Of a stretch of DNA of 64,000 bases, positions 1 through 64,000 are shown piece by piece. The stretch covers positions 310,001 through 374,000 of the forward strand of contig JAHBWI010000003.1 in the NCBI GenBank assembly GCA_019637075.1, written 5' to 3'. Below the pieces are notes generated by a model. That model was not told the DNA's origin, did no database searches, and was given only the letters and a program-made list of their open reading frames with translations. Each line of letters begins with the position of its first letter. Position 1 is the first letter of the stretch. The translations under genes were made by a program, and so were the position numbers. The DNA comes from Nitrospiraceae bacterium (GTDB lineage: Bacteria; Nitrospirota; Nitrospiria; Nitrospirales; Nitrospiraceae).

Positions 1-303
1 CGGCATCACGTGCATCTGGCTGTCGGCAGCGACCATGCCGACACATCCCTCTCCGAGGTTTTTAATCTGCAACAGCTGGGACTGTTCGATAACCGAACGC
101 TTCTGACCCTTTGGTGCCGGGACACGCCGCGCGCACTCTATCCGGGAAGACAGATCGGGCGTCTGGAAGAAGGCTACGAGGCCAGCTTTCTCGTGCTCGC
201 CGGCGATCCCATCGCGGAATTCTCGGAAGTTCGCGCCATTCGCAGTCGCTTCAAACAGGGACGGCCGCTGGCCGTTCCGAATCCAGGACACGTTACGCAT
301 TGA
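1..303 (+). CDS. Amidohydrolase family protein, C-terminal part (cut by window edge)
   Basis: The reading frame is open from the first base and ends at 303, so only about the last 100 residues are present and the true start lies upstream. The tail has the shape of the amidohydrolase / imidazolonepropionase-like family: a GSDH segment, then T.N.A..L...IG.LE.GY.A..LVL.GDP, the small beta domain that closes these metal-dependent hydrolases, here seen as RQIGRLEEGYEASFLVLAGD. It ends 17 bp before the receptor gene, so the two are probably co-transcribed. The substrate cannot be told from this fragment. Confidence 0.7.
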   Translation, partial: RHHVHLAVGSDHADTSLSEVFNLQQLGLFDNRTLLTLWCRDTPRALYPGRQIGRLEEGYEASFLVLAGDPIAEFSEVRAIRSRFKQGRPLAVPNPGHVTH

Positions 304-320
304 TGTGAAAGGAGTCGTCC

Positions 321-2582
321 ATGCATCGTCACCGTAGACATTTCATTCATGTGGTTCACTGTGGCCTGCTTGCAGGCTTGGTTTGGGGAGCCGGCCCGGC
401 AGGGGCCTTGGCTCAGGACGCGCCGCCGGGGGGAGAGGTTCCGGTGGTCGAAATGGAAACCGTCAAGGTCGAGGGGCAGCGAATCGAAAACATCGAGGAT
501 GTGAAGCAGGAGTTTGCGCGCAGGCCCGGCAGCAACATCCTGATCCAAGAGAAGGAGATCACCGAGTCGCGGGCGCTCAATTTGCAGGACGTGCTCCAGT
601 TTGCGCCGGGCGTCCGTTTCCAATCACGGTTCGGCGCCGACGAAGGCCAGTTCCAGATTCGCGGTACGTCGCTGCGGAATAACTTTCACCATCGCGGGAT
701 CAATATCCTCATCAACGGCATTTTCTTCGGCGACGCGGACGGCTTCTCTGATTTCGAGTCGATCGATCTGCTGGCCTACGAGCGGATCGAGGTCTACAAA
801 GGGGCGAACGCGCTCCGATACGGCGCGAACAGTATCGGCGGCGCCATCAACTTCGTGCCGCGCACGGGCTACAGCGCCTCGATGTTGCAGATGCGAATGA
901 TCGGCGGCAGTTTCGGCATGATCAGCGGTCAGGTCTCGAGCGGCAAGGTCACGCAACCGTTCAAGGTCGGCAGCATGAACGCCACGATGGATTATTACAT
1001 CAGCGTGTCGGGCAACCGTCAGGACGGGTTTCAGGACAACAGCCAGCAGGCGCGCGAGCGCATCAACGCCAACATCGGATTGCAGTTGGGCAACCACCAA
1101 GAGATTCGGGCGTACTTCCTCCAAGCCAACGTCGCCGAGCGGATTCCCGGGTCGCTTACCAACGAACAGCTGTTTTCCAATCGGCAGCAAACCGGCGGGC
1201 AGAGTCCTCCGGGGACGCCGCCGTTCTTTGCCTGTGTCACGAGCAATCAGGCGTGCAATTGGGGCCGGTACTACACCCTGCAGCGGATCGGTATCGCCTA
1301 CCACAACGAATTTGCGCCCAATCAGTTCTTTGAAATCATTCCCTACTTCTCCAATCAGTTTGTCGACCATCCGATCTTCCAGACGATCCGGCAGGAAAAC
1401 AACAACGTCGGCGGCGAGTTCCGCTACGTCAACTCGAACGCGCTGTTCGGAAAGAACAACTCCTTCGTCGCCGGGTTCCAGCCGCGGTACGGCAATCAAC
1501 GGCAGCAGCGCTTCGTGAACATCAACGGCAACATCGGGGCGCTGACGCAAAGCTACAACGCGAAGACCACCTACTTCGGCGCCTATGCGGAAGATGCCTT
1601 CGACGCCACCAAGGACTTCACGATCGTGATCGGAGGCCGGTGGGATTACACGGGACGCCAGGCCACGGTCGATAACTTCGGACCGGCCGGGAACCCGTTC
1701 AACCCCAACACCCCCTCGGTGCAGACCGGTACGCAGAAACCGCTGCAGCATTTCGGCGCCATCAGTCCGAAGGTCGGTTTTGTCTATCGCACGACGCCGA
1801 CCTCGCAGTTGTATTTCAACGCCAGCCGGGCCTATGAGGCACCGCTCAATGTGGAGCTCTTGTCCTCCGTCAATGCCAACGGTTCGGCCAATACGGGTTT
1901 CCTCAATCTCGACGCGCAACGGGCTTGGCAGTTGGAGCTCGGTCACCGCGGAACCACGGCGGACAAGCGATACAGCTGGGACGTGACCGTCTATAACCTG
2001 GAAATGCAGAAGGAGATCCTGGCCTCCAACATCAACAACCAAGGGACGTTCCAGAATGCCAACGGGACCAGGCATACCGGCGTCGAAGCCGGCGGTGCCA
2101 CGGTGCTGAAGAAGGGTTTGTTTGCGCAGGGGGGTGCCGGCAAGGACGACAGCCTGCAGACCCGCGTGGCCTACACATGGTCACGGTTCAAGTTCACGGA
2201 CGACGTGCGGGGCGGAGGAATCGGCGGCCCCAACGTATTGATCGCCAAAGACGGCAACACCGTCGCCGGCGCGCCGGAGCATAGCCTGAATGTGGAAATG
2301 CGATACGACCACCCGGCCGGGTGGTGGATTGCGCCGAACGTCGAATGGTCGTTGTCCGGCTTCTACACGGATTACAGCAATACGATCAAGAATCCATCCT
2401 ATGCCCTCGTTCATCTGCGTTCGGGCTGGAGTATCGACGAGCACTGGACGCTGTTCGCCGAGGGCCGCAACCTGACCAACAAGACCTATGCCGGAGCGGT
2501 CGTGGTGAACGATCAATTCAATCGCTTCGCGAACCCCGGGTTCGGCATCAGCGCCTTCGGGGGTGTCGAGTACAAATTCTGA
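321..2582 (+). CDS. TonB-dependent outer-membrane receptor 1 (FecA/siderophore-receptor type)
   Basis: A 753-residue outer-membrane transporter that would import a metal chelate using energy passed on by TonB. The ATG follows a good ribosome site (GAAAGGAG). Residues 1-31 are a signal peptide ending at ALA-QDA. A TonB-box-like METVKVEGQ stretch is followed by the plug domain (about 60-190, with QIRGTS, ERIEVYKGANALRYG and GGAINF). A 22-strand type barrel then ends in the usual terminal aromatic, VEYKF. The ligand is unknown. Unlike receptor loci 2 and 3 it does not carry the repeated promoter module in front; it sits close behind an amidohydrolase gene instead. Confidence 0.9.
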   Translation: MHRHRRHFIHVVHCGLLAGLVWGAGPAGALAQDAPPGGEVPVVEMETVKVEGQRIENIEDVKQEFARRPGSNILIQEKEITESRALNLQDVLQFAPGVRFQSRFGADEGQFQIRGTSLRNNFHHRGINILINGIFFGDADGFSDFESIDLLAYERIEVYKGANALRYGANSIGGAINFVPRTGYSASMLQMRMIGGSFGMISGQVSSGKVTQPFKVGSMNATMDYYISVSGNRQDGFQDNSQQARERINANIGLQLGNHQEIRAYFLQANVAERIPGSLTNEQLFSNRQQTGGQSPPGTPPFFACVTSNQACNWGRYYTLQRIGIAYHNEFAPNQFFEIIPYFSNQFVDHPIFQTIRQENNNVGGEFRYVNSNALFGKNNSFVAGFQPRYGNQRQQRFVNINGNIGALTQSYNAKTTYFGAYAEDAFDATKDFTIVIGGRWDYTGRQATVDNFGPAGNPFNPNTPSVQTGTQKPLQHFGAISPKVGFVYRTTPTSQLYFNASRAYEAPLNVELLSSVNANGSANTGFLNLDAQRAWQLELGHRGTTADKRYSWDVTVYNLEMQKEILASNINNQGTFQNANGTRHTGVEAGGATVLKKGLFAQGGAGKDDSLQTRVAYTWSRFKFTDDVRGGGIGGPNVLIAKDGNTVAGAPEHSLNVEMRYDHPAGWWIAPNVEWSLSGFYTDYSNTIKNPSYALVHLRSGWSIDEHWTLFAEGRNLTNKTYAGAVVVNDQFNRFANPGFGISAFGGVEYKF

Positions 2583-2647
2583 TCTGCGGAGGATCCCTGC
2601 GCCCGTCGTTCTGCCGACGGACGCAGGGGCTTCCGAGATCGTTTTCT

Positions 2648-2702
2648 TGTAGCAGCGGTGAGCAGGGCTCGGTAGACGCCCCTTTGAACCGTTGAGTAGC
2701 AT
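2648..2702 (+). promoter_or_regulatory. Repeated promoter module, copy A
   Basis: Direct repeats AGCAG at 2651-2655 and 2661-2665 lie within TGTAGCAGCGGTGAGCAG. They are followed by TCGG, a -35-like TAGACG (2673-2678) and a -10-like TAGCAT (2697-2702, spacing 18). The same layout occurs at five other places in this window. It stands before the small membrane protein at 2741 and receptor 2. The conserved string is seen directly; its function as operator plus sigma70-like promoter is inference. Confidence 0.65.
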
Positions 2703-2740
2703 GCCGATCTTGCTTGCTGACGGTGTGGCCTGTGACTTCG

Positions 2741-3136
2741 ATGCTCCGTTCCATCCATGCGTGCCGCGACGTCCGTCGGGTGCCGCTGTTGACGTTGATG
2801 GTGACGTGCCTGCTCGTCGGCATCCGCCTGACCGCTGCTCTTGTTTGTGCCACATGTTTCACCGAACTCGAGAAGCCTCCCACTCGCACGTTCCATCTCC
2901 ACGCCGGCGGCGACCGGGATCCTTGCCACCACGGGCAGGCGCCGGCGACGCCGTGGGTCGAGTGGGCCTGCTCGGTCAATCAGGATGACTCGGCCTTTCT
3001 CCTTCCGGAGATCTCACGGCTCCCGATCCTCGTTTCGACTCTCGTTCCCTTCTTCCTGCCCCTGGTCTCGTATCGGAGCTTCGCTTCGATCGCGGCCAAC
3101 GGTCGTGCTCCGCCCCCGTACTCGTTCGTTCGATAA
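2741..3136 (+). CDS. Small Cys/His-containing membrane protein, family 1 (copy A)
   Basis: About 131 residues, of no family I recognise. It is clearly paralogous to the protein at 6437-6835: both share a hydrophobic segment (CLLVGIRL/CLLVAIRL), then C..CF...EKP..R.FHLHAGGDRDPCHHG, WAC.V.QD..AF.LPEI.RLPI, and a second hydrophobic segment followed by SYR. The pattern of four cysteines and three or four histidines between two membrane segments suggests a periplasmic metal-binding loop. ATG 2741 was chosen because the promoter module places transcription start near 2709 and this start matches the paralogue; TTG 2714, GTG 2723 and GTG 2732 are alternatives. It precedes receptor 2 by about 215 bp. 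Confidence 0.65.
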   Translation: MLRSIHACRDVRRVPLLTLMVTCLLVGIRLTAALVCATCFTELEKPPTRTFHLHAGGDRDPCHHGQAPATPWVEWACSVNQDDSAFLLPEISRLPILVSTLVPFFLPLVSYRSFASIAANGRAPPPYSFVR

Positions 3137-3350
3137 GCCCCTGCAACAGATGGAAACGATCTCCCAGCCCTGAAGACCGCGTTGGGCGAGATCGTGTGTC
3201 CGAATCAGCCGGCTCGGTTGGGTGCGCGAGGACGCGCCTGCCTGAGGGCTCCGTCATCCGGATACCTGTGAATTGGAGCTGAGCCTTGCTCGGTGCCAAG
3301 CCGGTCGATTCGGGGAATGGGTGTCATGGGACGCAACAAGGAGTGTTGTC

Positions 3351-5570
3351 GTGATGAAGAGCAGTACCGCACATATGCAGAGCGCACGTCCGGTCATCGG
3401 CGTGATCGTGGCGATGATGTTGTTACCGGGGGGACGGGCCTGGGCCGACGAGTCGGCTGGAGCCGGAGCGGCGGAGGAGATTCCTATGGTCGAGTCGGCG
3501 GAGGTGATGATTTCCGCCACCCGCACGCCGACCTCGGTCGGTAACGTGAATCAGGCCGTCACGATCGTGACGGAGGAACAATTGCAGCAGCAGATTGCTG
3601 CGTCACCGAGCCGAAGTTTGACACAGATTCTGACGAAACTCGTGCCGGGCATGTCGCAGAACGATCAGTCGATGGATTCCGGCACATCATTGAAGATTAG
3701 GGGCCGGTCGATCGCGATCATGATCGACGGAGTCCCGCAGCAAAGCAGTCCGACCACGGAACTGGATCTGGCCCATATCGATCCCAGCGCCATCGAACGC
3801 ATCGAAATCATCCGCGGGGCGACCGCGATTTACGGTAACGGCGCCACGGGCGGTCTCATCAATATCATTACCAAGCAGCCGGGTGAGGGCAAGCCAAGCT
3901 ATTACACGGAGGTGCAAGGGAGCGGGTCGTTGACCAGGGTGTTGCGTGGGCTCAGCGGGACCGTGGTGCAGGGCTTTCAAGGCAAGAAAGACTGGTTCGA
4001 CTACAACATTGTCGGCAGCTTCAGCCAACAGGGTGGGATGTTCGACGCGAACGGCTCGCGCACCATGCCCGGCACCAATACGGTCGGCGGCTTTGCCGAC
4101 ACCAAGAGCTACAACATTATGAGCAAATTCGGGGCGACGTTCGGCGACCACCGGTTGCAGTTGACCTTCAATCGCAAGGAGTCGCGGCAGGATACCAATT
4201 ACCTGGTAGATCCCAATGTGGACGCGTTGCCGCGGACCTTCGCGAGATATGTGCCTGGTTTGTCGCTGGCAGACCAACCCAAGCTGGCGAACACGCAGAT
4301 CAGCGTCGATTACACCCACCCCCACCTGTTTCTCAACAGCCGCGTGCACTTGCAAGGGTACTACCGTACACAGCAGACGCGGTTTCCCACTTTGGACAGC
4401 CGGCTGTTCGGCGGCACGGATATTTTGCAAGGCTATAACCAAAGCGACGTGTTGGGAACCAGGCTCGACATCACCACGCCCATTCCGATCTATGGGAAGC
4501 CGGAAATCGTGTGGGGCATGGACTTCTCCAGCCAGCACGGGGCCCAGTCGCAGAGTCTCTTCGACCAGGCCGTGTATGATGGGTCCGGAGGGCGTGTCTA
4601 CAGCAAGAACGGCGAGGTGGCCTCGTCTCCCTCGCGTGTCTTCAACAGCACCGCAGTGTTCGCGCAAGGGGAGTGGACTCCGCTCGCCGCGCTGATCCTG
4701 CGCGGCGGCGTGCGGCATGAGCGGGTGAAGGTGTCCAGCAGCGATTTCACCGGGAACGGGTCCTTCCTCCCGGCCAGTTCGATCGACTTCGACACGACCG
4801 TGTTCAATGCCGGATTCGTGTACCACCTGTTGGACCCGCTGGATGTATTTTTCAACTTCAGCCAAGGCTTCAGTGTGCCGGTGGGGTCGATCGACAACGC
4901 GTTGGGCAATGTGCCGTCCGGTACCGCCATCTCGCTCTCGCGCCTGCAGCCGCAACGAGTCAATAATTACGAACTCGGTGTGCGGGGCAAATGGAGCAAG
5001 GTTCAGGCGTCGCTCTCCGGGTACATTTCCAAGTCATCGCTGGGGTTGAATTTCGATCAATTCACCAATTCCCTGCGGCGGGCTCCGCAAACGATCTACG
5101 GCGTCGAGGCCACGCTCGATGTGCAGCCGATCGAGCGGGTGCGTTTGGGCGGAACCTATACGTTCGTGGAAGGCGATCAGACCATCGCCTTCAACCCGGA
5201 TGTCCGGGTGCCGTTGAACGGCTTTGCGATCGCGCCGCAGAAGATCACCGCATACCTTGAACACCTGACGGTGCCTGAATGGCAGTGGCGCAATCGGATC
5301 CAGGTGCTCTATTCGGGGAGCCGCACCCGCTCGCTGACGGCATTCAACAGCGGGATCGATCCCACCGCGGATCCCTTCGGCCAGACGGAGTACTTTCTGG
5401 TCGATCTGGTCAGTACCGTGAAGGCCGGTCCTGGGACACTCCGGTTCGGCATCGAGAATCTGCTGAACAAGCAGTACGCGACGCCGTTCAACCAGATTTC
5501 CTTCACCAACAGTTTCTATTTCGCAGGGCGCGGAACCACGGCCTCGATCGGCTATTCGATCTACTACTGA
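3351..5570 (+). CDS. TonB-dependent outer-membrane receptor 2
   Basis: An outer-membrane transporter of about 739 residues. AAGGAG at 3338-3343 sits 7 bp before GTG 3351; ATG 3354 is in frame and equally possible, while the longer upstream reading frame lacks a signal. The signal peptide runs to about ARAWADES. Plug landmarks are ISATRTPTSVGNVNQAVTIV, LKIRGRS, AIMIDGVPQQ, ERIEIIRGATAIYGNGATGG and NIITK, and the barrel ends ASIGYSIYY. The plug resembles FepA/ViuA/IutA-type catecholate and hydroxamate receptors; the ligand is not determined. It lies downstream of promoter copy A and the small membrane protein, so it is probably part of the same regulated unit. Confidence 0.88.
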   Translation: MMKSSTAHMQSARPVIGVIVAMMLLPGGRAWADESAGAGAAEEIPMVESAEVMISATRTPTSVGNVNQAVTIVTEEQLQQQIAASPSRSLTQILTKLVPGMSQNDQSMDSGTSLKIRGRSIAIMIDGVPQQSSPTTELDLAHIDPSAIERIEIIRGATAIYGNGATGGLINIITKQPGEGKPSYYTEVQGSGSLTRVLRGLSGTVVQGFQGKKDWFDYNIVGSFSQQGGMFDANGSRTMPGTNTVGGFADTKSYNIMSKFGATFGDHRLQLTFNRKESRQDTNYLVDPNVDALPRTFARYVPGLSLADQPKLANTQISVDYTHPHLFLNSRVHLQGYYRTQQTRFPTLDSRLFGGTDILQGYNQSDVLGTRLDITTPIPIYGKPEIVWGMDFSSQHGAQSQSLFDQAVYDGSGGRVYSKNGEVASSPSRVFNSTAVFAQGEWTPLAALILRGGVRHERVKVSSSDFTGNGSFLPASSIDFDTTVFNAGFVYHLLDPLDVFFNFSQGFSVPVGSIDNALGNVPSGTAISLSRLQPQRVNNYELGVRGKWSKVQASLSGYISKSSLGLNFDQFTNSLRRAPQTIYGVEATLDVQPIERVRLGGTYTFVEGDQTIAFNPDVRVPLNGFAIAPQKITAYLEHLTVPEWQWRNRIQVLYSGSRTRSLTAFNSGIDPTADPFGQTEYFLVDLVSTVKAGPGTLRFGIENLLNKQYATPFNQISFTNSFYFAGRGTTASIGYSIYY

Positions 5571-5642
5571 GCCCACCAGGCTGGAGTGCACACCGGCTCG
5601 GCATGATTCCATGCCGAGCCGGTTCGTGCCATTCTTCCCCTC

Positions 5643-5696
5643 TGTAGCAGCAGTGAGCAGCGATCAGTAGACGCTCCGCTTGCTCGTGCGTGTAGT
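5643..5696 (+). promoter_or_regulatory. Repeated promoter module, copy B
   Basis: TGTAGCAGCAGTGAGCAG at 5643-5660 carries AGCAG repeats 10 bp apart. It is followed by TCAG, TAGACG (5668-5673), 17 bp, and TGTAGT (5691-5696). It is conserved although the gene behind it is broken, which suggests recent decay. The promoter role is inferred from the six-copy alignment. Confidence 0.55.
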
Positions 5697-5707
5697 CGGC
5701 ACCCCTA

Positions 5708-6041
5708 ATGAATCGATTCGACACAGTGGACGGCATGGCTGCTGCTCTGTGCCATCTATGCCTACTTCGTCGGCTTTCTTCCGTTCTTAGGCGCCGAGGA
5801 GTTTGCAGCGCACTATGCGATCGAAGGGGAACATGTTTCGGATTATGGATACTATGCCGCCCCGCAAATAGAAAAGCCGCAAGCAAATCAGGTGCTTCAG
5901 CCGGTCATGCTCCTCTGTTGCCCGGCTCCGCAACTGGTTGATCGTGCAGTGCTGGATGAATGGCAGCGTGATCGTCCGTCTCCGCTCGGATCTTCCCCTT
6001 CACATGGTCTCCGTGCCCCTCCCACGCTGATTCCCGCGTAA
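5708..6041 (+). pseudogene. Frameshifted small exported/membrane protein (paralogue of the gene at 12730)
   Basis: The only start codon (ATG 5708, MNRFDT) is out of frame with a good reading frame that runs from about 5712 to the stop at 6039-6041. That frame encodes a hydrophobic stretch (WTAWLLLCAIYAYFVGFLPF), FAAHYAIEGEH and an ending HGLRAPPTLIPA. It matches the intact protein at 12730-13077 in order and spacing (AEHYVTTPEEEH; HSLRAPPALMLA at the C-terminus). One extra base, or two missing, between about 5714 and 5727 accounts for the break. It could be a true pseudogene or a sequencing error. Confidence 0.6.
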
Positions 6042-6142
6042 CGCATTCCTGCGTCCATCGGCAGCCGCCGTCGTTCGATCGAGCCTCTGTCTCGACGGGC
6101 GGGGCCCTGCGCGAACCGAAGAAAGGGGATCATCGTGCGAGT

Positions 6143-6325
6143 GTGCCGATCAGTACGTTCTACAACCAGCCGGGTTTTCCAAGGGATCAAGTCGAGGGGC
6201 CGCTGGTCGACGTCAATGGGTTGCATAAGTTCAACGATTCTCCGGCCTATAACATGCCGGGGGAGCCGCTGATGGTAGTCGGTTCGTTGCGGTGGGAGTT
6301 CGAGTCATGGTGCCCGGTGCAGTGA
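6143..6325 (+). pseudogene. Probable C-terminal remnant of a TonB-dependent receptor
   Basis: This short reading frame has no ribosome site and ends with a typical receptor closing strand (PGEPLMVVGSLRWEF). Seven extra residues follow that phenylalanine, as if the original stop had been lost. It sits where a receptor gene would be expected by analogy with the 12656-15560 locus (promoter module, small protein, receptor), but about 2.2 kb of barrel and plug sequence is missing. Assignment rests on the terminal-strand pattern and context only. Confidence 0.4.
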
Positions 6326-6351
6326 GGAGCGCCTACCGGGTCTGGCGGGAC

Positions 6352-6405
6352 TGTAGCATCGGTGAGCAGGAGCTAGTAGACATGGGAGGTTGAGTTTCGT
6401 ATGGT
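6352..6405 (+). promoter_or_regulatory. Repeated promoter module, copy C
   Basis: TGTAGCATCGGTGAGCAG (6352-6369) is followed by GAGCTAG, TAGACA (6377-6382, close to a TTGACA -35), 17 bp, and TATGGT (6400-6405). It lies before the small membrane protein at 6437 and the PepSY/exporter genes. The -10-like box overlaps the ATG at 6401, which argues against that start. Confidence 0.65.
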
Positions 6406-6436
6406 AAGGGGGCTGCAGCTGTACGGAGTACATCCG

Positions 6437-6835
6437 GTGAACGACATTTTTCAGTTTGCGTCCATCCGTGGGCGAACGGGACGGACCCCGTCGCTGCTTG
6501 TTTTTGTTGCGTGTCTCCTCGTGGCCATCCGTTTGGTGGCCGGATTTGTCTGTCACACCTGCTTCATTGATTTCGAAAAGCCGACCTCCAGAAGCTTTCA
6601 TCTCCACGCCGGCGGAGATCGTGATCCCTGTCACCACGGCCGAGCCGAAGCGAGTCCCCTGACGACTTGGGCCTGTACGGTGACGCAGGACGAAACGGCG
6701 TTCATTCTCCCGGAAATTCCACGTCTCCCTATCGTGGTCTCTGAATTAGTTCCGCTGGTGTTGCTGCTGCTGTCCTATCGTACCTTGTTTGAGATTGTGG
6801 CCCACGGCCGCGGTCCCCCCGTTCCTCTCTCCTGA
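6437..6835 (+). CDS. Small Cys/His-containing membrane protein, family 1 (copy C)
   Basis: A protein of 132 residues with two hydrophobic segments (about 18-36 and 98-115). Between them lies a loop carrying CHTC and HLHAGG followed by DPCHHG. It is paralogous to 2741-3136, with cysteines, histidines and the closing SYR/GR.PP motif kept. GTG 6437 is preferred: GGAG at 6425-6428 is 8 bp away, and the upstream ATG 6401 falls inside the promoter -10 box. Metal binding in the periplasm is inferred from the residues only. It probably heads the unit that continues with the PepSY protein and the exporter, about 170 bp downstream. Confidence 0.65.
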   Translation: MNDIFQFASIRGRTGRTPSLLVFVACLLVAIRLVAGFVCHTCFIDFEKPTSRSFHLHAGGDRDPCHHGRAEASPLTTWACTVTQDETAFILPEIPRLPIVVSELVPLVLLLLSYRTLFEIVAHGRGPPVPLS

Positions 6836-7002
6836 TCACACGATTCATCCGTACGCAGTGGGCTTCATTCGCATGTGGGTCCGATTCAGTCGGAGCTCGT
6901 GTCATGGATTGGGTCATGGCCCGTCCTCAGCATCGTCGTTCGGTCGAACGACGTGTATGAGACCGTGGTGATGATGCCGGTTGCGGCGCGATCTCCGGAG
7001 GT

Positions 7003-8244
7003 GTGGTGCGCAGGATCATGAGTCACATGGTACGTGAGACCGTCACATCCGCATCGGTTTCGATGCCAGACGCCTCCCGGCGCACTCGCAGACGCGCGTG
7101 GCGCGCTGTGTGGGTGCAGGTGCATTTGTATTTGGGGCTATTCGTCGGAGCTCTGCTGGTGGTCTTCGGGGTGACGGGTAGCGTGCTCGTCTTCTTTCAG
7201 GAGATCGACGAGTGGCTGAATCCAACACTCCTGACGGTAGAGGTTCCGGCGCCAGGGCAGGATGAGTATCGGCCGGTGGGTGAGATCTTGGCGGCGGCGG
7301 AGCGGGCGGCGGCGCCGGGGAGCCGCATCACCCAGGTGTATGGCGCGCCGACTCGTGAACGTGTCGTGGCCGTGTATGTTGAGCAGCCCTCGACGGCCTG
7401 GCAGCGAATCTTTGTCGATCCCTATCGGGCCCGGGTCACGGGGGTGCGCAGCTACGGAGCTGGCGAGTGGGTCCCACGGTATTTCATGGATGCCGTCTTT
7501 TCGCTGCATTTTCAACTCTTGGCCGGTGTGAACGGCGTGACGCTGGCGGCGATTGTGGCGTGGCTGCTGATCCTCTCGTTGATCACGGGCGTGATCGTCT
7601 GGTGGCCTGTGAACGGCCAGTGGCGGCAGGCGCTGGTCATCAGGCGGCCGGCCATACCCTTCCGTCTCCTGTTTGATCTCCATAAGACGGTCGCGCTCTA
7701 TCTCTGTCTTGCGATCGGGGCGATCTTGCTGTCGGGTGCCTATATGAACTGGGCAGATCCCATCGTCTGGGTGACACAGCTCATGTCTCCGGCAACACGC
7801 GGGCCTGCGGAGGCCCCTCATTCCACCCCGCTTGCCGGTGGGCATCCGATCAGCCCGGAGCAGGCGGTGGCGTTGGCGGCGGCTCGCTATCCGGAGGGCC
7901 GACTGAGGTCGATCTCCATGCCGGAAGATGCAACAGGCGTCTATCAGGTCGGGCGGGAAGGCGTGCCGGGATTGAGCACGTTTTGGTCGGAACGGATCGT
8001 GAGCGTGGATCAATACAGTGGTGCGATTCTCGACGTGCGGGCCCCCGATACGAGGCGGAGCGCCGGAGAAACGTTTATCGATTGGCAATGGCCCCTGCAT
8101 TCGGGGCAGGCGTTCGGGATGCCCGGCCGCCTGCTCGTGTGCGCCAGTGGCCTGGCCTGTCCGGTCATCTATGCCACCGGGTTCCTCATGTGGTGGCGTA
8201 AGCGGCGTGGGCGCGAGCGGCGGGCGGTTGTGCCGATGTCATAA
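7003..8244 (+). CDS. PepSY-associated TM protein, putative ferric-siderophore reductase
   Basis: About 413 residues with the fold plan of the PepSY_TM family: an N-terminal segment (VHLYLGLFVGALLVVFGVTGS), a periplasmic PepSY region, two central helices (AAIVAWLLILSLITGVIVWWP and the helix after FDLHKTVALYL), a second periplasmic region, and a last helix ending in MWWRKRR. Histidines in WVQVHL, SLHFQL and FDLHK are at positions typical of haem-binding inner-membrane reductases. Members such as FpvG reduce ferric siderophores after import. The start is unsure: GTG 7003 or 7006 are close to GGAGG (6997-7001), and ATG 7018 or 7027 are alternatives. A paralogue follows receptor 3 (15589-16896). 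Confidence 0.8.
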   Translation: MVRRIMSHMVRETVTSASVSMPDASRRTRRRAWRAVWVQVHLYLGLFVGALLVVFGVTGSVLVFFQEIDEWLNPTLLTVEVPAPGQDEYRPVGEILAAAERAAAPGSRITQVYGAPTRERVVAVYVEQPSTAWQRIFVDPYRARVTGVRSYGAGEWVPRYFMDAVFSLHFQLLAGVNGVTLAAIVAWLLILSLITGVIVWWPVNGQWRQALVIRRPAIPFRLLFDLHKTVALYLCLAIGAILLSGAYMNWADPIVWVTQLMSPATRGPAEAPHSTPLAGGHPISPEQAVALAAARYPEGRLRSISMPEDATGVYQVGREGVPGLSTFWSERIVSVDQYSGAILDVRAPDTRRSAGETFIDWQWPLHSGQAFGMPGRLLVCASGLACPVIYATGFLMWWRKRRGRERRAVVPMS

Positions 8245-8317
8245 CTCGCGCTCCGGCAGTTCGAATGGCATTAGCAGGGAGCGGGGCGACTCGCGGCCGT
8301 TCCCTGGAGGAGGTATC

Positions 8318-9586
8318 GTGTCTGCTCATCAATCACCCGATCGTCCTGAGCCTCGCAAATCCGGCATTCACGACGCCGATTTGGACGGGTTGGCGATTCG
8401 TCGTCCCGCTCCCGGTGAGCCCTCGCCTGCCGGTCGGCGCCGGTGGATCTGGCTGACTCTGGCCGTTCTGTTGGTTGCGGCCGGATTGGCCTGGAGCAGC
8501 GCCTGGCTGCGACCGGATCAACGGGTCGAGGTGGTTCCGGTGATTCGCATGCCGTCAGGGAGCGGGGCAGGCCTGGCGGCGACCGGGTATGTGGTCGCGC
8601 AGCGGCAGGCCTCGATTGCGTCCAAGGGCACCGGACGATTGATCTATTTCGGCGTCAACGTCGGCGATCGCGTGAAGGAGGGCCAACTGATCGCGCGGAT
8701 CGAACACGACGACATGGATGCGCTCTATCGGCAGGCCTTGGCCCGGTTGGGTGTGGCGCGGGCGCAACTGGGTGCCGCAAAGCCGGAGCTCGAAGAGGCG
8801 ACGCTGAGTTTCGAGCGGGTGAGGACGCTCCTGGAGAAGTCGTTTGTCACCAAATCGGAGTACGACATGGCCTCGGCCCGTCTGCGTCGTGCCGCCGCTG
8901 CCGTGAAATCGGCTGAAGCGGCAGTCACGGCGGCGGAGGCCGAACGCCAAAACGCGACGGTCCAACTTGACAATACGAGCATCCACGCGCCGTTCGACGG
9001 GGTCATCGTGAAGAAATTGGCCGAGATCGGCGAGGTCGTGTCACCGTTCACCGCCACCGTCCGTTCCGGAGGGTCCGTGGTGAACATGGTCGACCCCTTG
9101 TCCGTGACGGTCGATGCGGAGGTGTCGGAATCAATGATTCACCGCGTGCGGGCTGGTCAGCCGGCGGAGATTCAACTCGATTCGGTGCCGGGGCACCGAT
9201 ATCAGGGCGAAGTGCAGCAGGTGATGCCGATCGCCGATCGCGCCAAGGGGACAGTGCTCACGCGCATCCGATTTCGTGACCTGGATGATCGGGTGCGGCC
9301 TGAGCTGAGCGCCAAGGTCACGTTTGGTCCTGTTCCCGGGGCGCCGGCAGAGCCGGGGGAGGACTGGGGTGTGCCATCCACCGCCGTGGTGACCCGCGAG
9401 GGGCGATCGGTGGTGCTCGTTGTGCGTGCGGGTATCGTGGCGGAAGCGGTGGTGCAAGTCGGGACCCCCGCGGCCGGGATGGTCCCCGTGCATGGACCCC
9501 TGTCGCAGACCGATGAAGTCATTGTCGCGCCGACCGAGACCGTGCATTCCGGCAGCACGGTGTCGGTCATCCGTCGTGTCTCGTAA
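8318..9586 (+). CDS. Membrane-fusion (periplasmic adaptor) protein, MacA/HlyD-like
   Basis: A protein of 422 residues. GGAGGAGG at 8306-8313 fixes GTG 8318 as the start. One N-terminal membrane anchor (about 46-66, WIWLTLAVLLVAAGLAWSS) is followed by a lipoyl-like half (GRLIYFGVNVGDRVKEGQLIARI), a long alanine-rich alpha-hairpin (about 130-205), the second lipoyl half (IHAPFDGVIV) and a beta-barrel/membrane-proximal region. It would connect an inner-membrane ABC transporter to an outer-membrane channel. Downstream lie an ATPase gene in pieces and two FtsX-like permeases, the normal MacA/MacB-like partner set. Confidence 0.85.
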   Translation: MSAHQSPDRPEPRKSGIHDADLDGLAIRRPAPGEPSPAGRRRWIWLTLAVLLVAAGLAWSSAWLRPDQRVEVVPVIRMPSGSGAGLAATGYVVAQRQASIASKGTGRLIYFGVNVGDRVKEGQLIARIEHDDMDALYRQALARLGVARAQLGAAKPELEEATLSFERVRTLLEKSFVTKSEYDMASARLRRAAAAVKSAEAAVTAAEAERQNATVQLDNTSIHAPFDGVIVKKLAEIGEVVSPFTATVRSGGSVVNMVDPLSVTVDAEVSESMIHRVRAGQPAEIQLDSVPGHRYQGEVQQVMPIADRAKGTVLTRIRFRDLDDRVRPELSAKVTFGPVPGAPAEPGEDWGVPSTAVVTREGRSVVLVVRAGIVAEAVVQVGTPAAGMVPVHGPLSQTDEVIVAPTETVHSGSTVSVIRRVS

Positions 9587-9597
9587 CGAGTCCGTCC

Positions 9598-10278
9598 ATG
9601 TTTGATCCGGTCGTCAGTCTCAGAAGGTCACCAAGAGTTATAGCGTGCCGGCACTCAGGTGTCGGTCCTGCAGGATTTGTCCGCTGGCATTCCGGCCAGC
9701 ACCTTTACTCGCGATCATGGGACCGTCCGGGTCCGGCAAGAGTACGTTGCTGAACGTAATGAAGCGGGGATCGATCGGCCGACGGAAGCGGATCGGTGGT
9801 GGTGGCGGAACCAGGCTGGACGGCTTGTCGAAGGTGAGATGGCGCGGTGGCGCGCGCCACATCAGGTATGTGTTTCAGACCTACAACCTCATTCCGGTGC
9901 TGACGGCGGCGGAAATGTGGAAATTGCCGCTGGCCCTGACATCGACGCGGCGGGAGCGCGCCGACCGTGTAAAGATAACCGCTACGGCTGGTCGGGCTGG
10001 AGTGATCGTATGGATCACTATCACGGCAGGTGTCCGGTGGCCAGGAGCAGCGGGTCGGCGTGGCGCGCGCCATTGTCAGCGACCCGACCATGATCCTCGC
10101 GGACGAGCCGACCGGAAACCTCGATCGCGAATCGGCCGACGACATCCTCACTCTCCTGGCCAGGTTGAACCGTGAATTGGGCAAGACCATCGTGATGGTC
10201 ACGCACGATCCCCGCGCGTCCGAGCGGGCGCAGATGATCCGGCATCTCGAAAAGGGGCTGTTGGAGTTGCCGCCATGA
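9598..10278 (+). pseudogene. ABC transporter ATPase (MacB/LolD type), broken by many frameshifts
   Basis: Reading from ATG 9598, an ABC ATPase can be rebuilt only by changing frame about nine times before 10030: MFDPVVSL, then VTKSYSVPAL, then VSVLQDLSAGIPA, then IMGPSGSGKSTLLNVM (Walker A), GIDRPTE, GGGGTRLDGLS, EGEMARWRA, RHIRYVFQTYNLIPVLTAAE (Q-loop), then DRMDHYH. From 10030 the frame is clean: [14 protein letters not shown] (signature), [12 protein letters not shown] (Walker B) and VMVTHD (H-loop) to the stop. Most shifts are one- or two-base indels with amino acids otherwise preserved. The stop overlaps the next gene by ATGA. This is either decay of the ATPase alone or a local sequence-quality problem. 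Confidence 0.8.
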
Positions 10279-11441
10279 CACTGATCCGCTTGATGCTTCG
10301 GAACACGATCCGGCGGCCGGTGCGTCTGGCGCTGACGATCGGCGGCCTGGCGATGGTCGTCTTGGCCTTCGGGTTGTTGCGGCTGACGCTGGATGAATGG
10401 CACAGCGGCGTGAAGGCGGCGGCCAACAATCGCTTGATCACCGTCCATGCCATGTCCGATTCACTGCTTCTGCCGTTGTCGTATCGAGAGCGGATAGCGG
10501 TAGTCCCCGGTGTGCAGGTGGCGCATTACGGCAATGTGTTCGGCGTCGAGTACCGGGATGCGAAGGAATCGTTCGGGGCGTTTGCGGAGCAGATGAGCAC
10601 GTTCTTCGAGACGTACCCGGAAGTCATCTTGAACGAAGCGGATCGTCTGGCGTTGCTGAAGGATCGGGGCGGATGCCTTATCGGACAGAAACTCGCCGCC
10701 CGCTTCGGCTGGAAGGTCGGTGACGTGATCCCGCTCAAGGGCACGACCCATCCTGGGAACTGGGAGTTGACCGTACGCGGCATCTACCGCAGCAGCAGCC
10801 CCGGCATCATGGGTGAAGGCGAACTCTATGTGCATTGGCAGTTTGCCAATGAGCGTCTGAGGACGACGGCGCCGGATCGAGCCGACCAAGTGGGTTGGTA
10901 CGTCGCCACGACGGCGCCGGGCGTGAATCCCCGCAGCGTGGTCGCCGCCATCGATGCCACCTTTGCCAACTCATTCGCGGAAACCAGGACGGAGCGCGAA
11001 CAAGCCTATATTGCCGGCTGGGTCGCGCGCTCGGGCGCGTTGCTCGATGCATTGGATTGGTTGTCCGGCGTGATGAACGGCATCGCGGCCCTGGTTCTGG
11101 TCAATGCGTTGGCGATGGCGGTGCGCGAGCGAACGAGGGAATATGGGGTGATGAAGACCCTGGGCTTCCAGCCGCGCCATTTGGTGGCGCTCGTCCTGGG
11201 GGAGTCGCTGCTGGTGGCGCTGGGCGGCGCTCTGGCCGGGTTGGGATTGTTGTACCCGGCGGCGCGGCTCTATGCGGTCATGGTCGCAGGTGGAAAAACG
11301 GTAGGCGCCTATGAGATCACCGCCGAGACGATCGGGATGTGTCTGGGTGTAATGGTCCTGGTCGGCCTGCTGGCTGCCCTCTGGCCCGCCGTACGTCTCA
11401 GCCATATGACGACGTTGGAAGGGTTGCGTCACAGGGGATAA
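10275..11441 (+). CDS. ABC transporter permease, FtsX/MacB family (first of two)
   Basis: A protein of 388 residues whose ATG overlaps the stop of the ATPase remnant (ATGA). It has an N-terminal membrane segment (about 15-38), a periplasmic MacB_PCD-like domain, and three C-terminal helices. The usual cytoplasmic-loop motif [20 protein letters not shown] lies between the second and third helices. It would form half of a heterodimeric exporter with the permease at 11459. The gene is intact although its ATPase is not, so the complex is either dead or uses an ATPase encoded elsewhere. Confidence 0.85.
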
Positions 11442-11458
11442 CGTCGCGAGGTCGGCCG

Positions 11459-12628
11459 GTGTTGTGGAGCGTGTACAGTCTGCGGAATCTCTGGGCGCGC
11501 CGCGTCACGACCCTGCTCACGCTGCTGGGGCTTGGGCTCGTGGTCTTCGTGTTCGTGGCCATTCTGATGCTGGCGCACGGCTTGGAGCGGACGATGGGCA
11601 GGACCGGGGATCCTGCCAACGCGATCGTGATGAGTAAGGGAGCGCTCTCCGAAATCGAAAGCAGCCTGTCACGCGATCACACCGGGGTGCTGGCGGCACA
11701 GCCGGAGGTCATCACCCTGGCGAACCATCAGGCCGCGGCGGTGCGGGAAATTGCTTTGCAACTCACCTTGCGCAAGCAGGGAGGCGGAAGCCTGGCCAGC
11801 CTGTCGCTGCGTGGATCTTCGCCCGATGCCTTTGCCGTGCGCCCCCCGGTGCGCATCGTCCAAGGACGTCTGTGGCAGCCGGGCACGACGGAGGTGATTG
11901 TCGGCACCCAGGTGGCCAAGCAGTTTCCTGAAGCCCGTCTGTCCGAAACGCTGCGGTTCGGGCGGCGGGAGTGGACGGTAGTCGGGATCTTCGAGTCGGA
12001 GGGCAGCGGCTTCGACTCCGAGGTGTGGGGCGATGCGGAGCAGATGATGGCCACGTTCCATCGCACGGCGTTCTCGTCCATGACCATACGGTTGGCCGAT
12101 CCGACTGTGCTGCCGGCATTCAAAGCGCGGCTGGAGCGAGATCCCCGGTTCAAAGTGTCAGTGAAGCGCGAGCCGGAGTATTACGAAGGCAAGGCCGAGG
12201 GGCTGGCCAGGCTGATTCGCGTGACCGGCTTATTCCTGACCGTGGTGTTCAGCGTCGGGGCCATGCTCGGGGCGACGATGACCATGTCCGCCTCCGTCGC
12301 GCATCGCACGACGGAGATCGGCACACTTCGCACCTTGGGATTTACGCGCAGCCACATTCTGCAGGCCTTTCTGCTCGAATCGATTCTACTGGGCCTTGCC
12401 GGAGGACTGCTGGGTGTGGCTGGCGCCGCCCTGCTCAATTCCATGACGATTTCGACCGTGAACTGGGATACCGGCGCCGAGTTGGCCTTTGCATTTCATC
12501 TCACCCCCGCGATGGTCGGCGAAGGATTGCTCTTCGCCGCCGGCATGGGAGTCATCGGGGGCCTCGTGCCCGCCGCACGGGCGGCACGTATCGAGATTGT
12601 CCACGCACTCGGACAACGGACGGTCTAG
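11459..12628 (+). CDS. ABC transporter permease, FtsX/MacB family (second of two)
   Basis: A protein of 389 residues. GTG 11459 lies 6 bp after CGAGG (11448-11452); a longer frame from 11339 would overlap the first permease by 100 bp and is not supported. The architecture is one N-terminal helix (LLTLLGLGLVVFVFVAILML), a periplasmic domain, then three helices with HRTTEIGTLRTLGFTRSHIL in the loop, the same plan as its neighbour. It pairs with 10275-11441 and the adaptor at 8318 as a MacAB-like exporter. The substrate is unknown; the setting among receptors and PepSY proteins suggests metal chelates or siderophores. Confidence 0.85.
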   Translation: MLWSVYSLRNLWARRVTTLLTLLGLGLVVFVFVAILMLAHGLERTMGRTGDPANAIVMSKGALSEIESSLSRDHTGVLAAQPEVITLANHQAAAVREIALQLTLRKQGGGSLASLSLRGSSPDAFAVRPPVRIVQGRLWQPGTTEVIVGTQVAKQFPEARLSETLRFGRREWTVVGIFESEGSGFDSEVWGDAEQMMATFHRTAFSSMTIRLADPTVLPAFKARLERDPRFKVSVKREPEYYEGKAEGLARLIRVTGLFLTVVFSVGAMLGATMTMSASVAHRTTEIGTLRTLGFTRSHILQAFLLESILLGLAGGLLGVAGAALLNSMTISTVNWDTGAELAFAFHLTPAMVGEGLLFAAGMGVIGGLVPAARAARIEIVHALGQRTV

Positions 12629-12655
12629 AGTTGCTCAGGTCTGTGCTACACAATC

Positions 12656-12709
12656 TGTAGCAGCCATGAGCACCCATCCGTAGGCAGCCCGCGGAGCGTC
12701 TGTTATAAG
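12656..12709 (+). promoter_or_regulatory. Repeated promoter module, copy D
   Basis: TGTAGCAGCCATGAGCAC (12656-12673) is followed by CCATCCG, TAGGCA (12681-12686), 17 bp, and TATAAG (12704-12709), the second being 5 of 6 to the sigma70 -10 consensus. It begins 28 bp after the exporter operon and would start transcription about 14 bp before the gene at 12730. It is among the strongest copies for the promoter reading. Confidence 0.7.
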
Positions 12710-12729
12710 CTCGCGCAGGAGTCTGTCTC

Positions 12730-13077
12730 ATGTCTCGCCTCAATCGATCCTGGCAAGCCTGCGTTGCGCTGCTGCTCTTCCTCCCGGTGTGGTGGTGGGT
12801 CGGGCTGCCGCCGCTCTGGAGCCCGGTCGATCTGGCCGAACACTATGTCACGACGCCCGAAGAAGAGCATTGCAATGAGGTCTGTCCGCATCCGATTTCT
12901 TTGGTAGATCCGCCGCAGGCCTCGTCGCTTCAAGCCGTTGTCTATGATTGTTCCCATCCGCCGGCGTGTCTCGTCACGCGCCTGCCCCACCTCCGCAAGC
13001 TTCGACCTCCACCGCCGAAGCTGATCACCGCCACACTGCACAGTCTCCGTGCTCCTCCCGCGCTGATGCTCGCGTAA
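12730..13077 (+). CDS. Small membrane/exported Cys-containing protein, family 2 (intact copy)
   Basis: A protein of 115 residues; AGGAG (12717-12721) lies 8 bp before the ATG. It has one hydrophobic segment near the N-terminus (CVALLLFLPVWWWVGL), then an acidic EEEHC, NEVCPHP, DCSHPPACL, a proline/basic stretch and the ending HSLRAPPALMLA. Five cysteines after the hydrophobic segment and several histidines suggest a periplasmic metal-binding tail. The frameshifted gene at 5708 is its paralogue. It stands between promoter copy D and receptor 3, so it is probably the first gene of that operon. I recognise no named family. Confidence 0.65.
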   Translation: MSRLNRSWQACVALLLFLPVWWWVGLPPLWSPVDLAEHYVTTPEEEHCNEVCPHPISLVDPPQASSLQAVVYDCSHPPACLVTRLPHLRKLRPPPPKLITATLHSLRAPPALMLA

Positions 13078-13172
13078 CACCCCGGTTCGCCCATATGAGG
13101 CCGACGGCTGTTCGGGCGAAGTCTGTCTTCGCGCTGGCCTCAGACCCATTCGCATCAACGAGGAGCATCACG

Positions 13173-15560
13173 ATGTTGTGTTCAGTCATGTCTCTGTCCC
13201 GTGAGTTCACCGGTATCAGTCGAGGCCGTTCGGTGACGACTGCCGTCATTGTCCTTCTTCCCATGCTCTCTGCCTGCATCGGACCCCATGTCCAACCGGC
13301 GCCAGCGCCGCAAAGTCAGGCAGGCATCGTCGAGCCGGCGGATCGCGTTGATCCTGCTCCGCAAGCCGAACAGATTCCATCGCAGACAACCGCTCCCTCG
13401 GCGCCTCTGCCCTTGCCGGTTTTGCCGGTGGAGGTCGCTCGATCCGAGGGGCTTCAGGAGGCGGGAGACATCCCGGTGATCGAAGCCGAGCCTGTGATCG
13501 TGACCGCACAGCGCGAGTCGTATGCCGTGGATTCAGCCTTTACGGCGACGAAGACTGATACTCCGCTGATGGAAACGCCGATGGCCGTGCAGGTGGTTCC
13601 GAAGCAGGTCCTGCAGGATCAGCGGGTGAATCGACTGCAGGATGCCTTGCAGAACGTGAGCGGAGTGCGCTCCAACAACAATGACGTCGAAGGGTATGTC
13701 TACAAGTTGCGGGGGTTTAACAGTCTCCATGTCTTCCGCAACGGTCTGACCTTGGCGGGCGGCCTTGGCTCCAACCCAGGGATTCATGAGACCGCGAACC
13801 TCGAACGGGTGGAGGTGCTGAAAGGGCCGGCCTCCGTGCTGTTCGGGCGAGCGGAGCCGGGCGGGTTGATCAACCTCGTCACCAAACGTCCCCTTGCGAC
13901 ACCATATTACAAGCTGGAGCAGGAATTCGGCTCCTATGATCACTATCGAACGGTCTGGGATGCGACCGGACCGTTGAATCAGTCCGGCACGATCGGCTAC
14001 CGATTGTCGGGCGCCTATCAGGACTATGGCTCGTTTCGAGATTTTCAGGGCGGGCGGCGGGTGTTTCTCGCGCCGGTCCTAGCCTTCAAGCCGACCGATC
14101 GGACCGATCTGGTCATCGACCTGCAGTATTTGAGGAACGATGCGCAGAGCGATACGATCTTTCCGGCTCTCGGCAATCGCCCGGCGCCGCTCGCGCTTCA
14201 CCGGTCGTTCCAGGAAGCCAACGATCCCCGCGACTGGACCGGCAATTTCAACCTCGGTTACGACCTGACCCACCGGTTCAACCAAAATTGGTCGCTCACC
14301 AGCCGCTTTCTGTTCAGTAAAGGCAGCATGAAAAAGCTGAACGTCTTCGCCACGGCGCTGGACGACGCGACCGGGGTGCTGGACCGCACCACGCAGTTCC
14401 AGAAGCTCATGAGCACCACCTACGCGACCAACCTGGATCTCAAGGGGAAGTTTGATGCGCTGGGCGCGAAGCATCAGGTCCTGGTCGGCGTGGACTACCT
14501 GCATGATGCCTACGACTATAGCTATGCGGAGGGCCTTTCGAATTTCCCCATCAATATTTTCAACCCTGTGTATGGCAGCGTTCCGACCTCGGCCTATGAC
14601 GAGGCCTTAAACGGGGCTGGGTTTCGAAGTTTTGCCTCGTCTCTCGTGAAACAGGCTGGCGTCTATGTTCAGGATCAGATCACCCTCTTTGGCAAGTTGC
14701 ATGTCTTGCTCGGGGGACGATACGACCATGCCGAAGTCGGGCAGGGCAACAGTGACGTCTCTCGCGAGGAGGCCATCACCGATCGCCACGGACGATTCGT
14801 GAGAACGGACGAGCAGTTCAGTCCGCGCGCCGGGATCCTGTATCAATGGACCGCGCAGTTGAGTACATACGCGAGCTATTCAAAATCCTTCGGTGCCAAC
14901 AACGGTCGCTCGGCGACTGGGGAGGCGCTGCCTCCCGAGAGTGGTGAGCAGTTCGAAGTGGGCACCAAGACCGAGCTGTTCCAGGGATTCTCGGCCACCG
15001 TGGCCCTGTTTCATTTGATCAAGAAGAACATCCTGACACCGGATCTGACCACTCCGGATCCCACCGACGCTAGGGCGGTCGGCCAAGCGCGCAGTCAGGG
15101 TGTCGAAGTTGATCTTCTTGGTGCGGTGACCACGCAACTGGATCTAATCGTGACGTACGCGTATCTCGATACCAAGGTCACGCGGGACGACAGCGGCCTG
15201 CAGGGTAATCGGCTGGACAATGTGCCGTCGCATAGTGGGCGAGTCTTTCTTGTGTATCACTTCGGTGGCGAGGGCGGATTGGGCTGGCGGGTCGGTGGAG
15301 GCGTCTCGGCGGCCAGCGCGGTGTCTGGAGATCGGGAAAACACGTTCAATCTGCCCGCGTATTACAGGCTGGATGCCATGACGAGTTACACCGCCATGGT
15401 TGGTGGCCGGCGCCTGACGGCTCAACTCAACCTGCGCAATCTGACGAATACGAAGTACTTCGACGGGACCGATATCTTCTACAACCAGCGGTCGCCGCGG
15501 TTTGGCCTGTTTGCCGCACAGCCCCTCATGGCGTTCGGCACAATTCGAATGGAGTTCTAA
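13173..15560 (+). CDS. TonB-dependent siderophore receptor 3 (FhuE/Fiu-like), with lipobox-like leader
   Basis: A receptor of 795 residues. GAGGA at about 13160 precedes ATG 13173; the open frame further upstream overlaps the small gene and is not needed. The leader ends in LLPMLSAC, a good lipobox, which is unusual for a receptor of this class. A proline-rich linker of about 70 residues follows, then the plug (METPMAVQVVPKQVLQDQ, YKLRGF, LERVEVLKGPASVLFGRAEP, GGLINLVTKRP) typical of the TonB-siderophore family, and a barrel ending FGTIRMEF. It is followed at 28 bp by a PepSY reductase-type protein, the standard receptor/reductase pairing for ferric siderophores. Confidence 0.88.
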   Translation: MLCSVMSLSREFTGISRGRSVTTAVIVLLPMLSACIGPHVQPAPAPQSQAGIVEPADRVDPAPQAEQIPSQTTAPSAPLPLPVLPVEVARSEGLQEAGDIPVIEAEPVIVTAQRESYAVDSAFTATKTDTPLMETPMAVQVVPKQVLQDQRVNRLQDALQNVSGVRSNNNDVEGYVYKLRGFNSLHVFRNGLTLAGGLGSNPGIHETANLERVEVLKGPASVLFGRAEPGGLINLVTKRPLATPYYKLEQEFGSYDHYRTVWDATGPLNQSGTIGYRLSGAYQDYGSFRDFQGGRRVFLAPVLAFKPTDRTDLVIDLQYLRNDAQSDTIFPALGNRPAPLALHRSFQEANDPRDWTGNFNLGYDLTHRFNQNWSLTSRFLFSKGSMKKLNVFATALDDATGVLDRTTQFQKLMSTTYATNLDLKGKFDALGAKHQVLVGVDYLHDAYDYSYAEGLSNFPINIFNPVYGSVPTSAYDEALNGAGFRSFASSLVKQAGVYVQDQITLFGKLHVLLGGRYDHAEVGQGNSDVSREEAITDRHGRFVRTDEQFSPRAGILYQWTAQLSTYASYSKSFGANNGRSATGEALPPESGEQFEVGTKTELFQGFSATVALFHLIKKNILTPDLTTPDPTDARAVGQARSQGVEVDLLGAVTTQLDLIVTYAYLDTKVTRDDSGLQGNRLDNVPSHSGRVFLVYHFGGEGGLGWRVGGGVSAASAVSGDRENTFNLPAYYRLDAMTSYTAMVGGRRLTAQLNLRNLTNTKYFDGTDIFYNQRSPRFGLFAAQPLMAFGTIRMEF

Positions 15561-15588
15561 ATGCAGGCCGCTGCAGAAAGGAGCCGGT

Positions 15589-16896
15589 ATGTTCACCAGA
15601 CCGTTCTGGGTTCGGCTGCATCGCTGGGCCGGGCTGGCCATGGCCGGTTTGCTGATTGTGGTCGGCCTGACGGGAAGTCTGCTGGCGTTTTATCCGGAGC
15701 TTGAGCGACTCGTCCATCCACACTGGTATCCGGACCGCGCTCCGGCCACGTGGATGGGCGCCGGCGCGCTGGCAGAGAAACTGGAGAGGGCCGAGCCGCG
15801 ATTGCGCGTCCAGCAGTTGTCGTTGCAGGGCTTCGACGGCGCGACCTCCGCCTGGGTGGAGCCTCGCCTCGATCCGGCTACCGGCAAGCTGTTCGAGCTG
15901 GGCTACGACTATGTCCTACTCGATCCGGCGACGGGCGCGGTGCTCGACCGGATTCGGTGGGGCTCGCTGCTGAACGGATGGACCGGCCTCATGTCTTTCG
16001 TCTACGCGTTGCACTATGCGTTGGCACTGGACATGCCGGGTGTCTGGATTCTGGGAATCTGTGCCCTGGTGTGGACGCTGGATTGTTTTGTCGGGTTGTA
16101 TCTGACCTTCCCGGCCCGGCGGTCTCGTGAAGCACACGCGCACTTGCAGCCGGCTCCCGGCGATGCAAGCTGGTGGGCGCGTTGGAAGCGAGCCTGGATC
16201 ATCAAACCCGGCAATGCCCAGCGCGTCAATTTCGACCTCCACCGGGCAGGCGGTTTGTGGTTGTGGCTTGCCCTAGTGCTGTTTGCCTGGTCGAGCGTCT
16301 ACATGAACCTGTGGGATACGGTGTACACCTGGACCACGCGGGCGTTCTTCGACTACCGCACCTATTGGACGGAGTTTCGACCACGGCCCGCTCTGATGGA
16401 GCGGACAGGGTTGGATTGGCTGGACGCGCAGGCGGTCGGGGAGCGGCTCATCGCGGAGCAAGCCGCGTTGCAGGGCTTCATGGTGAAGCGGCCGGTGGTG
16501 CTTCGGCTATATCGTGATCTCGGCGTCTATCAGTACCAGGTTGAGACCGATCGGGAAATCGACGATCGTCCGCGTCGATACGCGACGCAAGTCTTTTTCG
16601 ACGCCGACTCGGGTGCGCTACGCCTCGCGCTGCTGCCTCGCGGCCAATATGCTGGCAACACCATCAGCAATTGGCTCTATGCACTGCATATGGCCAATGT
16701 GTTCGGCTTGCCCTATCGGATCTTTGTCTGTTTCCTGGGAGTCGTCGTCGCGATGCTTTCCGTCACGGGCGTGTACCTCTGGGTGAAGAAACGCCGATCC
16801 AGGGCCATGGCGCAGGCCCGGTTACTTCGGCTGCCGGACGTGCAGTCGGCTAGGCCATCGGGTCACGCAGATCTGAAGAGTTCTGCGAATTTGTAG
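15589..16896 (+). CDS. PepSY-associated TM protein 2, putative ferric-siderophore reductase
   Basis: A protein of 435 residues; AAAGGAG lies just before ATG 15589. It has the PepSY_TM plan: helix 1 in MFTRPFWVRLHRWAGLAMAG, a periplasmic part, helices around LHYALALDMPGVWILGICALVWTLD and FDLHRAGGLWLWLALVLF, a second periplasmic part, and a last helix (IFVCFLGVVVAMLSVTGVYLWV) with a basic tail. Conserved histidines HRWAG, LHYAL, FDLHR and LHMAN fit haem ligation. It is translated right after receptor 3 and is likely needed to release iron in the periplasm or at the inner membrane. It is paralogous to 7003-8244. Confidence 0.82.
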   Translation: MFTRPFWVRLHRWAGLAMAGLLIVVGLTGSLLAFYPELERLVHPHWYPDRAPATWMGAGALAEKLERAEPRLRVQQLSLQGFDGATSAWVEPRLDPATGKLFELGYDYVLLDPATGAVLDRIRWGSLLNGWTGLMSFVYALHYALALDMPGVWILGICALVWTLDCFVGLYLTFPARRSREAHAHLQPAPGDASWWARWKRAWIIKPGNAQRVNFDLHRAGGLWLWLALVLFAWSSVYMNLWDTVYTWTTRAFFDYRTYWTEFRPRPALMERTGLDWLDAQAVGERLIAEQAALQGFMVKRPVVLRLYRDLGVYQYQVETDREIDDRPRRYATQVFFDADSGALRLALLPRGQYAGNTISNWLYALHMANVFGLPYRIFVCFLGVVVAMLSVTGVYLWVKKRRSRAMAQARLLRLPDVQSARPSGHADLKSSANL

Positions 16897-16945
16897 CAGC
16901 CGTGAGCAGGCGTCGGTAGACAAGCTCTGAGGATGGGCATACAAG
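16892..16945 (+). promoter_or_regulatory. Repeated promoter module, copy E
   Basis: TGTAGCAGCCGTGAGCAG (16892-16909) overlaps the stop of the PepSY gene. It is followed by GCGTCGG, TAGACA (16917-16922), 17 bp, and TACAAG (16940-16945). Transcription would start near 16952, after the ATG at 16933, which supports the later start of the next gene. Confidence 0.65.
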
Positions 16946-16971
16946 AACGCGTACAGAGGAAAACCCTGACG

Positions 16972-17304
16972 ATGCAGATGTGGTTCCCCAAACGCTGGCC
17001 GGTCCTTCTCTCCATTCTGGTCGCAGGAGTGTATCTCTCGCTGACGCTCATGGCCGCCGGCTGCCTGATGAGCCATGCCGCCGAGTCCGGTCACCATGAC
17101 CACCATGCGGCGGGCAATTCCGGCTCCTTACTCTGCGCCGTTTCCTGTCAGGCCACTTCCGATTCAGACCTCGTCTTGCCGGCTCCGACCGGCATTCCCT
17201 TAGCCACCGCCTTCATCATCGCGCCTTCAACTTCCGCGGATCTTTCCGCCGAAGTGGCCTCGGCGCGTCAGCCACGCGCACCGCCTGTCCCAGCCCTGGG
17301 ATAG
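16972..17304 (+). CDS. Small exported His-rich protein
   Basis: About 110 residues. The start at 16972 (AGAGGA at 16955-16960) is chosen over ATG 16933 because the latter lies within promoter copy E. An N-terminal hydrophobic segment (VLLSILVAGVYLSLTLMAAGCL) is followed by HAAESGHHDHHAAG, two cysteines (LLCAVSCQ) and a Pro/Ala-rich tail. The layout resembles small DUF2946-type periplasmic proteins found beside TonB-dependent metal receptors, but the match is only by pattern. Metal binding in the periplasm is a reasonable inference; no function is known. Confidence 0.6.
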   Translation: MQMWFPKRWPVLLSILVAGVYLSLTLMAAGCLMSHAAESGHHDHHAAGNSGSLLCAVSCQATSDSDLVLPAPTGIPLATAFIIAPSTSADLSAEVASARQPRAPPVPALG

Positions 17305-17568
17305 TTCAGGTGGACTGCGCGTCCTTCTCGAATCATCTGTCATAGCGTCGCTCGTTCCGCTCCGGTCTGTGAAGGCCTTGTCGGACAAGCCGACGTGCAT
17401 TCGATCTGAGCTTTCTCGCTATCTGGAATCGAGTCCGCAGGACGGGTGACGTTCGCGGACTCCCCGGGGCGCAGGTTCTTCTCCGGGAGCCTCCGCTCCG
17501 GACCCATCGAGCGGGGACGATGGCGCCGCTGTCCGGCCGGACCGGTCGCCATCAGAGGAGATGCGTCA

Positions 17569-17817
17569 ATGGAGCCTCCGCTCCTGCGAGTCAAAGAAGC
17601 GGCGCAGTTGCTGAGCGTCAGTAAGTGGACGATCTACCGTTGGATCGAAGAAGGACGGTTGGAAGCCAGCAAGATCGGCGGTGGCAGCCTGCGAATCTTC
17701 CGCGTCTCGGTGATGGCGTTGGTCGACGAGAATCGGACGGAGCAGGCGAGCGGGGCACCGAGGTCCCGAGCCGCCGTGGTTCGCCTCAGTCGAGCGCGCG
17801 CGAAGAAACGTCTGTGA
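17569..17817 (+). CDS. Excisionase-type helix-turn-helix DNA-binding protein
   Basis: An 82-residue protein; AGAGGAG (17554-17560) lies 8 bp before ATG 17569. The first 50 residues match the HTH_17/excisionase (MerR-like winged helix) family: LLRVKEAAQLLSVSKWTIYR, then WIEEGRLEASKIGGGSLRIF. The tail is rich in Arg, Ser and Ala. No integrase or phage gene is nearby, so it is more likely a stand-alone regulator than an excisionase. It is the only small DNA-binding protein inside the metal island and a possible, unproven, candidate for control of the repeated promoter module. Confidence 0.75.
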   Translation: MEPPLLRVKEAAQLLSVSKWTIYRWIEEGRLEASKIGGGSLRIFRVSVMALVDENRTEQASGAPRSRAAVVRLSRARAKKRL

Positions 17818-17868
17818 TGTTACGGTGTCGGGTCCCGAAGTTGTGCACCCTTCTTCCGGACCTGCCTC

Positions 17869-17903
17869 CCGAGGCGATGGGGTGGCCTCCCCCATTGCCT
17901 CGG
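17869..17903. other. Strong intergenic hairpin
   Basis: CCGAGGCGATGGGG (17869-17882) pairs with CCCCATTGCCTCGG (17890-17903), 14 bp with one G-T wobble and a 7-base loop. A second small GC hairpin (GCCCTTCGGGGC) follows. There is no T-run on either side, so it is not a classical intrinsic terminator. It separates the HTH gene from the TPR gene. Confidence 0.55.
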
Positions 17904-17957
17904 CCCTTCGGGGCTTCGGCAGAGACGAGGCTGAATCTGTGAAGGTGTGAACCAGCG

Positions 17958-19223
17958 ATGAGCTTGATGGATGTCCATCAGAAAACCATAAACAAAATAG
18001 GGGGCCTATGTGTGGGGTATGACCTACCTCCTCGCAGGATCCCCGCAGGGGAGCGGAGGGTTGGCCGCTCCCCCAATAATCGGCTCCCTGCCATGGCAGC
18101 AACGGCCCTGCTCTTGGCTCTGCTGTTGACCGGCGGCTGGTGGTCGGATGCGGCCCTAGCACTGGATGAAGCGGGTTGGGGCCGAGTGTTGGCCGCCGGT
18201 GGTCAGGCCCGCGAGGCCGCCCGGTTCGAAGAGTCCGAACGTATCCTGACCGAAGCCTTGGCGCAGGCGAGGAGGGACGGGTCTCAGGATGTCTACCTGG
18301 CCGAGGCCTCGAACGAACTCGGCTTGGTCTACCACGATCAGGGACAGCTCGATCAGGCCCAGTCCTACTATGAGCAGGCGTTAGGCCTCTGGGAACGTAC
18401 GCTGGGGTCCGAACATGAGCATGTCGCTGCCGCGCTGAACAATCTGGCGGAGGTGCATCGAGCCAAAGGCGACCTCCAGGCTGCCGAGTCGTTATTTCGC
18501 CGCGCCTCCGCGATCGAGGGGCGCATTCTGGGGGCCGCGCATCCGGACGTAGCCGTAGGCCTAAACAATCTGGCCGAACTCCATCGACAGCAGGGGCGCG
18601 AGGCGGAAGCGGAATCCCTCTATCGGCGGGCCTTGCTGATCTTGGAGCAGGCCTACGGGCCGGGTCATGCAGATTTGGCCCCCGTGCTGAACAATCTCGC
18701 CGCGCTGTACAAGGAGCGGGGGTTGTTCAGTTGGGCCGAGCCCTTCTATCAGCGCGCGTTGGCGGTTCGTCGCGCGCGCTTCGGCGTGAGCCATCCGTCC
18801 GTGGCGGTGAGTTTGAACAACCTCGGGTGTCTCTATCAGACCCAAGGGCTCTATGAACTGGCGAGGACGTACTTCGAGGAGGCGCTCTCCGTGAGCGAAG
18901 GGGTATCGGGGCGGGAAGCCACGCTGGTCGGGACGATCCTCGGCAATATGGCGTACCTCTCGGATCAACAGACTCTGTGGCATGAATCGCAGGGTTTGTA
19001 TGAGCGAGCGTTGGTGATTCAGCAAGCGCGGCTCGGATTCCAGCATCCGGTCGTCGGTCAGTTGCTCTCCCGCTATGCCATGGTATTGGAGTTGTTGGGA
19101 AGGCATGTCGAGGCGGGGCTGTTCGCGGCCAGGGCCGCGTCGATCCGATCACGGCAAACCTCGATGCCTGGACAGACCGATCCGTCCGATCGACGGATGG
19201 TGATGAATCCCTTCGTCCGGTAG
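17958..19223 (+). CDS. Exported TPR-repeat protein (kinesin-light-chain-like repeats)
   Basis: Up to 421 residues. GAAGGTG at 17941-17947 fits ATG 17958, but a clean signal peptide (MAATALLLALLLTGGWWSDAALA) begins at ATG 18093, so the shorter form may be the real one. Six to seven 42-residue repeats follow, each with (A)LNNLA.LY...G....AE....RAL.I.E...G..HP.VA, the TPR_10/TPR_12 type. It probably acts as a periplasmic or envelope scaffold for protein contacts. It is followed at 29 bp by the P460-like gene. No partner can be named from the sequence. Confidence 0.8.
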   Translation: MSLMDVHQKTINKIGGLCVGYDLPPRRIPAGERRVGRSPNNRLPAMAATALLLALLLTGGWWSDAALALDEAGWGRVLAAGGQAREAARFEESERILTEALAQARRDGSQDVYLAEASNELGLVYHDQGQLDQAQSYYEQALGLWERTLGSEHEHVAAALNNLAEVHRAKGDLQAAESLFRRASAIEGRILGAAHPDVAVGLNNLAELHRQQGREAEAESLYRRALLILEQAYGPGHADLAPVLNNLAALYKERGLFSWAEPFYQRALAVRRARFGVSHPSVAVSLNNLGCLYQTQGLYELARTYFEEALSVSEGVSGREATLVGTILGNMAYLSDQQTLWHESQGLYERALVIQQARLGFQHPVVGQLLSRYAMVLELLGRHVEAGLFAARAASIRSRQTSMPGQTDPSDRRMVMNPFVR

Positions 19224-19252
19224 AGAGCGGACGGACGCGAAAGGAGCAAGCC

Positions 19253-19777
19253 ATGCAAGGTGGATTGGCAGCGGTCGTCGGTTCCTTTCCGCACAGGACC
19301 TCTGAGCTCGCCGAGTATCCTGGGTTGAAGGTGGCAGTGGTGCGGTTGCTCACGATCGCCCTCCATATCAGCGGGGAGCAAGGCGTAGGTGTTCGGGAGG
19401 TGGCCATGCCGCTTCCGACAGGCTATCGGGCCTGGCCGAGCTACTCAGCCCTCGTCCAGTCGGCAGCCGGTTGTCGGCGTATCCATTGTTATGTGAGTTC
19501 GAAGGCGCTCTGTACCGGGGATGACCGAGCCTTTCCTGTCGGGACGTCGTTCGTCGTCGAGACCTATGCCTACGACGGCCCGGGTAGGGCGAAGGTGCCG
19601 GCGTCGGGCAATGCGACGGGGCCTGAGTTCATATTCGTGATGGGGAAATATGCCAGCATGAGTTCGGAGGATGATCGCGCAGAGCGGTGGCAGACCTGGA
19701 TGTATGCGAGTTACGGCCAGGACGGCCTGCCTCTGGCCGCCGCGGCAAGCTCATGCGGGTTCTGCCGATTGTCTTGA
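19253..19777 (+). CDS. Cytochrome P460-like protein with altered haem motif (CxxCR)
   Basis: A protein of 174 residues; AAAGGAG (19240-19246) lies 6 bp before the ATG. The body has the P460 pattern: MPLPTGYRAWPSY, RRIHCYVSSKAL, FPVGTSFVVETY, EFIFVMGKYAS and a closing Cys-x-x-Cys. Instead of CxxCH the chain ends SSCGFCRLS, with arginine where the haem-ligating histidine should be, and it stops right there. No clear signal peptide is seen although P460 proteins are periplasmic. P460 cytochromes oxidise hydroxylamine or bind NO in ammonia oxidisers. Here the protein may be non-haem, degenerate, or truncated by a small indel near the end. Confidence 0.55.
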   Translation: MQGGLAAVVGSFPHRTSELAEYPGLKVAVVRLLTIALHISGEQGVGVREVAMPLPTGYRAWPSYSALVQSAAGCRRIHCYVSSKALCTGDDRAFPVGTSFVVETYAYDGPGRAKVPASGNATGPEFIFVMGKYASMSSEDDRAERWQTWMYASYGQDGLPLAAAASSCGFCRLS

Positions 19778-19979
19778 CGCGTGGGGCAAAAAGATTGGGC
19801 TGCGACTGGTGGACGGGACCTGGGTTGGACTGCGCTGACCACGCAGTGGGTTCCGATAGAGGGACGCGTACTACCCATATGCGTCCCTCTGCCACCTCGT
19901 TATGACCTGACAAATGGCTCGCGCAGGAGTACAATCCCCCGGCCTGGTACCAATTGAAGAGCAGAAGGGAGGGAAGAAT

Positions 19980-20279
19980 ATGATCAACTATGGGAGTCGA
20001 TTCGCGCTGTGTGCCGTTGTCGCAACGGCCTTAGCCTCGCCGACCGGCTTAGTCTGGGCCGGAAAAGATGGGCACGTGAAAGAGACCGTCGCGCATGCGA
20101 AGGAAGCCTTGGCGCACGAGAAGGAAGCGATCAAGCATCTCGAGGAATCGGTGAAGGCGAGCAATGATGCCCATGCCAAGGAAGCGCTGGAGCATGCGAA
20201 GGAAGCCGTGAAGCATGCCGAGGAATCCCTGGCTCATGCCGAGCAGGCCTCGGGGAAGAAAAGCGCGAAGGGCAAGTAG
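19980..20279 (+). CDS. smbP: SmbP-like small metal-binding protein
   Basis: A 99-residue protein with a strong AGGGAGGGA ribosome site. After a signal peptide (ALASPTGLVWA) it consists of helical heptad-like repeats of the form HAKEALAHEKEAIKHLEES, with histidines spaced to line one face. This is the pattern of SmbP, the periplasmic small metal-binding protein described in Nitrosomonas europaea, which binds copper and several other divalent metals. It probably buffers copper or other metals in the periplasm. It ends 20 bp before promoter copy F, next to a cupredoxin-like gene, so the setting agrees with metal handling. Confidence 0.8.
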   Translation: MINYGSRFALCAVVATALASPTGLVWAGKDGHVKETVAHAKEALAHEKEAIKHLEESVKASNDAHAKEALEHAKEAVKHAEESLAHAEQASGKKSAKGK

Positions 20280-20299
20280 GCGAATACGTCGAACGATCT

Positions 20300-20363
20300 T
20301 GTAGTACCGGTGAGCAGCCGTCGGCGCCGGGCGGTAGACGCGCTTCCTGAGCGGGACTATAAC
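20300..20363 (+). promoter_or_regulatory. Repeated promoter module, copy F (with 10-base insert)
   Basis: TGTAGTACCGGTGAGCAG (20300-20317) is followed by CCGTCGG plus about 10 extra GC-rich bases, then CGG-TAGACG (20335-20340), 17 bp, and TATAAC (20358-20363, 5 of 6 to the -10 consensus). The extra bases put one more helical turn between the repeats and the -35-like box while keeping the phase, which fits a protein-binding site. Confidence 0.6.
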
Positions 20364-20387
20364 TCGGACGCTCGCGGAGATTTTTCG

Positions 20388-20732
20388 GTGCGACGACTTC
20401 TCTCCTCTACCCTCTATATGGTAATGGTCTTGGGTGTCTCGACGGCGCTGGCCGGGGACGGGTCCCTGGAGCAGCTCCTGAGGGCGGAGGTCTTCAATCG
20501 GGAGTTCGAAGGGTTCGAGGCGTACTATGTGAGCATCGAGGCCGACCAGCCGCAGAGCGACGGCTCGCGGGAAGTGTTGGCGGTCGCGAGCGGAAAATTT
20601 TTAGACAAGATCAAGCGAATGAAAGTGCTGTTTCTTATCGTAGGCCAACAGATCATCGGGGGGCAGGTGCTCGAGGGCACGGGACTGCCTCCTTGTCTGT
20701 CGGCCGAGCATCGTCCGTCTTCATCTCTTTAA
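20388..20732 (+). CDS. Small exported protein of unknown function
   Basis: A protein of 114 residues. GTG 20388 (GGAG at 20376-20379) is preferred over the longer frame from 20310, which lies within promoter copy F. The signal peptide is VRRLLSSTLYMVMVLGVSTALA. The mature part is mildly acidic (EQLLRAEVFNREFEGFEAYY) and has a second hydrophobic stretch (MKVLFLIVGQQIIGG). No family is recognised. It is followed at 20 bp by the cupredoxin-like gene, so both probably respond to promoter F. Confidence 0.6.
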   Translation: MRRLLSSTLYMVMVLGVSTALAGDGSLEQLLRAEVFNREFEGFEAYYVSIEADQPQSDGSREVLAVASGKFLDKIKRMKVLFLIVGQQIIGGQVLEGTGLPPCLSAEHRPSSSL

Positions 20733-20752
20733 CCTGACAGGAGGCGTGCATT

Positions 20753-21232
20753 ATGTTGAGCAGGATCGTATCGGGCATTGTGGCAGTGGGTACGGTGGCG
20801 ATGATGAGTTCCGCCGCCTTGGCATTGCAGGCGGGTGGTGTCGAAGTGGGAGACCTTGAAACGGGCTCCGTCGTGGGCCAGCCGTTCAAGGAATTGGACG
20901 TGGATCTCCAGCTGTATGCCGTGGAAATCGGCAGCTTGAAGGCCTACTATCCTGACACGAGCGTGGTCGACTTCAAGGTGCGGCCGGGCCGCCCCCTGTT
21001 GATCAAGGTGACGAACAACTCCAGCACGGAGCGGGGATTCCAGATGACCGACGCGCTCAACGCCGGGTCACCGTTCGTGCTCAAGGCGGAAGTGGTGTTG
21101 AAGCCGGGAGAGACCAAGTACATCGGTATCCCGACCAGCGACCTGTTCTACGCGACTCAGGGCAACACGCTGACGTACCGGGATCATCTCAATCCCAAGT
21201 CACCGGGTGGCACCTTGTTGATGTGGAAGTAG
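20753..21232 (+). CDS. Exported cupredoxin-like protein
   Basis: A protein of 159 residues with AGGAGG 9 bp before ATG 20753. A signal peptide ends near SSAALA. The mature chain looks like a single beta-sandwich of cupredoxin type (VDFKVRPGRPLLIKVTNNSSTERGFQM, LKPGETKYIGIPTSDL). The copper ligands of classical cupredoxins are not obvious: there is no cysteine in the mature part and just one histidine (RDHLNPK). It may bind metal through Met/Asp, or serve as a partner domain. Last gene of the promoter F unit, followed by a strong terminator. Confidence 0.65.
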   Translation: MLSRIVSGIVAVGTVAMMSSAALALQAGGVEVGDLETGSVVGQPFKELDVDLQLYAVEIGSLKAYYPDTSVVDFKVRPGRPLLIKVTNNSSTERGFQMTDALNAGSPFVLKAEVVLKPGETKYIGIPTSDLFYATQGNTLTYRDHLNPKSPGGTLLMWK

Positions 21233-21257
21233 CTCCCGCCGGTTGATTCCCGTCTCT

Positions 21258-21300
21258 CCGCCCCGCTCGCCGGACTCCGGTGGGCGGGGCGGTTTGCTTT
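21258..21300 (+). terminator. Rho-independent terminator
   Basis: A 16-bp GC-rich stem (21258-21273 with 21277-21292, two G-T wobbles) with a 3-base loop is followed by TTTGCTTT. It closes the unit that ends with the cupredoxin-like gene. Confidence 0.85.
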
Positions 21301-21309
21301 CTGCCCAAG

Positions 21310-21496
21310 ACCAGAGACGTGAGCAGTGAGACGTTAGACGAGAGAGGCGATGAGTGGGATGCGAAGCTCAAGACGTGAAATGTGAACCTGTCGCTCACCG
21401 GGCCTTGCGCCTAACGTCTCCCGTCTGACGCCTTCCGTCCCTCGTCCTCCCACCCCCGTCTCACATTTCCCGTCCGACGTCTGGCGTCTCCCTGGC
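21310..21496. repeat. Intergenic palindromic repeat, family R2
   Basis: The left half contains GTGAGACGTTAGAC (21326-21339), and the right half contains the complementary-type words TAACGTCTCCCGTCTGACG and CGTCTCACATTTC. The two halves can fold on each other with mismatches. The same 14-mer recurs exactly at 59436-59449, and related GTGAGACG words occur at about 48072-48110 and 56208-56230. No gene is seen in it. Confidence 0.6.
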
Positions 21497-21499
21497 CCG

Positions 21500-22045
21500 C
21501 TACCAATAAGGAAACGGCCGGTAGGGGCCCCAATAGGGATGCCAATAGGGACTGTAGTACGGGTAGGGGCGTGGACGGACCACCACCGGTTCCTGAGGAA
21601 TCCAGGTCCGCATGGTCCTGATTTCGATTACCGGATACGTGTACTCGGAATCATCCAGCGGCAACGTTGTGCTGCCGGTGAGTTCCCCCGCGATGGTGAT
21701 GAAGGTGCCGTGGGGTATCGTGGCAGGATCGAGAAACTCGCGTTGCACGGCGACGAAGCGGCCTTCCGACTTCGTCAGGTCCATCGTCGGTTGATGGGAG
21801 TCGTTCAGCGGGAGCTGCAACACTTCGATGCGTGTCCCATCTTTGAGGCGGCGGGCCGTGAGCACCTGGCCGCCGAGCACGACGCTTTGGCCCTTGAAGG
21901 AATCGACCGCGGCTCGTATCTGGGTAAACGGCGGTGCCGGCGGCGCGCCTGGCGGGGGCGAGAACGTATCGTTGGCCGTTCCACAGGCGGTCAGGAGCGC
22001 CGCACAGGCCGTCAGGACAATCCACTCTAGAAGTTTTACGCGCAT
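21500..22045 (-). CDS. Slp-family-like outer-membrane lipoprotein
   Basis: About 181 residues from ATG 22045. The leader KLLEWIVLTACAALLTAC-GT carries a lipobox. The body matches Slp (starvation lipoprotein) in pattern: F.QIRAAVDSFKGQSVVLGGQVL, GTRIEVLQLPL, EGRFVAVQREFLDPATIPHGTFITIAGELTG and TYPVIEI. The C-terminus is an unusual Pro/Tyr/Trp-rich tail (PYPYYSPYWHPYWGPYRPFPYW is its character). The start 22045 fits an extended -10 (TGGTATAAT) whose transcription start would fall at or next to the ATG, so the message may be leaderless. It is divergent from the DsbA-like gene. Confidence 0.8.
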   Translation of the reverse strand: MRVKLLEWIVLTACAALLTACGTANDTFSPPPGAPPAPPFTQIRAAVDSFKGQSVVLGGQVLTARRLKDGTRIEVLQLPLNDSHQPTMDLTKSEGRFVAVQREFLDPATIPHGTFITIAGELTGSTTLPLDDSEYTYPVIEIRTMRTWIPQEPVVVRPRPYPYYSPYWHPYWGPYRPFPYW

Positions 22046-22052
22046 CCTGCGC

Positions 22053-22106
22053 ATTATACCAAACGAACGGCATCGAAGGGATTGTTGAACGGGCATTGTT
22101 TATAAT
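22053..22106. promoter_or_regulatory. Divergent promoter region between slp-like and dsbA-like genes
   Basis: Minus strand: TGGTATAAT, an extended -10, with the hexamer at 22053-22058 reading leftward. Plus strand: TATAAT at 22101-22106 reading rightward. Neither has a convincing -35. The two perfect -10 boxes lie about 45 bp apart between divergent genes. Confidence 0.5.
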
Positions 22107-22154
22107 GAGGCTACGAACAGGCAGGCGAGAACCGATTGAAAAAGGAGTAGGGGC

Positions 22155-22808
22155 ATGATGCGTGTGATGCGACGGGGACTGAGCGGCGTCGGGCTGGGGA
22201 TGCTGGCGCTGTTGATCGGAGTGTGGTCGGTGGGAACGGCGTCGGCAGGGAAGCCGGAACTCAAGGGAAAGTTTGAGTTGCTTACGGATGAGCGCTCGAC
22301 CCATAAGCCGGGCAAGGTGCAGATGGTGGAGTTTGCGGACTTTTACTGCCCCCATTGCCACCGTTTCGACGGTGAAGGCTTGCCGATTCTCGAAAAGGAG
22401 TTCGGCAACAAGCTCGAGGTGACGATGGTCGGCTATCCGGTCATTCCGGGCAAATTGCCCACGGCCTTCGACATGTACGAACAGGCCAAGATGATGGGCA
22501 AGGGCGCCGAAATGAAACGGGTCCTCTTCCGCATCATTCATAAGGACAAGATCGGCATCATCGACCGCACGATCCGCGAAATGCTGGTGCGCGAGGTCGG
22601 GCTGGACCCGGTGGCGTTTGAAGCAGGGTTGGCGAGCGCGAAGCCGGCGAAGGCGTTTGAGGATGGGCGGCGCTGGGGCGAGCGCATCAAGTTGCAGCAG
22701 ACCCCGACCATTCTGCTCGACGGCAATATCAAGGTCGAACAGATCGACCCGGACAATTTGAAACTGATCATCCAGAGCATTTTGGATGGAGACGGTACGA
22801 AAAAATAG
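22155..22808 (+). CDS. DsbA-like thiol:disulfide oxidoreductase
   Basis: A protein of 217 residues; AAGGAG lies about 8 bp before ATG 22155. The signal peptide ends at TASAGK. A thioredoxin fold is seen with the active site FYCPHCH (about residues 65-71), the DsbA-type CPHC, an inserted helical domain, and the cis-proline loop QQTPTILL near the C-terminus. It would introduce or shuffle disulfides in exported proteins, including c-type cytochrome maturation or the Cys-rich envelope proteins here. An R1 repeat separates it from the metal ATPase gene. Confidence 0.85.
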   Translation: MMRVMRRGLSGVGLGMLALLIGVWSVGTASAGKPELKGKFELLTDERSTHKPGKVQMVEFADFYCPHCHRFDGEGLPILEKEFGNKLEVTMVGYPVIPGKLPTAFDMYEQAKMMGKGAEMKRVLFRIIHKDKIGIIDRTIREMLVREVGLDPVAFEAGLASAKPAKAFEDGRRWGERIKLQQTPTILLDGNIKVEQIDPDNLKLIIQSILDGDGTKK

Positions 22809-22819
22809 TCGGAGCATAT

Positions 22820-22895
22820 AGCTGATGGCGTATAGCGTATGGCGGGAGAAAGGAAATCTCCAAACGCTGTTGCCATGAGCCGTTGGCCATAAGCT
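22820..22895. repeat. Intergenic palindromic repeat, family R1 (copy 1)
   Basis: AGCTGATGGCGTATAGCGTATGGC at the left pairs imperfectly with GCCATGAGCCGTTGGCCATAAGCT at the right. The word ATGGCGTATAGCGTA (22825-22839) is identical to 43060-43074. It fills the gap between the dsbA-like and P-type ATPase genes. Confidence 0.6.
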
Positions 22896-22919
22896 CTTCG
22901 TTTCTCAACGGAGTGATGA

Positions 22920-25799
22920 ATGGCGATCGATCCCGTCTGCGGCATGACGGTGGATCCGGCGAAGGCAGCCGGGCGGTTTGAGTACCAGGGTGCGACCTAT
23001 TACTTTTGCAGCACGCATTGCCTGGACCGGTTCCGCTCGGCCCCGGATCGCTATCTCCGGCCGGTCGAGGTCGAGGCCAAGACGGCTCCGCCCAAATCCC
23101 GCTCGCTGCCGATGATGCAGGCACCCGCGCCCGAGGCCTCGCCGGCGGGAGCGCGCGATCCTGTGTGCGGCATGACGGTCCAGCCTGCTGCCGCCGCCGC
23201 CACCCATCGCCATCGCGGCACCACCTACTATTTCTGCTGCCAAGGTTGCGCCACCAAGTTCGCGGCTGATCCGGAACGCTACCTCTCTGCGCCTGCCTCG
23301 CCGGCCCCTCTGATGCCGGCCGGGAAAAAGTCGCTTCCGATGCTCAACCCTGGGCCTGCTCCTTCCGCCGCCAAGGGAGAGATCGATCCCGTCTGCGGGA
23401 TGACGGTGGAGCCGACCGGTGCCGCGGGACAGTTCGCCCATGGCGGGAAGACCTATTACTTTTGCTGTCAGGGATGCCTCACGAAGTTTCGTGCCGACCC
23501 CGAACGCTACATGAAGCCCGGTGCCGCCAAGTCGATGGAACCGCCCGTTCCGGCTCCCCCCGGCACGCAATACATCTGTCCGATGTGCCCGGAAGTCTTG
23601 GAGAACAAACCGGTGCCCTGTCCGAAATGCGGCATGGCGCTGGAACCTGCATCGCCCCTGCAGGCCGCTACGAAGACCGAGTATGTCTGTCCGATGCATC
23701 CCGAGGTGGTCGCGCAAGAGCCCGGCGCCTGTCCGAAGTGCGGGATGGCGTTGGAAGCGAGGGTCGTCACGATCGACGAAGCCGCCAACCCGGAACTCGT
23801 CGATATGTCGAGACGGTTCTGGATCGCGCTGGGACCGGCGGCGGTGGTGTTCGTGCTGGCTATGTCGCACATGGTTCCCGGGCATCCGTTGCAGCATCTC
23901 ATTCCGGACCAACTCTCCGCCTATATTCAGCTCGGGCTGTCCACTCCCGTCGTGCTCTGGGCCGGGTGGCCGTTCTTCCAACGGGGATGGAACTCGATCA
24001 TCCATCGCAGCCCCAATATGTTCACGCTCATCGCGATCGGGACCGGCACCGCCTACCTGTATAGTGTCGTCGCGGCCCTGATGCCGGACCTCATTCCGCG
24101 GTCGTTCCAGATGGAAAACGGTTCAGTGCCGGTGTATTTCGAGGCAGCGGCCGTCATTACGGTGCTCGTGCTGCTCGGGCAAGTACTGGAGTTGCGGGCG
24201 CGCAGCCGTACGACCGGCGCGATCAAGGCGTTGCTCGGACTGGCGCCGAAGACCGCCAGACGGGTGCTCGGTGACGGTCGCGAAGAAGATGTGCTGTTGG
24301 AACAGGTGCGGATCGGGGACCGTCTCCGTGTCCGGCCCGGTGAAAAGGTGCCGGTGGACGGGGCGATCGAAGAAGGCGCGACGGCGGTCGATGAATCGAT
24401 GATCACCGGTGAATCGCTCCCGGTCGAAAAGGGCGTCGGCAGCTTCATTACCGGCGGGACCATCAACGGGACGGGTAGTGTGGTGATGCGGGCGCAGCGG
24501 GTCGGCGCCGAAACGGTGCTGGCGCAAATCGTGGGCATGGTGGCCGAAGCGCAACGGAGCCGCGCGCCGATCCAGCGCGTAGCGGATGTCGTCGCCGGGT
24601 ATTTCGTCCCATTGGTGGTCGGGACTGCGGTGCTCACGGGCCTGGCTTGGGCGTTCTTCGGGCCGGAACCCCGTTTGGCCTATGCGCTGGTGAATGCCGT
24701 GGCCGTATTGATCATCGCCTGCCCCTGTGCGCTTGGGCTGGCCACGCCGATGTCTATCATGGTGGGAACGGGCCGGGGGGCGACGGCCGGGGTGCTGGTA
24801 CGCAAGGCCGAGGCCCTCGAGACGCTCGAGAAGGTGGATACGCTGGTGTTCGACAAGACCGGCACGCTGACGGAAGGGAAACCCAAGCTTCGTGTGGTCA
24901 GTGCCCTGTCGCCCTGGCCTGAGACGGAGTTGTTACGACTAGCGGCTTCCGTCGAGCGGGGCAGCGAGCATCCGCTGGCCGCCGCCATTGTGGCAGGGGC
25001 CCAGGCGCGAGGGGTGGCGCTCGATCCGGTTCGTGAGTTTCATAGCATGACCGGCAGGGGCGTAAAGGGCAAGGTCGGAAACCACCTTGTCGCCGTCGGC
25101 ACGATGGCTTTCCTGCAAGAGTCCGGGATTCCGCCGGCATTGTTGCATGACGTGGAAGCGAACGCCGACTTGATCCGCCGGTTGGGACAGACGGTCATGT
25201 TCGCGGCGGTGGACGGCAAGCCGGCAGGAGTCATCGGTGTGGCCGATCCGGTGAAAGCCTCAACGCCTGAAGCCCTGCGGGCGCTCAAGCGAGCCGGCGT
25301 GAAGCTGGTCATGGTGACGGGCGACCATCGGGCCACGGCCGAGGCGGTGGCCAAGGAACTGGATCTCGATGATGTCCGGGCCGAAGTGAAGCCGGAAGAA
25401 AAGAGCCGGCTCGTTCAAGAATTCCAAAAACAGGGCCGAGTCGTGGCGATGGCGGGAGACGGGGTCAACGATGCCCCGGCGCTGGCCCAAGCCGACGTGG
25501 GGCTGGCCATGGCCACCGGCACCGATGTCGCGATGCAAAGCGCCGGTATCACGCTGCTCCACGGTGACCTGCGGGGAATCGTCCGTGCCCGCCGCTTGAG
25601 CCGCGCCACCATGCGGAACATCCGCCAGAACCTCCTGTTTGCCTTCCTCTATAATATGATCGGAGTGCCGATCGCGGCGGGGGTGCTCTATCCGTTCTTC
25701 GGTCTGCTGCTCAGCCCGATGCTCGCCAGCGCGGCCATGACCTTCAGCTCGGTCTCGGTCATCACCAACGCCTTGCGGCTCCGACGGGTGGAATTGTAA
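22920..25799 (+). CDS. P1B-type heavy-metal (copper) ATPase with three YHS and two Cys-rich N-terminal modules
   Basis: A protein of 959 residues. The N-terminus holds three YHS domains (each DPVCGMTV ... TYYFC..C ... F..DP.RYL, at about 3-47, 78-125 and 154-200), then two heavy-metal-binding modules ([19 protein letters not shown] at about 217-245 and [19 protein letters not shown] at about 255-285). The core is a CopA-type pump: eight helices, actuator TGES, CPCALG in helix 6, DKTGTLTEG phosphorylation site, SEHPLA, and [10 protein letters not shown]. Copper(I) export is the best guess from CPC and the terminal MxxSS-like AMTFSSVSV. It lacks the usual HMA ferredoxin-like domains; the many metal modules are notable. 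Confidence 0.92.
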
Positions 25800-25866
25800 C
25801 TTCTGGATGCGTGTGTGCGGCCTGCATGGTAGGCTGTGATGCTGCATGGAGAGGGAATCGTCCATT

Positions 25867-27285
25867 ATGCCTCAGTTTTCGTTCCGCCTCGTGACCCTGC
25901 TTCTCATCTCCTATTCTCTTTCCACGACGGCCTTTGCGGCCGCTCCGAATTCGGCGCCGTTGCGTACGATCCCTGTGACGGGCGCGCTCGATCTGCAGGC
26001 GCAGGTCCGGGCGACGGCGGCCAAAGTGATTCCCGCGGTGGTGAGCATTGCATCCACGGTGGTGGTGCACGATCAGGCCTTCAGTGACGAGGGATTGCCG
26101 TTCGGGATGTTCAAGGATGTGCCGCCGCGCCGCCAGTACGGGCAAGGATCCGGCGTCATCGTTTCGCAGGACGGCTACATCATTACGAATAACCATGTCG
26201 TGGCGGATGCCGTCGATGTCGAGGTGATTCTGGCTGATCGCCGGCAGTTCAAGGGCCATGTCGTGGCGACGGATCCCAAGACGGACGTGGCGGTGGTGAA
26301 GATCAGCACGACCGGATTGCCCACCGTGCCTTGGGGTGATTCGATGGGATTGGCGGTCGGCGATTTCGTGCTGGCGATCGGAAACCCGCTGGGCTTGAGC
26401 CGGAGCGTGACGTTTGGAATCGTCAGTGCGGTGGGGCGCGCCGATGTGGGCGTGGCTGATTTCGAAGACTTCATCCAGACCGATGCCCCGATCAATCCGG
26501 GCAACTCCGGCGGCGCCCTGGTCAACATCAACGGCGAATTGGTCGGCATCAATACGGCCATTGCCAGCCCGACCGGCGGCAGCGTCGGTGTGGGGTTTGC
26601 GATTCCCAGCAACATGGCAAAGTCGGCGATGCAAAGCCTTATCAAGACCGGCCGGGTCGTGCGGGGATTCCTGGGCGCGGGGACGCAGGACGTGACGCCG
26701 CTGTTGGCCAAGGTGTTTCACTTGCCGGACGTGAAGGGCTCGATCGTCACCGATCTTCAATCGAAGGGCAGCGCGGAACGGGCCGGGTTGAAGCGGGGCG
26801 ACGTGGTCGTGCGGTTCGACGGGCGCGATATTATGGATAGCGGACAGTTGCGCAACCTGATCGCCGCGTCGGCCATCGGCAGCAAGCACCGGCTTGAATT
26901 GGTCCGCGATGGGCGGCTCATGCAGACCGACCTGACCGTGCAGGAGGCGCCCCGAGAACGGGTGAAGAAATCTCAGTCCACCTCGACCGCCGCTTCCGGT
27001 CATCCGCTGGCCGGGGTCATCGTCGACGACGTGACTCCAGCGTTGGCCAGGCAAATGGATTTGAGCGTGAACGCGGGCCTCGTCGTGACCGATATCGAAG
27101 AAGGCAGCCTGGCCGAAGTCTCGGGTTTACAACCGGGCGACGTTATCCTGGAACTCAACAGGCAGCCGATTCAAAACTTCACGGTCTTCCAGCGGCTGGC
27201 CGAGCCCATGCGGCCGACGGACTTGGCGTTACTGCTCGTCAATCGCCAAGGCAGCGTCCTCTATATACCCATCCAGACCGAATAG
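25867..27285 (+). CDS. HtrA/DegQ-like periplasmic serine protease with two PDZ domains
   Basis: About 472 residues from ATG 25867 (ATG 25846 in frame is an alternative). Signal peptide MPQFSFRLVTLLLISYSLSTTAFA. The trypsin-like domain shows the full triad: His in IITNNHVV, Asp in KTDVAVVKI and Ser in INPGNSGGAL. PDZ1 starts near GFLGAGTQDVTPLLA and PDZ2 near GLVVTDIEEGSLA. It degrades or refolds damaged envelope proteins. It stands right after the metal ATPase, so a role in metal stress is plausible but not shown by the sequence. Confidence 0.92.
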   Translation: MPQFSFRLVTLLLISYSLSTTAFAAAPNSAPLRTIPVTGALDLQAQVRATAAKVIPAVVSIASTVVVHDQAFSDEGLPFGMFKDVPPRRQYGQGSGVIVSQDGYIITNNHVVADAVDVEVILADRRQFKGHVVATDPKTDVAVVKISTTGLPTVPWGDSMGLAVGDFVLAIGNPLGLSRSVTFGIVSAVGRADVGVADFEDFIQTDAPINPGNSGGALVNINGELVGINTAIASPTGGSVGVGFAIPSNMAKSAMQSLIKTGRVVRGFLGAGTQDVTPLLAKVFHLPDVKGSIVTDLQSKGSAERAGLKRGDVVVRFDGRDIMDSGQLRNLIAASAIGSKHRLELVRDGRLMQTDLTVQEAPRERVKKSQSTSTAASGHPLAGVIVDDVTPALARQMDLSVNAGLVVTDIEEGSLAEVSGLQPGDVILELNRQPIQNFTVFQRLAEPMRPTDLALLLVNRQGSVLYIPIQTE

Positions 27286-27577
27286 TTCTCTGTTCGGGCA
27301 TCTCGGTTCTATCGAGCGAATTCGCGTCGCACCTGGATTCGGCGGTGGAGTCTAATCCGCCTTGCTGCTCCTCCCTCCATCCCTCGTGGACTACTCTTCC
27401 TGGTGCTCCTGGGCTCGGTTGCAATTCCCTCCCCATGGCTGAAGTTCGGAGAATCGACTAGGTAGTATTCATCGACGACGCCCTGTGAAAAACGTCGAAA
27501 CAATTGAATTCGTCCCGGACTGCGGCATACTAAATTCAGTTGAAGGGACAGCTAGGTCTCGGCAGGAGGTTGTTGCC

Positions 27578-27958
27578 GTGCAAGGTCGGCGTGCGAGCGT
27601 GCTGTTGCTTGCTGTGTTGTGGCTATCGTTGTCGGTCGGTTGCGCCGCGGAGCCGGAAGCACCGTCGACGCTGATCGGTGTGTGGGAAACCCACGCTGAG
27701 GGCTACAACGATCAGCACATCTTCATCGACAGTCACCGCATCGGCTTCGGCACCAGCGCCGTGACGGCCGACGGCTATGTCATCACCCAGGTGACTGAAA
27801 CCAAAGAAGACGCCAAGACACTCTACGTGATCGCGTATCAGGACGCGGAGAAAGGGCGCTATCAATTGGCGTTCTACTATGAGCCCTCGAACGGCGGGCG
27901 AATCATCTTCAAGAACCAGGAGCAATTGGCTTGGACGAGAAAGGCCCCTGTCTCATGA
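27578..27958 (+). CDS. Small lipoprotein of unknown function
   Basis: A protein of 126 residues; AGGAGG (27564-27569) lies 8 bp before GTG 27578. The leader SVLLLAVLWLSLSVGC-AAEP has a lipobox. The mature part (LIGVWETHAEGYNDQHIFIDSHRIGFGTSAV ... YVITQVTET ... YQLAFYYEP) looks like a small lipocalin-like beta structure starting with the common IGVWE motif. Its stop overlaps the next start by 4 bp (ATGA), and it probably belongs with the HAMP/pseudopilin/kinase cluster. Confidence 0.75.
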   Translation: MQGRRASVLLLAVLWLSLSVGCAAEPEAPSTLIGVWETHAEGYNDQHIFIDSHRIGFGTSAVTADGYVITQVTETKEDAKTLYVIAYQDAEKGRYQLAFYYEPSNGGRIIFKNQEQLAWTRKAPVS

Positions 27959-28593
27959 GCCGCCCGCGCGTTCGCCGGTACTTCCTCTGGAATACCTTTC
28001 AACCGCGGTTTGTGACCGTAAGCTGTTGTTACCAAGTCATTCTCATCGCTGCGATCGCGGCCGCGCTGTTCGTGCCGTTGATGCTGCAGCTGGATCGCAT
28101 CCCGTTGTCCTCCGAAGAGGCGAAGGTGGTGGCCGATCAGTTCTTGCTCTTGCATAGCCGGTTCTGGCCCGCGGTTCTGGTCGCTTCGATTCTATTGGTG
28201 CTGCACGGCATCTTCTTTTCTCACCGGATCGCCGGCCCGTTGTATCGCTTCCGGGAAATCTTCCGTCGGGTTGCCGCCGGCGACCTCACTGTGCGGACTT
28301 CGATTCGCAAGGGCGATTATTTGCAGACCGAGGCGGCCTGTTTGGGGGTAATGGTCGCCGCTCTCCGGGAGAAAATTGAATCGCTCGAGGCGAACCATGC
28401 GGAGATCAAACCGCACCTGGAACGGTTGAAGCAGGCGGCGGAGCGGGGGGCGATGTGTGAGGTCGAGCAAGAGACCGAACGCTTGCGCGTCACGGTCGAC
28501 CGGTTCTCACATTCCATGGAATCGTTCCGCACGAAGGCTGACCCCGACGAACATCATCAACCGCAGCCGCTGCCCACCGCTTCCGGCTTCTAG
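27955..28593 (+). CDS. Two-TM membrane protein with HAMP domain, no output domain
   Basis: A protein of 212 residues starting at the ATGA overlap with the lipoprotein gene. It has TM1 (VILIAAIAAALFVPLML), a short periplasmic loop, TM2 (AVLVASILLVLHGIFF), and a HAMP-like linker (HRIAGPLYRFREIFRRVAAGDLTVRTSIRKGDYLQTEA). A coiled-coil (about 135-195) and a Pro/His tail end it. Sensor-like but without kinase, methyl-accepting or cyclase output. It may regulate the pseudopilin apparatus or the kinase encoded downstream by direct contact. Confidence 0.75.
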   Translation: MSRPRVRRYFLWNTFQPRFVTVSCCYQVILIAAIAAALFVPLMLQLDRIPLSSEEAKVVADQFLLLHSRFWPAVLVASILLVLHGIFFSHRIAGPLYRFREIFRRVAAGDLTVRTSIRKGDYLQTEAACLGVMVAALREKIESLEANHAEIKPHLERLKQAAERGAMCEVEQETERLRVTVDRFSHSMESFRTKADPDEHHQPQPLPTASGF

Positions 28594-28599
28594 ATTTCC

Positions 28600-29298
28600 A
28601 TGGCGATGGCCTCATGCCTTCGGAGACAGCAAGGATTTACGATCGTCGAACTGTCGATCGTCGTGGCCATCATCGGCACCCTGGCTGGTCTCGCCGTGCC
28701 GGCCTACGTCGGCTACCTCGACAAGGCCCGGATCGCGCGTTGCATCGCGGAAATTCGCTACATCGAGCGGGCGGTGGATGCCTACGAGGCAGCCAATGAA
28801 ACCCTGCCCGATACGCTGGCCGAAGCCGGCGCCGGTGGCATGGTCGATCCATGGGGTAATCCCTATGAATATCTCAACATCGCGGCGCTGGCTCTCCCGG
28901 GTAACGGCGGAGGCAATGGCGCCGGAGGCGGCAACGCGGGTGGAAACGGTGGAGGCGGTGCAGGGGGCGCCGGTGGTGGCGGCAACGCGGGTGGAAATGG
29001 TGGAGGTGCAGGTGCCGGTGGCAATGGCGCCGGAGGCGGCAACGGTGGTGGAAATAAAGGCGGCGCTTGGCATTGGCTCCTACCCGACGAGGCCTATGCT
29101 GCGGCAAACGGCACCGGCAACGTCGATCGCGGGAAGCCGCGGAAGGACCGGTTCCTCCATCCGATCAACTCCGACTACGATCTCTACAGCATCGGCAAGG
29201 ACGGAGAGAGTGTGGAGCCCCTAACGGCCAAGAAAAGCCACGACGATGTGATTCGCGCGAACGACGGCAAGTTTGTCGGGCTGGCTACCGAGTTCTGA
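28600..29298 (+). CDS. GspG-like pseudopilin with large Gly/Asn-rich insert
   Basis: A protein of 232 residues. The N-terminus is a type II/IV prepilin leader: RRQQG-FTIVELSIVVAIIGTLAGLAVPAY, with G-F cleavage and the Glu at +5. Next come helix alpha-1 and MVDPWGNPYEYLN, a GspG hallmark (P.DPWG.PY). A block of about 60 residues made almost only of Gly, Asn and Ala is then inserted (about 100-160). After it the GspG C-terminus resumes (HPINSDYDLYSIGKDGE), the Ca-binding loop region. No other secretion genes are in the window. The ribosome site is weak, so translation may be coupled to the upstream gene, which ends 6 bp before. Confidence 0.85.
   Translation: MAMASCLRRQQGFTIVELSIVVAIIGTLAGLAVPAYVGYLDKARIARCIAEIRYIERAVDAYEAANETLPDTLAEAGAGGMVDPWGNPYEYLNIAALALPGNGGGNGAGGGNAGGNGGGGAGGAGGGGNAGGNGGGAGAGGNGAGGGNGGGNKGGAWHWLLPDEAYAAANGTGNVDRGKPRKDRFLHPINSDYDLYSIGKDGESVEPLTAKKSHDDVIRANDGKFVGLATEF
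28900..29070 (+). repeat. In-frame Gly/Asn-coding repeat tract inside the pseudopilin gene
   Basis: Imperfect tandem units of the type GGCAACGCGGGTGGAAA(C/T)GG and GGTGGCAATGGCGCCGGAGG recur through about 170 bp, all in frame. They encode GGNGGG/AGGNGG blocks. Length polymorphism between strains would be expected. Confidence 0.8.
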
Positions 29299-29311
29299 CG
29301 GCGAGATCCCC

Positions 29312-32062
29312 ATGCTCCATATTGAGCGCTCATTTCTTCGCAGCCGCGTCGCGCGCCGTATCTTTTCCCTTTTTGTGCTGTGCGCCCTCCTGCCGGTCGG
29401 GGCCCTGAGCCTCGTCTCGTTCGGCGACGTCACCCATCAACTCACTCAACAAGCAGAACGCCGGGTTCGACAAGAGAGTAAAGCCATGGGCATGGCGATC
29501 TACCAGCGGCTTTTGCTGCTGCAGGCCGAATTGCTCTCCTCCGGCTGGGGGACCGGTGTCTTCGCCGGTCCATCCCGCGAGGCGGCAAGCAAATCCGGCT
29601 TCAGCGGCATTGCGCGACTCAGGCCGTCCGAGCCGCCGGAGGTGCTGGGCGGCGCGATGTCCGTTGCGCCCACTCTCTCTCAGGCTCAATGGATGCTCTT
29701 GCGGTCGGGAAAGACCCTGTTGGTTTCAGAGAACAGGCCGGGTGACGCGTCGCAGCTCTTTCTCGCCAAGGTGATGGCGTCTGGTGAGGGAGGTGAACAA
29801 GCACTCTTGGCGGAAATCGCCTCGGACTATCTTTGGGGGGCGGATAGCATCGGTACGCTCCCGTCCGAAATGACGATGTGCGTGTTCGGTGAGACTGCCG
29901 CCCTGTTCTGCAGCGACGACGTATCGGCACCTGTACGGGAGCAGTGGGCCCAACAGGCTCAGGTGGGAGGTACCGCGGTCTTTGAGGGGCGAGACGGGGA
30001 CGATCTGTACACCGCCGGCTATTGGACGATTCCTCTCAAATTCGAATTTTCCGCAGAACCCTGGGTCGTGATTCTGAGCCAGCCTCGGAGCGAGGTCCTG
30101 GCGCCGCTGGCGAGTTTCCGATACCGCTTCACCATCGTGGTGCTGCTGGCGGTGCTATTTGTTGCGCTGCTCAGCGTGATGCAAATCCGCAAGACCATGG
30201 TGCCGTTGGAGCAATTGGGGGAAGGTACCAGGAGGATCGCGCGCCGGGATTTCAGCACAGCGGTCCAGGTCACGAGCGGCGACGAGTTTGAAACATTGGC
30301 CGGCTCGTTCAATGCCATGTCGTCCAAGATCGCCCAGCAATTTTCTCAACTCGCCACGATGCATGAAATCGACCGCTCGGTCCTCTCGCTCTTGGATCCC
30401 AGCCTCATTGTCGATACGGTGCTGGTCCGGCTGCGTGAAGTGTCGCCTTGCGAAGCCGTCGCGGTCCTGCTCCTGGATCCATCACAGCAGGGAAGAGGAT
30501 GGTGGTACGCCAGGGCTGGCCGGGGCGCGGCACAGACGACGGTGGAGGGCGTGGAGATCGACGAGGCCATCGGGAAGTTATTCCTTGAGCATCGCGATCG
30601 CGTCCGGTTGAGTCGGGATGCGGCGGGGGCGCTGTTCGGGAGATTGTGCGTGCCCGACGTCGAGTCCGTGCATATTTTCCCCCTGTTTCGGTCGCAGCAG
30701 GTGTTGGGCTGCATTGCACTGGGCTATCCGGCCGGTGCCGCTTCGACGCGCGAGGCGCAGGACCTCCTGCGCCAATTGGCCGATCAGGTGGCGGTGGCCT
30801 TGAGCAATGCCTCGGATCTTGCGGAGCGCAAACGGGCCGAGGCAGAACTGCGGGACAGTAATGCCAAGCTGGAAGGAGCTTTGGTTGAACTGAAGACGAC
30901 GCAACAGCACATGGTCCAGCAGGAACGGCTGCGGGCCTTGGGGCAGATGGCCAGCGGCATCGCCCACGATTTCAACAATACGCTCTCGCCGATCGTCGGG
31001 TTTAGTGAGTTGTTGCTCATCGATCCGCAGATGTCGGACAACAAAGCGCAGCTGACCGAGTATTTACAAACGATCAACCTGGCGGCCAAGGACGCCGCCA
31101 AGGTCGTGAGTCGTTTGCGGGAATTTTATCGGCCGAGGACGGAGGCCGATCTGGTCGGGGTCGTCGATCTGAACCGTCTGGTCGAGCAGAGCATCAAGCT
31201 GAGTCAGCCGAAGTGGAAGGATCAGGCGCTGTCCCACGGTGTGACGGTGGAAGTACGCTCCGAGCTGGAGGCGGTGCCGCCCGTGGCGGGGCATGAATCC
31301 GAACTACGGGAAGTGCTCACGAATCTGATCTTCAATGCCGTCGATGCGATGCCGAAGAGCGGCTCGATTACCCTTCGAACCAAGGCGGATGGCGGCGACC
31401 ATGTGAGAGTGGAAGTCAGCGATACGGGCACGGGCATGACCGAGGAGGTGCGGCAGCGATGCCTCGAACCCTTCTTCTCGACCAAAGGGGAAAAGGGGTC
31501 GGGTTTGGGGCTGGCCATGGTCTATGGCATCATTCGACGGCTGCGCGGCACGATCGATATCACCAGCGAACTTGGAAAAGGCACGACCTTCAGCCTCAAA
31601 TTGCCGGTCCAAGCGGCCGACGCGCCCGAAGGCGATACCGCCGGGCGAACCTTGGACGGAGTCCGGTTGAACGTGCTCGTCGTGGATGACGATCCGCTGG
31701 TAGGGCGGGTGACCGGCGAGTATCTGCGCGTGGCCGGACATCAGGTGACTCTGCTCGGCAGCGGCGCTGAGGCGATCACGGCATTCAATCCGGAAGTCAT
31801 CGACCTCGTGGTCACGGATCATGGGATGCCGCATATGACCGGGCTGCAACTGGCGGTGGTGATCAAGGACATCTCTCGAGAGACGCCCGTGCTGTTGTTG
31901 ACGGGCGGAGACTCGACGGAGGATGAGGCGCCCGGGTCTGATCGGGTCGACGGCTTGCTGAGCAAACCGTTGACCATGGACAGACTCCGGCAGGCCCTGA
32001 GCGCTCTGACGTATCCGAACGTGGAACTGAAGAAGCGGAAATCCATTGGAGAAGCGGCGTGA
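29312..32062 (+). CDS. Hybrid sensor histidine kinase / receiver protein
   Basis: About 916 residues from ATG 29312. TM1 (IFSLFVLCALLPVGALSLVSF), a periplasmic sensor region of about 240 residues, TM2 (FTIVVLLAVLFVALLSVMQI), HAMP, a GAF domain (about 350-500) and a coiled coil come first. HisKA follows with the phospho-acceptor in MASGIAHDFNNTLSPI. HATPase_c has N (NLIFNAVDAM), G1 (VSDTGTGM), F (LEPFFSTK) and G2 (GSGLGLAMV) boxes. The C-terminal receiver has VVDDDP, LVVTDHG (phospho-Asp), LLLTGG and LSKPL. All catalytic residues are present. It is directly followed by an HD-GYP-like response regulator, its likely partner. Confidence 0.9.
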   Translation: MLHIERSFLRSRVARRIFSLFVLCALLPVGALSLVSFGDVTHQLTQQAERRVRQESKAMGMAIYQRLLLLQAELLSSGWGTGVFAGPSREAASKSGFSGIARLRPSEPPEVLGGAMSVAPTLSQAQWMLLRSGKTLLVSENRPGDASQLFLAKVMASGEGGEQALLAEIASDYLWGADSIGTLPSEMTMCVFGETAALFCSDDVSAPVREQWAQQAQVGGTAVFEGRDGDDLYTAGYWTIPLKFEFSAEPWVVILSQPRSEVLAPLASFRYRFTIVVLLAVLFVALLSVMQIRKTMVPLEQLGEGTRRIARRDFSTAVQVTSGDEFETLAGSFNAMSSKIAQQFSQLATMHEIDRSVLSLLDPSLIVDTVLVRLREVSPCEAVAVLLLDPSQQGRGWWYARAGRGAAQTTVEGVEIDEAIGKLFLEHRDRVRLSRDAAGALFGRLCVPDVESVHIFPLFRSQQVLGCIALGYPAGAASTREAQDLLRQLADQVAVALSNASDLAERKRAEAELRDSNAKLEGALVELKTTQQHMVQQERLRALGQMASGIAHDFNNTLSPIVGFSELLLIDPQMSDNKAQLTEYLQTINLAAKDAAKVVSRLREFYRPRTEADLVGVVDLNRLVEQSIKLSQPKWKDQALSHGVTVEVRSELEAVPPVAGHESELREVLTNLIFNAVDAMPKSGSITLRTKADGGDHVRVEVSDTGTGMTEEVRQRCLEPFFSTKGEKGSGLGLAMVYGIIRRLRGTIDITSELGKGTTFSLKLPVQAADAPEGDTAGRTLDGVRLNVLVVDDDPLVGRVTGEYLRVAGHQVTLLGSGAEAITAFNPEVIDLVVTDHGMPHMTGLQLAVVIKDISRETPVLLLTGGDSTEDEAPGSDRVDGLLSKPLTMDRLRQALSALTYPNVELKKRKSIGEAA

Positions 32063-32114
32063 GCGTGCTAGCCTAAATGGCTGGGACTGCCTACCACTAA
32101 CCGCTTAATCGCCC

Positions 32115-33188
32115 ATGCAAGAGATCGACACGACGACCGCGAAGCTCCTCCTCATCGACGACGAAGTCCACAGCGTCAAGCTGATGGAAGCCATTTTGAA
32201 GCAAGCGGGCTACCGGTCCATCACGGCCTCGAACGATCCTCGCCAGGCCATCGAGTTATTCCGCACGGTGAAGCCCGACTTGCTCGTGCTCGACATGCGG
32301 ATGCCGCATTTGGATGGAATCGAGGTGATGCGGCAGTTGCTCCCGGTCGTGGCTCGGGACGAGTATTTCCCGATTCTGATCGTCACGGGCGAGTTGGACG
32401 TCGCCACCAAGCACAAGGCCCTGGCGGAAGGTGCGAAAGATTTTCTGACCAAGCCGGTGGATGCCATCGAGGTTGCGCTGCGGATCAAAAACCAGCTGCT
32501 GACCAGGCAACTCCATGACCAACTGAGGCGACAGAGCGAGCACCTCGAGGCGCAGGTGTTGTTGAGGACCAAGGCGGTCGAACAAACGCAACTCGATATC
32601 TTGCACCGACTGGCTCTGGCGGCCGGTTATCGGCATGACAAGACCGGTTCGCACGCCTGGCGAGTGGGACGTATCGCGGCGCTCTTGGCGGAACTGCGCG
32701 GATTGTCACCGGACCAGGTCGAGTTGATCAGAAAGGCTGCTCCCCTACACGACGTCGGCAAGATCGGCATCCCCGACGAGGTACTGCTGAAAGCCGGGCC
32801 CTTTACCGAGGCAGACCGAGAAGTGATGCGGCAACATGTGAAAATCGGGTCGAAGCTCCTCTCGGGTAGCGTCGCGCCGCTTCTCCAGATGGCCAGGGAA
32901 ATTGCCCTGACCCACCACGAGCGGTGGGATGGCACCGGTTATCTCGGGATCAAGGGTACACAGATTCCGCTCTCCGGACGCATCGCGGCGGTTGCCGATG
33001 CCTTCGACGTCATGACGCATCGGAACGGAGCCAAGTCGCCGATGACGCTGGCCCAGGCTCGGGCAGAGATCGAGAATCAGGCCGGCAAACAGTTCGATCC
33101 CGAGCTCAGCGCGTTCTTTCTCAGGCTCATCGACCGTGACGGCGAAATGTTACTGTCGGAGCCTTCACCGGTCAGGCTCGTCGCCTGA
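32115..33188 (+). CDS. Response regulator with HD-GYP-like phosphodiesterase domain
   Basis: A protein of 357 residues. The N-terminal receiver (LLIDDEVHS, LLVLDMRMPHLDG, LIVTGE, LTKPVD) is followed by a short coiled linker and an HD-GYP-type domain (about 160-340): HDKTGSHAWRVGRIA, APLHDVGKIGIPDEVLLK, LTHHERWDGTGY and VADAFDVMTH. The signature reads GYL-GIKG rather than GYP, and no second receiver or GGDEF is present. HD-GYP enzymes hydrolyse cyclic di-GMP; the metal-binding H/D residues are kept, so activity is likely in spite of the changed loop. It pairs with the hybrid kinase upstream. Confidence 0.88.
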   Translation: MQEIDTTTAKLLLIDDEVHSVKLMEAILKQAGYRSITASNDPRQAIELFRTVKPDLLVLDMRMPHLDGIEVMRQLLPVVARDEYFPILIVTGELDVATKHKALAEGAKDFLTKPVDAIEVALRIKNQLLTRQLHDQLRRQSEHLEAQVLLRTKAVEQTQLDILHRLALAAGYRHDKTGSHAWRVGRIAALLAELRGLSPDQVELIRKAAPLHDVGKIGIPDEVLLKAGPFTEADREVMRQHVKIGSKLLSGSVAPLLQMAREIALTHHERWDGTGYLGIKGTQIPLSGRIAAVADAFDVMTHRNGAKSPMTLAQARAEIENQAGKQFDPELSAFFLRLIDRDGEMLLSEPSPVRLVA

Positions 33189-33255
33189 CGTATTTCCGGA
33201 CCGTCACGACGGCGCTCTCCTGATTCTCCATCCAACCGGGTCCATGCCCTTTGTC

Positions 33256-33284
33256 TTGCAGTCCATGCCCGCTCGTGCTAATGT
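33256..33284 (+). promoter_or_regulatory. Possible nikR promoter
   Basis: TTGCAG (33256-33261), 17 bp, then TAATGT (33279-33284). Both boxes match the consensus only 3 of 6, so the call is weak. Transcription would start about 6 bp before the nikR ATG, which has no ribosome site. Confidence 0.3.
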
Positions 33285-33296
33285 CCGTGCCACGAA

Positions 33297-33743
33297 ATGA
33301 CAAAACGTAACACCTCGAAGCAGGGCGGGAATGGGCTGGTTCGGTTCGGCGTGTCGCTTGACGAGCATCTACTCGGTGAATTCGACCGTCTGATCGAGCG
33401 GCGTAACTATACGAACCGTTCGGAAGCGATCCGAGATCTGATCCGGAACGATCTGGTCGAGCAACAGTGGGGCGACAACCAGCCCACGGTCGGCACGATT
33501 ACATTTGTCTACGATCATCACGTCCGCGACCTCACCCGAAAACTCACGCAGATCCAGCACGACTTTCAGGGGCATATCCTCGCCGGCCTGCATGTTCACC
33601 TCGACCACGACCATTGCCTGGAGGTGTTGGTCGTCAAGGGGAAGGGGGTCGAGATCCGAAAGGTCGCCGATGCGCTGGTCAGCGTGAAGGGCGTGAAGCA
33701 CGGCAAGCTCACGATGACGACGACAGGTAAGGGGTTGCGGTGA
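33297..33743 (+). CDS. nikR: Nickel-responsive transcriptional regulator NikR
   Basis: A protein of 148 residues, full length for NikR. The ribbon-helix-helix part has [16 protein letters not shown] and [11 protein letters not shown]. The ACT-like metal domain has the nickel ligands in [17 protein letters not shown] (His-x-His and the Cys) and an upstream HH (YDHHVRDL). NikR binds nickel and represses uptake genes. The gene ends 7 bp before a TonB-dependent receptor, so the two form an operon and the receptor is likely under its control. No clear GTATGA-type palindrome was found upstream, but NikR sites vary between groups. Confidence 0.93.
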
Positions 33744-33750
33744 GCGGCCG

Positions 33751-35793
33751 GTGAGCAGGCATTGGTTGTTGTCTGCGGTTGCGGCGGTCCTGTTATGGAC
33801 CGATCCCGCCAAGGCTCACGATCCCGACGCTCCGGACGTGGAAGTGCCGGACATTCACGTGACGGCCGATCAACCGGTCGCCGCCTCTTCCCAGCAGTTC
33901 ATTCCCGACAAGGAATATCTCATGCAGCCGCAGGGTCGCCCGGCCCAGGTGTTGCGGCTCATTCCCGGCTTTATCGCGGTGGAGCATTCCGGCGGAGCCG
34001 GAAAGGCCGACCAGTACTTCCTGCGGGGGTTCGATGCCGATCACGGTACCGATGTCGCCTTCTTTGCCGATGGCATGCCGATCAATTTGCGAAGTCACGC
34101 CCACGGGCAGGGCTACACCGATCTCAACTTCATCATCCCGGAAACCATCGAAGGGGTGGATGTGTACAAAGGCGCGTACCTGCCGGAGTACGGCGATTTC
34201 GCCACGGCGGGCGCGGTCAACTTCCGTACACGCGAGGTGGTGGCGGAAGGCGTCGTGCAGTCGGCGGGAGGGCAGTTCAACACGCAGCGCCATCTCTTGA
34301 TGTTCTCGCCGACGAAGGATGCGGTGCGGACCCTCTTTGCGGCGGAGGGCTATTACACGGACGGGCCGTTCCAGAACGACAATCGCTACTTCCGCGGCAA
34401 TCTCCTGGGCAAGGCCACGATGAATCCGCTCGGGCGCGATGAACTGGTCATCACGGGAACTTTTCAGAAGTCGCAGTGGAACGGCTCGGGCGAGATTCCC
34501 CTGCGGGCCTTGCACGATGGATCGCTCGACCGGTTCGGCTCGATCGATCCGAGCGAGGGAGGCAAGACGCTCCGCAGCACCGGGCGAATCAACTACCATT
34601 ACGACACCCCCTCAGGCGGGCGTTTCTTCGCGAATGCCTACGCGCAGTACTATCGATTCGACCTGTTCACCGATTTCACGTTCTTTCTCAACGATCCGGT
34701 CAACGGCGACGGGTTCCAACAATCGGACCGGCGCGTGATCTACGGCGGCGATGTCGGCTATCGCCACAGCGGCCACCTCTTCGACATGGACGCCGCCGCG
34801 ACGGTCGGGGTGCAGGCGCGAGCGGACGACATCCATGCACGGTTGGGTCCGCAAGTGAAACGGGCGCCGTTAGGGACGACCGTGGACAGCACCATTTTCG
34901 AGGCCTCATACGCGCCGTTCCTCAAATTGGAACTGCAGCCGACTCCGTGGCTGCGACTGGCCGGAGGCGTTCGCACGGAAGTGTTCACTTTCGACGTGCG
35001 AAACCGCTGCGCGACTTGCACGGAACAGCCTGCCGGCAATACCAGCTCGGGGGTTGTGCTGCCGAAGATGAACGTCATCTTGGGACCCTGGTTCAGGACG
35101 GAATTCTTTGCCAACTACGGCGAGGGCTACCACAGCAACGATGCCCGTTCGGCCGTGGCTCAAGCCGCGTCGCCATTGGCACGGGCGAGGAATTATGAAG
35201 TCGGTATTCGGTCGAAGCCCTGGGGGCAGGATGGAGTTGAGCTGATCGCCACTCTCTGGGCGCTGGATTTGAAACAGGAACTTGTATTCGTCGGGGACGC
35301 GGGGACGACGGAGATTCGTGGAGCTTCTCGCCGGCGCGGGATGGAAGTCGCTGCGCGCGGGCAAGTCTGGGGGCCGCTCTACTTCAACGGCAGTGTGACT
35401 TGGACCAAGGCGGAATTCAACAACGGGGATGCCATTCCCCTGGCCCCGGAAGTGACGGCCTACGGTGCTTTGCTGCTGCGTTGGCCGGAAGGCTTGACCT
35501 CACAGATCCAGGCAACGTACCTCGGCGTGAGGCCTTTGGTCGAGGACCGCAGCGCGAAGGCGCCGTCCTGGACCACGTTCGACCTCTCCGAGCGCTATCA
35601 ACTCCCGGTCACATTGCCGCACGGACGGCTGGAGGCGTTCTTGTTCGTGCAGAACCTCTTCAATACGAAATGGGAGCAGGCCACGTTCTTCTTCGACTCG
35701 CGTTTGCGGAACGAAGCGGCCGGCGTGGCGGACACGCATTTTGTGCCGGGGAGTCCACGGTTTGTGATGGCCGGCCTCGCCTGGTACTTCTGA
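33751..35793 (+). CDS. TonB-dependent outer-membrane receptor 4, probably nickel-linked
   Basis: A receptor of 680 residues starting at GTG 33751. Signal peptide MSRHWLLSAVAAVLLWTDPAKAH is followed by a TonB-box-like VEVPDIHVTAD. Plug landmarks are LRLIPGFIAVEHSGGAGKADQYFLRGFDADHG (split here for clarity: LRLIPGF and FLRGFDADHGTD), FADGMPINLRSHAHGQGYTDLNF and GVDVYKGAYLPEYGDFATAGAVNF. The barrel ends FVMAGLAWYF. Histidines in the plug and extracellular region could contact metal. The tight linkage to nikR suggests uptake of a nickel (or cobalt) chelate across the outer membrane; this is inferred from context. Confidence 0.85.
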   Translation: MSRHWLLSAVAAVLLWTDPAKAHDPDAPDVEVPDIHVTADQPVAASSQQFIPDKEYLMQPQGRPAQVLRLIPGFIAVEHSGGAGKADQYFLRGFDADHGTDVAFFADGMPINLRSHAHGQGYTDLNFIIPETIEGVDVYKGAYLPEYGDFATAGAVNFRTREVVAEGVVQSAGGQFNTQRHLLMFSPTKDAVRTLFAAEGYYTDGPFQNDNRYFRGNLLGKATMNPLGRDELVITGTFQKSQWNGSGEIPLRALHDGSLDRFGSIDPSEGGKTLRSTGRINYHYDTPSGGRFFANAYAQYYRFDLFTDFTFFLNDPVNGDGFQQSDRRVIYGGDVGYRHSGHLFDMDAAATVGVQARADDIHARLGPQVKRAPLGTTVDSTIFEASYAPFLKLELQPTPWLRLAGGVRTEVFTFDVRNRCATCTEQPAGNTSSGVVLPKMNVILGPWFRTEFFANYGEGYHSNDARSAVAQAASPLARARNYEVGIRSKPWGQDGVELIATLWALDLKQELVFVGDAGTTEIRGASRRRGMEVAARGQVWGPLYFNGSVTWTKAEFNNGDAIPLAPEVTAYGALLLRWPEGLTSQIQATYLGVRPLVEDRSAKAPSWTTFDLSERYQLPVTLPHGRLEAFLFVQNLFNTKWEQATFFFDSRLRNEAAGVADTHFVPGSPRFVMAGLAWYF

Positions 35794-35795
35794 TC

Positions 35796-36005
35796 GCCTT
35801 CTGAAAATGGCTCCTAGCGGCGTTCTCGGTTCGAAAATATCCTCAACGTACCGCAAGGGTACGCCTGCGGTATTTTCTCGCCTGCGGGCCTTACTAGGAA
35901 CCATTTTGAGAAGGCTATTTAGATACATCTGAGTGATCAGCCGCTACGCCTCCGGTGCTGCCATCGGCTGCGGCCTTGCTGGACGGGCATTTTGAGCAGC
36001 CTGCC
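35796..36005. repeat. Intergenic palindromic repeat, family R3 (copy 1)
   Basis: A 22-base arm at 35796-35817 pairs with 35894-35915 (20 of 22). A nested TACCGCA/TGCGGTA stem lies inside. The second part carries TACGCCTCCGGTGCT (35945-35959), CGGCTGCGGCCTTGC and a TTTTGAGCA end. The 15-mer is identical at 51988-52002, and GCGTTCTCG ... CCTCAACGTA is shared in order with copy 2. It fills the gap between receptor 4 and the DNA glycosylase. No coding potential is seen. Confidence 0.75.
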
Positions 36006-36121
36006 CTGGATGGCAGACCATGCGGTTTTCCCGCCCGATCTTCCTATGCGAAGACTAAGGATTTGACAGCCGGCTCCATTTCAATTCACCATCCAGCAGC
36101 GCTTTACTTCGTCGAACCCAC

Positions 36122-36697
36122 ATGTCCATGATTCTCCCTCGTGACTTCTTCAACCGACCCACGCTCGAGGTCGCCGGTTCCTTGGTTGGAAAGTATCTCG
36201 TGCGGGAGCAGGATGGCCTGCTGACTGCCGGAAAGATCATCGAGGTCGAAGCCTACATCGGCCAAGAGGATAAGGCCTGCCACGCTTCGAAGGGGCGGAC
36301 GGCTCGGACGGACGTGCTCTTCGGTCCGCCGGGACATGCCTACGTCTACCTGTGCTACGGGATGTATGAGATGCTCAACGTGGTCACGGAGCAGGAAGGT
36401 TTTCCGGCCGCAATCCTTTTACGGGCGGTGGAGTGCTCGGGGAACCTGATCGATGGGCCGGGGCGGCTGACTCGGGCCTTCGGTATCGACCGCCGCTTGA
36501 ATCGCTGTGACCTGACGGTCGGCGAGGCCCTTTGGTTCGAGGACCGCGAGGAGCGATTGCAGGCCGGTGCATTGCACACCTACCCGCGCATCGGGGTGGA
36601 TTACGCCGGTGAGTGGGCCCACAAACCCTGGCGATTTCGCCTGAGGACAGAGAACTCCACGCCCCGCCGTCCTTCCAGCAAGCGCCCTCTTCTCTAA
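36122..36697 (+). CDS. mpg: 3-methyladenine DNA glycosylase (Mpg/AAG family)
   Basis: A protein of 191 residues that removes alkylated purines from DNA at the start of base-excision repair. Family landmarks are all present: LPRDFFNRPTLEVAGSLVGK, the catalytic Glu in IIEVEAYIG (EVEAY), DKACHASKGRTAR, MFGPPG-type FGPPGHAYVYLCYGMYEMLNVV, AILLRAVE, GPGRLTRAFGI and PRIGVDYAGEWAHKPWRF. The length is normal for bacterial members. The ATG at 36122 is preferred, with ATG 36128 as an alternative (MSMI). It ends shortly before a strong terminator. Confidence 0.93.
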   Translation: MSMILPRDFFNRPTLEVAGSLVGKYLVREQDGLLTAGKIIEVEAYIGQEDKACHASKGRTARTDVLFGPPGHAYVYLCYGMYEMLNVVTEQEGFPAAILLRAVECSGNLIDGPGRLTRAFGIDRRLNRCDLTVGEALWFEDREERLQAGALHTYPRIGVDYAGEWAHKPWRFRLRTENSTPRRPSSKRPLL

Positions 36698-36704
36698 AAA
36701 TAAG

Positions 36705-36735
36705 ACGGGGGAAGCCGGTTGGCGGCTTCCCCCGT
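36705..36735. terminator. Bidirectional rho-independent terminator
   Basis: A 13-bp stem (36705-36717 with 36723-36735) closes a 5-base loop. T-rich sequence is present on both sides (TTT after it on the plus strand; TCTTATTTTT on the minus strand). It lies between the convergent genes ending at 36697 and 36765. Confidence 0.85.
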
Positions 36736-36764
36736 TTGGGAATCAAGTTTCTCGGGTTCGAGAA

Positions 36765-37130
36765 CTATTCGATCTTGCGATCACCCGTGATCTTCGTGGC
36801 AGAGGTCACCGGAGGCTCGATCTTGATCTGCGGACCCTGGACGTTCGGCAAGCGGCCGGCGCCTTGCCCTTCAGTGATGCGGGCATTGTCGGACTTCGTC
36901 AGGTTCTGTTCGGCATGCTTGATGGAACCGGCGGACTTCAGGAGGGTCGCTTCACCGCGGGCATCGCTCTGCCCCGGATCATTCGCCGTCGGCTGTCCGG
37001 TCACGGGACTGCCATCGTTCTTCATGGGATAGCCTTCGTGCTTCGGCAGCAGTGCCGGATTCGCAGAGGCCAGCGAGAGAGTGAAAAAGATGCCTGCAAG
37101 GGTCGCCGCGGTGCCGATGACGAGTTTCAT
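36765..37130 (-). CDS. Small exported protein of unknown function
   Basis: A protein of 121 residues; AAAGGAG lies about 7 bp before the ATG. Signal peptide MKLVIGTAATLAGIFFTLSLASA. The mature part is polar and probably unstructured (KHEGYPMKNDGSPVTGQP, LLKSAGSIKHAEQNLTKSDNARI), with many Gly, Pro, Lys and Asp. It has no cysteines and no family I recognise. It is monocistronic between a terminator and a long intergenic region. Confidence 0.65.
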   Translation of the reverse strand: MKLVIGTAATLAGIFFTLSLASANPALLPKHEGYPMKNDGSPVTGQPTANDPGQSDARGEATLLKSAGSIKHAEQNLTKSDNARITEGQGAGRLPNVQGPQIKIEPPVTSATKITGDRKIE

Positions 37131-37510
37131 GCCCCTACTCCTTTGAAAGAATGTGAAAGTATGGTGGCTGAGTATGTAGTCATTTAAAGCCGTATGAGCG
37201 GGGGAATCTTAGCTGCCGACGGGAGCCCTGTCAAGCACAAAGGGGGGTGCGCCAGCCCCCATGCCGATCCCTTGCTCCCGGAGCGCGCGCCCTCGGAAGG
37301 GTCTCGCTCGACGGTCGCAATGGGATCGGCATGCGGCCTGGCTTGAGAGGGATAGCGGGCACCGGAGCAAGGGACACGGCAGATTGCCAGGGGGGCTTTG
37401 CTCGCGGAACGGTTGGTGGTTGTTCGATGGTGGTCGCGTTCGGACGTGTCTAATTATGAAGCAGTGAGCGGATGTAGCTGCGTGATTGGACAGAAACGTC
37501 GCAGGACGGA
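37131..37510. other. Intergenic region with overlapping inverted repeats
   Basis: No gene is seen here. CATGCCGATCCC (37260-37271) is the exact inverse complement of 37322-37333, and CCCTTGCTCC (37269-37278) of 37364-37373. The two left arms share three bases, so the two long-range stems compete at their edges. GGGGGGTGCGCCAGCCCCC just before (about 37243-37260) is a further hairpin. It may encode a structured RNA or be a repeat; nothing decides between these. Confidence 0.4.
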
Positions 37511-39331
37511 TCAGTTGGGACGGCGCGGGGGGCGGCGGCCACGACCGCGATAACGGTGTGATGGACCGCGGCTGACGCCGGGGAGGCGAATGGTGACGGT
37601 AGTCCCTTCGCCGGGAGCGCTGGCGATGGCGATGCTGCCTTGGTGCTCCTCGACGATCTTCTTGACCGTGGCAAGGCCTAAGCCGGTGCCGGAACGCTTG
37701 GTCGTGAAGAAGGGCTCGAACACCTTGTCCACATGCTCGGCCGGGATCGGAGCGCCGTTGTTTTTGATGAGGATCTGCACTTCGAAATGACGGCCTGACC
37801 GCTGATTGCTCATGGAGATCGTCAAGATACCACCGGGGGTCATGGCCTCGATGGCGTTCTTGAAGATGCTCAAAAACACCTGCAACATCTTGGCTTCGTC
37901 GGCTCGAACCGGCGCGATCATGCCGGCGTATTCCTTCACGACCTGAACCCTGGTCGCTTCCAATTCGGTACCGACGACGGTCAGCGCGTTTTCGACCATC
38001 TCCGGGACGCGGCAGAGTCGCCGATTCAGTTCCAGCGGCTTGGCGAAGTCGAGGATCTCGTTGAGGATGGCTTCGATTCGGATCAAGTCCCGCATGGCGT
38101 TCTCCACACGGGTCTGGGGATCGAAATCCAGAATGCCTTCCCCGGTCACTTCCTCCAACTGCGCGCGAATCGAGGCCAACGGTTCCCGGACCTCGGTCGC
38201 CAGGAAGGCGCTGAACTCGCCGATGGCCGCTTGCCGTTCCTGTTTCCGGATGACCGGCTCAGCGGAGGCGAGGGCTGCGGTGCCGGTCTCCGCGTTGGAT
38301 TCGCCGCCGGCTGGTGTGGTCGGCGAGGGAGTCGCAGGCGCCGCCTGGAGCAGTTCGACGAGTTTGAGATTGATCGGTTCGACGCTCCGGGCATCGGTGA
38401 TGGCGTACCGGTCCGCTTCCTTCGAGCCCAGGGTGATGGTACCGCCCACCTGGCCGCGGAGGAAAAAGGGCACGACGAGCGACGAGAGATAGCGATCCTT
38501 GTACAGGTACTTGTGGTCTAGAAACCGGCCCTGGGTCGAGGCTAGGTCGTGGTCGACGCGGGGCTTGCGGTGGCGAACAGCCCAACCGGCGGCGGATGCA
38601 TCCAGCGCCAGGCGTTGTCCCGGCTTGAGATCCTTTTTCTGGTCCTTCGCGTCGGTCTTCATCTCTCCCGCGATGCCCAACACCTCCACGTTGCCGGCCA
38701 ACGGATCATAGGCGCCGATCCAGGCACGGTCGAAGGGAAGGGTTTGCCCGAGTTCGTTCAAGAGGGCGACAACCTGCGCTTGGGTTTCCGGCGTCGCATG
38801 GGACGGCGTGGTGGTAAACACGTCGGCCGGCGAGGTCGTGGGCAGCGGTTCGTGGTGGACCATCGAGCGGCCGAGCAGCACGTTGGTGTCAAACAGCGAT
38901 TCCCGCTCCAGCGCCTTGGTGATGTCGTCGCCGGCCTGCTCCATCATCACCTTGTCCTTCTTGGCGAAGGTGGCGTTGTCTTTGCGGCCGATGACGAGGA
39001 ATCCATAGACCTGCTGGCGATGGCGCAGCGGCACGCCCAGGAGTGATTTGGCGCCAGGCATGACCAACTGGAGGCGAAGCGTGCGCGAGGCTTCGGCGTC
39101 GTTGCTGTTCGGCGCCGTCGCGAGCACTTTCTGGGACGAGAGCGTTCGGACGATCGCCTGGACGTCGCGCGGAGTGAAGCCGCGATGCACGTGCGCCGTG
39201 AGCGGGCCCTTCTCTTGGTGGAAAACCGCTGCCAACGCGGCATCCGCCGGCAGTCCGTTGATGACCGACGTCAGGGTCCGTTGGAGATGGGTTTCCGTGG
39301 CGGCTTTGGCTTGTTCGGGAGCGGGGCTCAT
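37511..39331 (-). CDS. GAF-domain histidine-kinase-like protein without phospho-acceptor histidine
   Basis: A soluble protein of 606 residues. Two GAF-like domains (about 15-150 and 180-340) are followed by a Pro/Ala linker, a HisKA-like helix pair and an HATPase_c domain. The H-box reads GEFSAFLATEVREPLASI: threonine stands where the family has histidine (codon at 38193-38195). The N-box (FKNAIEAM) and G2 (GTGLGLATV) are kept, but the G1 box reads IKNNGAPIP instead of DTGxG, losing the ATP-contacting Asp. The Arg/Pro tail (RYRGRGRRPPRRPN) is also unusual. It is probably a signalling protein that does not autophosphorylate in the normal way. Confidence 0.85.
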   Translation of the reverse strand: MSPAPEQAKAATETHLQRTLTSVINGLPADAALAAVFHQEKGPLTAHVHRGFTPRDVQAIVRTLSSQKVLATAPNSNDAEASRTLRLQLVMPGAKSLLGVPLRHRQQVYGFLVIGRKDNATFAKKDKVMMEQAGDDITKALERESLFDTNVLLGRSMVHHEPLPTTSPADVFTTTPSHATPETQAQVVALLNELGQTLPFDRAWIGAYDPLAGNVEVLGIAGEMKTDAKDQKKDLKPGQRLALDASAAGWAVRHRKPRVDHDLASTQGRFLDHKYLYKDRYLSSLVVPFFLRGQVGGTITLGSKEADRYAITDARSVEPINLKLVELLQAAPATPSPTTPAGGESNAETGTAALASAEPVIRKQERQAAIGEFSAFLATEVREPLASIRAQLEEVTGEGILDFDPQTRVENAMRDLIRIEAILNEILDFAKPLELNRRLCRVPEMVENALTVVGTELEATRVQVVKEYAGMIAPVRADEAKMLQVFLSIFKNAIEAMTPGGILTISMSNQRSGRHFEVQILIKNNGAPIPAEHVDKVFEPFFTTKRSGTGLGLATVKKIVEEHQGSIAIASAPGEGTTVTIRLPGVSRGPSHRYRGRGRRPPRRPN

Positions 39332-39527
39332 CGACCTCAGTGGAGCGATCGCGCTTGGCGGTCTCAGTTCGTTGCCGTCATTCGGCTGATGCCCGCGACG
39401 CCAGCAAACTTGACGGCGGACGCGGGGGTTGCAATCACGGGCACAGTGTATTGCAGAGGCCGGTGAAATCTGGGCGCATTGTAGCAGCGAGCCATTCGTA
39501 ACTCAAGGAATGTATCGAAGCCACATC

Positions 39528-39606
39528 GCTTATGGCAAATGGCCTACGGCAGAAGCAGCGGAATGGCTCTGCCGGTGGCTCAGGCCCTAAGCCATAGGCT
39601 ATCAGC
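39528..39606. repeat. Intergenic palindromic repeat, family R1 (copy 2)
   Basis: CTTATGGCAAATGGCCTACGGC on the left faces AGCCATAGGCTATCAGC on the right. AGCCATAGGCTAT (39590-39602) is identical to 43103-43115. It lies in the 286-bp gap between the kinase-like gene and the next minus-strand gene. Confidence 0.55.
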
Positions 39607-39617
39607 TCTGCGCCTGT

Positions 39618-40073
39618 TCACGGATTGATGATCGTCGGCGGTCGGCGGGGTTGCTGGAAGCTTTCGCCACGCTGATGTTCGACCGCCAGGACCATGTTGA
39701 GGATGCCGCTCGCGATGCTGATGACCAGAGCACCCCAGAACGAGGGCCAGAATCCGGTGACGGTGAATCCCTTCACGATTGCCGCCGTCACCTGCAGCAA
39801 CAGCGCATTGATCAGGACCATGAACAGTCCGAGCGTGACAAGAATCAGCGGCATCGACAACAGGTAGAGCAGAGGTCGGATGACGGTATTGAGGAGGGTC
39901 AGCACGAGCACGGCGGCCAGGCCTGCACCGAGGCTGTCGGACTCGATCCCTGGGACGATCGTCACGGCGAGGAACACAGCAACGCCCATGACGATGATCC
40001 GCAGAAACACCGGCCGAAGGCCGTCTCCGCCCGCGCTCATCTGCTGCGATCCATGAATTTGGAAGACAGGCAT
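39618..40073 (-). CDS. Phage-holin-4-like (YvlD-type) membrane protein
   Basis: Up to 151 residues; a start at the internal Met of MSAGGDGLRPVFLRII is also possible. Four hydrophobic segments (VFLRIIVMGVAVFLAVTIV, LAAVLVLTLLNTVIRPLLYLL, MPLILVTLGLFMVLINALLL, FWGALVISIASGILNMVLA) and the family words LLNTVIRP and LTLGLF fit Pfam Phage_hol_4_2 / YvlD. These are small inner-membrane proteins of unclear function, not phage lysis proteins. It lies close behind the minus-strand gene at 40080. Confidence 0.8.
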   Translation of the reverse strand: MPVFQIHGSQQMSAGGDGLRPVFLRIIVMGVAVFLAVTIVPGIESDSLGAGLAAVLVLTLLNTVIRPLLYLLSMPLILVTLGLFMVLINALLLQVTAAIVKGFTVTGFWPSFWGALVISIASGILNMVLAVEHQRGESFQQPRRPPTIINP

Positions 40074-40079
40074 CGCGGC

Positions 40080-40400
40080 CTAGGGTTTCCCTTTCGCCGG
40101 CGGGTTCGAATAATGGACCTCACTGGCGACCAGCCCGCCGGTTCCGGATTCAACTTCCGCGACCACCCGGTCCCCGACTTGGGGGGGGCCCTTGGGCCGG
40201 CGCAGGATTTTCGAGGTGTATTTCGTCTTGTCCGTCAGTTGGACGATCACCAGGTCGCCCTTCTGCGTTTTCACTTCCATATGGGTGGCGTCGATGACTG
40301 TGACGGTGCCGAACACATGCTGTCCTGTTCCATGGGCGGATGCCACGACAGGAACCAGGAGAAACATCAAGGCTGCCAAACCTGCACGCAAAGCGTTCAC
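40080..40400 (-). CDS. Small exported OB-fold-like protein (DUF5666-type)
   Basis: A protein of 106 residues with signal peptide MNALRAGLAALMFLLVPVVASAH. The mature part (HVFGTVTVIDATHMEVKTQKGDLVIVQLTDKTKYT ... GDRVVAEVES) has the short-beta-strand rhythm of DUF5666/OB-fold proteins with V.G.V..ID and T.Y. pieces. It is separated by 22 bp from the cytochrome c gene and by 6 bp from the holin-like gene, so the three likely form one minus-strand operon. The role is unknown. Confidence 0.7.
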   Translation of the reverse strand: MNALRAGLAALMFLLVPVVASAHGTGQHVFGTVTVIDATHMEVKTQKGDLVIVQLTDKTKYTSKILRRPKGPPQVGDRVVAEVESGTGGLVASEVHYSNPPAKGKP

Positions 40401-40422
40401 GGGACGATCCTTTCGCTATACG

Positions 40423-41037
40423 TTAGTGGTGGTGGGCACCGGCCGCGCTTCCCGCCGCATCGTTGCCTTCAAGAAACTGGTTGATCATGGCCTCTTCCTC
40501 GAGATCCTTCTTGGATTTCGGGTTCAGCGACTTCATTTCCTGCAGTTCTTCCTCGGTCAGGCTGGGGAGATGGCGGATGAAATGCACCAATTCCCAGCTC
40601 GCCCGGTCTTTCGCCGGATCGCCGGTGCCCCAGGCCGGCATGCCTGTGAAGCGGATGCCGTTCTGAATCACAAAGAACATTTCGCCGTCGGTCAGCTTTT
40701 GCGTGTCGGGCAGGCGCAGGTCGGGAGACTTGGGGTACACGTTCTTGCCGATGGCCGTCTGACCGCTGCCGTCGTTCGCATGGCAGATGGCACAGTGGTC
40801 GGCGAAATGGGCGCGCGCATCCGCGAGCAGGTCTTGCGTCAGCGGCAGCGGATTCCGCAGGTTTCGATTCTCATAGGGAATGGCAAGGTGGCGGAGTTGG
40901 CGGGCCGCAAGCACTTCCAGTTCATTCGGCTCGGCCTTGGCGCTGAAACCGGTTGAGAAGGATTGGTAGCCAAACCAGCCCAGGATACCGAGGCCGGCCA
41001 ACATCCCCAAGATCACCAATGCGCAAAACTTTCGCAT
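40423..41037 (-). CDS. Mono-haem c-type cytochrome, membrane-anchored
   Basis: About 204 residues from ATG 41037; a longer frame to 41103 would run through a likely -10 (TATAGT, minus strand near 41077). It has an N-terminal anchor (FCALVILGMLAGLGILGWFGYQSF), then a class I cytochrome c domain: haem motif CAICH (ADHCAICHANDGSGQTAIGK) and distal Met in FTGMPAWG. The long charged C-terminus ends HHH. It would move electrons in the periplasm. Partner genes are not visible here. Confidence 0.85.
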   Translation of the reverse strand: MRKFCALVILGMLAGLGILGWFGYQSFSTGFSAKAEPNELEVLAARQLRHLAIPYENRNLRNPLPLTQDLLADARAHFADHCAICHANDGSGQTAIGKNVYPKSPDLRLPDTQKLTDGEMFFVIQNGIRFTGMPAWGTGDPAKDRASWELVHFIRHLPSLTEEELQEMKSLNPKSKKDLEEEAMINQFLEGNDAAGSAAGAHHH

Positions 41038-41188
41038 GCTCCGTCTCTGTCCCCTCGCCACGGCCTTTTTTACACTATACAGACTAGACCCCCTGAAAGC
41101 CACAATGGGGAAGGGAGGCGGGGTGCACCGGCGCTGAGCGGAAGGGGCGATTGCCGGACAAGCCGCCCAGTTGTCGGTAGGAGGGTGA

Positions 41189-41995
41189 TTAGCGTGCCGA
41201 TTGCGTGGCAGGCGTGAGCAAGCGCAGGAGCAGGAGGACCGTGACCGGCACGTACATCAGAAGGCCGGTCGTGCCCTGGAGCGCTTCACCGATCCAGAAG
41301 GTGACTGCCAAGTTGAAGATCAGCACTCCATAATACAGACCGGTACCCAGAAGGAGTCTGTGCGTCGTCGAAGGTGTATGCGGAGGGAGCGGATCGGCGA
41401 GCCGCCGGTCGAGGGGAAAGTAGAAAAGGAGTGAAATCGCTCCGACCACCGCCCAGCCGACATAGTTGGCTATCGGCACGCCATAGTGCACGCCGGGGTC
41501 GGGATAGTAGTAGATCTTGCCGAGGAACCAGCGGTCGCCGCGCAGCGCCACGGGGTCGATCACCATGTCGATAAAGGCGAAGAACAGCACGCTCAAGATA
41601 AACACCGGCCAAGAGGTGCGCTCGGCGGGAGCGAAGGACAGGTTCGGCAGACCGGAGTGGCGCGTCCCGGCTTGCATGGGAAGGAGTAAGAGCAGCGCGA
41701 GACAGTAGCTGGCGAAGAGCAGAAACGAAAACGAGATCGAATCCATGAAGGGAATATTGGAAAAATAGAGTTCCAGCCCGACCGTGGATCCATTGTAGTG
41801 ATACCAGCCGAAGGGGATGCCGTTGCGCGTGGAAGAAAACTCGCAGACGAACGCGGTGATCCAACTGATGAGCCAGAACCGCCACGTCCGCGGCCAACCG
41901 ATCAGCATGATTGCAGAAAACAAGAACGCCGCCAGAAAGGCGAACACGTAGGGGCGGAGGAGGATCGTCTTTACAAAAAGAAGGAGAAGTTCCAT
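41189..41995 (-). CDS. Carotenoid biosynthesis protein (CruF / DUF422 family)
   Basis: A membrane protein of 268 residues with about seven helices. Family landmarks are EFSSTRNGIPFGWYHY, FMDSISFSFLLFASYCLAL, FIDMVIDPVALRGDRWFLG and YYPDPGVHYGVPIANYVGW. CruF-type proteins hydrate the ends of acyclic carotenoids. The gene lies 61 bp from hpnA and near a prenyl diphosphate synthase, so a terpenoid-lipid context is clear. I am confident of the family, less so of the exact substrate. Confidence 0.85.
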   Translation of the reverse strand: MELLLLFVKTILLRPYVFAFLAAFLFSAIMLIGWPRTWRFWLISWITAFVCEFSSTRNGIPFGWYHYNGSTVGLELYFSNIPFMDSISFSFLLFASYCLALLLLLPMQAGTRHSGLPNLSFAPAERTSWPVFILSVLFFAFIDMVIDPVALRGDRWFLGKIYYYPDPGVHYGVPIANYVGWAVVGAISLLFYFPLDRRLADPLPPHTPSTTHRLLLGTGLYYGVLIFNLAVTFWIGEALQGTTGLLMYVPVTVLLLLRLLTPATQSAR

Positions 41996-42056
41996 CGGGT
42001 ACGTTGAGGATCGTGCCGAGCCGAGAACGTGGCTGGAGGCCTATTTCAGCATCCGA

Positions 42057-43040
42057 TTAGGCATAGCCATGCTCGCGGAACCACTTCACCGCCTTTTCGA
42101 GCGCAACCTCAGGCGGTGTTTGTGGGATCCCGAGCTCGCGGATGGCTTTCGAGCAGTCGTAGTGCATTTTGTATTTGGCCATTTTCACGCCTTCGAGCGG
42201 GATCCGCGGAGGATGGCCCGTGAGGTCGGCGATCCATTGGTTGGCGTAGGCGAGGGGAAGGATGGCCAGGCGGGGCAGTTTGATCGACGGTGCGTTCACG
42301 CCTGTGAGCCGGCTGAGGATCTCGAATACCTCGCGTAGCATGAGGTTCTTGCAGCCCAAGATATACCGTTCGCCCAGGCGGCCTTTCTCCATCGCGAGCA
42401 GGTGCCCCGCGGCCACGTCGTCCACGTCTACGATGTTCATGCCGGTTTCGATGTAGGCGGGCATGCGGCCTTTCATGAAATCGACGATGACCTGGCCTGT
42501 AGGAGTCGGCCGGACATCGGCTGCCCCGACCGGGGCGCTCGGATTCACGATCACGACCGGGAGGCCTTCCTTGGCCAACTTCAGGACTTCCTGTTCGGCT
42601 AAGTACTTGGATCGCTTGTAATGGCCGGCCATCTGGTCCAGCGAGACGGGAGTCTGTTCGGTGCCCAGGCCGCCGCCCGGTGGCAAGCCGATCGCGCCGA
42701 TCGTGCTGCAATACACGCTGCGCTCCACGCCGACCTCGCGCGCGGCTTCGAGAATGTTCCTCGTGCCTGTGACATTGACGTCGTAAAAGATGGCGGGATC
42801 TTTGGCCCACAGGGCGTAGTGGGCCGCCACGTGGTAGAGCTGCCGGCATCCGGTCAGCGCCCGCTTGAGCGACTCCCGGTCTCGCAGGTCGCCTTCAACC
42901 CGTTCGGCCTTCAAGCCGTTCAGGTTCTGCAGGTCTGCGCCTTGCCGAGCCAGGACTCGCACCTCGGCGCCGGAGGCGACCAGTGCCCGGGCCACGGCCC
43001 CGCCGACAAACCCGGTTGCTCCGGTGACGAGAACCTTCAT
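42057..43040 (-). CDS. hpnA: Hopanoid-associated sugar epimerase HpnA
   Basis: A short-chain (extended SDR) NAD(P)-dependent protein of 327 residues. The Rossmann motif TGATGFVGG is at residues 7-15, HVAAHYALW follows, and the catalytic Tyr-Lys pair is in GHYKRSKYLAE. The middle carries VNPSAPVGAADVRPTPTG and NIVDVDDVAAGH, diagnostic of HpnA. HpnA acts in formation of the sugar part of extended bacteriohopanepolyols. The neighbours (carotenoid protein, prenyl diphosphate synthase) support an isoprenoid locus. Confidence 0.9.
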   Translation of the reverse strand: MKVLVTGATGFVGGAVARALVASGAEVRVLARQGADLQNLNGLKAERVEGDLRDRESLKRALTGCRQLYHVAAHYALWAKDPAIFYDVNVTGTRNILEAAREVGVERSVYCSTIGAIGLPPGGGLGTEQTPVSLDQMAGHYKRSKYLAEQEVLKLAKEGLPVVIVNPSAPVGAADVRPTPTGQVIVDFMKGRMPAYIETGMNIVDVDDVAAGHLLAMEKGRLGERYILGCKNLMLREVFEILSRLTGVNAPSIKLPRLAILPLAYANQWIADLTGHPPRIPLEGVKMAKYKMHYDCSKAIRELGIPQTPPEVALEKAVKWFREHGYA

Positions 43041-43044
43041 GGGG

Positions 43045-43130
43045 AATGGCGTATGGCTAATGGCGTATAGCGTAGGGCACGGACACGATGTGGTCTGTTC
43101 CTAGCCATAGGCTATAAGCCATACGCTCCT
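43045..43130. repeat. Intergenic palindromic repeat, family R1 (copy 3)
   Basis: GCGTATGGCTAATGGCGTATAGCGTAG at the left pairs well with CTAGCCATAGGCTATAAGCCATACGC at the right. The word ATGGCGTATAGCGTA is shared exactly with copy 1 and AGCCATAGGCTAT with copy 2. The right edge touches the stop of the prenyl synthase gene. Confidence 0.7.
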
Positions 43131-44022
43131 AGTTTTTTCTGGAGGTGATGTAGCGCGCGATGTCGCGGAGTGGATCGGCGGCGGCACCGAAGGAATTCAG
43201 CCGTCCGATCGCGCGGGTGACACAGTCATCCGCCAACTTGCGCGCGCCCTCGACGCCGTAGAACGTCGGGTACGTCTTTTTGCCGCGCTCCGCGTCGGTG
43301 TTCGGGTTCTTGCCCAACTCCTCGCGGGTCCCGGTCACGTTCAGCACATCATCGGCGATTTGGAACGCGAGCCCGATGTCCTCGGCATAGCCGGTGAGGT
43401 CGTCGAGTTGCCGGTCAGAAGCGCCGGCGGCGATGGCTCCCATGCGGACGGCCGCCCGGATCAGCATGCCGGTCTTGTGTTTGTGAATGTTCTGCAGCGT
43501 CGCCAGGTCGATATCCTGGTTCTCGGCCTGAATGTCGAAGACCTGGCCGCCGACCATGCCCATGTTGCCGGAGCCGTAGGCCAATTCTTGAATGATGCGG
43601 ACTTGTCGAGACGGCTCGCAGCCCTTCATCAGGTCGGGTCGGCTGATCAGGTCGAAGGCCATGGTCAGCAGCGCATCGCCGGCCAAAATCGCCATCGCCT
43701 CGCCATAGACCTTATGGTTGGTCGGTTTACCCCGGCGAAAATCATCGTTGTCCATCGACGGCAAGTCGTCGTGGATCAAGGAATAGGTATGGATGAATTC
43801 CAGCGAGCAGGCGACCGCCATCAAGCCGGGCGGCGTCGTCCCTACCACGGCTTCGGCCGCGGCGATCGTCAAGATCGGGCGGACCCGCTTGCCACCTGCC
43901 ATAAGGCTATAGCGCATGCTCTCGTGAAGTGTGGTCGGTGGGGTGGCAGCCGGGGGGCTGACCTGATCCAGAAATCGGTCTACCGCAAGCCGGTTATGTT
44001 CGAGATAGTCCTTAATGTTCAT
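43129..44022 (-). CDS. ispA: Farnesyl/geranyl diphosphate synthase (polyprenyl synthetase)
   Basis: A protein of 297 residues. Both Asp-rich motifs are present: LIHDDLPSMDNDDFRRG (first, DDxxxxD type of bacterial FPP synthases) and FQIADDVLNVTG (second). GGKRVRP and the substrate-binding GKKTYPTFYGV with preceding Lys are also typical. The enzyme condenses isopentenyl diphosphate with dimethylallyl or geranyl diphosphate to supply hopanoids, carotenoids and quinones. It is separated from hpnA by an R1 repeat, on the same strand. Confidence 0.92.
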   Translation of the reverse strand: MNIKDYLEHNRLAVDRFLDQVSPPAATPPTTLHESMRYSLMAGGKRVRPILTIAAAEAVVGTTPPGLMAVACSLEFIHTYSLIHDDLPSMDNDDFRRGKPTNHKVYGEAMAILAGDALLTMAFDLISRPDLMKGCEPSRQVRIIQELAYGSGNMGMVGGQVFDIQAENQDIDLATLQNIHKHKTGMLIRAAVRMGAIAAGASDRQLDDLTGYAEDIGLAFQIADDVLNVTGTREELGKNPNTDAERGKKTYPTFYGVEGARKLADDCVTRAIGRLNSFGAAADPLRDIARYITSRKN

Positions 44023-44206
44023 GGGTATATAGGGTGAAGATCAGGAATGGTGTAGAACCGGCGCGGAGAGTAGCAAATGGGTCAAAGGAGTGTCAAACCG
44101 GGGGCAGGGGAGTCTCCCCGTGGTCGCGGAACGCGCACGATCGGAATGTGTTCGTCCGATGCGCATAGTGAAGGACCGCCAGGTGACTTTCTCCCTTTTC
44201 CCCTTC

Positions 44207-44236
44207 TTGTTTTTAAGCCTGATGCCCCGTTATACT
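44207..44236 (+). promoter_or_regulatory. Promoter of the zinc-ribbon gene at 44245
   Basis: TTGTTT (about 44207-44212), 18 bp, then TATACT (44231-44236). Transcription would start within a few bases of the ATG at 44245, and no ribosome site is present, which suggests a leaderless message. Confidence 0.5.
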
Positions 44237-44244
44237 GCGCCCCC

Positions 44245-44535
44245 ATGAGTATCAGAAAAGCCGGTGGTGATTGGGCGCCGATGCTGCTCCCGATCGAGCC
44301 GCGTCATTGCAAAGTTTGTCAGCAGGGGCTCTACCGGGATAAGACGCTCTTCCGGGGCGGTTGGTCCCGTTGCACCGTCTGCGACGAGTTCGTCCATTAC
44401 AGCTGCCTGGCCAGCGGGAAAGTCTCGTTTCTGAAGGCGCGCCCGAGGATCTGCAAGGCTTGCCGGGAAGCCAAGGCTCAGGCCTCGCGCACCGTCCATC
44501 TCTCTCCCCGCGAACCGGCCGCCATCGGGTCATGA
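44245..44535 (+). CDS. Small zinc-ribbon-like protein
   Basis: A protein of 96 residues. Three CxxC pairs are seen: CKVCQ, CTVCDEFVHYSC (with an extra His and Cys) and CKAC, a treble-clef or RING/FYVE-like zinc arrangement. There is no signal or membrane segment, so it is cytoplasmic. Its stop overlaps the next start (ATGA). The function is unknown; nucleic-acid or protein binding is typical for such modules. Confidence 0.7.
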   Translation: MSIRKAGGDWAPMLLPIEPRHCKVCQQGLYRDKTLFRGGWSRCTVCDEFVHYSCLASGKVSFLKARPRICKACREAKAQASRTVHLSPREPAAIGS

Positions 44536-44870
44536 CCACTCTGGTTCCCCCGCACCAACGTTCGGCAAGGCCGGCGTGGCATGTCTTTTTTTCGCAAGCG
44601 GTCCTCTACGGCCTGGCACCGTTACTGTTCATTTCCAGCGGGTTCTTCACCGCTAACTTCGTGGTCAGTGGGCACTATAGTTGGCCTCGGACTAGCCGTG
44701 TGCTGGTCTTATCGGTCACGCTCCTCATCCTTGCCTATGAGTTCGTCTACAAAGAGCAGGCGGTTCGCGCCGGCACTCCTGATCGGGCGCTCCAAGCCAT
44801 GATCTATTCTTGCGCTGCCCCATACGCAGTGGGGGTGCTGCTGATGCTGGGTCTCGCGAAGCTCTGGTGA
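44532..44870 (+). CDS. Small membrane protein with three TM segments
   Basis: A protein of 112 residues, starting in the ATGA overlap with the zinc-ribbon gene. Hydrophobic segments are FFSQAVLYGLAPLLFISSGFF, SRVLVLSVTLLILAYEFVY and AMIYSCAAPYAVGVLLMLGLA. No motif is recognised. Translational coupling with the zinc-ribbon gene is likely. Confidence 0.65.
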   Translation: MTTLVPPHQRSARPAWHVFFSQAVLYGLAPLLFISSGFFTANFVVSGHYSWPRTSRVLVLSVTLLILAYEFVYKEQAVRAGTPDRALQAMIYSCAAPYAVGVLLMLGLAKLW

Positions 44871-44957
44871 GACTGTTACATCAGGCTTCCAGCTTCGTTC
44901 TCGCTTCCGTAGTCCGCATGTAAACGAAATGCTGTTTCTCTCGTCCCCGAGGTGGAG

Positions 44958-45335
44958 ATGGGGCAGGTTTATCAAAGCGGGGCCTTCATTCAACAATGTT
45001 TTGCGGTTCACCCGCTCTGTCTGGCGCTGAAGCGCATAGACGAGACGATGGGCCGCTTGATTTTCACCTGCACGTCCTGCCGCATGGTTCACCACATCGT
45101 GGCCGACGACGTCGCCACTCGCGTCGCAGCCGTACCGGCTGGCGCGGCGGAATCGAGGGAGGGCCCGGTCGCGACGGCGCGCGAGGTGCTGTCGGGCTGC
45201 GCGGCGCGCCATCCCGTGGCTGTGACCATTCGTGAAATGGACGTGATCCGTGACACTGTAGGATTGCGCTGCGCCGAATGTCGCCGCATCTTTGAAGTGA
45301 GGGCGGCCTCATTCGAATCTCATCAAAAATCGTAA
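44958..45335 (+). CDS. Small double-CxxC (zinc-ribbon-like) protein
   Basis: About 125 residues from ATG 44958 (GAGG 5 bp before; GTG 44952 is in frame too). It has two Cys pairs: FTCTSCRMVHHIV near the middle and GLRCAECRRIFEV near the end. They are separated by an Ala/Val-rich linker, as in zinc-ribbon proteins that bring two CxxC knuckles together. Cytoplasmic, function unknown. It lies near the other zinc-ribbon gene at 44245. Confidence 0.6.
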   Translation: MGQVYQSGAFIQQCFAVHPLCLALKRIDETMGRLIFTCTSCRMVHHIVADDVATRVAAVPAGAAESREGPVATAREVLSGCAARHPVAVTIREMDVIRDTVGLRCAECRRIFEVRAASFESHQKS

Positions 45336-45366
45336 CAGGATGTTGAAAACGCCTTTGAACATCCTG
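45336..45366. other. Intergenic hairpin
   Basis: CAGGATGTT (45336-45344) pairs exactly with AACATCCTG (45358-45366), directly after the stop codon at 45335. TTGAAAACGCC in the loop resembles the start of R3 repeats. There is no T-run. It may act as a weak terminator or be a fragment of an R3 repeat. Confidence 0.5.
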
Positions 45367-45471
45367 CAGAACTTCGGCATTGTGCCGTTCCCTTCGCCGC
45401 CGGGCATAAGCCCTGTTAAGCGTCGTTCATGAAGCGTCTCTCGTTCATGCCGAGGTATTACAACTCCCGCC

Positions 45472-46104
45472 ATGCCGACGCCTCTTCCTGATCCATCCCT
45501 GACACCCGACCAAGTGAGATTGGTTGCGGATGTCGGGTTCTTCAAGGCCAAGCAGCAGATCACCCACAAAGTCCGGGGTTGGTTGGAGCAACTCCATGGA
45601 GGCTTGGCGGAAGACCTTGGGAGCCGGGCGCTGCTGCTGCCGCCGCAATTCGACCCCAGTAAATTTCAACTCGTGAAGGGCGAACACCTGGAAGATTGTC
45701 CCTACCAGTATCTGGATTTTCCCAAACATTACGTGGGGGACGAGAAGTTTACCTTTAGGACGTTGTTCTGGTGGGGGCACCATGCGGCCACCGCGCTGAT
45801 TGTCGAAGGCGGGCAGGTCAAATCGTACAAGAAGAACCTCGTCGACCGCTTCCACCAGCTGGCCGGACAGGAACTGGAACTGTCTTTGGCCCCGACCTTG
45901 TGGGAGTGGAAGCGGGGAGAAGGTTATACCCTGCCGATCACGCATGACCGCAAGGCGCAGATTGCCGCCGTGCTTTCCGGCCGGATGAGATTCAAGATCC
46001 TGCGGTTTCTTCCCCTGGACTCACCGGTGATGGCTGAAGGCCGCCTTTCCGACTGGGCTCGGGACACCTTCCGCCGGCTGCTCCCGCTGCTGAACTCCTC
46101 GTAA
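45472..46104 (+). CDS. Conserved protein of unknown function
   Basis: A soluble protein of 210 residues with no signal or TM segment. Features include TPDQVRLVADVGFFKAKQQITHKVRGWLEQ near the start, aromatic-rich CPYQYLDFPKHYVGDEKFTFRTLFWWGHHAATALIV, and WEWKRGEGYTLP later. No motif of a named family is recognised. It starts at ATG 45472 without a strong ribosome site. Confidence 0.65.
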   Translation: MPTPLPDPSLTPDQVRLVADVGFFKAKQQITHKVRGWLEQLHGGLAEDLGSRALLLPPQFDPSKFQLVKGEHLEDCPYQYLDFPKHYVGDEKFTFRTLFWWGHHAATALIVEGGQVKSYKKNLVDRFHQLAGQELELSLAPTLWEWKRGEGYTLPITHDRKAQIAAVLSGRMRFKILRFLPLDSPVMAEGRLSDWARDTFRRLLPLLNSS

Positions 46105-46272
46105 CGTTTTTCATTCTGCGGTTTGTCATTCGGAGGGCGAGTTGGGTAGACTAGCCCGCGTTGTTCCGCCGGCCTGTGTCATTCTGTCACAGCGTCGGGG
46201 TTGCGGAATTTGTAGAGCAACTCGGAACGGATTCATCCACTACGCTGACGTCATTTTTCCATGGAGGACGGT

Positions 46273-46932
46273 GTGATTGCACAGGGGATCAAAATCGCAG
46301 GACGCATGTGTCTGGTGGCGGCATTGGCGCTGACGGTGGGCTGCGCCGGCAAGGGAGAAATGGTCTTGGTCAATGTCCAGCCTCAGCCGGTAGTGGCGCC
46401 GGTGCCGGCCGGACAGCCGGAGCCGCTCAAGATTGTGATCGAGCCGTTTGAGGATTTGCGCGCGGAGAAAACGAAGATCGGCCAGCGGTCGCATCTCATC
46501 GGGGGTGGGCTGACCTTCTTCAACGTGACCGGTGGAAAGCCGGGTGTCACGGTGGCGGAGGCCCTCGCCGAACGGTTGCGCCAGAAGGGATGGAACGGTA
46601 AGGGCTGGGATGCCAGAGTGGTGCAATCGGGCGTGGGCGTGTCGGGTGCGGACATCGTCATTACCGGCGAAGTGCGGGAGTTCAGCGCCAACGCCAAGGC
46701 CCGGTTCATGAATACCAAGATCTGGGCCGAGAGCCGCATCGTGATTACCGCGAAGAACGTTGCCGACGGGAGTACTACGACGCGCAACATTCAGGGCGAG
46801 CAGACGCAGACCGTGTTCTGGTTCGACAGCGACGATATTCGGGATCTGCTCTCCGCGACCCTGAAGGACGGCCTCGATCGGTTCCTCACCGACACCAAGG
46901 TTGAAGATCGCGCCCTGAAGTCGGCCAAGTGA
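46273..46932 (+). CDS. Lipoprotein of unknown function (YajG-like pattern)
   Basis: A protein of 219 residues. GTG 46273 is preferred: GGAGG lies 5 bp before it, and the alternative ATG 46261 lies before that ribosome site. The leader ends LALTVGC-AGKG with a lipobox. The mature part (IVIEPFEDLRAEKTKIGQR, VAEALAERLRQKGW, ADIVITGEVREFSANAKARF) has the character of YajG/LpoB-like outer-membrane lipoproteins that begin with a PFED...R...IG segment. The role is unknown. Confidence 0.75.
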   Translation: MIAQGIKIAGRMCLVAALALTVGCAGKGEMVLVNVQPQPVVAPVPAGQPEPLKIVIEPFEDLRAEKTKIGQRSHLIGGGLTFFNVTGGKPGVTVAEALAERLRQKGWNGKGWDARVVQSGVGVSGADIVITGEVREFSANAKARFMNTKIWAESRIVITAKNVADGSTTTRNIQGEQTQTVFWFDSDDIRDLLSATLKDGLDRFLTDTKVEDRALKSAK

Positions 46933-46977
46933 CGGACAGATCATCGGTGCCGGCCTCGGACCCCATAGGAGGCAGTG

Positions 46978-48039
46978 GTGCGTGAGCGACGGTGGGAAAC
47001 CCCGGCCCGATTGAAGTTCAGCGATCTCTTGGCGGTGGGGGAGCGCCTCGGCGCGTTGGGGCTGAAGCCCACCCACCCCGCCAAGGACGTGATCTGTTAT
47101 GTCGAGGAATGGGCGGTCGAATCGACCGAGGAATTCGACCGGCTTGATCCCTGGGCCACGGAAGACGTGACATTGATCCACGCGCGGGACGCGTGGAAAG
47201 GCGATTTCTTTCTCCTTTCCGGCGGGTACCACACGATTTATCAGCGGTATCAGGACGTCGGAACCTACTGCTCCATCAGCCATCCCTGGCGCATTCGCGG
47301 CCCCCTGCGTTTTCATCAGCCCATCGCTATGCTCTGGCTGGGGTTTCGCCACACACACGCGTTCATCCGTGTCAGACTCCACACCACTGAGGTTGTGACA
47401 CCGGGCGAGACCAGGGAGGACGCAAAGCGCCTCGACTGGATCGATGAGCGGCGGGCGGCGTTCCTGGAGGCGATCACCACGCTGGAGTTGCCGGTGGAGA
47501 CGGCGGTGGAGAAAAAGCAGGTCGTGTTGAGGCCGGCGGACCCTGCGACGCCGTTCTTCTGCTCCTGGCCCGATGCTTTCGGCCCCTGCCAGTTTGAATA
47601 CAACACCTCCGACGCGTACGAGTTCCTCGTGCCGGCCAGTAAACTCGCCTCCACGTTCATTCCGCAAGCCGCGAATGTCCGTGCCTACCTGACGGGGTTT
47701 TCCGAGGAAGCCTTGACCGATTTCGCCGACGTGCCGCCCCGCGCCAAGCAGCTCTATCGCTGTTCCGTCCATTGCGTGCTCGACGAAGTGCCCGAGGTGC
47801 TGGAAGCCATCGCGCCGCAAGGGCGGCTCTATACGACGCTCTGTGAATTCCAGACGCAGGAGTTGTTGCCGGACGGGGAGGATGCATCGGCCATCGTGGG
47901 TATTGTCGGCGCGGCGGGCGGCTTTCAGTTGGAGGTCCGCTTGAATCGCGCGCCGCTGCCGGAAGACCAAATGGCCGGATGGCTCCAGCGGTTGTTGGGG
48001 TATGGGGTCGTCTATGCGCCGCTGCCCCCCTTCATCTAG
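46978..48039 (+). CDS. Conserved protein of unknown function
   Basis: About 353 residues; AGGAGG at 46967-46972 lies 5 bp before GTG 46978 (GTG 46975 is possible). No signal peptide or membrane segment is seen. The sequence is rich in aromatic residues and Cys/His in the middle (FHQPIAMLWLGFRHTHAFIRVRLHTTEV; FFCSWPDAFGPCQFEYNTSDAYEF). No known motif is recognised. It follows the lipoprotein gene by 45 bp. Confidence 0.65.
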   Translation: MRERRWETPARLKFSDLLAVGERLGALGLKPTHPAKDVICYVEEWAVESTEEFDRLDPWATEDVTLIHARDAWKGDFFLLSGGYHTIYQRYQDVGTYCSISHPWRIRGPLRFHQPIAMLWLGFRHTHAFIRVRLHTTEVVTPGETREDAKRLDWIDERRAAFLEAITTLELPVETAVEKKQVVLRPADPATPFFCSWPDAFGPCQFEYNTSDAYEFLVPASKLASTFIPQAANVRAYLTGFSEEALTDFADVPPRAKQLYRCSVHCVLDEVPEVLEAIAPQGRLYTTLCEFQTQELLPDGEDASAIVGIVGAAGGFQLEVRLNRAPLPEDQMAGWLQRLLGYGVVYAPLPPFI

Positions 48040-48066
48040 GGCCGACGGCTGAAGATACCCGCCCCA

Positions 48067-48116
48067 TGGACTCGTGAGACGTGAAACGGCAGACGGAAGA
48101 CGTGAGACGAGCATGC
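48067..48116. repeat. R2-type intergenic repeat fragment
   Basis: GTGAGACGTGAAACGGCAGACGGAAGACGTGAGACG-type sequence, made of repeated GTGAGACG and CAGACG words. It is related to the R2 repeats at 21310 and 59436. Confidence 0.45.
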
Positions 48117-48217
48117 GGCTTGCCTGATCCGCAAACGTTGCTGTTCGATTGTCTCTTGGATTCCCTCCGAATCACTTCTTGTTTGACATTCCTGCCTGAC
48201 TCCTGAAGTCTTGTGCC

Positions 48218-49330
48218 ATGGTTTCGATGCAGCGGTTCCAGTCGGTGCTGGGTAAGCCCTATCTCCCGCCATTGTTCTTTTTCAGCGGGGTCACCTACGA
48301 CACGGTGACGCTGACCAGGATCGACCGGTTGCTCGACAATTTGCTCCTGCTGCTGTACCTGGCGCTGTTGGGCTTTCTGATCGTCCTCACCGGCCGGTTA
48401 GGCACCAGCGAAGCGCGCCCTGAAGACCTTCCACCCGACGCGCCCGCCTATCTGCGTTGGGTGCTGCAAGCCAAGCCTTATGCGCCGATGGCGATTCAGT
48501 TTCTGCTGGGCGGTCTCTTCAGCGCCTATGCGATCTTCTATTCCAAGAGCGCGACCTTCGCCGGCACGGCGGTATTTTTCTGCGTGTTGGTCGGATTCCT
48601 GGTTGCGAACGAGTTCCTGCGCAGCCGGCTGTCTAATGTGCAGTTGCTCGTGAGCCTGTATGCCTTGGTATGTTTCGCGTTTTTCACCTTCTTCCTGCCG
48701 GTGATGACCGGATGGATGAATGCGGCGATTTTTCTTGCCGGGGCTGTCCTGACGGTGCTGGTTGTGCTTCGGGTCGTGCAGTTGATCTATTGGCGGAACT
48801 CCGCCCGCACCAGGCGCGAAGCGCTGTTGGCCGGAGCGCCGGCCCTGGCGATCGTGGGTCTGCTGGTCGGGTTCTACTTCCTCAACTGGATTCCGCCGGT
48901 GCCGCTGTCGCTCAAGTACGGCGGCATGTATCACGAGATCAAACGGTCGGGGGATCGCTTCGAACTTTCGTTCGAGAAACGGTGGTATGAGGTCTGGAAA
49001 GCGTCGGACGATGTGATCCCAACCAACGACCCCGTGTATTGCTTCACCGCTGTCTTCGCGCCCGTGACCCTCAGGACGACGATTTATCACCACTGGCACT
49101 ACCGCCCGGATGGCAGCAAACCCTATGTCCATGCGGACCGGATTCCCCTCAAAATCGCCGGAGGGCGGGAGGGCGGCTATCGGGCCTACACATTCAAGGA
49201 GGGGTTGGATGTCGGCGATTGGCGCGTCGATGTCGAGGCCGAGGACGGGAGGGTGATCGGTCGCGTCTCGGTGAAGGTGACGGCCGAAGCGTCGGAAGGA
49301 CCGCTGGCGCTGAAAACGGTCGTGTATTGA
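48218..49330 (+). CDS. DUF2914-domain membrane protein
   Basis: A protein of 370 residues. Six to seven helices occupy residues 15-250, including LLLLLYLALLGFLIVLTG, FAGTAVFFCVLVGFLVANEF and AALAIVGLLVGFYFL-like ones. A periplasmic C-terminal DUF2914 domain follows: YCFTAVFAPVTLRTTIYHHWHY, then GGREGGYRAYTFKEGLDVGDWRVDV and IGRVSVKV. Such proteins are common and uncharacterised; the domain looks like a small beta-sandwich acting outside the membrane. Confidence 0.8.
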   Translation: MVSMQRFQSVLGKPYLPPLFFFSGVTYDTVTLTRIDRLLDNLLLLLYLALLGFLIVLTGRLGTSEARPEDLPPDAPAYLRWVLQAKPYAPMAIQFLLGGLFSAYAIFYSKSATFAGTAVFFCVLVGFLVANEFLRSRLSNVQLLVSLYALVCFAFFTFFLPVMTGWMNAAIFLAGAVLTVLVVLRVVQLIYWRNSARTRREALLAGAPALAIVGLLVGFYFLNWIPPVPLSLKYGGMYHEIKRSGDRFELSFEKRWYEVWKASDDVIPTNDPVYCFTAVFAPVTLRTTIYHHWHYRPDGSKPYVHADRIPLKIAGGREGGYRAYTFKEGLDVGDWRVDVEAEDGRVIGRVSVKVTAEASEGPLALKTVVY

Positions 49331-49404
49331 CCCAATGGGGTGTCTCAGGCTGGCCGCCGATCGGCTTGGCAGCTGATCCCAATTCGGGGGAGGGACGAGC
49401 GCTC

Positions 49405-49806
49405 ATGAAGTCCGGTCGCGGCGTGGAGATACTCGAAGAGCGCGAGGGAGAGGGGACGCCGGCCCAGAAGGGCGATCATCTGTTGTTCAATATGCGCCTC
49501 TTTCTCAATCGCGGGGAGGAGGTATCGTTCAACAAGCGGCAGGCCGAGCAACTCCCAACGGACATGGTTCGGGTGGTGGAGGGTGTAACGTTGGTTGATC
49601 ACCGGATTGTCCTGGGGCGTCGCCAGGCCGTTGCGGGGATCGAGCAGGCGTTGACCGGGATGAAGGTCGGCGGCTATCGCAAGGTCCGCATCGGTCCACA
49701 CCTGGCCTACGGAGACAAGGGACTACCAGGCCTCATTCCGCCCAATGCCCTGTTGGTGGCGGAGTTGTGGCTGCGGGAGATTTCGCCGCCTGTCAGCGAA
49801 AAATAG
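49405..49806 (+). CDS. FKBP-type peptidyl-prolyl cis-trans isomerase
   Basis: A single FKBP domain of 133 residues starting at ATG 49405. Landmarks are RGVEILEEREGEG (entry strand), AVAGIEQALTGMKVGGYRKVRIGPHLAYGDKG (the hallmark GM..GG.R.......AYG.......IPP) and IPPNALLVAELWL. There is no signal peptide. The middle (NMRLFLNRGEEVSFNKRQ) is shorter than in SlyD-type enzymes. It assists protein folding at proline bonds in the cytoplasm. Confidence 0.88.
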   Translation: MKSGRGVEILEEREGEGTPAQKGDHLLFNMRLFLNRGEEVSFNKRQAEQLPTDMVRVVEGVTLVDHRIVLGRRQAVAGIEQALTGMKVGGYRKVRIGPHLAYGDKGLPGLIPPNALLVAELWLREISPPVSEK

Positions 49807-49843
49807 ATAAGTGTAACCGTGTGTCTTCCGGCATAATGCAACA

Positions 49844-50200
49844 ATGAGAACCTTATCCCCCTGTCCCGATAAGCCCAACTGTGTTTCCACCGCTGCGCAG
49901 GAAGAGCGCCATGCGATTGCGCCGTTCCGCTATCGAAAGAGCCGTGCGGAGGCGAAGGAGGCGTTGAAGGCTGCCATTGCCGGGCTTCCGCGCACGAAGT
50001 TGGTGGAAGAAGACGATGCCTACCTCCATTACGAATTCACCAGCCTCTTGCTTCGATTCGTCGACGACGTGGAGTTCCTGTTCGATGAGGACGGCAAGAC
50101 CATTCAGTTCCGCTCGGCTTCCCGTGTCGGCTACGGCGATCTCGGCGTGAACCGCCGCCGCATGGAAGATATCCGGTCGCTGCTGGATGGTAAGTTGTAA
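49844..50200 (+). CDS. DUF1499 family protein
   Basis: A protein of 118 residues carrying the family signature CPDKPNCVSTAAQ near the N-terminus and IQFRSASRVGYGDLGVNRRRMEDIR near the end. There is no signal peptide, so it is probably cytoplasmic or peripheral. The function is unknown; DUF1499 proteins are widespread in Gram-negatives and algae. It starts 37 bp after the FKBP gene on the same strand. Confidence 0.88.
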   Translation: MRTLSPCPDKPNCVSTAAQEERHAIAPFRYRKSRAEAKEALKAAIAGLPRTKLVEEDDAYLHYEFTSLLLRFVDDVEFLFDEDGKTIQFRSASRVGYGDLGVNRRRMEDIRSLLDGKL

Positions 50201-50243
50201 GAACCCGCGCGTCCTGTTCGCCACTGCCCAGGGAGGTTTCGGT

Positions 50244-51128
50244 ATGATCTGTCGCCCTGTTCGGCTGCTGCTGGTAGTGCTGTATTTCGTGGCCTGGTTG
50301 CCCCTGTCGCCGACGCATGCCGAAGAGCCGAAGCCGGTGCCGCTTGCCTGGCAGATGGGCCCGACCGAGGCTGCCTTGGGCGATCAGGCGAAGCTGACCC
50401 TTCCTAAAGGGTATCGGTTCCTGGGGGCGGAGGAAACACAGCGGGTACTTCGAGAGATGGGCAATTTCCCTTCCGGCGCCGAACTCGGGCTCATTGCCTC
50501 TGCGACGCCTGGGGAAAAATGGTTCATGGTCATTCGCTATATCGACGCCGGCTACGTGAAAGACGATGATGCGGCGAATTGGAATGCCGACGAACTGCTC
50601 GCCTCGATCAAGGAGGGCACAGAGGAAGATAACAAGCGTCGGCAGGCACAGGGGCATCCGCCGCTCGTGATTCGGGGCTGGGAGGAGCCGCCTCGATACG
50701 ACAAGGCGGCGAACAAGGTCGTGTGGGCGATCGCCGCTCAGGAAGAGGATCAGGTCGGGGTGAACTACAACACGATGGCGCTGGGTCGGCAGGGGTATTT
50801 GAGTATGAACATGGTCGGCTCGCTCGAAGAGCTGCCGATGCTCAAGCCGCACGCGAACCAATTGCTGGCCAACGTGGCCTTCGTCGAGGGGAAGCGGTAC
50901 GGCGACTTTAACAGTGCGACGGACAAGGTTGCGGCGGTCGGCCTGACCGCGTTGATCGCCGGAGCGGCCATCAAGTCCGGGTTGTTGGCCAAGTTGTGGG
51001 CCTTCATCGTGCCGTTGTTGCTGGCAGGAAAGAAATTGCTCGTGCTTCTTGTGCTCGTGGTGGGCGGGTTGATCCGGAAGTACTTCTTGAAGAAAAAGCC
51101 TGAGCAGCCGGAGGGGCTGTCGACGTGA
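50244..51128 (+). CDS. DUF2167 membrane protein
   Basis: A protein of 294 residues; GGGAGG lies 7 bp before ATG 50244. Signal peptide MICRPVRLLLVVLYFVAWLPLSPTHA. The large periplasmic domain shows DUF2167 landmarks: LTLPKGYRFLGAEETQRVL, WFMVIRYIDAGYVKDDDA, ANKVVWAIAAQ, VNYNTMALGRQGYLSMNMV. It ends with two helices (AAVGLTALIAGAAIKSGL, LLLAGKKLLVLLVLVVGGLI) and a basic tail. Its stop overlaps the GTG of the M50 protease gene, so the two are coupled. Confidence 0.88.
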   Translation: MICRPVRLLLVVLYFVAWLPLSPTHAEEPKPVPLAWQMGPTEAALGDQAKLTLPKGYRFLGAEETQRVLREMGNFPSGAELGLIASATPGEKWFMVIRYIDAGYVKDDDAANWNADELLASIKEGTEEDNKRRQAQGHPPLVIRGWEEPPRYDKAANKVVWAIAAQEEDQVGVNYNTMALGRQGYLSMNMVGSLEELPMLKPHANQLLANVAFVEGKRYGDFNSATDKVAAVGLTALIAGAAIKSGLLAKLWAFIVPLLLAGKKLLVLLVLVVGGLIRKYFLKKKPEQPEGLST

Positions 51129-51835
51129 AGGCGCTGCTGCTCTTGCTCACAGGGCTCAAGTTGGGCAAGGTCGCGCTCACGGGCGGGACCATGCTCCTCT
51201 CGATGGTCGTCTATAGTTTCATTTTCGGCTGGTGGTATGCCGTGGGCTTCGTGCTGTTGATCCTGTTCCACGAACTCGGCCACTACGTCGCGGCTCGACA
51301 GCGGAACCTCGATGTCGGCGCGCCGACCTTCATCCCCTTCGTCGGGGCCTGGATCCAGTTGAAGGACCAACCGATGGACGTGGAAACCGAGGCCTATGTC
51401 GGCATTGCCGGTCCGGTGGCCGGGACGATTGCGGCGATGGCCTGTTACTATGCCGCCGAATCCGTGCACAGTCAGTTACTGCTTGCTCTGGCCTACGCCG
51501 GGTTCATGATCAATCTGTTCAATCTGATTCCGTTGTCCCCGCTCGACGGTGGTCGGATTACGGCGATCATTTCCCCGAAAGTCTGGTGGCTGGGGGTGCC
51601 GATCCTGATCGGGCTGTTCATGATGAACCAGAGTCCGATGCTGTTGCTCGTCGCAATCATGGCGGTCCCGCACCTCATGTCGACCTTCCGCGGTGGCGAT
51701 GGGGCCGAATTTTCTCGTTATTACGACGTGCCGACTTCCACCCGATTGAGCTATGCGCTCTACTATCTGGGGTTGGCGGCGTTTCTTGGGGTAATGAGTT
51801 ATGAGACGCATTTGATGCTCCCAGGGACTAAGTAG
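51125..51835 (+). CDS. Site-2-type intramembrane metalloprotease (M50)
   Basis: A protein of 236 residues starting at GTG 51125 within a 4-bp overlap. Zinc-binding HELGH sits in helix 2 (LILFHELGHYVAARQ) and the third ligand in FNLIPLSPLDGGRI (N.IP..PLDGG), both complete. About six helices are predicted. Rhomboid-like or SpoIVFB-like members cut membrane proteins inside the bilayer. Pairing with DUF2167 protein is seen in other genomes by recollection, but the substrate is unknown. Confidence 0.88.
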   Translation: MKALLLLLTGLKLGKVALTGGTMLLSMVVYSFIFGWWYAVGFVLLILFHELGHYVAARQRNLDVGAPTFIPFVGAWIQLKDQPMDVETEAYVGIAGPVAGTIAAMACYYAAESVHSQLLLALAYAGFMINLFNLIPLSPLDGGRITAIISPKVWWLGVPILIGLFMMNQSPMLLLVAIMAVPHLMSTFRGGDGAEFSRYYDVPTSTRLSYALYYLGLAAFLGVMSYETHLMLPGTK

Positions 51836-51837
51836 CG

Positions 51838-52046
51838 GGATGATGAAAAAGCCACCGTCTCATCCACCCACCCTGCGCGCCAAGTCGCGCTCCGCACCAA
51901 GCCGCGTTCTCGCCTTGAAAACGCCCTCAACGTAGCCAGACGGAGACAGAGCTGGCTCGGCAGCTCGGGGAGGCGGGTGAGAATTAGTACGCCTCCGGTG
52001 CTTTCGTCGGCTGCGGCCTTGCCGGACGGCCTTTGTGATCATTCCG
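51838..52046. repeat. Intergenic palindromic repeat, family R3 (copy 2)
   Basis: It begins TGATGAAAAAGCC and carries GCGTTCTCG (51904-51912) and CCTCAACGTA (51925-51934). After an inner variable part comes TACGCCTCCGGTGCT (51988-52002), then CGTCGGCTGCGGCCTTGCCGGACGG. The order of blocks matches copy 1 at 35796. It fills the gap between the convergent genes ending at 51835 and 52073. Confidence 0.7.
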
Positions 52047-52072
52047 CAAATTTCCACAGAAGATCTCAAGTC

Positions 52073-53818
52073 TCAACGCGATTTCGATTCTATTGCTAGT
52101 GTAGGTGGGCCTGGGGGCTGCTTGATCGCCCAGTTAGCTGATTGCTGGGACCATCCTACCCAGGTGCCGCCTTCCAGTTGGAATTCCGTGAGTCCGTCGC
52201 CGTCCAGGTCCTGTTCGATCAACTCCAGAAAATAGCTCGATGAGCCGTGACCTCGGGGGCCGGTTCCCCTGAGCCATTGGAATGTTGGCCGTCCTTCGAT
52301 CGGCAGGCTGCCGCGTTCGACCCAGCGCCCGTCCTCGAGCGAGCGCATGGCAAGTCGTGGCGTCGGGAGAAGCCGAAGATCGAACGGGTGCGCCTCTGCC
52401 GGGAGAGGTTCGACCAGGTAGATCGGCTCTCCCGAAGGGAACAGACGGTTCGACATGCCCCAGAGGTACCGAGAGGGACTGTTCATGACCACCGTCCCGT
52501 CTTCTTCCCGCAGGATGTGGACGGACCAGGTGCCGGAGGCATGGAGGTTTTGGTTGAAACAGCCGTACCAGGCCGCCTGCTTCTCCTTCGTCCAGGCGGG
52601 GGGAAGATAGAGCTGGTGCTGTTCCCAGAGGCAACGAGCCACAGGGCTGTCCTGCTCGAAACGATTCACGAGAATGATCGGCTGACGGTCCATGAGGCTT
52701 CTGGCGTCGCCCGTATAGTGGAGACAGCCGTTCAGGTAGTCGGCCGTTCGCGCGACCAAGGGGCTGAACTGGTCCGCCGGCTCCGGGGAGGCCTCGCCAA
52801 AGGTCGTCGAGGCAAATCCGTAATAGTGTGACCATTTGAGCCGGCGCTCAGCCGGGTGCCCCGGCGGAGTTTCGAGGAGTCCGATGTAGCGGGTCACGTT
52901 ACAGTTCATGTCCTGAAAGGCGCCGATGGGAACGCCCCCCACCATCACCGTGCGGGGAGCGCCTTCGGGGGTGATGACCGACACATGGGCGCCGTAGTTG
53001 CGTCCCGCGTGGAACCATTTGGAGGCGTTCGGTTCCGTAGCGGCTGCGACGTCGTATTCCGTGGTGGCGAGGGGAAGCCCGGTTCTCGTCGAGATGCTGT
53101 AGACCAGGCGGTGATAGATCAGGTGAATATCTTCCCAGCCGTCGCCATCCAGGTCCTGCAGGTACCCGCCGTATTCGCGAAAGAACTCAGGAGCCGGCTT
53201 CGTTTCGACCACCACGAATCCGTTCCCGCACTGGGGATCGGACGGCAGCGAGGGCTGGAACAGGCACAGGTATCCCCAGATGGGTCGATCGGCGGTCGGT
53301 AGACCATCGCCATAGCTGGGGGCGAGGAAGGGATACCGCCGTTCGGCTGGACCGCGCGGCCAATTCCAATAGGCGTGGAGTTGTCCTTCCGGCGTTTCGG
53401 TCTGGGCAATGAGCTTCCCACTCCGAGCCTCCAGGATACCGAGGACCGTCTTCGGCACCTGATTCTCCTTGTGGCAGTACACGATGGCGATTTCGTGCAG
53501 CGGGTCTCCGGCATGGTCCCCGATGTCGGCAATCTGCTCGGAGAGAACCGGCGCGGGACAAGGGATCGAGGGGCTCGGCAGGGGAATCTCTTTCTGCTCC
53601 GTAAGGAGTGACGAAATGTCGATACAGGTTGTTTCCGGAACGGCCTTGCAGGAAGTGAGGCGAAGGGATGAGTCGGGAGTGCCGTCTCCGTTCAGATCAA
53701 AGTTCCATAGGGTGGTGCCCGTCAGACCATGCGGAGCGGAGAGGCAGCCTCCGGATAACAGCAGCGGCAGGAGCAGCCAGGCCAAGGGAGCCTTTGGTTG
53801 AATCGAACGGAAGGACAT
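52073..53818 (-). CDS. Large lipoprotein with calcium-loop-like DxDxDG motifs
   Basis: About 581 residues from ATG 53818. The leader PLAWLLLPLLLSGGC-LSAP has a lipobox. At least three DxDxDG loops of FG-GAP/VCBS or EF-hand-like kind are seen: NFDLNGDGTPDSS near the start, LQDLDGDGWEDIHLIY in the middle and EQDLDGDGLTEFQLE near the end. This suggests a Ca-stabilised beta-propeller-like lipoprotein on the cell surface or in the periplasm. The upstream frame to 53875 lacks a signal and is not preferred. Function unknown. Confidence 0.75.
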   Translation of the reverse strand: MSFRSIQPKAPLAWLLLPLLLSGGCLSAPHGLTGTTLWNFDLNGDGTPDSSLRLTSCKAVPETTCIDISSLLTEQKEIPLPSPSIPCPAPVLSEQIADIGDHAGDPLHEIAIVYCHKENQVPKTVLGILEARSGKLIAQTETPEGQLHAYWNWPRGPAERRYPFLAPSYGDGLPTADRPIWGYLCLFQPSLPSDPQCGNGFVVVETKPAPEFFREYGGYLQDLDGDGWEDIHLIYHRLVYSISTRTGLPLATTEYDVAAATEPNASKWFHAGRNYGAHVSVITPEGAPRTVMVGGVPIGAFQDMNCNVTRYIGLLETPPGHPAERRLKWSHYYGFASTTFGEASPEPADQFSPLVARTADYLNGCLHYTGDARSLMDRQPIILVNRFEQDSPVARCLWEQHQLYLPPAWTKEKQAAWYGCFNQNLHASGTWSVHILREEDGTVVMNSPSRYLWGMSNRLFPSGEPIYLVEPLPAEAHPFDLRLLPTPRLAMRSLEDGRWVERGSLPIEGRPTFQWLRGTGPRGHGSSSYFLELIEQDLDGDGLTEFQLEGGTWVGWSQQSANWAIKQPPGPPTLAIESKSR

Positions 53819-53968
53819 TTCCCTAGTATGCGTCAAAGAGGTTGGGTGGCCAACATTCGCGTCATAACCCGACACAGCCGCGCCTTGTGACCGAGGGGCG
53901 ACTGGTAGGCCGAGCGATCGGATGGTAGGGTGAAAAGAGAGGCCGGTCGGTGAGCGCAGGGGGCTTGA

Positions 53969-54679
53969 ATGGATCGCTACACGGCCGAGGTTTCACGGAT
54001 CGACGATCTTACGCATGACGTGCGGACGATCGAGTTGCGGCTGATCGAACCCTCGACGATCACTTTCAAGGCCGGACAGTTCGTCTCATTCGAGGTACCG
54101 AAGGCGGGGGCTCCACGACCGGTGACCCGTCCCTACTCGATTGCCTCACCACCGGGTCGAACCGATCGGATTCTCCTCCTTTTGAACTTGGTGCCGGGGG
54201 GGCCTGGGTCCACGTACCTGTTTGGGTTGCGCGAAGGTGACCGCACGCAGTTCACCGGAGCGGCCGGAGCTTTTTATCTGCGAGACGACCCGACGAAAGA
54301 TCTGTTGTTTGTGGCAACCGGAACCGGGATCGCACCGCTGCGGAGCATGATTCTGGCGCAATTGGCGCGAGCGTCTTCCCAAATGGTCACCCTCTATTGG
54401 GGTTTGCGCAACCGGCGGGACCTCTATTGGCAGGAAGAGTTTCGGTTATTGGCGGAACAGCACTCGAATTTCACGGTGGTGACCACGCTCTCACGGCCGG
54501 ATCCTGATTGGACGGGAACCGGCGGGTACGTGACGGCTCTGGTGGAGAAAAGAATACTGGTGGTGAACAACCTGGCCGCCTATCTTTGCGGGGGGAGCGC
54601 GATGATCCGTGACGTGACGAAAGCGCTTACGCAGAAGGGGCTCTGTCCGATTTACCGCGAGAAGTACTACGACGAGTGA
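53969..54679 (+). CDS. FAD/NAD(P)-binding oxidoreductase (ferredoxin-NADP reductase-like)
   Basis: A protein of 236 residues of the FNR superfamily. The FAD-binding barrel has FKAGQFVSFEV and the RPYSIAS motif. The nucleotide half has FVATGTGIAPLRSMI, TLYWGLRNRRDLYWQEEF and an ending YLCGGSAMIRDVTKALTQKG. There is no [2Fe-2S] domain, so electrons must pass to a separate partner such as a ferredoxin or a membrane protein. Start at ATG 53969; the partner is not evident nearby. Confidence 0.88.
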   Translation: MDRYTAEVSRIDDLTHDVRTIELRLIEPSTITFKAGQFVSFEVPKAGAPRPVTRPYSIASPPGRTDRILLLLNLVPGGPGSTYLFGLREGDRTQFTGAAGAFYLRDDPTKDLLFVATGTGIAPLRSMILAQLARASSQMVTLYWGLRNRRDLYWQEEFRLLAEQHSNFTVVTTLSRPDPDWTGTGGYVTALVEKRILVVNNLAAYLCGGSAMIRDVTKALTQKGLCPIYREKYYDE

Positions 54680-54908
54680 CGGGTCGCTGAACAAGCCTGC
54701 CAGCATCGTTCTCGCGTAGTTCAGAGGCTCAAAGCCCTGCTCACGGTATGTTGAGCCTTCCGGACACTGCCGTCTCGCCGGCGTCCACGAACGTGATGAA
54801 GACACTGGGCGCTCACCGTCTCGCGCCCGCCCGCAAACGTAACGCTCCTTCTTCGTCGCGTCGCGGGCCTCGCTGCGGCCTTGCTGACAGACTTTTTGAG
54901 TCACCCGA
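54680..54908. repeat. Intergenic palindromic repeat, family R3 (copy 3, more diverged)
   Basis: GCTGAACAAGCCTGCCAGC and CGTTCTCGC at the left, and CTGCGGCCTTGCTGACAGACTTTTTGAGTCA at the right, match the ends of copies 1 and 2 in order. The central part differs. It sits between the reductase gene and the minus-strand zinc-ribbon gene. Confidence 0.6.
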
Positions 54909-54946
54909 AGGCTGACGCCCACGACGAATGACGGCTGATGTGCGAC

Positions 54947-55126
54947 CTACTTATCGGTGCGCTTGGTCGTATGTTGGAACACGCACTTGGGGCAGGTGTA
55001 ATGGACGAACTGGCCGCCTGCCACGAGCCGTTTGGTCATGGCCACCTTGCACCAGGTGCAGAGCCGATCGGGCAGTGCGGCGGGTGAAACCGGGCTGTTG
55101 GCGGGCTGAGTCGATGGATCAGACAT
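54947..55126 (-). CDS. Very small zinc-ribbon protein
   Basis: 59 residues from ATG 55126 (ATG 55135 in frame). A proline/serine-rich start is followed by LCTWCKVAM and YTCPKCVF, two CxxC knuckles spaced as in a zinc ribbon, and a basic tail. Function unknown. It is cytoplasmic and monocistronic, divergent from the AdoMet-decarboxylase-like gene. Confidence 0.65.
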   Translation of the reverse strand: MSDPSTQPANSPVSPAALPDRLCTWCKVAMTKRLVAGGQFVHYTCPKCVFQHTTKRTDK

Positions 55127-55279
55127 GGGCGGCATTCTCGCTAAGGGGTCGCAGTTTTGTCAATGCGCGTTCGGCGAAGATTTTTTGGAGATAAACATTT
55201 ACACGTTCTGCGACGTTGAGTATATTGCAGAATATGCGGTTCACTTCCACTCACCCCCAACAGAAAGGCAGTCTCTCAT

Positions 55280-55723
55280 ATGCAGAACGCCGAAGGTGCG
55301 ACCTCCGACGATATCTCATCAACCTCAGCCAGGCTTGCTGATTCACCGGTCAGCCCCGACTCTGTCGGGCCCGGCAAAGCCTGGGGAATTTGTACTTCCG
55401 TCGACCTCCACGATTGTGCTCCCGACCGCATTCGCGATGCCAAGCAAATTGAGGCGTATGTCGTTCAGCTCTGCGAGCTGATTCAGATGAAACGCTATGG
55501 TGCCTGCCAGATCGTCCATTTCGGCGAGGGACGCGTGGCCGGCTACAGCATGGTCCAGTTGATCGAGACGTCCTTGATCAGCGGGCATTTTGCCAACGAT
55601 ACCAACAGCGCCTATCTCGATATCTTCAGTTGCAAGGGTTACGATCCGGCCGTCGTCGAGGAATTCTCGAAAGCGTTTTTCGGTGCCCGCCGCTCCAGCC
55701 ACCGGGCGATGTTGCGGTATTAG
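55280..55723 (+). CDS. S-adenosylmethionine decarboxylase-like protein (SpeH/SpeD family)
   Basis: A protein of 147 residues; the core starts near residue 33 (GKAWGICTSVDLHDCAPDRI). In the cleavage region, where SpeH enzymes have ESHISIHTWPE, this one has TSLISGHFAND: the serine that becomes the pyruvoyl group and the following His are kept, but the Glu before and the His after the serine are changed. The active-site Cys is in LDIFSCKGYDP. The AdoMet decarboxylase fold is likely; whether it self-processes is open. No spermidine synthase gene is adjacent. Confidence 0.7.
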   Translation: MQNAEGATSDDISSTSARLADSPVSPDSVGPGKAWGICTSVDLHDCAPDRIRDAKQIEAYVVQLCELIQMKRYGACQIVHFGEGRVAGYSMVQLIETSLISGHFANDTNSAYLDIFSCKGYDPAVVEEFSKAFFGARRSSHRAMLRY

Positions 55724-55772
55724 CCACCGGCAGCCGGGTTCGTCCGGCGAGGGTTGACCTGCTGAGCCAGTG

Positions 55773-56117
55773 ATGGGCGATTCGTCACCGAAATCCGTGC
55801 GCGAGTTCTTTGCGACGCTTCCGGCCAAGCTGGATCCCGAGGCCGCCGAGGGACTGGATGCGGTGTACCAGTTCGACTTGAGCGGCAACGATGGGGGCCA
55901 GTATCACCTGCAGATCCGGGAGGGTGCCTGCCGTATTACGGAGGGCACCCACCCGGATCCCCAGGTGACGCTCTCCATGTCAGGCGAAGACTGTCTGCGT
56001 GTGTTGAACGGTCAACTCAGCGGACCGGCCGTCGCCATGTCCGGTCGGTTGCGCATTGCCGGTGATGTCGGGTTGGCGTTGCAGTTGGCGTCGCTGTTTC
56101 CCTCGCTCCGTCCCTAG
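55773..56117 (+). CDS. SCP2 sterol-transfer-domain protein
   Basis: 114 residues from ATG 55773 (GTG 55770 is adjacent). A single SCP2 domain: VREFFATLPAKLDPEAAEGLDAVYQFDLSG, then GACRITEGTHPDPQVTLSMSGEDCLRVLNGQ, and a closing GRLRIAGDVGLALQLASLF. SCP2 proteins bind lipids or other hydrophobic ligands; bacterial single-domain members are poorly understood. It follows the AdoMet-decarboxylase-like gene by about 50 bp. Confidence 0.88.
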   Translation: MGDSSPKSVREFFATLPAKLDPEAAEGLDAVYQFDLSGNDGGQYHLQIREGACRITEGTHPDPQVTLSMSGEDCLRVLNGQLSGPAVAMSGRLRIAGDVGLALQLASLFPSLRP

Positions 56118-56246
56118 CAGGAGGCTGAAAAAGCCCTCTGTTCTCTCCCCCCAGCGTACCAAGACGCGCCAGTTCCCCAATGTGTTCTCGCTTCGATGCG
56201 AATCTCGTGAGACGAAAGATGTGAGACCTCAAATGCAGCGGTTGCG
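56118..56246. other. Intergenic region with repeat fragments
   Basis: GAGGCTGAAAAAGCC just after the SCP2 gene resembles the start of R3 repeats, and TCTCGTGAGACGAAAGATGTGAGACCTC is R2-like. No gene or terminator with a T-run is seen. Confidence 0.4.
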
Positions 56247-59200
56247 CTACGCTTCTTGCGCGGCTAGGTCTGTGCCCAGCCGTTCCTCGCCCAGTTGATC
56301 CGCTCGCCGCGGGAACCGTTCTTCCAGCATCACATACACGGTCGGGACCAAGAACAGCGTCAGGATCGTCGATACGGTCAGCCCGCCGACGACGGCACGG
56401 GCAAGCGGCGCATTCGTTTCGCCCCCCGTGCCGAAGCCCAAAGCCATGGGGACCAGCCCGACCACTGTGGCCAAGGAGGTCATCAGAATCGGTCTCAACC
56501 TGGTGCGGGAGGCGGTCAGGACCGACTCTTTGAGCTCGAGCCCGCGCCGGCGCAACACGTTCGTATAGTCCACCAACAGGACGCCGTTCGAGACCACGAT
56601 CCCGAGCATCATAATGATGCCCATGAGCGAGGCGGTCGACAGTGTGGTCTCGGTGAGGAAGAGCATGACGATGACGCCGGGAATCCCCATCGGAACGGAG
56701 AACATGATGATGAAGGGGTCGACCAGCGATTTGAATTGGGCCGCCATCACCATGTAGACGAGGATCAAGGCCAGGACACTGGCGAACATCAGTCCTTCGA
56801 AGGTCTCCCGTTGCTGCTGGATTTGCCCTGCCATGCGGACCGTGAAGCCGGGTGGAAATTGCATGGCGGCAAAGGCGGATTCCAACTCCGAGGCGATGGC
56901 GCCGAGGTCGCGGCCGACCGGGTTGGCGGTGATATGCACCACCCGCTGGAAGTACTTGCGCTCGATCTTCACGGGCCCCGCGTTCAACTTCAGCGATGCA
57001 ACGTTCTTCAGAAGCACGGGGTCTCCCGATTTGGTGGTGAGCAGAATGTTTTCCAGATCGGTGAGGCTCTTGCGGTGGTCCTCCCCCAGCCAGGCGCTGA
57101 TGTAATACTCGTTGCCGGTCTGGGGATCAGTGTAGATGATCGGGTCGGTCTGGCCGTTTCCATTCAACGAAAAGAGCACCGCGTTGGCGATATCGGTTTC
57201 GCTGATACCCAGGAGCGCGGCCTTTTCCCGGTCGACTACGACGTTGACCTCGGGGTAGTTCTCCTCGCGACTGACCTCGATATCGGCGATGCCGGAAATC
57301 TTGTGCATGGCTTCCTGTACTTGCTGGACCACCCCGCGGGCCTTCTCCAATTCATACCCATAGATCTCCACGTCGATCGCCTTCTGCGACCCGAAGCTGG
57401 TGACGCGTTTCACTAGTCCGCCCGGATCGAAGAACAAGGCCACGCCGGGAAAGAGTTTGATGATCTTGGGGCGCACGTCGTTCATCACCTGAACTTGGTT
57501 TCTTTTTCGCTTGTCCGGCGGCACGAGATAGACCGAGATCACCGAGGTGTGGGGGCCGGTGTTGGGATTGAACAGCGACGAACGGCCCTGGGCGAGCACG
57601 CCCGTGCTCGAAACGATCGTTTCCAATTCGTCCCGGCCGATGTTCTCGCGCAGCACCCGTTCGACTTCCGCGACCTGCTGTTCGGTCTTCTCGACACGCT
57701 GCCCTACCGGTGCCCGCAAGACGATTCTAAATTGGCTTTCGTCTGAGACCGGCAGAAATTCGGTGCCGATGAAGGGGAGCAGCATGAGTGAGCCGAGGAA
57801 GATCACGACGACGGCCACAAGCAAGGTGCGGCGGTGGCCGAGCACCCAATGGAGGCTCCGCTCGTATCCCTCGTCCAAGGCTTCGTACCGGCGGCGACTC
57901 CAGTCCATGACGCGCACGAACCACGCGGGGAGATTGCGATGGGCTTCCTGTTCGGGTTTCAGGAATCGGTAGCACAGCACCGGCGTGACCGTTCGGGAGA
58001 CGAAGAACGAGGTGAACAGGGCAATGGCGATGGTCAGCGTCAGCGGGATCAGCAAGAGCCGGGCAATCCCTACGACAAAAAACATTGGGAGGAAGACGAC
58101 TACGGTGGTGACGGTGGAGGCGAAGATCGGCATGGCCACTTCGCGGGCCGCTTGAGTGATCGCCTCCCAACGGTTTCGGTCATTGTTGAGATGCCGCTGG
58201 ATGTTCTCGAGCTCGACGATGGAGTCGTCGACCAGCCGCCCGATCCCGAGCGCCAGGCCGCCCATCGTGAAGACGTTTAGGCTTTGATTGGTGAAATACA
58301 GCACGATGAAGGTCACCAGGATCGAGAGGGGGATGGCGACCGAGATGATCAACGTGCTCGTGACGTTGCGCAGAAACAGAAGGATGACGGCTGCCGCCAA
58401 CAGAGAGCCGTGCAGTGCCTGCTCGATCAGGTTTTGAATGGCTTGCCGGATATAGACCGATTGATCGAAGGAAATCCCGAGTTGGACCCCGGCGGGGATG
58501 CCGATCATTTTGGGTAAGGCGCGGCGAAGCGCGTCTACCACCTCGACTGTGTTGGCGGTCGGTTGCTTGTTTACCCGCAGATAGACGGAGCGCTTGCCGT
58601 CGGTGCGCACGATGTTGGTCTGGATATCGGAGGAGTCCGACAGGGTGCCGAGGTCTCGGATCCGAACGGGATTGCCGCGCGCGTCGATCTTGACCACCAC
58701 GTCGGCGATCGGTTCCACCGTCTTGAACTGCGTATTCGTGAAGACGTTGTAGTCGAGGTTGCCGGCCTTGATGTCTCCCGAGGGGAGAATGAGGTTCGCA
58801 GCCTTCACCGACTTCACCACGTCGAGGATGGAAAGGCCCCGGGCCTGCAGCAGCGCCGGATCCAGGCTGATGTTGATCTGCCGGACCTTGCCTCCCTCCA
58901 CGGTCGCGGCCGCGACGTTGGCGATCTGCTCGATCTGCGGAGCGATCGTGTTATAGGCGAGGTCGTAGAGCGCGCGCTCGTCCAAGTCGTTCGCGGTGAC
59001 GGTTACGAAGGAGACCGGAATGTTGGAGACGTCGAACTTGACGATAAACGGTTGGAGGCTGCCGGGTGGAAGATTGGCCTGGATCTGCGTGATGCGCTGC
59101 ATCACCTCCATTTGGCCGACGTTGATGTCGGCTCCCCAGTTGAACCAGACCTGGACCGCCCCGATGCCTTGCTTGGAGAAGGATTCGACATGCTCGACGT

Positions 59201-59426
59201 TGGACGCGGAACTGACGGCCTTTTCGATCGGATAGACGACGCTCTGCTCGATGTCGAGCGGGGGGGCGCCTTTATAAATGACCCCGACGAAGGCGACCGG
59301 TACTTGGATGTTGGGGAAGAGGTCGACCGGGAGACGCTGTAAGGAAGTCACGCCCAGCACCACCATGGCGAGCGAGAGCATCAGGATGCCGATGCGATTC
59401 CGGAGGGCGAGGAGCGTCAGCCACAT
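56247..59426 (-). CDS. RND efflux transporter, inner-membrane pump (HAE1/AcrB-like)
   Basis: A protein of 1059 residues, the full length for the family. It has twelve helices with two large periplasmic loops. The proton-relay pair is in GLALGIGRLVDDSIVELEN, the start is RNRIGILMLSLAMVVLGVTSLQRLPVDLFPNI, and the end has the repeated-half motif GIVVSNGVLLVDYTN and RPILMTSLATVVGLVPMALGFGTGGE. It expels small organic compounds in exchange for protons together with the adaptor (59460-60653) and an outer-membrane channel not present in the window. Last gene of the tetR-adaptor-pump operon. Confidence 0.93.
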   Translation of the reverse strand: MWLTLLALRNRIGILMLSLAMVVLGVTSLQRLPVDLFPNIQVPVAFVGVIYKGAPPLDIEQSVVYPIEKAVSSASNVEHVESFSKQGIGAVQVWFNWGADINVGQMEVMQRITQIQANLPPGSLQPFIVKFDVSNIPVSFVTVTANDLDERALYDLAYNTIAPQIEQIANVAAATVEGGKVRQINISLDPALLQARGLSILDVVKSVKAANLILPSGDIKAGNLDYNVFTNTQFKTVEPIADVVVKIDARGNPVRIRDLGTLSDSSDIQTNIVRTDGKRSVYLRVNKQPTANTVEVVDALRRALPKMIGIPAGVQLGISFDQSVYIRQAIQNLIEQALHGSLLAAAVILLFLRNVTSTLIISVAIPLSILVTFIVLYFTNQSLNVFTMGGLALGIGRLVDDSIVELENIQRHLNNDRNRWEAITQAAREVAMPIFASTVTTVVVFLPMFFVVGIARLLLIPLTLTIAIALFTSFFVSRTVTPVLCYRFLKPEQEAHRNLPAWFVRVMDWSRRRYEALDEGYERSLHWVLGHRRTLLVAVVVIFLGSLMLLPFIGTEFLPVSDESQFRIVLRAPVGQRVEKTEQQVAEVERVLRENIGRDELETIVSSTGVLAQGRSSLFNPNTGPHTSVISVYLVPPDKRKRNQVQVMNDVRPKIIKLFPGVALFFDPGGLVKRVTSFGSQKAIDVEIYGYELEKARGVVQQVQEAMHKISGIADIEVSREENYPEVNVVVDREKAALLGISETDIANAVLFSLNGNGQTDPIIYTDPQTGNEYYISAWLGEDHRKSLTDLENILLTTKSGDPVLLKNVASLKLNAGPVKIERKYFQRVVHITANPVGRDLGAIASELESAFAAMQFPPGFTVRMAGQIQQQRETFEGLMFASVLALILVYMVMAAQFKSLVDPFIIMFSVPMGIPGVIVMLFLTETTLSTASLMGIIMMLGIVVSNGVLLVDYTNVLRRRGLELKESVLTASRTRLRPILMTSLATVVGLVPMALGFGTGGETNAPLARAVVGGLTVSTILTLFLVPTVYVMLEERFPRRADQLGEERLGTDLAAQEA

Positions 59427-59459
59427 AATAGAGAGGTGAGACGTTAGACCGTATACGAA

Positions 59460-60653
59460 TTACGATTCACGCTTCACGTCGCCCAGCAGTTTGACCTGGA
59501 CGGGCGTTCCTTCGCTGACCAGGTCTTTGCCCGCCACGATGAGCTGTTCATCCCCCGAGAGGCCCTTCAGAATTTCCACCCGGTTCTCTACTCGGCTGCC
59601 GAGTTCGACCGGAACCTGATGGGCCTTGCCGTCCTTGATCACGTAGACGTACTGGAATTCTTCCAGTCGGCTGACGGCGTCCAGCGGGATCTGCACCGCC
59701 TGTGGGTGTTTGTCGACCAGCAGCTCGACGCGCGCGAACATGCCGCCCTTCAACCGGTGATCCTTGTTGGGAAGGTCGACTTCGACCGTCATGGTGCGCG
59801 TGGCGCGATTCAAGGCCTGCACGATGCGGGTCACGGTGCCCTCGAAGGTTTCATTGGGGTACGCCTCGGCCCGGACATCCGCCCGCTGTCCCAGCTTGAC
59901 CAAGGGCACGTCCTTTTCGACGACCTCGATGAGGGTGCGGACGGTCTCGACGTCATGGAGACTGAGGATGCCACGCGACATGGTCGACGTGCTGGCCGTC
60001 GTGCCGCTCACGTAGGAGCCGGGGTCGAGGTTGCGCTCGGCGATATATCCTGCAAAGGGAGCTCGGATGTACGAGTACGCCAAGTTGGTTTCGGCCTGCG
60101 CGAGGGCGACCTCCATCTGCTTGACCTGCGCGCGGAGGGAGTCCATCAAGGCGATCGCCGCATCCGAATTCACCTGGGCGTTATCCAGGTCCTGCTGGGA
60201 CACGAATTGGTCCTTGATCAAGGCCTGCATGCGGTCCAACGTCAGTTTGGCGTTTCGTACGGCGGCGTCCTGCTGGACCACCTTGGCTTTGGCCGACACC
60301 AAATTCGCCTTCGCCTGATTGACCGCATGGACGAAATCGGTGTGATCGATCTCGATGAGCAACTGATTGACCTTCACCAAATCGCCTTTGTCCACATAGA
60401 TCTTGGCGATATAGCCGTCGACGCGCGAAAAGATGTTGACCAACTGATTGGGGATCAAGTCCGCGGTGTAGGTCAGGCGGACATCCAAGTCTTGCTTGAT
60501 GGGGTTCATCGTCCCGACCGTGATCACCCGGCCTTTGCGTCCGTCTACCTTGGCGCCGCTGCTGAGGCGGAACACCACGAGCGCGGTGACCGCGAAGAAG
60601 AGAATGACCCCGAGGGTGACGATCGGATGGCGGCTGATGGGATTACCGGACAC
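59460..60653 (-). CDS. RND efflux periplasmic adaptor (membrane-fusion) protein
   Basis: A protein of 397 residues. One N-terminal anchor (IVTLGVILFFAVTALVVFRL) is followed by a lipoyl half (GYIAKIYVDKGDLVKVNQLLIEI), an alpha-hairpin (about 105-180), the second half (YIRAPFAGYIAERNLDPGSYV), beta-barrel and membrane-proximal domains (GGMFARVELLVDKHPQAVQIPLDAV). It bridges the pump and an outer-membrane channel. The start overlaps the tetR stop by 11 bp, so the genes are translationally coupled. An R2-like word lies in the 33-bp gap to the pump gene. Confidence 0.92.
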   Translation of the reverse strand: MSGNPISRHPIVTLGVILFFAVTALVVFRLSSGAKVDGRKGRVITVGTMNPIKQDLDVRLTYTADLIPNQLVNIFSRVDGYIAKIYVDKGDLVKVNQLLIEIDHTDFVHAVNQAKANLVSAKAKVVQQDAAVRNAKLTLDRMQALIKDQFVSQQDLDNAQVNSDAAIALMDSLRAQVKQMEVALAQAETNLAYSYIRAPFAGYIAERNLDPGSYVSGTTASTSTMSRGILSLHDVETVRTLIEVVEKDVPLVKLGQRADVRAEAYPNETFEGTVTRIVQALNRATRTMTVEVDLPNKDHRLKGGMFARVELLVDKHPQAVQIPLDAVSRLEEFQYVYVIKDGKAHQVPVELGSRVENRVEILKGLSGDEQLIVAGKDLVSEGTPVQVKLLGDVKRES

Positions 60654-61296
60654 GACGCGGTCCTCGTTTGGTTCGGGCGACGGATTCCCGCAGCCCGTTC
60701 AGGAACAGCTCGACATAGGTGGAGACGGTGTCCTCATGCGAACGATCCAGCGGCACCTCGAAGATTTCGTGCAGGAGCCGGTGGTGAACGACCATGCCGA
60801 TGAACGCGCGGGCCGCGAGCAGCGGGTCCATTTTTCGGAATGCCCCTTCTTTGATGCGGGTGCGAATGTAGCCGGCGAGGTAATCGTAGAACACCCGGTG
60901 CTGCTTTCCGAAGAACATGTCGGCAAGTTCGTGGCCCTCGAGCGCGCTGAACAACAGGAGCCGCAACATCGTGGGGTCGGCGCCGGGACGGATGCGGTAA
61001 CTGGCGATCAGCGTGAAGACGCGATGGTCGTCGCGTTTGCGGGCGACTTCCTCGACTGCTTCCACCAACTGGCTGATCGGAGCCTTCTCCGCCAAAATCG
61101 CGCTGTAGAGCGCGCGTTTGGTCGGGAAGTACTTGAAGACCAGCGCTTCACTGACGCCGGCGGCCTTCGCGATTTCCTTGGTGGTGGTCCCTTTGAAGCC
61201 CTTGGCGGCAAAGAGCGATGCGGCAGCAGAGATCAGGCTGGCTTGCCGGTCGTGACTCGAAGGGCGTGGCAGGGAGACGGTCGGGGTGGCGTGCAT
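60643..61296 (-). CDS. TetR-family transcriptional repressor of the RND operon
   Basis: About 217 residues from ATG 61296. GTG 61332 would start inside the operator palindrome and is not preferred. The N-terminal HTH is typical: LISAAASLFAAKGFKGTTTKEIAKAAGVSEALVFKYFPTKRALY. The C-terminal ligand domain is of the AcrR/TetR_C type (SALEGHELADMFF, ARAFIGMVVHHRLLHEIF). It heads the operon with the adaptor and pump, and most likely represses it by binding the palindrome at 61316-61337. Confidence 0.9.
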   Translation of the reverse strand: MHATPTVSLPRPSSHDRQASLISAAASLFAAKGFKGTTTKEIAKAAGVSEALVFKYFPTKRALYSAILAEKAPISQLVEAVEEVARKRDDHRVFTLIASYRIRPGADPTMLRLLLFSALEGHELADMFFGKQHRVFYDYLAGYIRTRIKEGAFRKMDPLLAARAFIGMVVHHRLLHEIFEVPLDRSHEDTVSTYVELFLNGLRESVARTKRGPRRVR

Positions 61297-61315
61297 GGTC
61301 TGTCGGTGTGCTGTT

Positions 61316-61337
61316 GGTGAGTGAGTGTTCACTCACC
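61316..61337. promoter_or_regulatory. TetR operator palindrome
   Basis: GGTGAGTGA, 4-base spacer GTGT, TCACTCACC: perfect 9-bp arms. It lies 19 bp upstream of the preferred tetR start. Similar TGAGTGAnnnnTCACTCA operators are typical of this TetR group, so autoregulation is very likely. Confidence 0.85.
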
Positions 61338-61449
61338 GAAAGGCTACCATGCCAACAAAAGGGAAGACAAGAAGATGAGAGATTGAAGCGGGGGATCGGC
61401 GTTGCTATGGGTAGGGAGGATTGAGGGAATAGTTGGTGGGGGTGACCGG

Positions 61450-61481
61450 GAAGGAGAAGGCCGGGCCTGAGCGGCCCGGCC
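61450..61481 (-). terminator. Rho-independent terminator of the PilZ gene
   Basis: GGCCGGGCC (61459-61467), loop TGAGC, and GGCCCGGCC (61473-61481) form a 9-bp GC stem. On the minus strand it is followed by TTCTCCTT. It lies 15 bp after the PilZ stop. Confidence 0.75.
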
Positions 61482-61496
61482 CCCGGTGGTGATGTC

Positions 61497-61877
61497 CTAC
61501 TGGAGCAACTGACTCTCCAGGTAGACCTGGAGTCGGGCGCGCTCCTCCTCGGCGATCAGCCGGTACTGGGCACCGAAGCGAGTCCCCGCGGCCCAGGCTA
61601 CACGCATTTCAGCGATGAACAGCGGTTCCTCCGAGTGGGGCAGGTACAGGAAGACCGTCAAATCCATGCCCGGTCGAACGGCCTGATTGCCGCGGATTCC
61701 GCAGCCGCCTTTGGACAGGTCGATGACGCGTCCGTCGCCGAAGATGAGATCTCCATTGACGAGCCCTGAGTACATGAGTCGCAGATCGACCGGATGGCGC
61801 TGGGAGCGCCGGCGATTGTCCGTCGCGCTGAGCACATTCCCATCTACAGAGCCCGAGGCAACCTTGCTGGCTTTCAT
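61497..61877 (-). CDS. PilZ-domain protein
   Basis: About 126 residues from ATG 61877 (AAAGGA 7 bp before); the longer frame to 61931 is less likely. The c-di-GMP-binding signature is complete: RRRSQRHPVDLRL (RxxxR) and VIDLSKGGCGIRG (D/NxSxxG), 30-35 residues apart. The rest is a six-strand barrel (FLYLPHSEEPLFIAEMRVAWAAGTRFGAQY). It is a single-domain c-di-GMP receptor, possibly acting with the HD-GYP-type regulator elsewhere in the window. The gene has its own terminator. Confidence 0.88.
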   Translation of the reverse strand: MKASKVASGSVDGNVLSATDNRRRSQRHPVDLRLMYSGLVNGDLIFGDGRVIDLSKGGCGIRGNQAVRPGMDLTVFLYLPHSEEPLFIAEMRVAWAAGTRFGAQYRLIAEEERARLQVYLESQLLQ

Positions 61878-62043
61878 CTGGACATCCTTTCGTCGCGGAC
61901 AGAGGATTCGTTTCCTAGAGGCGACCGACATGAAGAAGTCTAGCTAACTCTCTTTGCGTCGGCATTATTCCGAGGCAGGGTGACGGTATTCAGCAAAAGT
62001 AGGGGATGGGAACGGTGCGCTGCGGGGTCGGGAAGAGAACCGG

Positions 62044-62553
62044 TCAGAAGACGGTCGCGCTGTTGCCTTCGGCGAGTTTCGAACGGAGGGTCTGGCTTTC
62101 AAAAAAGATGATGCCCTGGTCGGTTCTGGTGTCGTAGCGCAAGGTGATCTCGCTGTCCCATCCCTGCCATGAGAGGAACTTCACGACGCCGCCGGCGATT
62201 TGCCCCGGGGTTCGGTCGAGCGGGCCGTACTGGTTTTGCAAGTATCCCAAGACCTGGTCGTGAACCTCTTTGCCGTGGTACCGCACCGTCACACGGGCAA
62301 ATTGGCCGTCGATCGTCATGAACCGCATCGAGTCGACGTTCGAGTTTCCAAGCGTCGGGACTCCGGCCTTGAGCTCGAAGTTGCGCAGCCGGCCGGCATC
62401 TTCCACCTTTACGAAGCTGTCGGAATCCGCAAGGTTTGCCCCCCAGGTGATCCCTTCGAAGCCATTCGGGTCGTTGGCCATGGGGACGGCGCCTGCCTGG
62501 AGCGACGGCAGCCATAGAAGAAGGACCAGCACACAGATGATGCGCCGGACCAT
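62044..62553 (-). CDS. Exported protein of unknown function (tandem paralogue 2)
   Basis: About 169 residues from ATG 62553. Signal peptide MVRRIICVLVLLLWLPSLQAGA. The mature part starts NDPNGFEGITWGANLAD and contains IDGQFARVTVRYHGKEVHDQVLGYL, YGPLDRTPGQIAGG and FFESQTL. The neighbour at 62579 has the same order of motifs, so the two are tandem duplicates, 25 bp apart in one operon. The family looks like the small periplasmic proteins that begin with an F.GI.WG segment; no function known. Confidence 0.75.
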   Translation of the reverse strand: MVRRIICVLVLLLWLPSLQAGAVPMANDPNGFEGITWGANLADSDSFVKVEDAGRLRNFELKAGVPTLGNSNVDSMRFMTIDGQFARVTVRYHGKEVHDQVLGYLQNQYGPLDRTPGQIAGGVVKFLSWQGWDSEITLRYDTRTDQGIIFFESQTLRSKLAEGNSATVF

Positions 62554-62578
62554 CGCAGATGGGGTGTTTCGGCACCGC

Positions 62579-63121
62579 CTATTCGGCTGAATCCGTGATG
62601 TAGTCATGGAAACGCGGTGAAAGTGTCCGGCTCTCGATAAACAGAAATCCCCGATCCAAGTTGGCTTCATAGGTCAGATTGATTTCGGTCTCAGGACCCC
62701 GCCAATTATATTGCTGGTTCAGCCCACGCGTCATCTGTCCGGGAATCCGTTCCAATGCGCCGTAGGAGCGTTCTAGAAATGCCATCACTTGTTTGTGGGT
62801 TTTGTCGCCGCGGTAGCGGATGGTGACGCGCGCAAACTGGCCGTCGACCGTCGACAGGAGCACGCTCTCGACGGGAATATCTCCGTAGAGCGATGGCCCG
62901 CCTTGAAACGCATAGTCGGTGATGTGGGTGCTCGTGCGGAGCACTGCAAGCGCGGGAACCTCGTCGAGCTTGGCGCCCCACAGGAAATCCCGAAAACCCT
63001 TGGGGTCGTTCGTCATCGTGACCGCAAAGGCCGAAGTCAGCGACTCGAGGGCGAAGAGGGTAAGAAAAACCAGCAGCCGCAGCGGCGGTCGTGCGCCTGT
63101 TGTGAGTCGTCGGGTGTGCAT
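62579..63121 (-). CDS. Exported protein of unknown function (tandem paralogue 1)
   Basis: A protein of 180 residues with signal peptide PPLRLLVFLTLFALESLTSAFA. The mature motifs are NDPKGFRDFLWGAKLDE, VDGQFARVTIRYRGDKTHKQVMAFLE, YGALERIPGQMTRG, WRGPETEINLTYE and FIESRTL. It is paralogous to the downstream gene. ATG 63121 lies close to the divergent decarboxylase gene. No cysteines or metal motifs are seen in the mature chain. Confidence 0.75.
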   Translation of the reverse strand: MHTRRLTTGARPPLRLLVFLTLFALESLTSAFAVTMTNDPKGFRDFLWGAKLDEVPALAVLRTSTHITDYAFQGGPSLYGDIPVESVLLSTVDGQFARVTIRYRGDKTHKQVMAFLERSYGALERIPGQMTRGLNQQYNWRGPETEINLTYEANLDRGFLFIESRTLSPRFHDYITDSAE

Positions 63122-63272
63122 CGAGCTGTAACCGCGTCACTCGGCACGCTACCATGGGCGCGGAGGCGACGGCAACTTTCCCTTCCGATTTCTTGAGAAT
63201 GCCGAGGGGCCTTGGCTATAATGCGCGCTCTTGCATGCGCGTGATCTGAGCGAGGGAGCGAAACGCCACACC

Positions 63273-63770
63273 ATGATTGAAAGCGATGTCTTTGTCGACG
63301 CCCTCCAGCAGATGGGGGTGAACTTTTACACCGGGGTGCCGGATTCGATTCTGGGCGGCATCATTGAAGAGCTAATGACCCGGAAGCTCTATACCCCTGC
63401 GGTACGCGAGGACGAGGCGGTGGCGATGGCGGCGGGCGCCTTCATGGGCGGAATGATTCCCGCCGTGTTGATGCAGAATTCCGGCTTGGGCACGTCGCTC
63501 AATGCGTTGATTTCGCTCAACGTGATTTATCAGCAGCCCTGTATCCTGATCGTGTCCTGGCGAGGCTTTCAGGGGAAGGATGCCCCGGAGCATTTGGTCA
63601 TGGGCGAAACGATGCCGCAGTTGCTGGATACGATGAAGATTCCGCATCGGACCCTGTCGGAGCAGACGATGCTGGACGATTTGAAATGGGTCAGCCAGAC
63701 GTTCATGAAGCAACGGATCCCGGTCGCCTTGATCATCAAGAAGGGTGTGGTCAAGGCCTTGCATCCGTAA
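63273..63770 (+). CDS. ThDP-dependent decarboxylase, alpha subunit (sulfopyruvate/phosphonopyruvate decarboxylase type)
   Basis: A protein of 165 residues starting at ATG 63273 (the frame from 63231 is not needed). It is the N-terminal (PYR) half of a thiamine-diphosphate enzyme as a separate chain: GVPDSILGGIIEEL, AVREDEAVAMAAGAFMGG (catalytic Glu) and VLMQNSGLGTSLNALISL. The split-subunit layout is that of ComD/ComE sulfopyruvate decarboxylase; phosphonopyruvate decarboxylase is the other close relative. The downstream open frame cut by the window edge is the expected partner. The substrate is not settled by sequence alone. Confidence 0.85.
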   Translation: MIESDVFVDALQQMGVNFYTGVPDSILGGIIEELMTRKLYTPAVREDEAVAMAAGAFMGGMIPAVLMQNSGLGTSLNALISLNVIYQQPCILIVSWRGFQGKDAPEHLVMGETMPQLLDTMKIPHRTLSEQTMLDDLKWVSQTFMKQRIPVALIIKKGVVKALHP

Positions 63771-63847
63771 AGAGCCGTGAAGGGCTCCGCATGAAAGCGG
63801 AGTCCGGATCCCGCGAAACTCGAGAGAAAAACGACGAGGTAACTGTT

Positions 63848-64000
63848 GTGAGGCCTGAACAAGGGACGATGCAGAGTCGGGCGCAGGCGATGGCGGCGTT
63901 GCTGGAACTGTTGACTGATCAACCGGTGATCGTCTGCAACGGGTTTCCATCGCGCGAGGCGCAGAAAATCGCCGACCGTCCCACCCACTTCTATATGATC
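63848..64000 (+). CDS. ThDP-dependent decarboxylase, beta subunit (start only)
   Basis: The open frame runs off the window. GTG 63848 (GAGG at 63836-63839, spacing 8) is preferred; ATG 63791 is in frame upstream. The visible residues (MAALLELLTDQPVIVCNGFPSREA, then DRPTHFYMI) match the start of ComE-type beta subunits, where the ThDP-binding half follows. Coupled to the alpha gene, 77 bp downstream. Confidence 0.7.
   Translation, partial: MRPEQGTMQSRAQAMAALLELLTDQPVIVCNGFPSREAQKIADRPTHFYMI

Follow-up and report, generated by a model that had tools for sequence, protein, structure and literature searches.

The window analyzed here, the whole 64,000-nt stretch of contig C3 from a 4.06-Mb Nitrospiraceae genome, carries six copies of a compact promoter-like module (A to F) ahead of small open reading frames and metal-uptake genes. 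A seventh copy lies at C3:307050, 2,951 bp ahead of the window start, and all seven are found on a single strand within 23.3 kb. Behind module A (2648 to 2702, +; repeats 2648 to 2665, −35 TAGACG 2673 to 2678, −10 TAGCAT 2697 to 2702, spacer 18) is a leader-like ORF (2714 to 3136, +) with a CATC motif and the C-terminal residues GRAPP, which is CruR/CutF-like by motif. Module B (5643 to 5696, +; −35 TAGACG 5668 to 5673, −10 TGTAGT 5691 to 5696, spacer 17) is followed by a frame-broken leader ending in LRAPP and by a TonB-receptor-like fragment. Module C (6352 to 6405, +; −35 TAGACA 6377 to 6382, −10 TATGGT 6400 to 6405) leads into an ORF with CHTC and a GRGPP end (6401 to 6835, +), whose true start is probably 3′ of 6401 because that position sits within the −10, and then into a PepSY_TM protein (7003 to 8244, +). 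Module D (12656 to 12709, +; −35 TAGGCA 12681 to 12686, −10 TATAAG 12704 to 12709) precedes a leader-like ORF with CNEVC and an LRAPP end (12730 to 13077, +), ahead of a TonB-dependent siderophore-type receptor (12948 to 15560, +; TIGR01783, 339.4 bits against a cut-off of 223.5) that is given here as the longest ORF, its true start being later.

Module E (16892 to 16945, +; −35 TAGACA 16917 to 16922, −10 TACAAG 16940 to 16945) is followed by a 110-aa leader-like ORF (16972 to 17304, +) with CAVSC, a PRAPP end and similarity to DUF2946 below the cut-off. A 264-nt gap (17305 to 17568, +) separates this ORF from the gene for HTHb, an 82-aa HTH_17 protein and candidate regulator (17569 to 17817, +), for which an alternative GTG start is open at 17446. 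A hairpin stands directly before the HTHb start; the folding of the gap has a z score of −2.04, and 6 of 200 shuffles folded equally well. Module F (20300 to 20363, +; −35 TAGACG 20335 to 20340, −10 TATAAC 20358 to 20363) contains one extra 10-bp unit and precedes a family 15 protein (20310 to 20732, +; true start later), judged by eye to be exported and lacking the R[AG]PP end. No Pfam match was obtained for this protein or for the leader-like ORFs behind A, C, and D. A second HTH_17 protein, HTHa, is encoded outside the window at C3:304795-304989.

The module consists of two 10-bp direct repeats (TGTAGCATCC GTGAGCANSC), followed by GTCGGTAGACA, 17 to 18 bp, and a TANAAT-like −10, with a −35/−10 spacer, read from the sequences, of 17 in copies B to F and 18 in copy A and the seventh copy. 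All six copies reported in the preliminary description were recovered where it placed them, with the 10-bp repeat spacing, the TAGACA-like −35, and the −10 as it described them, and the roughly 10 extra bases that it noted in copy F are exactly one additional 10-bp unit. Within three mismatches the window holds six modules against 0.16 expected, and none of 100 shuffles reached six or more. The description had also suggested scanning this genome and its relatives for the motif. Here, the 30-mer TGTAGCANCNRTGAGCASNNNTCNGTAGRC gave six matches, every one a cluster copy, and none in the reversed control; copy F is missed by this pattern because of its 10-bp insert. A shorter 18-mer was noisy over the whole genome at three mismatches (12 matches versus 16 in the reversed control) and therefore uninformative at that setting, so that the longer pattern was used for counts; at two mismatches or fewer, seven of its eight matches fall in this cluster.

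Beyond this genome, the module recurs in 89 of 175 genomes of the family, with one match in the reversed control, and in 5 of 33 sampled genomes of sister families, with two control matches. The 96 sites collected, with up to four mismatches and hence some due to chance, yield candidate repeat units of 10 bp resembling AGCANNCGTN. Conservation within the search pattern is built into the way the sites were gathered, which leaves the −10, position 31, and the N positions as the only independent ones; the second base of the −35 is A in 93 of 96 sites, which the pattern partly imposes. The −10, left out of the pattern, is nevertheless conserved: among 91 sites a hexamer opening with TA follows a spacer of 17 bp in 70% and one of 18 bp in 26%, compared with 0 to 12% at the other offsets tested, apart from 27% at spacer 19. 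The best spacer is 17 in 59 of these sites, 18 in 23, 15 in 7, and 16 and 19 in one each, so that −35 and −10 hexamers separated by 16 to 18 bp, as in a sigma-70-type promoter, are recognizable in the sequence. Little is conserved 3′ of the −10, and the distance from module to start codon varies while that to the −10 is fixed. Among the matches listed, 28 of 30 contigs with at least two matches carry them on a single strand. By heuristic ORF calls, which also underlie the gene families and leaders described below, 21 of 87 sites overlap an ORF, in 10 cases antisense, in 7 because the next gene was called with too early a start, and in 4 at the end of the preceding gene.

A gapped pattern allowing 17 to 46 bp returned 32 matches versus 34 in the reversed control; 10 of them, from eight genomes, are extended by exactly 10 bp, 2 by 9 bp, and 3 are singletons, and the case for longer arrays comes solely from the accumulation at +10 and the additional units in phase. 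The other 17 represent one different conserved sequence with a gap of 20; TGTAGCA-N20-GGTAGACA (17 genomes), which lacks the GTGAGCA unit, was set aside as unrelated and probably coding. Extended arrays also stand ahead of the family 15 gene in loci L143 and L155. Taken at the level of sequence, the conservation across Nitrospirales, the single strand, the pre-operon position, the −10, and the arrays lengthened by 10 bp strongly support the proposal of a promoter/operator module defining a local regulon, and suggest that one repeated promoter element heads many metal-uptake operons in Nitrospira and relatives.

The statement that all copies precede Cys/His-containing or exported proteins stands for A, C, D, and E (Cys/His) and for F (another exported-looking protein), is met at B only by a frame-broken Cys/His remnant, and fails at the seventh copy, which precedes a BNR-repeat protein. 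These small Cys/His proteins are better read as putative CruR/CutF-like leader peptides. A small ORF with an R[AG]PP end follows 60 of the 85 sites, and 54 of these ORFs also contain CX2-3C; the other 25 sites have no leader-like ORF behind them. Among small ORFs, such ends occur in 55 of 120 close to sites versus 55 of 3,055 elsewhere. The leader-like ORFs start near the module −10, their products have N-termini that appear hydrophobic by eye, and 34 of 68 HTH genes have one no more than 600 nt upstream, at gaps of 169 to 565 nt. In the available text on CruR of Bordetella pertussis and CutF of Rhodobacter capsulatus (PMC9426467, PMC9973294), these are likewise small exported Cys-pair proteins with a C-terminal RAPP/proline motif that head operons with TonB receptor and PepSY genes, and CruR is followed by a long gap to the next gene, as is the first-standing leader here by its gap to the HTH gene. 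Unlike CruR and CutF, which belong to DUF2946, the leaders described here fall below that cut-off (none of 10 scanned reached it; three gave sub-threshold matches with E values of 0.0012 to 0.11, the best reaching 20 bits versus 23.7 along 98 of 123 residues). They also differ in having a common promoter module and, at many loci, an HTH gene behind them. Transporters, chaperones, and Cu-binding proteins are encoded behind CruR homologues according to the accessible part of PMC9426467, whose list of phyla, as far as it is given there, does not name Nitrospirota. By analogy with these copper sensors, the leader proteins may add a metal signal to the regulon.

A small HTH_17 protein is the likely candidate, by its conserved linkage, for the regulator acting at the module. 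It is encoded in 85 of 89 module genomes versus 22 of 86 others (Fisher, 2e-23; genus-stratified CMH, 4e-15), values that are not true probabilities since the genomes are related; the four module genomes without a match at an E value of 1e-12 are G071, G156, G157, and G162. Among the matches listed, which give distances for 72 of the 89 module genomes, the nearest HTH gene lies within 1.2 kb in 54, within 10 kb in 10 more, within 40 kb in one, and farther away in one, always on the same strand (66/66), and in six the module contig has no listed HTH gene. The association extends to sister families, where all 5 module genomes carry the HTH gene and 6 of the remaining 28 do. In HTH regions from pattern-negative genomes, a weight matrix detected a weaker module in 9 of 14 (none in reversed sequence), three of them scoring just 11.7 to 14.8 where training sites score at least 25, and the other five of these HTH-only regions gave no module even so. 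HTH_17 genes occur in 30 of 36 regions, a figure inflated by the 15 regions chosen for the HTH gene, and in 15 of 21 chosen by the module (14 fetched and the window's own). This co-occurrence also fits a regulated passenger, because the HTH gene sits within the module-carrying island.

The candidates range from 64 to 82 aa. The two HTH_17 proteins of this genome score 50 and 45.5 bits against PF12728 (cut-off, 27) and 49.2 and 45.2 bits against the excisionase-family profile TIGR01764 (cut-off, 28.8), and fall short of the BldC profile NF033787 (27.2 and 19.7 bits; cut-off, 77). The model predicted for HTHb has the order E-H-H-E-E-H across residues 5 to 60, with a mean pLDDT of 85 to 95 in the first five ten-residue blocks, 74 at residues 51 to 60, and below 50 at 62 to 82. 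Both proteins (64 and 82 aa) are predicted to be stand-alone winged helices without coiled coil or effector domain, as in the BldC family, and no sensor domain is recognizable in the HTH proteins. The best match in both sequence and fold is Gp37 Xis of mycobacteriophage Pukovnik (PDB 4j2n; Z, 10.2), followed in fold by BldC (Z, 8.6 and 8.5), which is less than 1 above the winged helices ranked just below it (7.9 to 7.7), whose functions differ. Another Xis entry, 2ief (Z, 5.7), bears a title that refers to a cooperative filament of Xis and DNA. Xis proteins are recombination factors, whereas here the HTH_17 gene belongs to metal-uptake loci that carry promoter sites, and the family representatives examined included no integrase. 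As described in the available text of PMC5859096, BldC of Streptomyces is likewise a small MerR-like winged helix without dimerization or effector domain that binds direct repeats in variable number. Among the BldC residues for key contacts and head-to-tail packing, Arg30, Trp31, Glu16, and Gly44 correspond, by our reading of the alignments, to invariant R24, W25, E10, and G37 of the HTH_17 proteins and its Leu43 to a mostly Ile/Leu position (I36), with F21 changed to L, while Arg22, Lys26, and His46 are not kept. It also differs in its repeat, 9 bp (AATTNNNNC) rather than 10 bp and GC-containing, and in its role, development rather than metal uptake.

Our preferred reading, held with moderate confidence, is of a sensorless HTH_17 activator that occupies the arrays in head-to-tail fashion, with metal sensing supplied by leader peptides. 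The module would be an activator-dependent sigma-70-type promoter in which HTHa or HTHb binds the 10-bp direct repeats side by side, one protomer per unit, and the protein row would end beside the weak −35 TAGACA and recruit RNA polymerase. Unit number, two or three, would determine how long this row is, with its helical phase to the −35 preserved. Sensing would fall to the small ORF under the control of most modules examined, its nascent exported peptide offering a CX2-3C metal site and its C-terminal R[AG]PP serving as an arrest motif, as in CruR and CutF, to gate the genes behind the leader: TonB receptors, PepSY, ABC/HlyD, and, at many of the loci, also the HTH gene. Copper as the signal is what we infer from the likeness of these leaders to known copper sensors.

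Were the HTH_17 protein instead a repressor that occludes the −35, the array would be expected to adjoin that hexamer, as it does, and the accessible text on BldC describes it as delaying development and protecting about −60 to −10 at smeA-sffA (PMC5859096). We regard repression as rather unlikely, since the array remains upstream of the −35 with its phase kept, as at activator-dependent promoters, and the −35 itself departs from TTGACA at base 2 in the 93 of 96 sites mentioned above, again partly through the pattern. The AraC-family activator first proposed for this locus would account for direct repeats in phase ahead of a −35, and TonB receptor genes are often AraC-regulated. It is nonetheless highly improbable: a unit of 10 bp would make a short half-site for AraC, and the two HTH_18 matches of the genome lie on contigs C1 and C2, with none on C3. 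Repeated copies within one island could also reflect an RNA leader structure or a spread mobile repeat rather than a promoter. To this we give hardly any credence, as the window from 1 to 24000 has no Rfam match at gathering scores, the start-codon distance varies with the −10 distance fixed, the listed matches are one-stranded on nearly all contigs, and conservation is small after the −10. For the mobile repeat, an exact viral scan was also empty.

A regulator encoded elsewhere might also bind the module, with the HTH_17 gene as a regulated member of the island. OmpR/PhoB-type regulators can bind direct repeats of 10 to 11 bp adjoining a −35, and in their promoters, as in the module, phased direct repeats run up to a weak −35. 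The available text of PMC5859096 names response regulators among the proteins that bind direct repeats, and the genome has five Trans_reg_C matches. A module stands at the end of a family 27 ORF in loci L202, L204, and L205, and the sole member scanned, from L205, has a Trans_reg_C domain. We consider such a regulator unlikely all the same, because none of that type is present in the cluster of this genome, the closest of the five matches being about 195 kb away, because family 27 occurs in 7 of 36 regions versus the higher counts for HTH_17 given above, and because HTH gene and module go together in the sister family as well.

The literature searched contained no account of this module, of a metal regulon with a BldC-like regulator, or of a cis-regulatory motif for Nitrospira metal-uptake loci. 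Nitrospira carry out nitrite oxidation (and comammox) worldwide, and the module provides a regulon with a named candidate regulator. If the HTH_17 activator reading is right, head-to-tail repeat binding would extend from developmental and phage proteins to metal uptake, the two- and three-unit arrays would offer a natural series for its study, and CruR-like leader peptides would be placed upstream of a transcription factor gene. More tentatively, Nitrospirales may possess a two-layer copper circuit, in which a copper-sensing arrest peptide gates the gene of the HTH_17 activator and the activator switches on promoters most of which drive arrest-peptide leaders of their own. In such a circuit, one signal would serve both amplification at the level of transcription and translational gating of each operon, and the number of array units would tune promoter strength in helical steps.

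All six copies of the promoter/operator module that the preliminary description placed at 2648, 5643, 6352, 12656, 16892, and 20300 (copies A to F) are recovered by a sequence scan of the window, where 0.16 would be expected and none of 100 shuffles contained six. A seventh copy lies at C3:307050 on contig JAHBWI010000003.1, 2,951 bp ahead of the window, which covers C3:310001-374000, and the seven share one strand over a span of 23.3 kb. Across the 4.06-Mb genome, the motif scan proposed there, run with a 30-base pattern, matched six of these seven copies and nothing elsewhere (reversed control, 0); copy F escapes the pattern because of a 10-bp insert, which bears out the extra bases already described for it. 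The consensus of 96 sites reads TGTAGCATCC GTGAGCANSC GTCGGTAGACA, a spacer of 17 to 18 bp, and a TANAAT-like hexamer, the two 10-bp units being AGCANNCGTN. The −10 hexamer begins with TA (70% at spacer 17 and 26% at spacer 18; 91 sites), and since it was absent from the search pattern, its conservation is independent.

Longer arrays were sought with a pattern in which TGTAGCA and GGTAGACA may stand at any gap from 17 to 46, as against 16 in the basic module. Of 32 matches, 10 (8 genomes) fall at exactly +10, two at +9, and three are singletons, while the remaining 17 represent one other conserved sequence. With 34 matches in the reversed control, the overall count carries no weight; the case for longer arrays rests on the accumulation at +10 and on the extra GTGAGCA-like units in phase, seen by eye in 9 of the 10 +10 arrays. 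Copy F carries the same +10 extension, its inserted unit itself having drifted, and in two other genomes (L143 and L155) an extended array precedes copy F's gene family. Array length and phase are conserved, which is what a protein row with one protomer beside the next would demand.

The source bacterium is related to Nitrospira, and its own genus is represented by one genome. The suggested scan of related genomes, allowing up to 3 mismatches, found the module in 89 of 175 family genomes (control, 1 match). In a phylum sample it occurs in 73 of 395 genomes (control, 2), comprising 68 of the family, 5 of 33 from the order's sister families, and none of the others sampled. An exact scan with a separate pattern across GTDB r220, with each species represented by one genome, yielded 53 stretches, 52 of them in Nitrospira/Nitrospirota records. 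The sole exception is a Methylomirabilis MAG (NSJM01000093.1, about 621-648, minus strand), which could reflect mis-binning or real transfer and has no HTH relative in its 2.3 kb of sequence. Viral contigs gave no matches. On these scans, the module looks restricted to Nitrospirales.

The cluster encodes two small HTH_17 proteins, the 64-aa HTHa at C3:304795-304989 and the 82-aa HTHb at window 17569-17817, among 13 HTH_17 matches genome-wide. An HTH_17 gene is present in 15 of 21 regions chosen by the module, and profile A1, built from 16 of these proteins, matches 107 of the 175 family genomes at an E value of 1e-12. Module and HTH co-occur in 85 of the 175, with the module alone in 4, the HTH alone in 22, and neither in 64 (Fisher, 2e-23; 4e-15 when stratified by genus); within one genus (g13), the two occur together in 26 genomes and are both missing from 3. 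Among the matches listed, the nearest HTH gene lies within 1.2 kb of the module in 54 of 72 genomes, and its strand agrees with that of the module in each of the 66 genomes that have an HTH on that contig. In the sister families, the HTH is found in 5/5 module genomes versus 6/28 others, and in four of the five the module sits 47 to 50 bp past the matched HTH stretch. A weight matrix detects a weaker module in 9 of 14 regions fetched from the "HTH-only" genomes (reversed sequence, 0), three of the nine being faint. Judged by co-occurrence and linkage, the HTH gene as regulator and as linked passenger are not fully separable.

AlphaFold2 predicts a winged helix for HTHb, confident in the core and disordered past residue 61. 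The top solved-structure match is Pukovnik Xis (PDB 4j2n), at Z 10.2 with an rmsd of 1.3 over 54, followed by BldC (Z 8.6 and 8.5) and by phage-packaging, transposon-excisionase, and SoxR winged helices (Z 7.9 to 7.7), whose scores the comparison tool treats as ties with BldC. Foldseek (E 4e-4 and 1.5e-3) and profile searches (4j2n, E 6e-6; BldC, 0.008 with A1 and 0.031 with a second profile, A2) concur. BldC, as outlined in PMC5859096, binds head to tail on direct repeats of variable number. HTHa and HTHb fall below the NCBIfam BldC cut-off and by that measure are not members, and the BldC repeat is 9 bp and AT-rich, whereas the unit here is 10 bp; we therefore claim only that these proteins "work like" BldC, not that they "are" BldC.

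Other regulators could act on such an array. The 10-bp-phased repeats had suggested an AraC-type activator, but the genome has two AraC matches, both off the window's contig. A distant OmpR-type regulator is a rival candidate; the genome has five such matches, the nearest some 195 kb from the cluster. The conserved element might instead act as RNA, yet an Rfam search of window 1-24000 returned no match. The HTH_17 protein could also occupy the array as a repressor; we regard activation by it as the most likely reading.

The modules are followed by distinctive small ORFs. Behind 60 of 85 merged sites (36 regions), an ORF of 60 to 200 aa within 160 nt ends in R[AG]PP, and 54 of the 60 contain CX2-3C; this ending occurs in 55 of 120 small ORFs starting near sites versus 55 of 3,055 elsewhere. 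None of 10 leader-like proteins scanned reached the Pfam DUF2946 cut-off. The CXXC and RAPP signature is shared with CruR, for which PMC9426467 outlines that copper at CXXC relieves RAPP arrest, whereupon Rho stops transcription ahead of a TonB receptor and PepSY gene. It is likewise shared with CutF, where, in the account of PMC9973294, the copper effect is opposite. Three further leader-like ORFs, Cys-pair and R[AG]PP-ending, share one island in locus L009 (5627-5929, 8388-8696, and 11801-12172), with no module detected upstream. Half of 68 distinct HTH genes (34) have a leader-like ORF within 600 nt upstream. In the window, the leader behind module E precedes HTHb by a 264-nt gap (17305-17568; folding z = −2.04) that contains a strong hairpin. 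A hairpin of other sequence, GGAGCGGT...ACCGCTCC or near, was seen by eye just ahead of the HTH start in 12 of 14 g13 relatives (L161-L186); covariation support for the gap hairpin is small.

Behind module B (window 5712-6325), the leader ORF is frame-broken and its frame lacks a common start codon; next comes a fragment with similarity to a TonB receptor (34% over 41 aa). This module is a promoter retained ahead of a decayed operon. Beside the regulon (window 19253-20279 and 22920-25799) are P460-like and SmbP-like proteins, both below the Pfam cut-off, as well as a metal P-type ATPase in which several YHS-like Cys motifs were read by eye. In locus L205, an ORF directly preceding a diverged module (L205:10059-11702, minus strand) has a PEP-CTERM-like motif in its middle (below cut-off) and then an OmpR-type DNA-binding domain; its family occurs in 7 of 36 regions, the domain scan covering this member alone.

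Module loci also encode TonB receptors, PepSY, TonB, HlyD, SmbP-like, and HMA-like proteins, together with TlpA, ExbB/D, ABC, and FtsX proteins identified by eye, a content that fits copper or iron uptake. The sequences show the module, how widely it occurs, its phase, its link to the HTH gene, the fold predicted for HTHb, and the leader signature. From these we infer binding to the array and the direction of the effect, and likewise the arrest and the metal: most likely, the HTH_17 protein would sit on the array and activate over a weak −35, while the leader peptides would gate each operon by copper.

Follow-up and report, generated by a model that had tools for sequence, protein, structure and literature searches.

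What two small paralogous proteins with a Cys/His-rich loop do beside genes for metal uptake is the question raised by a 64,000-nucleotide stretch of DNA from a Nitrospiraceae bacterium (GCA_019637075.1, JAHBWI010000003.1:310001-374000; hereafter the window). A preliminary description had taken them for membrane proteins of no known family, too conserved to be chance ORFs, and had suggested metal chaperones, sensors or regulators. Both ORFs were found where it had placed them, at 2741-3136 (sORF 1; plus strand, 131 aa) and 6437-6835 (sORF 2; plus strand, 132 aa), and their paralogy was borne out by 55% identity between the proteins and 72% likeness of the DNA over 130 nt. The starts chosen there are preferable to the longest upstream alternatives, because the alternative for the 6437 ORF (6401) falls inside a -10 element and that for the 2741 ORF (2714) is near the expected transcription start. 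As described, both proteins carry two hydrophobic segments and a Cys/His loop; four Cys and four His stand at the same distances upstream of a C-terminal Arg in both copies (C -86, C -83, H -70, H -68, C -60, H -59, H -58 and C -45). An N-terminal export signal or membrane segment is apparent in family A, as these proteins and their relatives are called here (hydropathy of 2.2-2.8 over 19 residues), and the second hydrophobic segment lies 13-31 residues N-terminal of the Arg. An AlphaFold model of a family A protein was mostly unstructured (mean pLDDT 58), its confident part being a helix at residues 17-43.

Close relatives of family A were found in Nitrospira genomes with one query; in a phylum-wide sample they came from two Nitrospirales families, where a span of 10-15 kb often holds two to four of them. 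In the host genome a search recovered exactly two members, the 2741 and 6437 ORFs. Across 33 aligned relatives C42, H57, C65, W78, C80, D85 and the string G-R-x-P-P were invariant, and the first Cys of the CxxC was replaced by His in three. Ratios of dN/dS of about 0.05-0.25 against relatives, with the 6437 protein as reference and unsaturated pairs only, indicate that the peptide is translated and that its sequence matters. Searches of Pfam and NCBIfam gave no match to family A, and no solved relative was found in PDB.

The feature that decides the interpretation had been overlooked in the preliminary description. Every family A member ends, 4-8 residues ahead of the stop, in R(G/A/S)PP, which by its sequence is the arrest motif of CruR and of ApdA/ApdP. 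The putative arrest codons are CGT GCT CCG CCC in sORF 1 (3104-3115) and CGC GGT CCC CCC in sORF 2 (6809-6820). According to PMC12992588, RGPP and RAPP are arrest-prone and RSPP is partly so. The distance from the last Cys to the Arg is exactly 45 residues in 32 of 32 family A proteins, and 42-43 in 11 of 11 members of families C and E, two further sORF types. Judged from the length of the tunnel, such spacing would place the last Cys just outside the ribosome with the motif at the peptidyl-transferase centre.

Each of the two ORFs is indeed the first gene behind a copy of a promoter module, at 2648-2702 (GTAGCA-N4-TGAGCA repeats, -35-like TAGACG, -10-like TAGCAT) and at 6352-6406 (-35 TAGACA, -10 TATGGT), respectively. 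Further copies lie at 5643-5697, at 12656-12710 (-35 TAGGCA, -10 TATAAG) and at 16892-16946 (-35 TAGACA, -10 TACAAG), all five on the plus strand. These are the copies of the 30-nt module found in the window with up to three mismatches, against none in shuffled sequence; taken with the 33 alignable relatives and the dN/dS ratios, this excludes chance as the origin of the ORFs. With up to two mismatches the module occurs six times in the whole 4.06-Mb genome, always in the sORF cluster and on the same strand. With one mismatch it was present in 68 of 396 Nitrospirota genomes, from only two families of one order, and the reversed pattern, used as a control, was found in none of the 396. Of 61 modules, 95% carry a TA separated from TAGACA by 17 or 18 nt, a sigma70-type promoter arrangement with an upstream repeat, and a reading as an ECF-sigma promoter was dropped on this account. 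The GTAGCA-N4-TGAGCA repeats look like an activator site. No linked transcription regulator was found among the scanned cluster genes or the 25 commonest neighbour families.

Behind 55 of 61 distinct modules, from about 20 genomes, the first ORF is a small one ending in R(G/A/S)PP (RGPP in 25, RAPP in 24 and RSPP in 6), the other six modules lacking such an sORF. Among other ORFs of 60-220 aa this ending was present in 33 of 2061, many of which are visibly further sORFs of the same type. The sORFs behind modules comprise at least four sequence types, designated A, B, C and E. Family B follows the pattern GLPPLW..LAEHY..HC..C..SLRAPP, and its copies in the window lie at 12730-13077 (plus strand, 115 aa, ending SLRAPPALMLA) and 5712-6041. 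Family C is His-rich with a CxxxC and RAPP; its member in the window (16933-17304, plus strand) contains HHDHH and four more lie upstream of the window. The true start of the 16933 sORF is probably further in, since its ATG is close to the -10. No family C relatives were found on plasmids. When the host genome was searched with A, B and C, two, two and five members came up, respectively, and no others; all nine are on the plus strand of contig 3 in one 32-kb cluster (295.6-327.3 kb).

The suspected linkage to TonB receptors and PepSY proteins was confirmed by a domain scan, in which the gene after the sORF encoded a TonB-dependent receptor (TBDT) plug domain in 34 of 45 cases and PepSY_TM in 9 of 45. 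In the window, sORF 1 is followed by a TonB-dependent receptor (3354-5570, plus strand) whose nearest NCBIfam entry is RhtA, below cut-off. The first target gene after sORF 2 encodes a PepSY_TM protein (7003-8244, plus strand; Pfam); next on this strand come a HlyD/MacA-type adaptor (within 8018-9586; HlyD by Pfam) and an ABC ATPase with two FtsX-type permeases, the latter three named from sequence only. Downstream of the 12730 sORF lie a siderophore/metallophore-type TonB-dependent receptor related to FptA/CntO/FoxA/FhuA (13173-15560, plus strand) and, in the same operon, another PepSY_TM gene (15502-16896, plus strand). Assignment to the copper-specific receptors (TIGR01778) was rejected, the receptor at 321-2582 reaching only 23 bits and the others being siderophore-like. 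Because the receptors look to be of siderophore/metallophore type and not copper-specific, copper as the metal concerned is uncertain.

The closest parallel is CruR, the DUF2946 (PF11162) leader of Bordetella pertussis (Bp2923), which arrests at RAPP, and on whose CxxC the binding of copper leads Rho to stop transcription ahead of the TBDT gene (PMC9426467). The operon cruR-crtA-crpH, encoding leader, TBDT and PepSY_TM, is copper-responsive (PMC13038864), and in vitro CruR has been shown to arrest while its two Pro codons occupy the P and A sites (PMC12992588). Like CruR, the Nitrospira sORFs are small, exported and placed at the head of a TBDT-PepSY_TM operon, with a Cys metal motif and a C-terminal RAPP (PMC9426467, PMC13038864), a long intergenic region, and a Cys-to-Arg distance of 45 (A) or 43 (C) compared with 46 in CruR (C93 to R139; PMC9426467). 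They differ in other respects. The family A loop is distinct and longer, and the WAC Cys, not a CxxC, holds the position of the CruR Cys: no CxxC lies about 46 residues before the Arg, the CxxC being at -86/-83 and the single invariant WAC Cys at -45, while the CxxxC of family C spans -47/-43. Family A also has the second hydrophobic segment, masking of the Shine-Dalgarno (SD) sequence is predicted here instead of, or besides, Rho, and Nitrospira has a multi-operon array under one promoter.

Straight membership of family A in DUF2946 was considered and dropped, as none of its 33 members exceeded the gathering score of PF11162 or matched it at all, and the whole host genome gave no hit at E<=10. 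In family C, 9 of 15 members matched PF11162 below the cut-off (best E 8e-4), the member in the window scoring 14.9 against a required 23.7. Comparison of the A and C profiles (Prob 95.7, E 1e-8), and recovery of both A genes from the genome by the C profile (E 5e-8 and 2e-7), indicate at the level of sequence that families A and C are homologous; by way of family C, itself below the DUF2946 cut-off, family A would be a remote relative of DUF2946. That the proteins belong to no known family is correct as far as Pfam and NCBIfam matches go, but is to be qualified by this probable remote relation. A literature search on DUF2946 in Nitrospira found nothing.

Other leaders show partial likeness. 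CutF of Rhodobacter capsulatus and CutF-like proteins are exported and shorter than 150 aa, and have a C-terminal PP motif and a stem-loop that hides the SD of the following gene; their CxxxC recurs in family C (PMC9973294). The sORFs here are likewise shorter than 150 aa, with PP in the last 15 residues, an export signal, a same-strand gene within 1 kb and, in silico, an SD-masking stem-loop that is strong in B and partial in A. However, the gene behind CutF encodes a multicopper oxidase and expression rises with copper, whereas the targets here are of uptake type, with R(A/G/S)PP as the motif. ApdA, ApdP and SecM have an R(A/G)PP or RAGP core near the C-terminus, and SecM in addition uncovers a hidden SD (PMC7897499), but they are tied to Sec/YidC and carry no metal motif; for ApcA, ApdA and ApdP no SD-masking hairpin is predicted (PMC7897499). 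Being small and exported, with R(A/G)PP close to the C-terminus and a co-directional next gene, the sORFs also resemble the RAPP/RGPP leaders surveyed in 52,895 genomes, a class that includes leaders of TonB-receptor and PepSY genes and of Cu-related genes, with seven examples from Streptomyces lividans; family A, Nitrospira, the common promoter and a codon/SD coupling do not appear in the searched passages of that survey (PMC12992588).

The codons of the motif relate it to the start of the next gene. The two Pro residues are encoded by CCT-CCN in 37 of 55 sORFs (A, 25/32; B, 10/12; C, 2/11); outside the sORFs, 64 of 316 Pro-Pro pairs are so encoded (Fisher, 1.3e-11, a value that overstates independence because the relatedness of the sequences is uncorrected). 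CCUCC is complementary to a Shine-Dalgarno sequence. In partition-function folding, the mean probability that the SD of the next gene is paired with the sORF tail was 0.53 for A and 0.79 for B, falling to 0.12 and 0.23 after random synonymous recoding in which the protein and the intergenic region were kept and only the codons of the tail randomized. In the family B leader of the window (13049-13168, plus strand), a predicted helix joins the arrest codons at 13049-13057 to GAGGAGCAU at 13160-13168, the SD just upstream of the TBDT start at 13173; the probability of pairing is 0.99, versus 0.27 for the synonymous control. Nearly all family B intergenic regions measure 92-95 nt, and their helix hardly varies and hence shows little covariation. 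Pairing in the family A copies of the window is weak to moderate, at 0.39 (2741) and 0.47 (6437). In the leader RNA from sORF 1 to the receptor (3104-3361, plus strand), RNAfold pairs the last codons and stop (3121-3142) with the receptor's start region at 3339-3361, and the value of 0.39 compares with 0.19 for its synonymous control, which is weak taken alone; in the sORF 2 leader the PepSY_TM start region is mostly engaged in other pairs. As several family A relatives also lack predicted SD pairing, some copies need not use SD masking.

By analogy with the known leaders, both proteins are likely cis-acting leader peptides that sense metal as nascent chains, the stalled ribosome opening the next gene. 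Three features, namely the terminal R(G/A/S)PP, the constant distance from Cys to Arg and the predicted base-pairing between arrest codons and SD, argue for such a leader and against a free metal chaperone; of the roles proposed earlier, sensor or regulator fits. Motif, spacing, gene linkage, promoter, purifying selection and codon-dependent SD pairing were established by computation; arrest, metal binding, which metal is bound and the direction of the response are modelled on the known leaders. A putative activator and the housekeeping sigma factor would transcribe each operon from the common module. The sORF would be translated first, its N-terminal membrane segment directing the nascent chain to the membrane and the Cys/His loop emerging from the ribosome, until arrest at R(G/A/S)PP a few codons before the stop, at which point the P and A sites would hold the two Pro codons. 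In free mRNA, the arrest codons and last sORF codons would pair with the SD/start region of the next gene, whether receptor or PepSY; the stalled ribosome would break this pairing and allow translation. Metal on the loop would most likely relieve the arrest, as in CruR, turning uptake off when metal is plentiful. The metal has about an even chance of being Cu(I), the remainder being shared equally between iron and other metals. On a wider and more tentative reading, the 32-kb cluster may be an array of at least nine differing sensors mostly under one activator, each with its own metal or metallophore and receptor; the arrest codons would themselves serve as anti-SD, making arrest and SD release a single event.

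A variant keeps the nascent-chain sensor and has the stalled ribosome block Rho-dependent termination in the intergenic region, exactly as in CruR. The family A intergenic regions, with a median of 217 nt, are long like the 162 nt of cruR (PMC9426467), SD pairing is weak in some A members, and the 3' halves of the sORFs are C-rich and G-poor (C 0.40/G 0.19 at 3012; 0.47/0.19 at 12973), like the C>G bubble of cruR, which leaves room for a Rho contribution. Rho as the mechanism is nevertheless rather doubtful, for it leaves unexplained the codon-specific pairing of arrest codons and SD in B and many A members.

Two readings dispense with a nascent-chain metal sensor. The sORFs could encode metal-binding working proteins, periplasmic chaperones or reductase accessories resembling the small partners of ferrisiderophore reductases, as a membrane segment with a Cys/His loop and TBDT and PepSY_TM neighbours would allow; this is improbable given that the sORF always comes first, directly behind the promoter, that the C-terminal RxPP is conserved with biased codons, that several differing sORF types fill the same place and that the model is of low confidence and mostly unstructured. 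Most improbable is a SecM/ApdA-like arrest peptide that responds to membrane insertion or to the capacity of Sec/YidC and not to metal. Leaders of sec genes with R(A/G)PP belong to this type (PMC10987492), and the second hydrophobic segment of family A could feel a pulling force, but the downstream genes here are TBDT and PepSY, not Sec, and the invariant Cys/His residues and their fixed spacing would go unexplained.

Leaders of the kind favoured here, nascent-chain metal sensors acting in cis, are already known from CruR, CutF and the RAPP/RGPP class, and family A lies outside Pfam. In the literature searched, a family with this Cys/His loop, a regulon-scale Nitrospira array under one promoter and arrest codons serving as anti-SD appear new. 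The reading proposes a function for a protein family of nitrifying bacteria that had lacked annotation, and would gather the loosely listed RAPP/RGPP leaders into one regulon with a common promoter, several sensor types and definite targets. With arrest motif and anti-SD overlapping, a nascent-chain signal would be coupled to translation in a compact way. If true, the reading would also show how metal uptake is controlled in Nitrospira, a key organism in nitrification.

Modules without an sORF head BNR-repeat, YceI-like, ExbB-like and DUF5666-like genes, the YceI-like and ExbB-like ones assigned from sequence. The second family B sORF of the window (5712-6041, plus strand) has no usual in-frame start codon and is probably broken; it ends in LRAPPTLIPA, and a scrap of a TBDT C-terminus follows it at 6143-6325 (plus strand).

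Four further leaders of family C, the His-rich, CxxxC-containing type, were found at a locus of the host genome immediately 5' of the window (L049; G000:C3:295570-308789). They end in RAPP or RGPP and lie near genes encoding TonB, a TonB-dependent receptor, a thioredoxin-like protein, an S9 peptidase and BNR-repeat proteins; not one of them stands as first ORF immediately after a recognisable promoter module. Family C leaders were followed in several genomes by cytochrome P460-like genes, located at window 19253-19777, L064:13561-14202, L066:5574-6074 and L051:6506-7123. Near the leader cluster, window 22920-25799 encodes a P-type metal ATPase that carries three YHS domains; N. defluvii has a similar gene in the equivalent position (L051:12188).

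A broken operon was identified at window 5643-6325, consisting of the promoter module, a family B leader that lacks any usual in-frame start codon, and a TonB receptor gene reduced to a C-terminal scrap. In the neighbouring family (L060, about 5708, minus strand; L061, 7488), the module is followed, with no leader ORF in between, by the gene for a small exported DUF5666-like protein resembling CusF. One leader of an additional type, located at L054 16607-16987 and ending in GRAPPVYFS, precedes a receptor gene; this leader contains few Cys and His residues and could possibly sense something other than metal.
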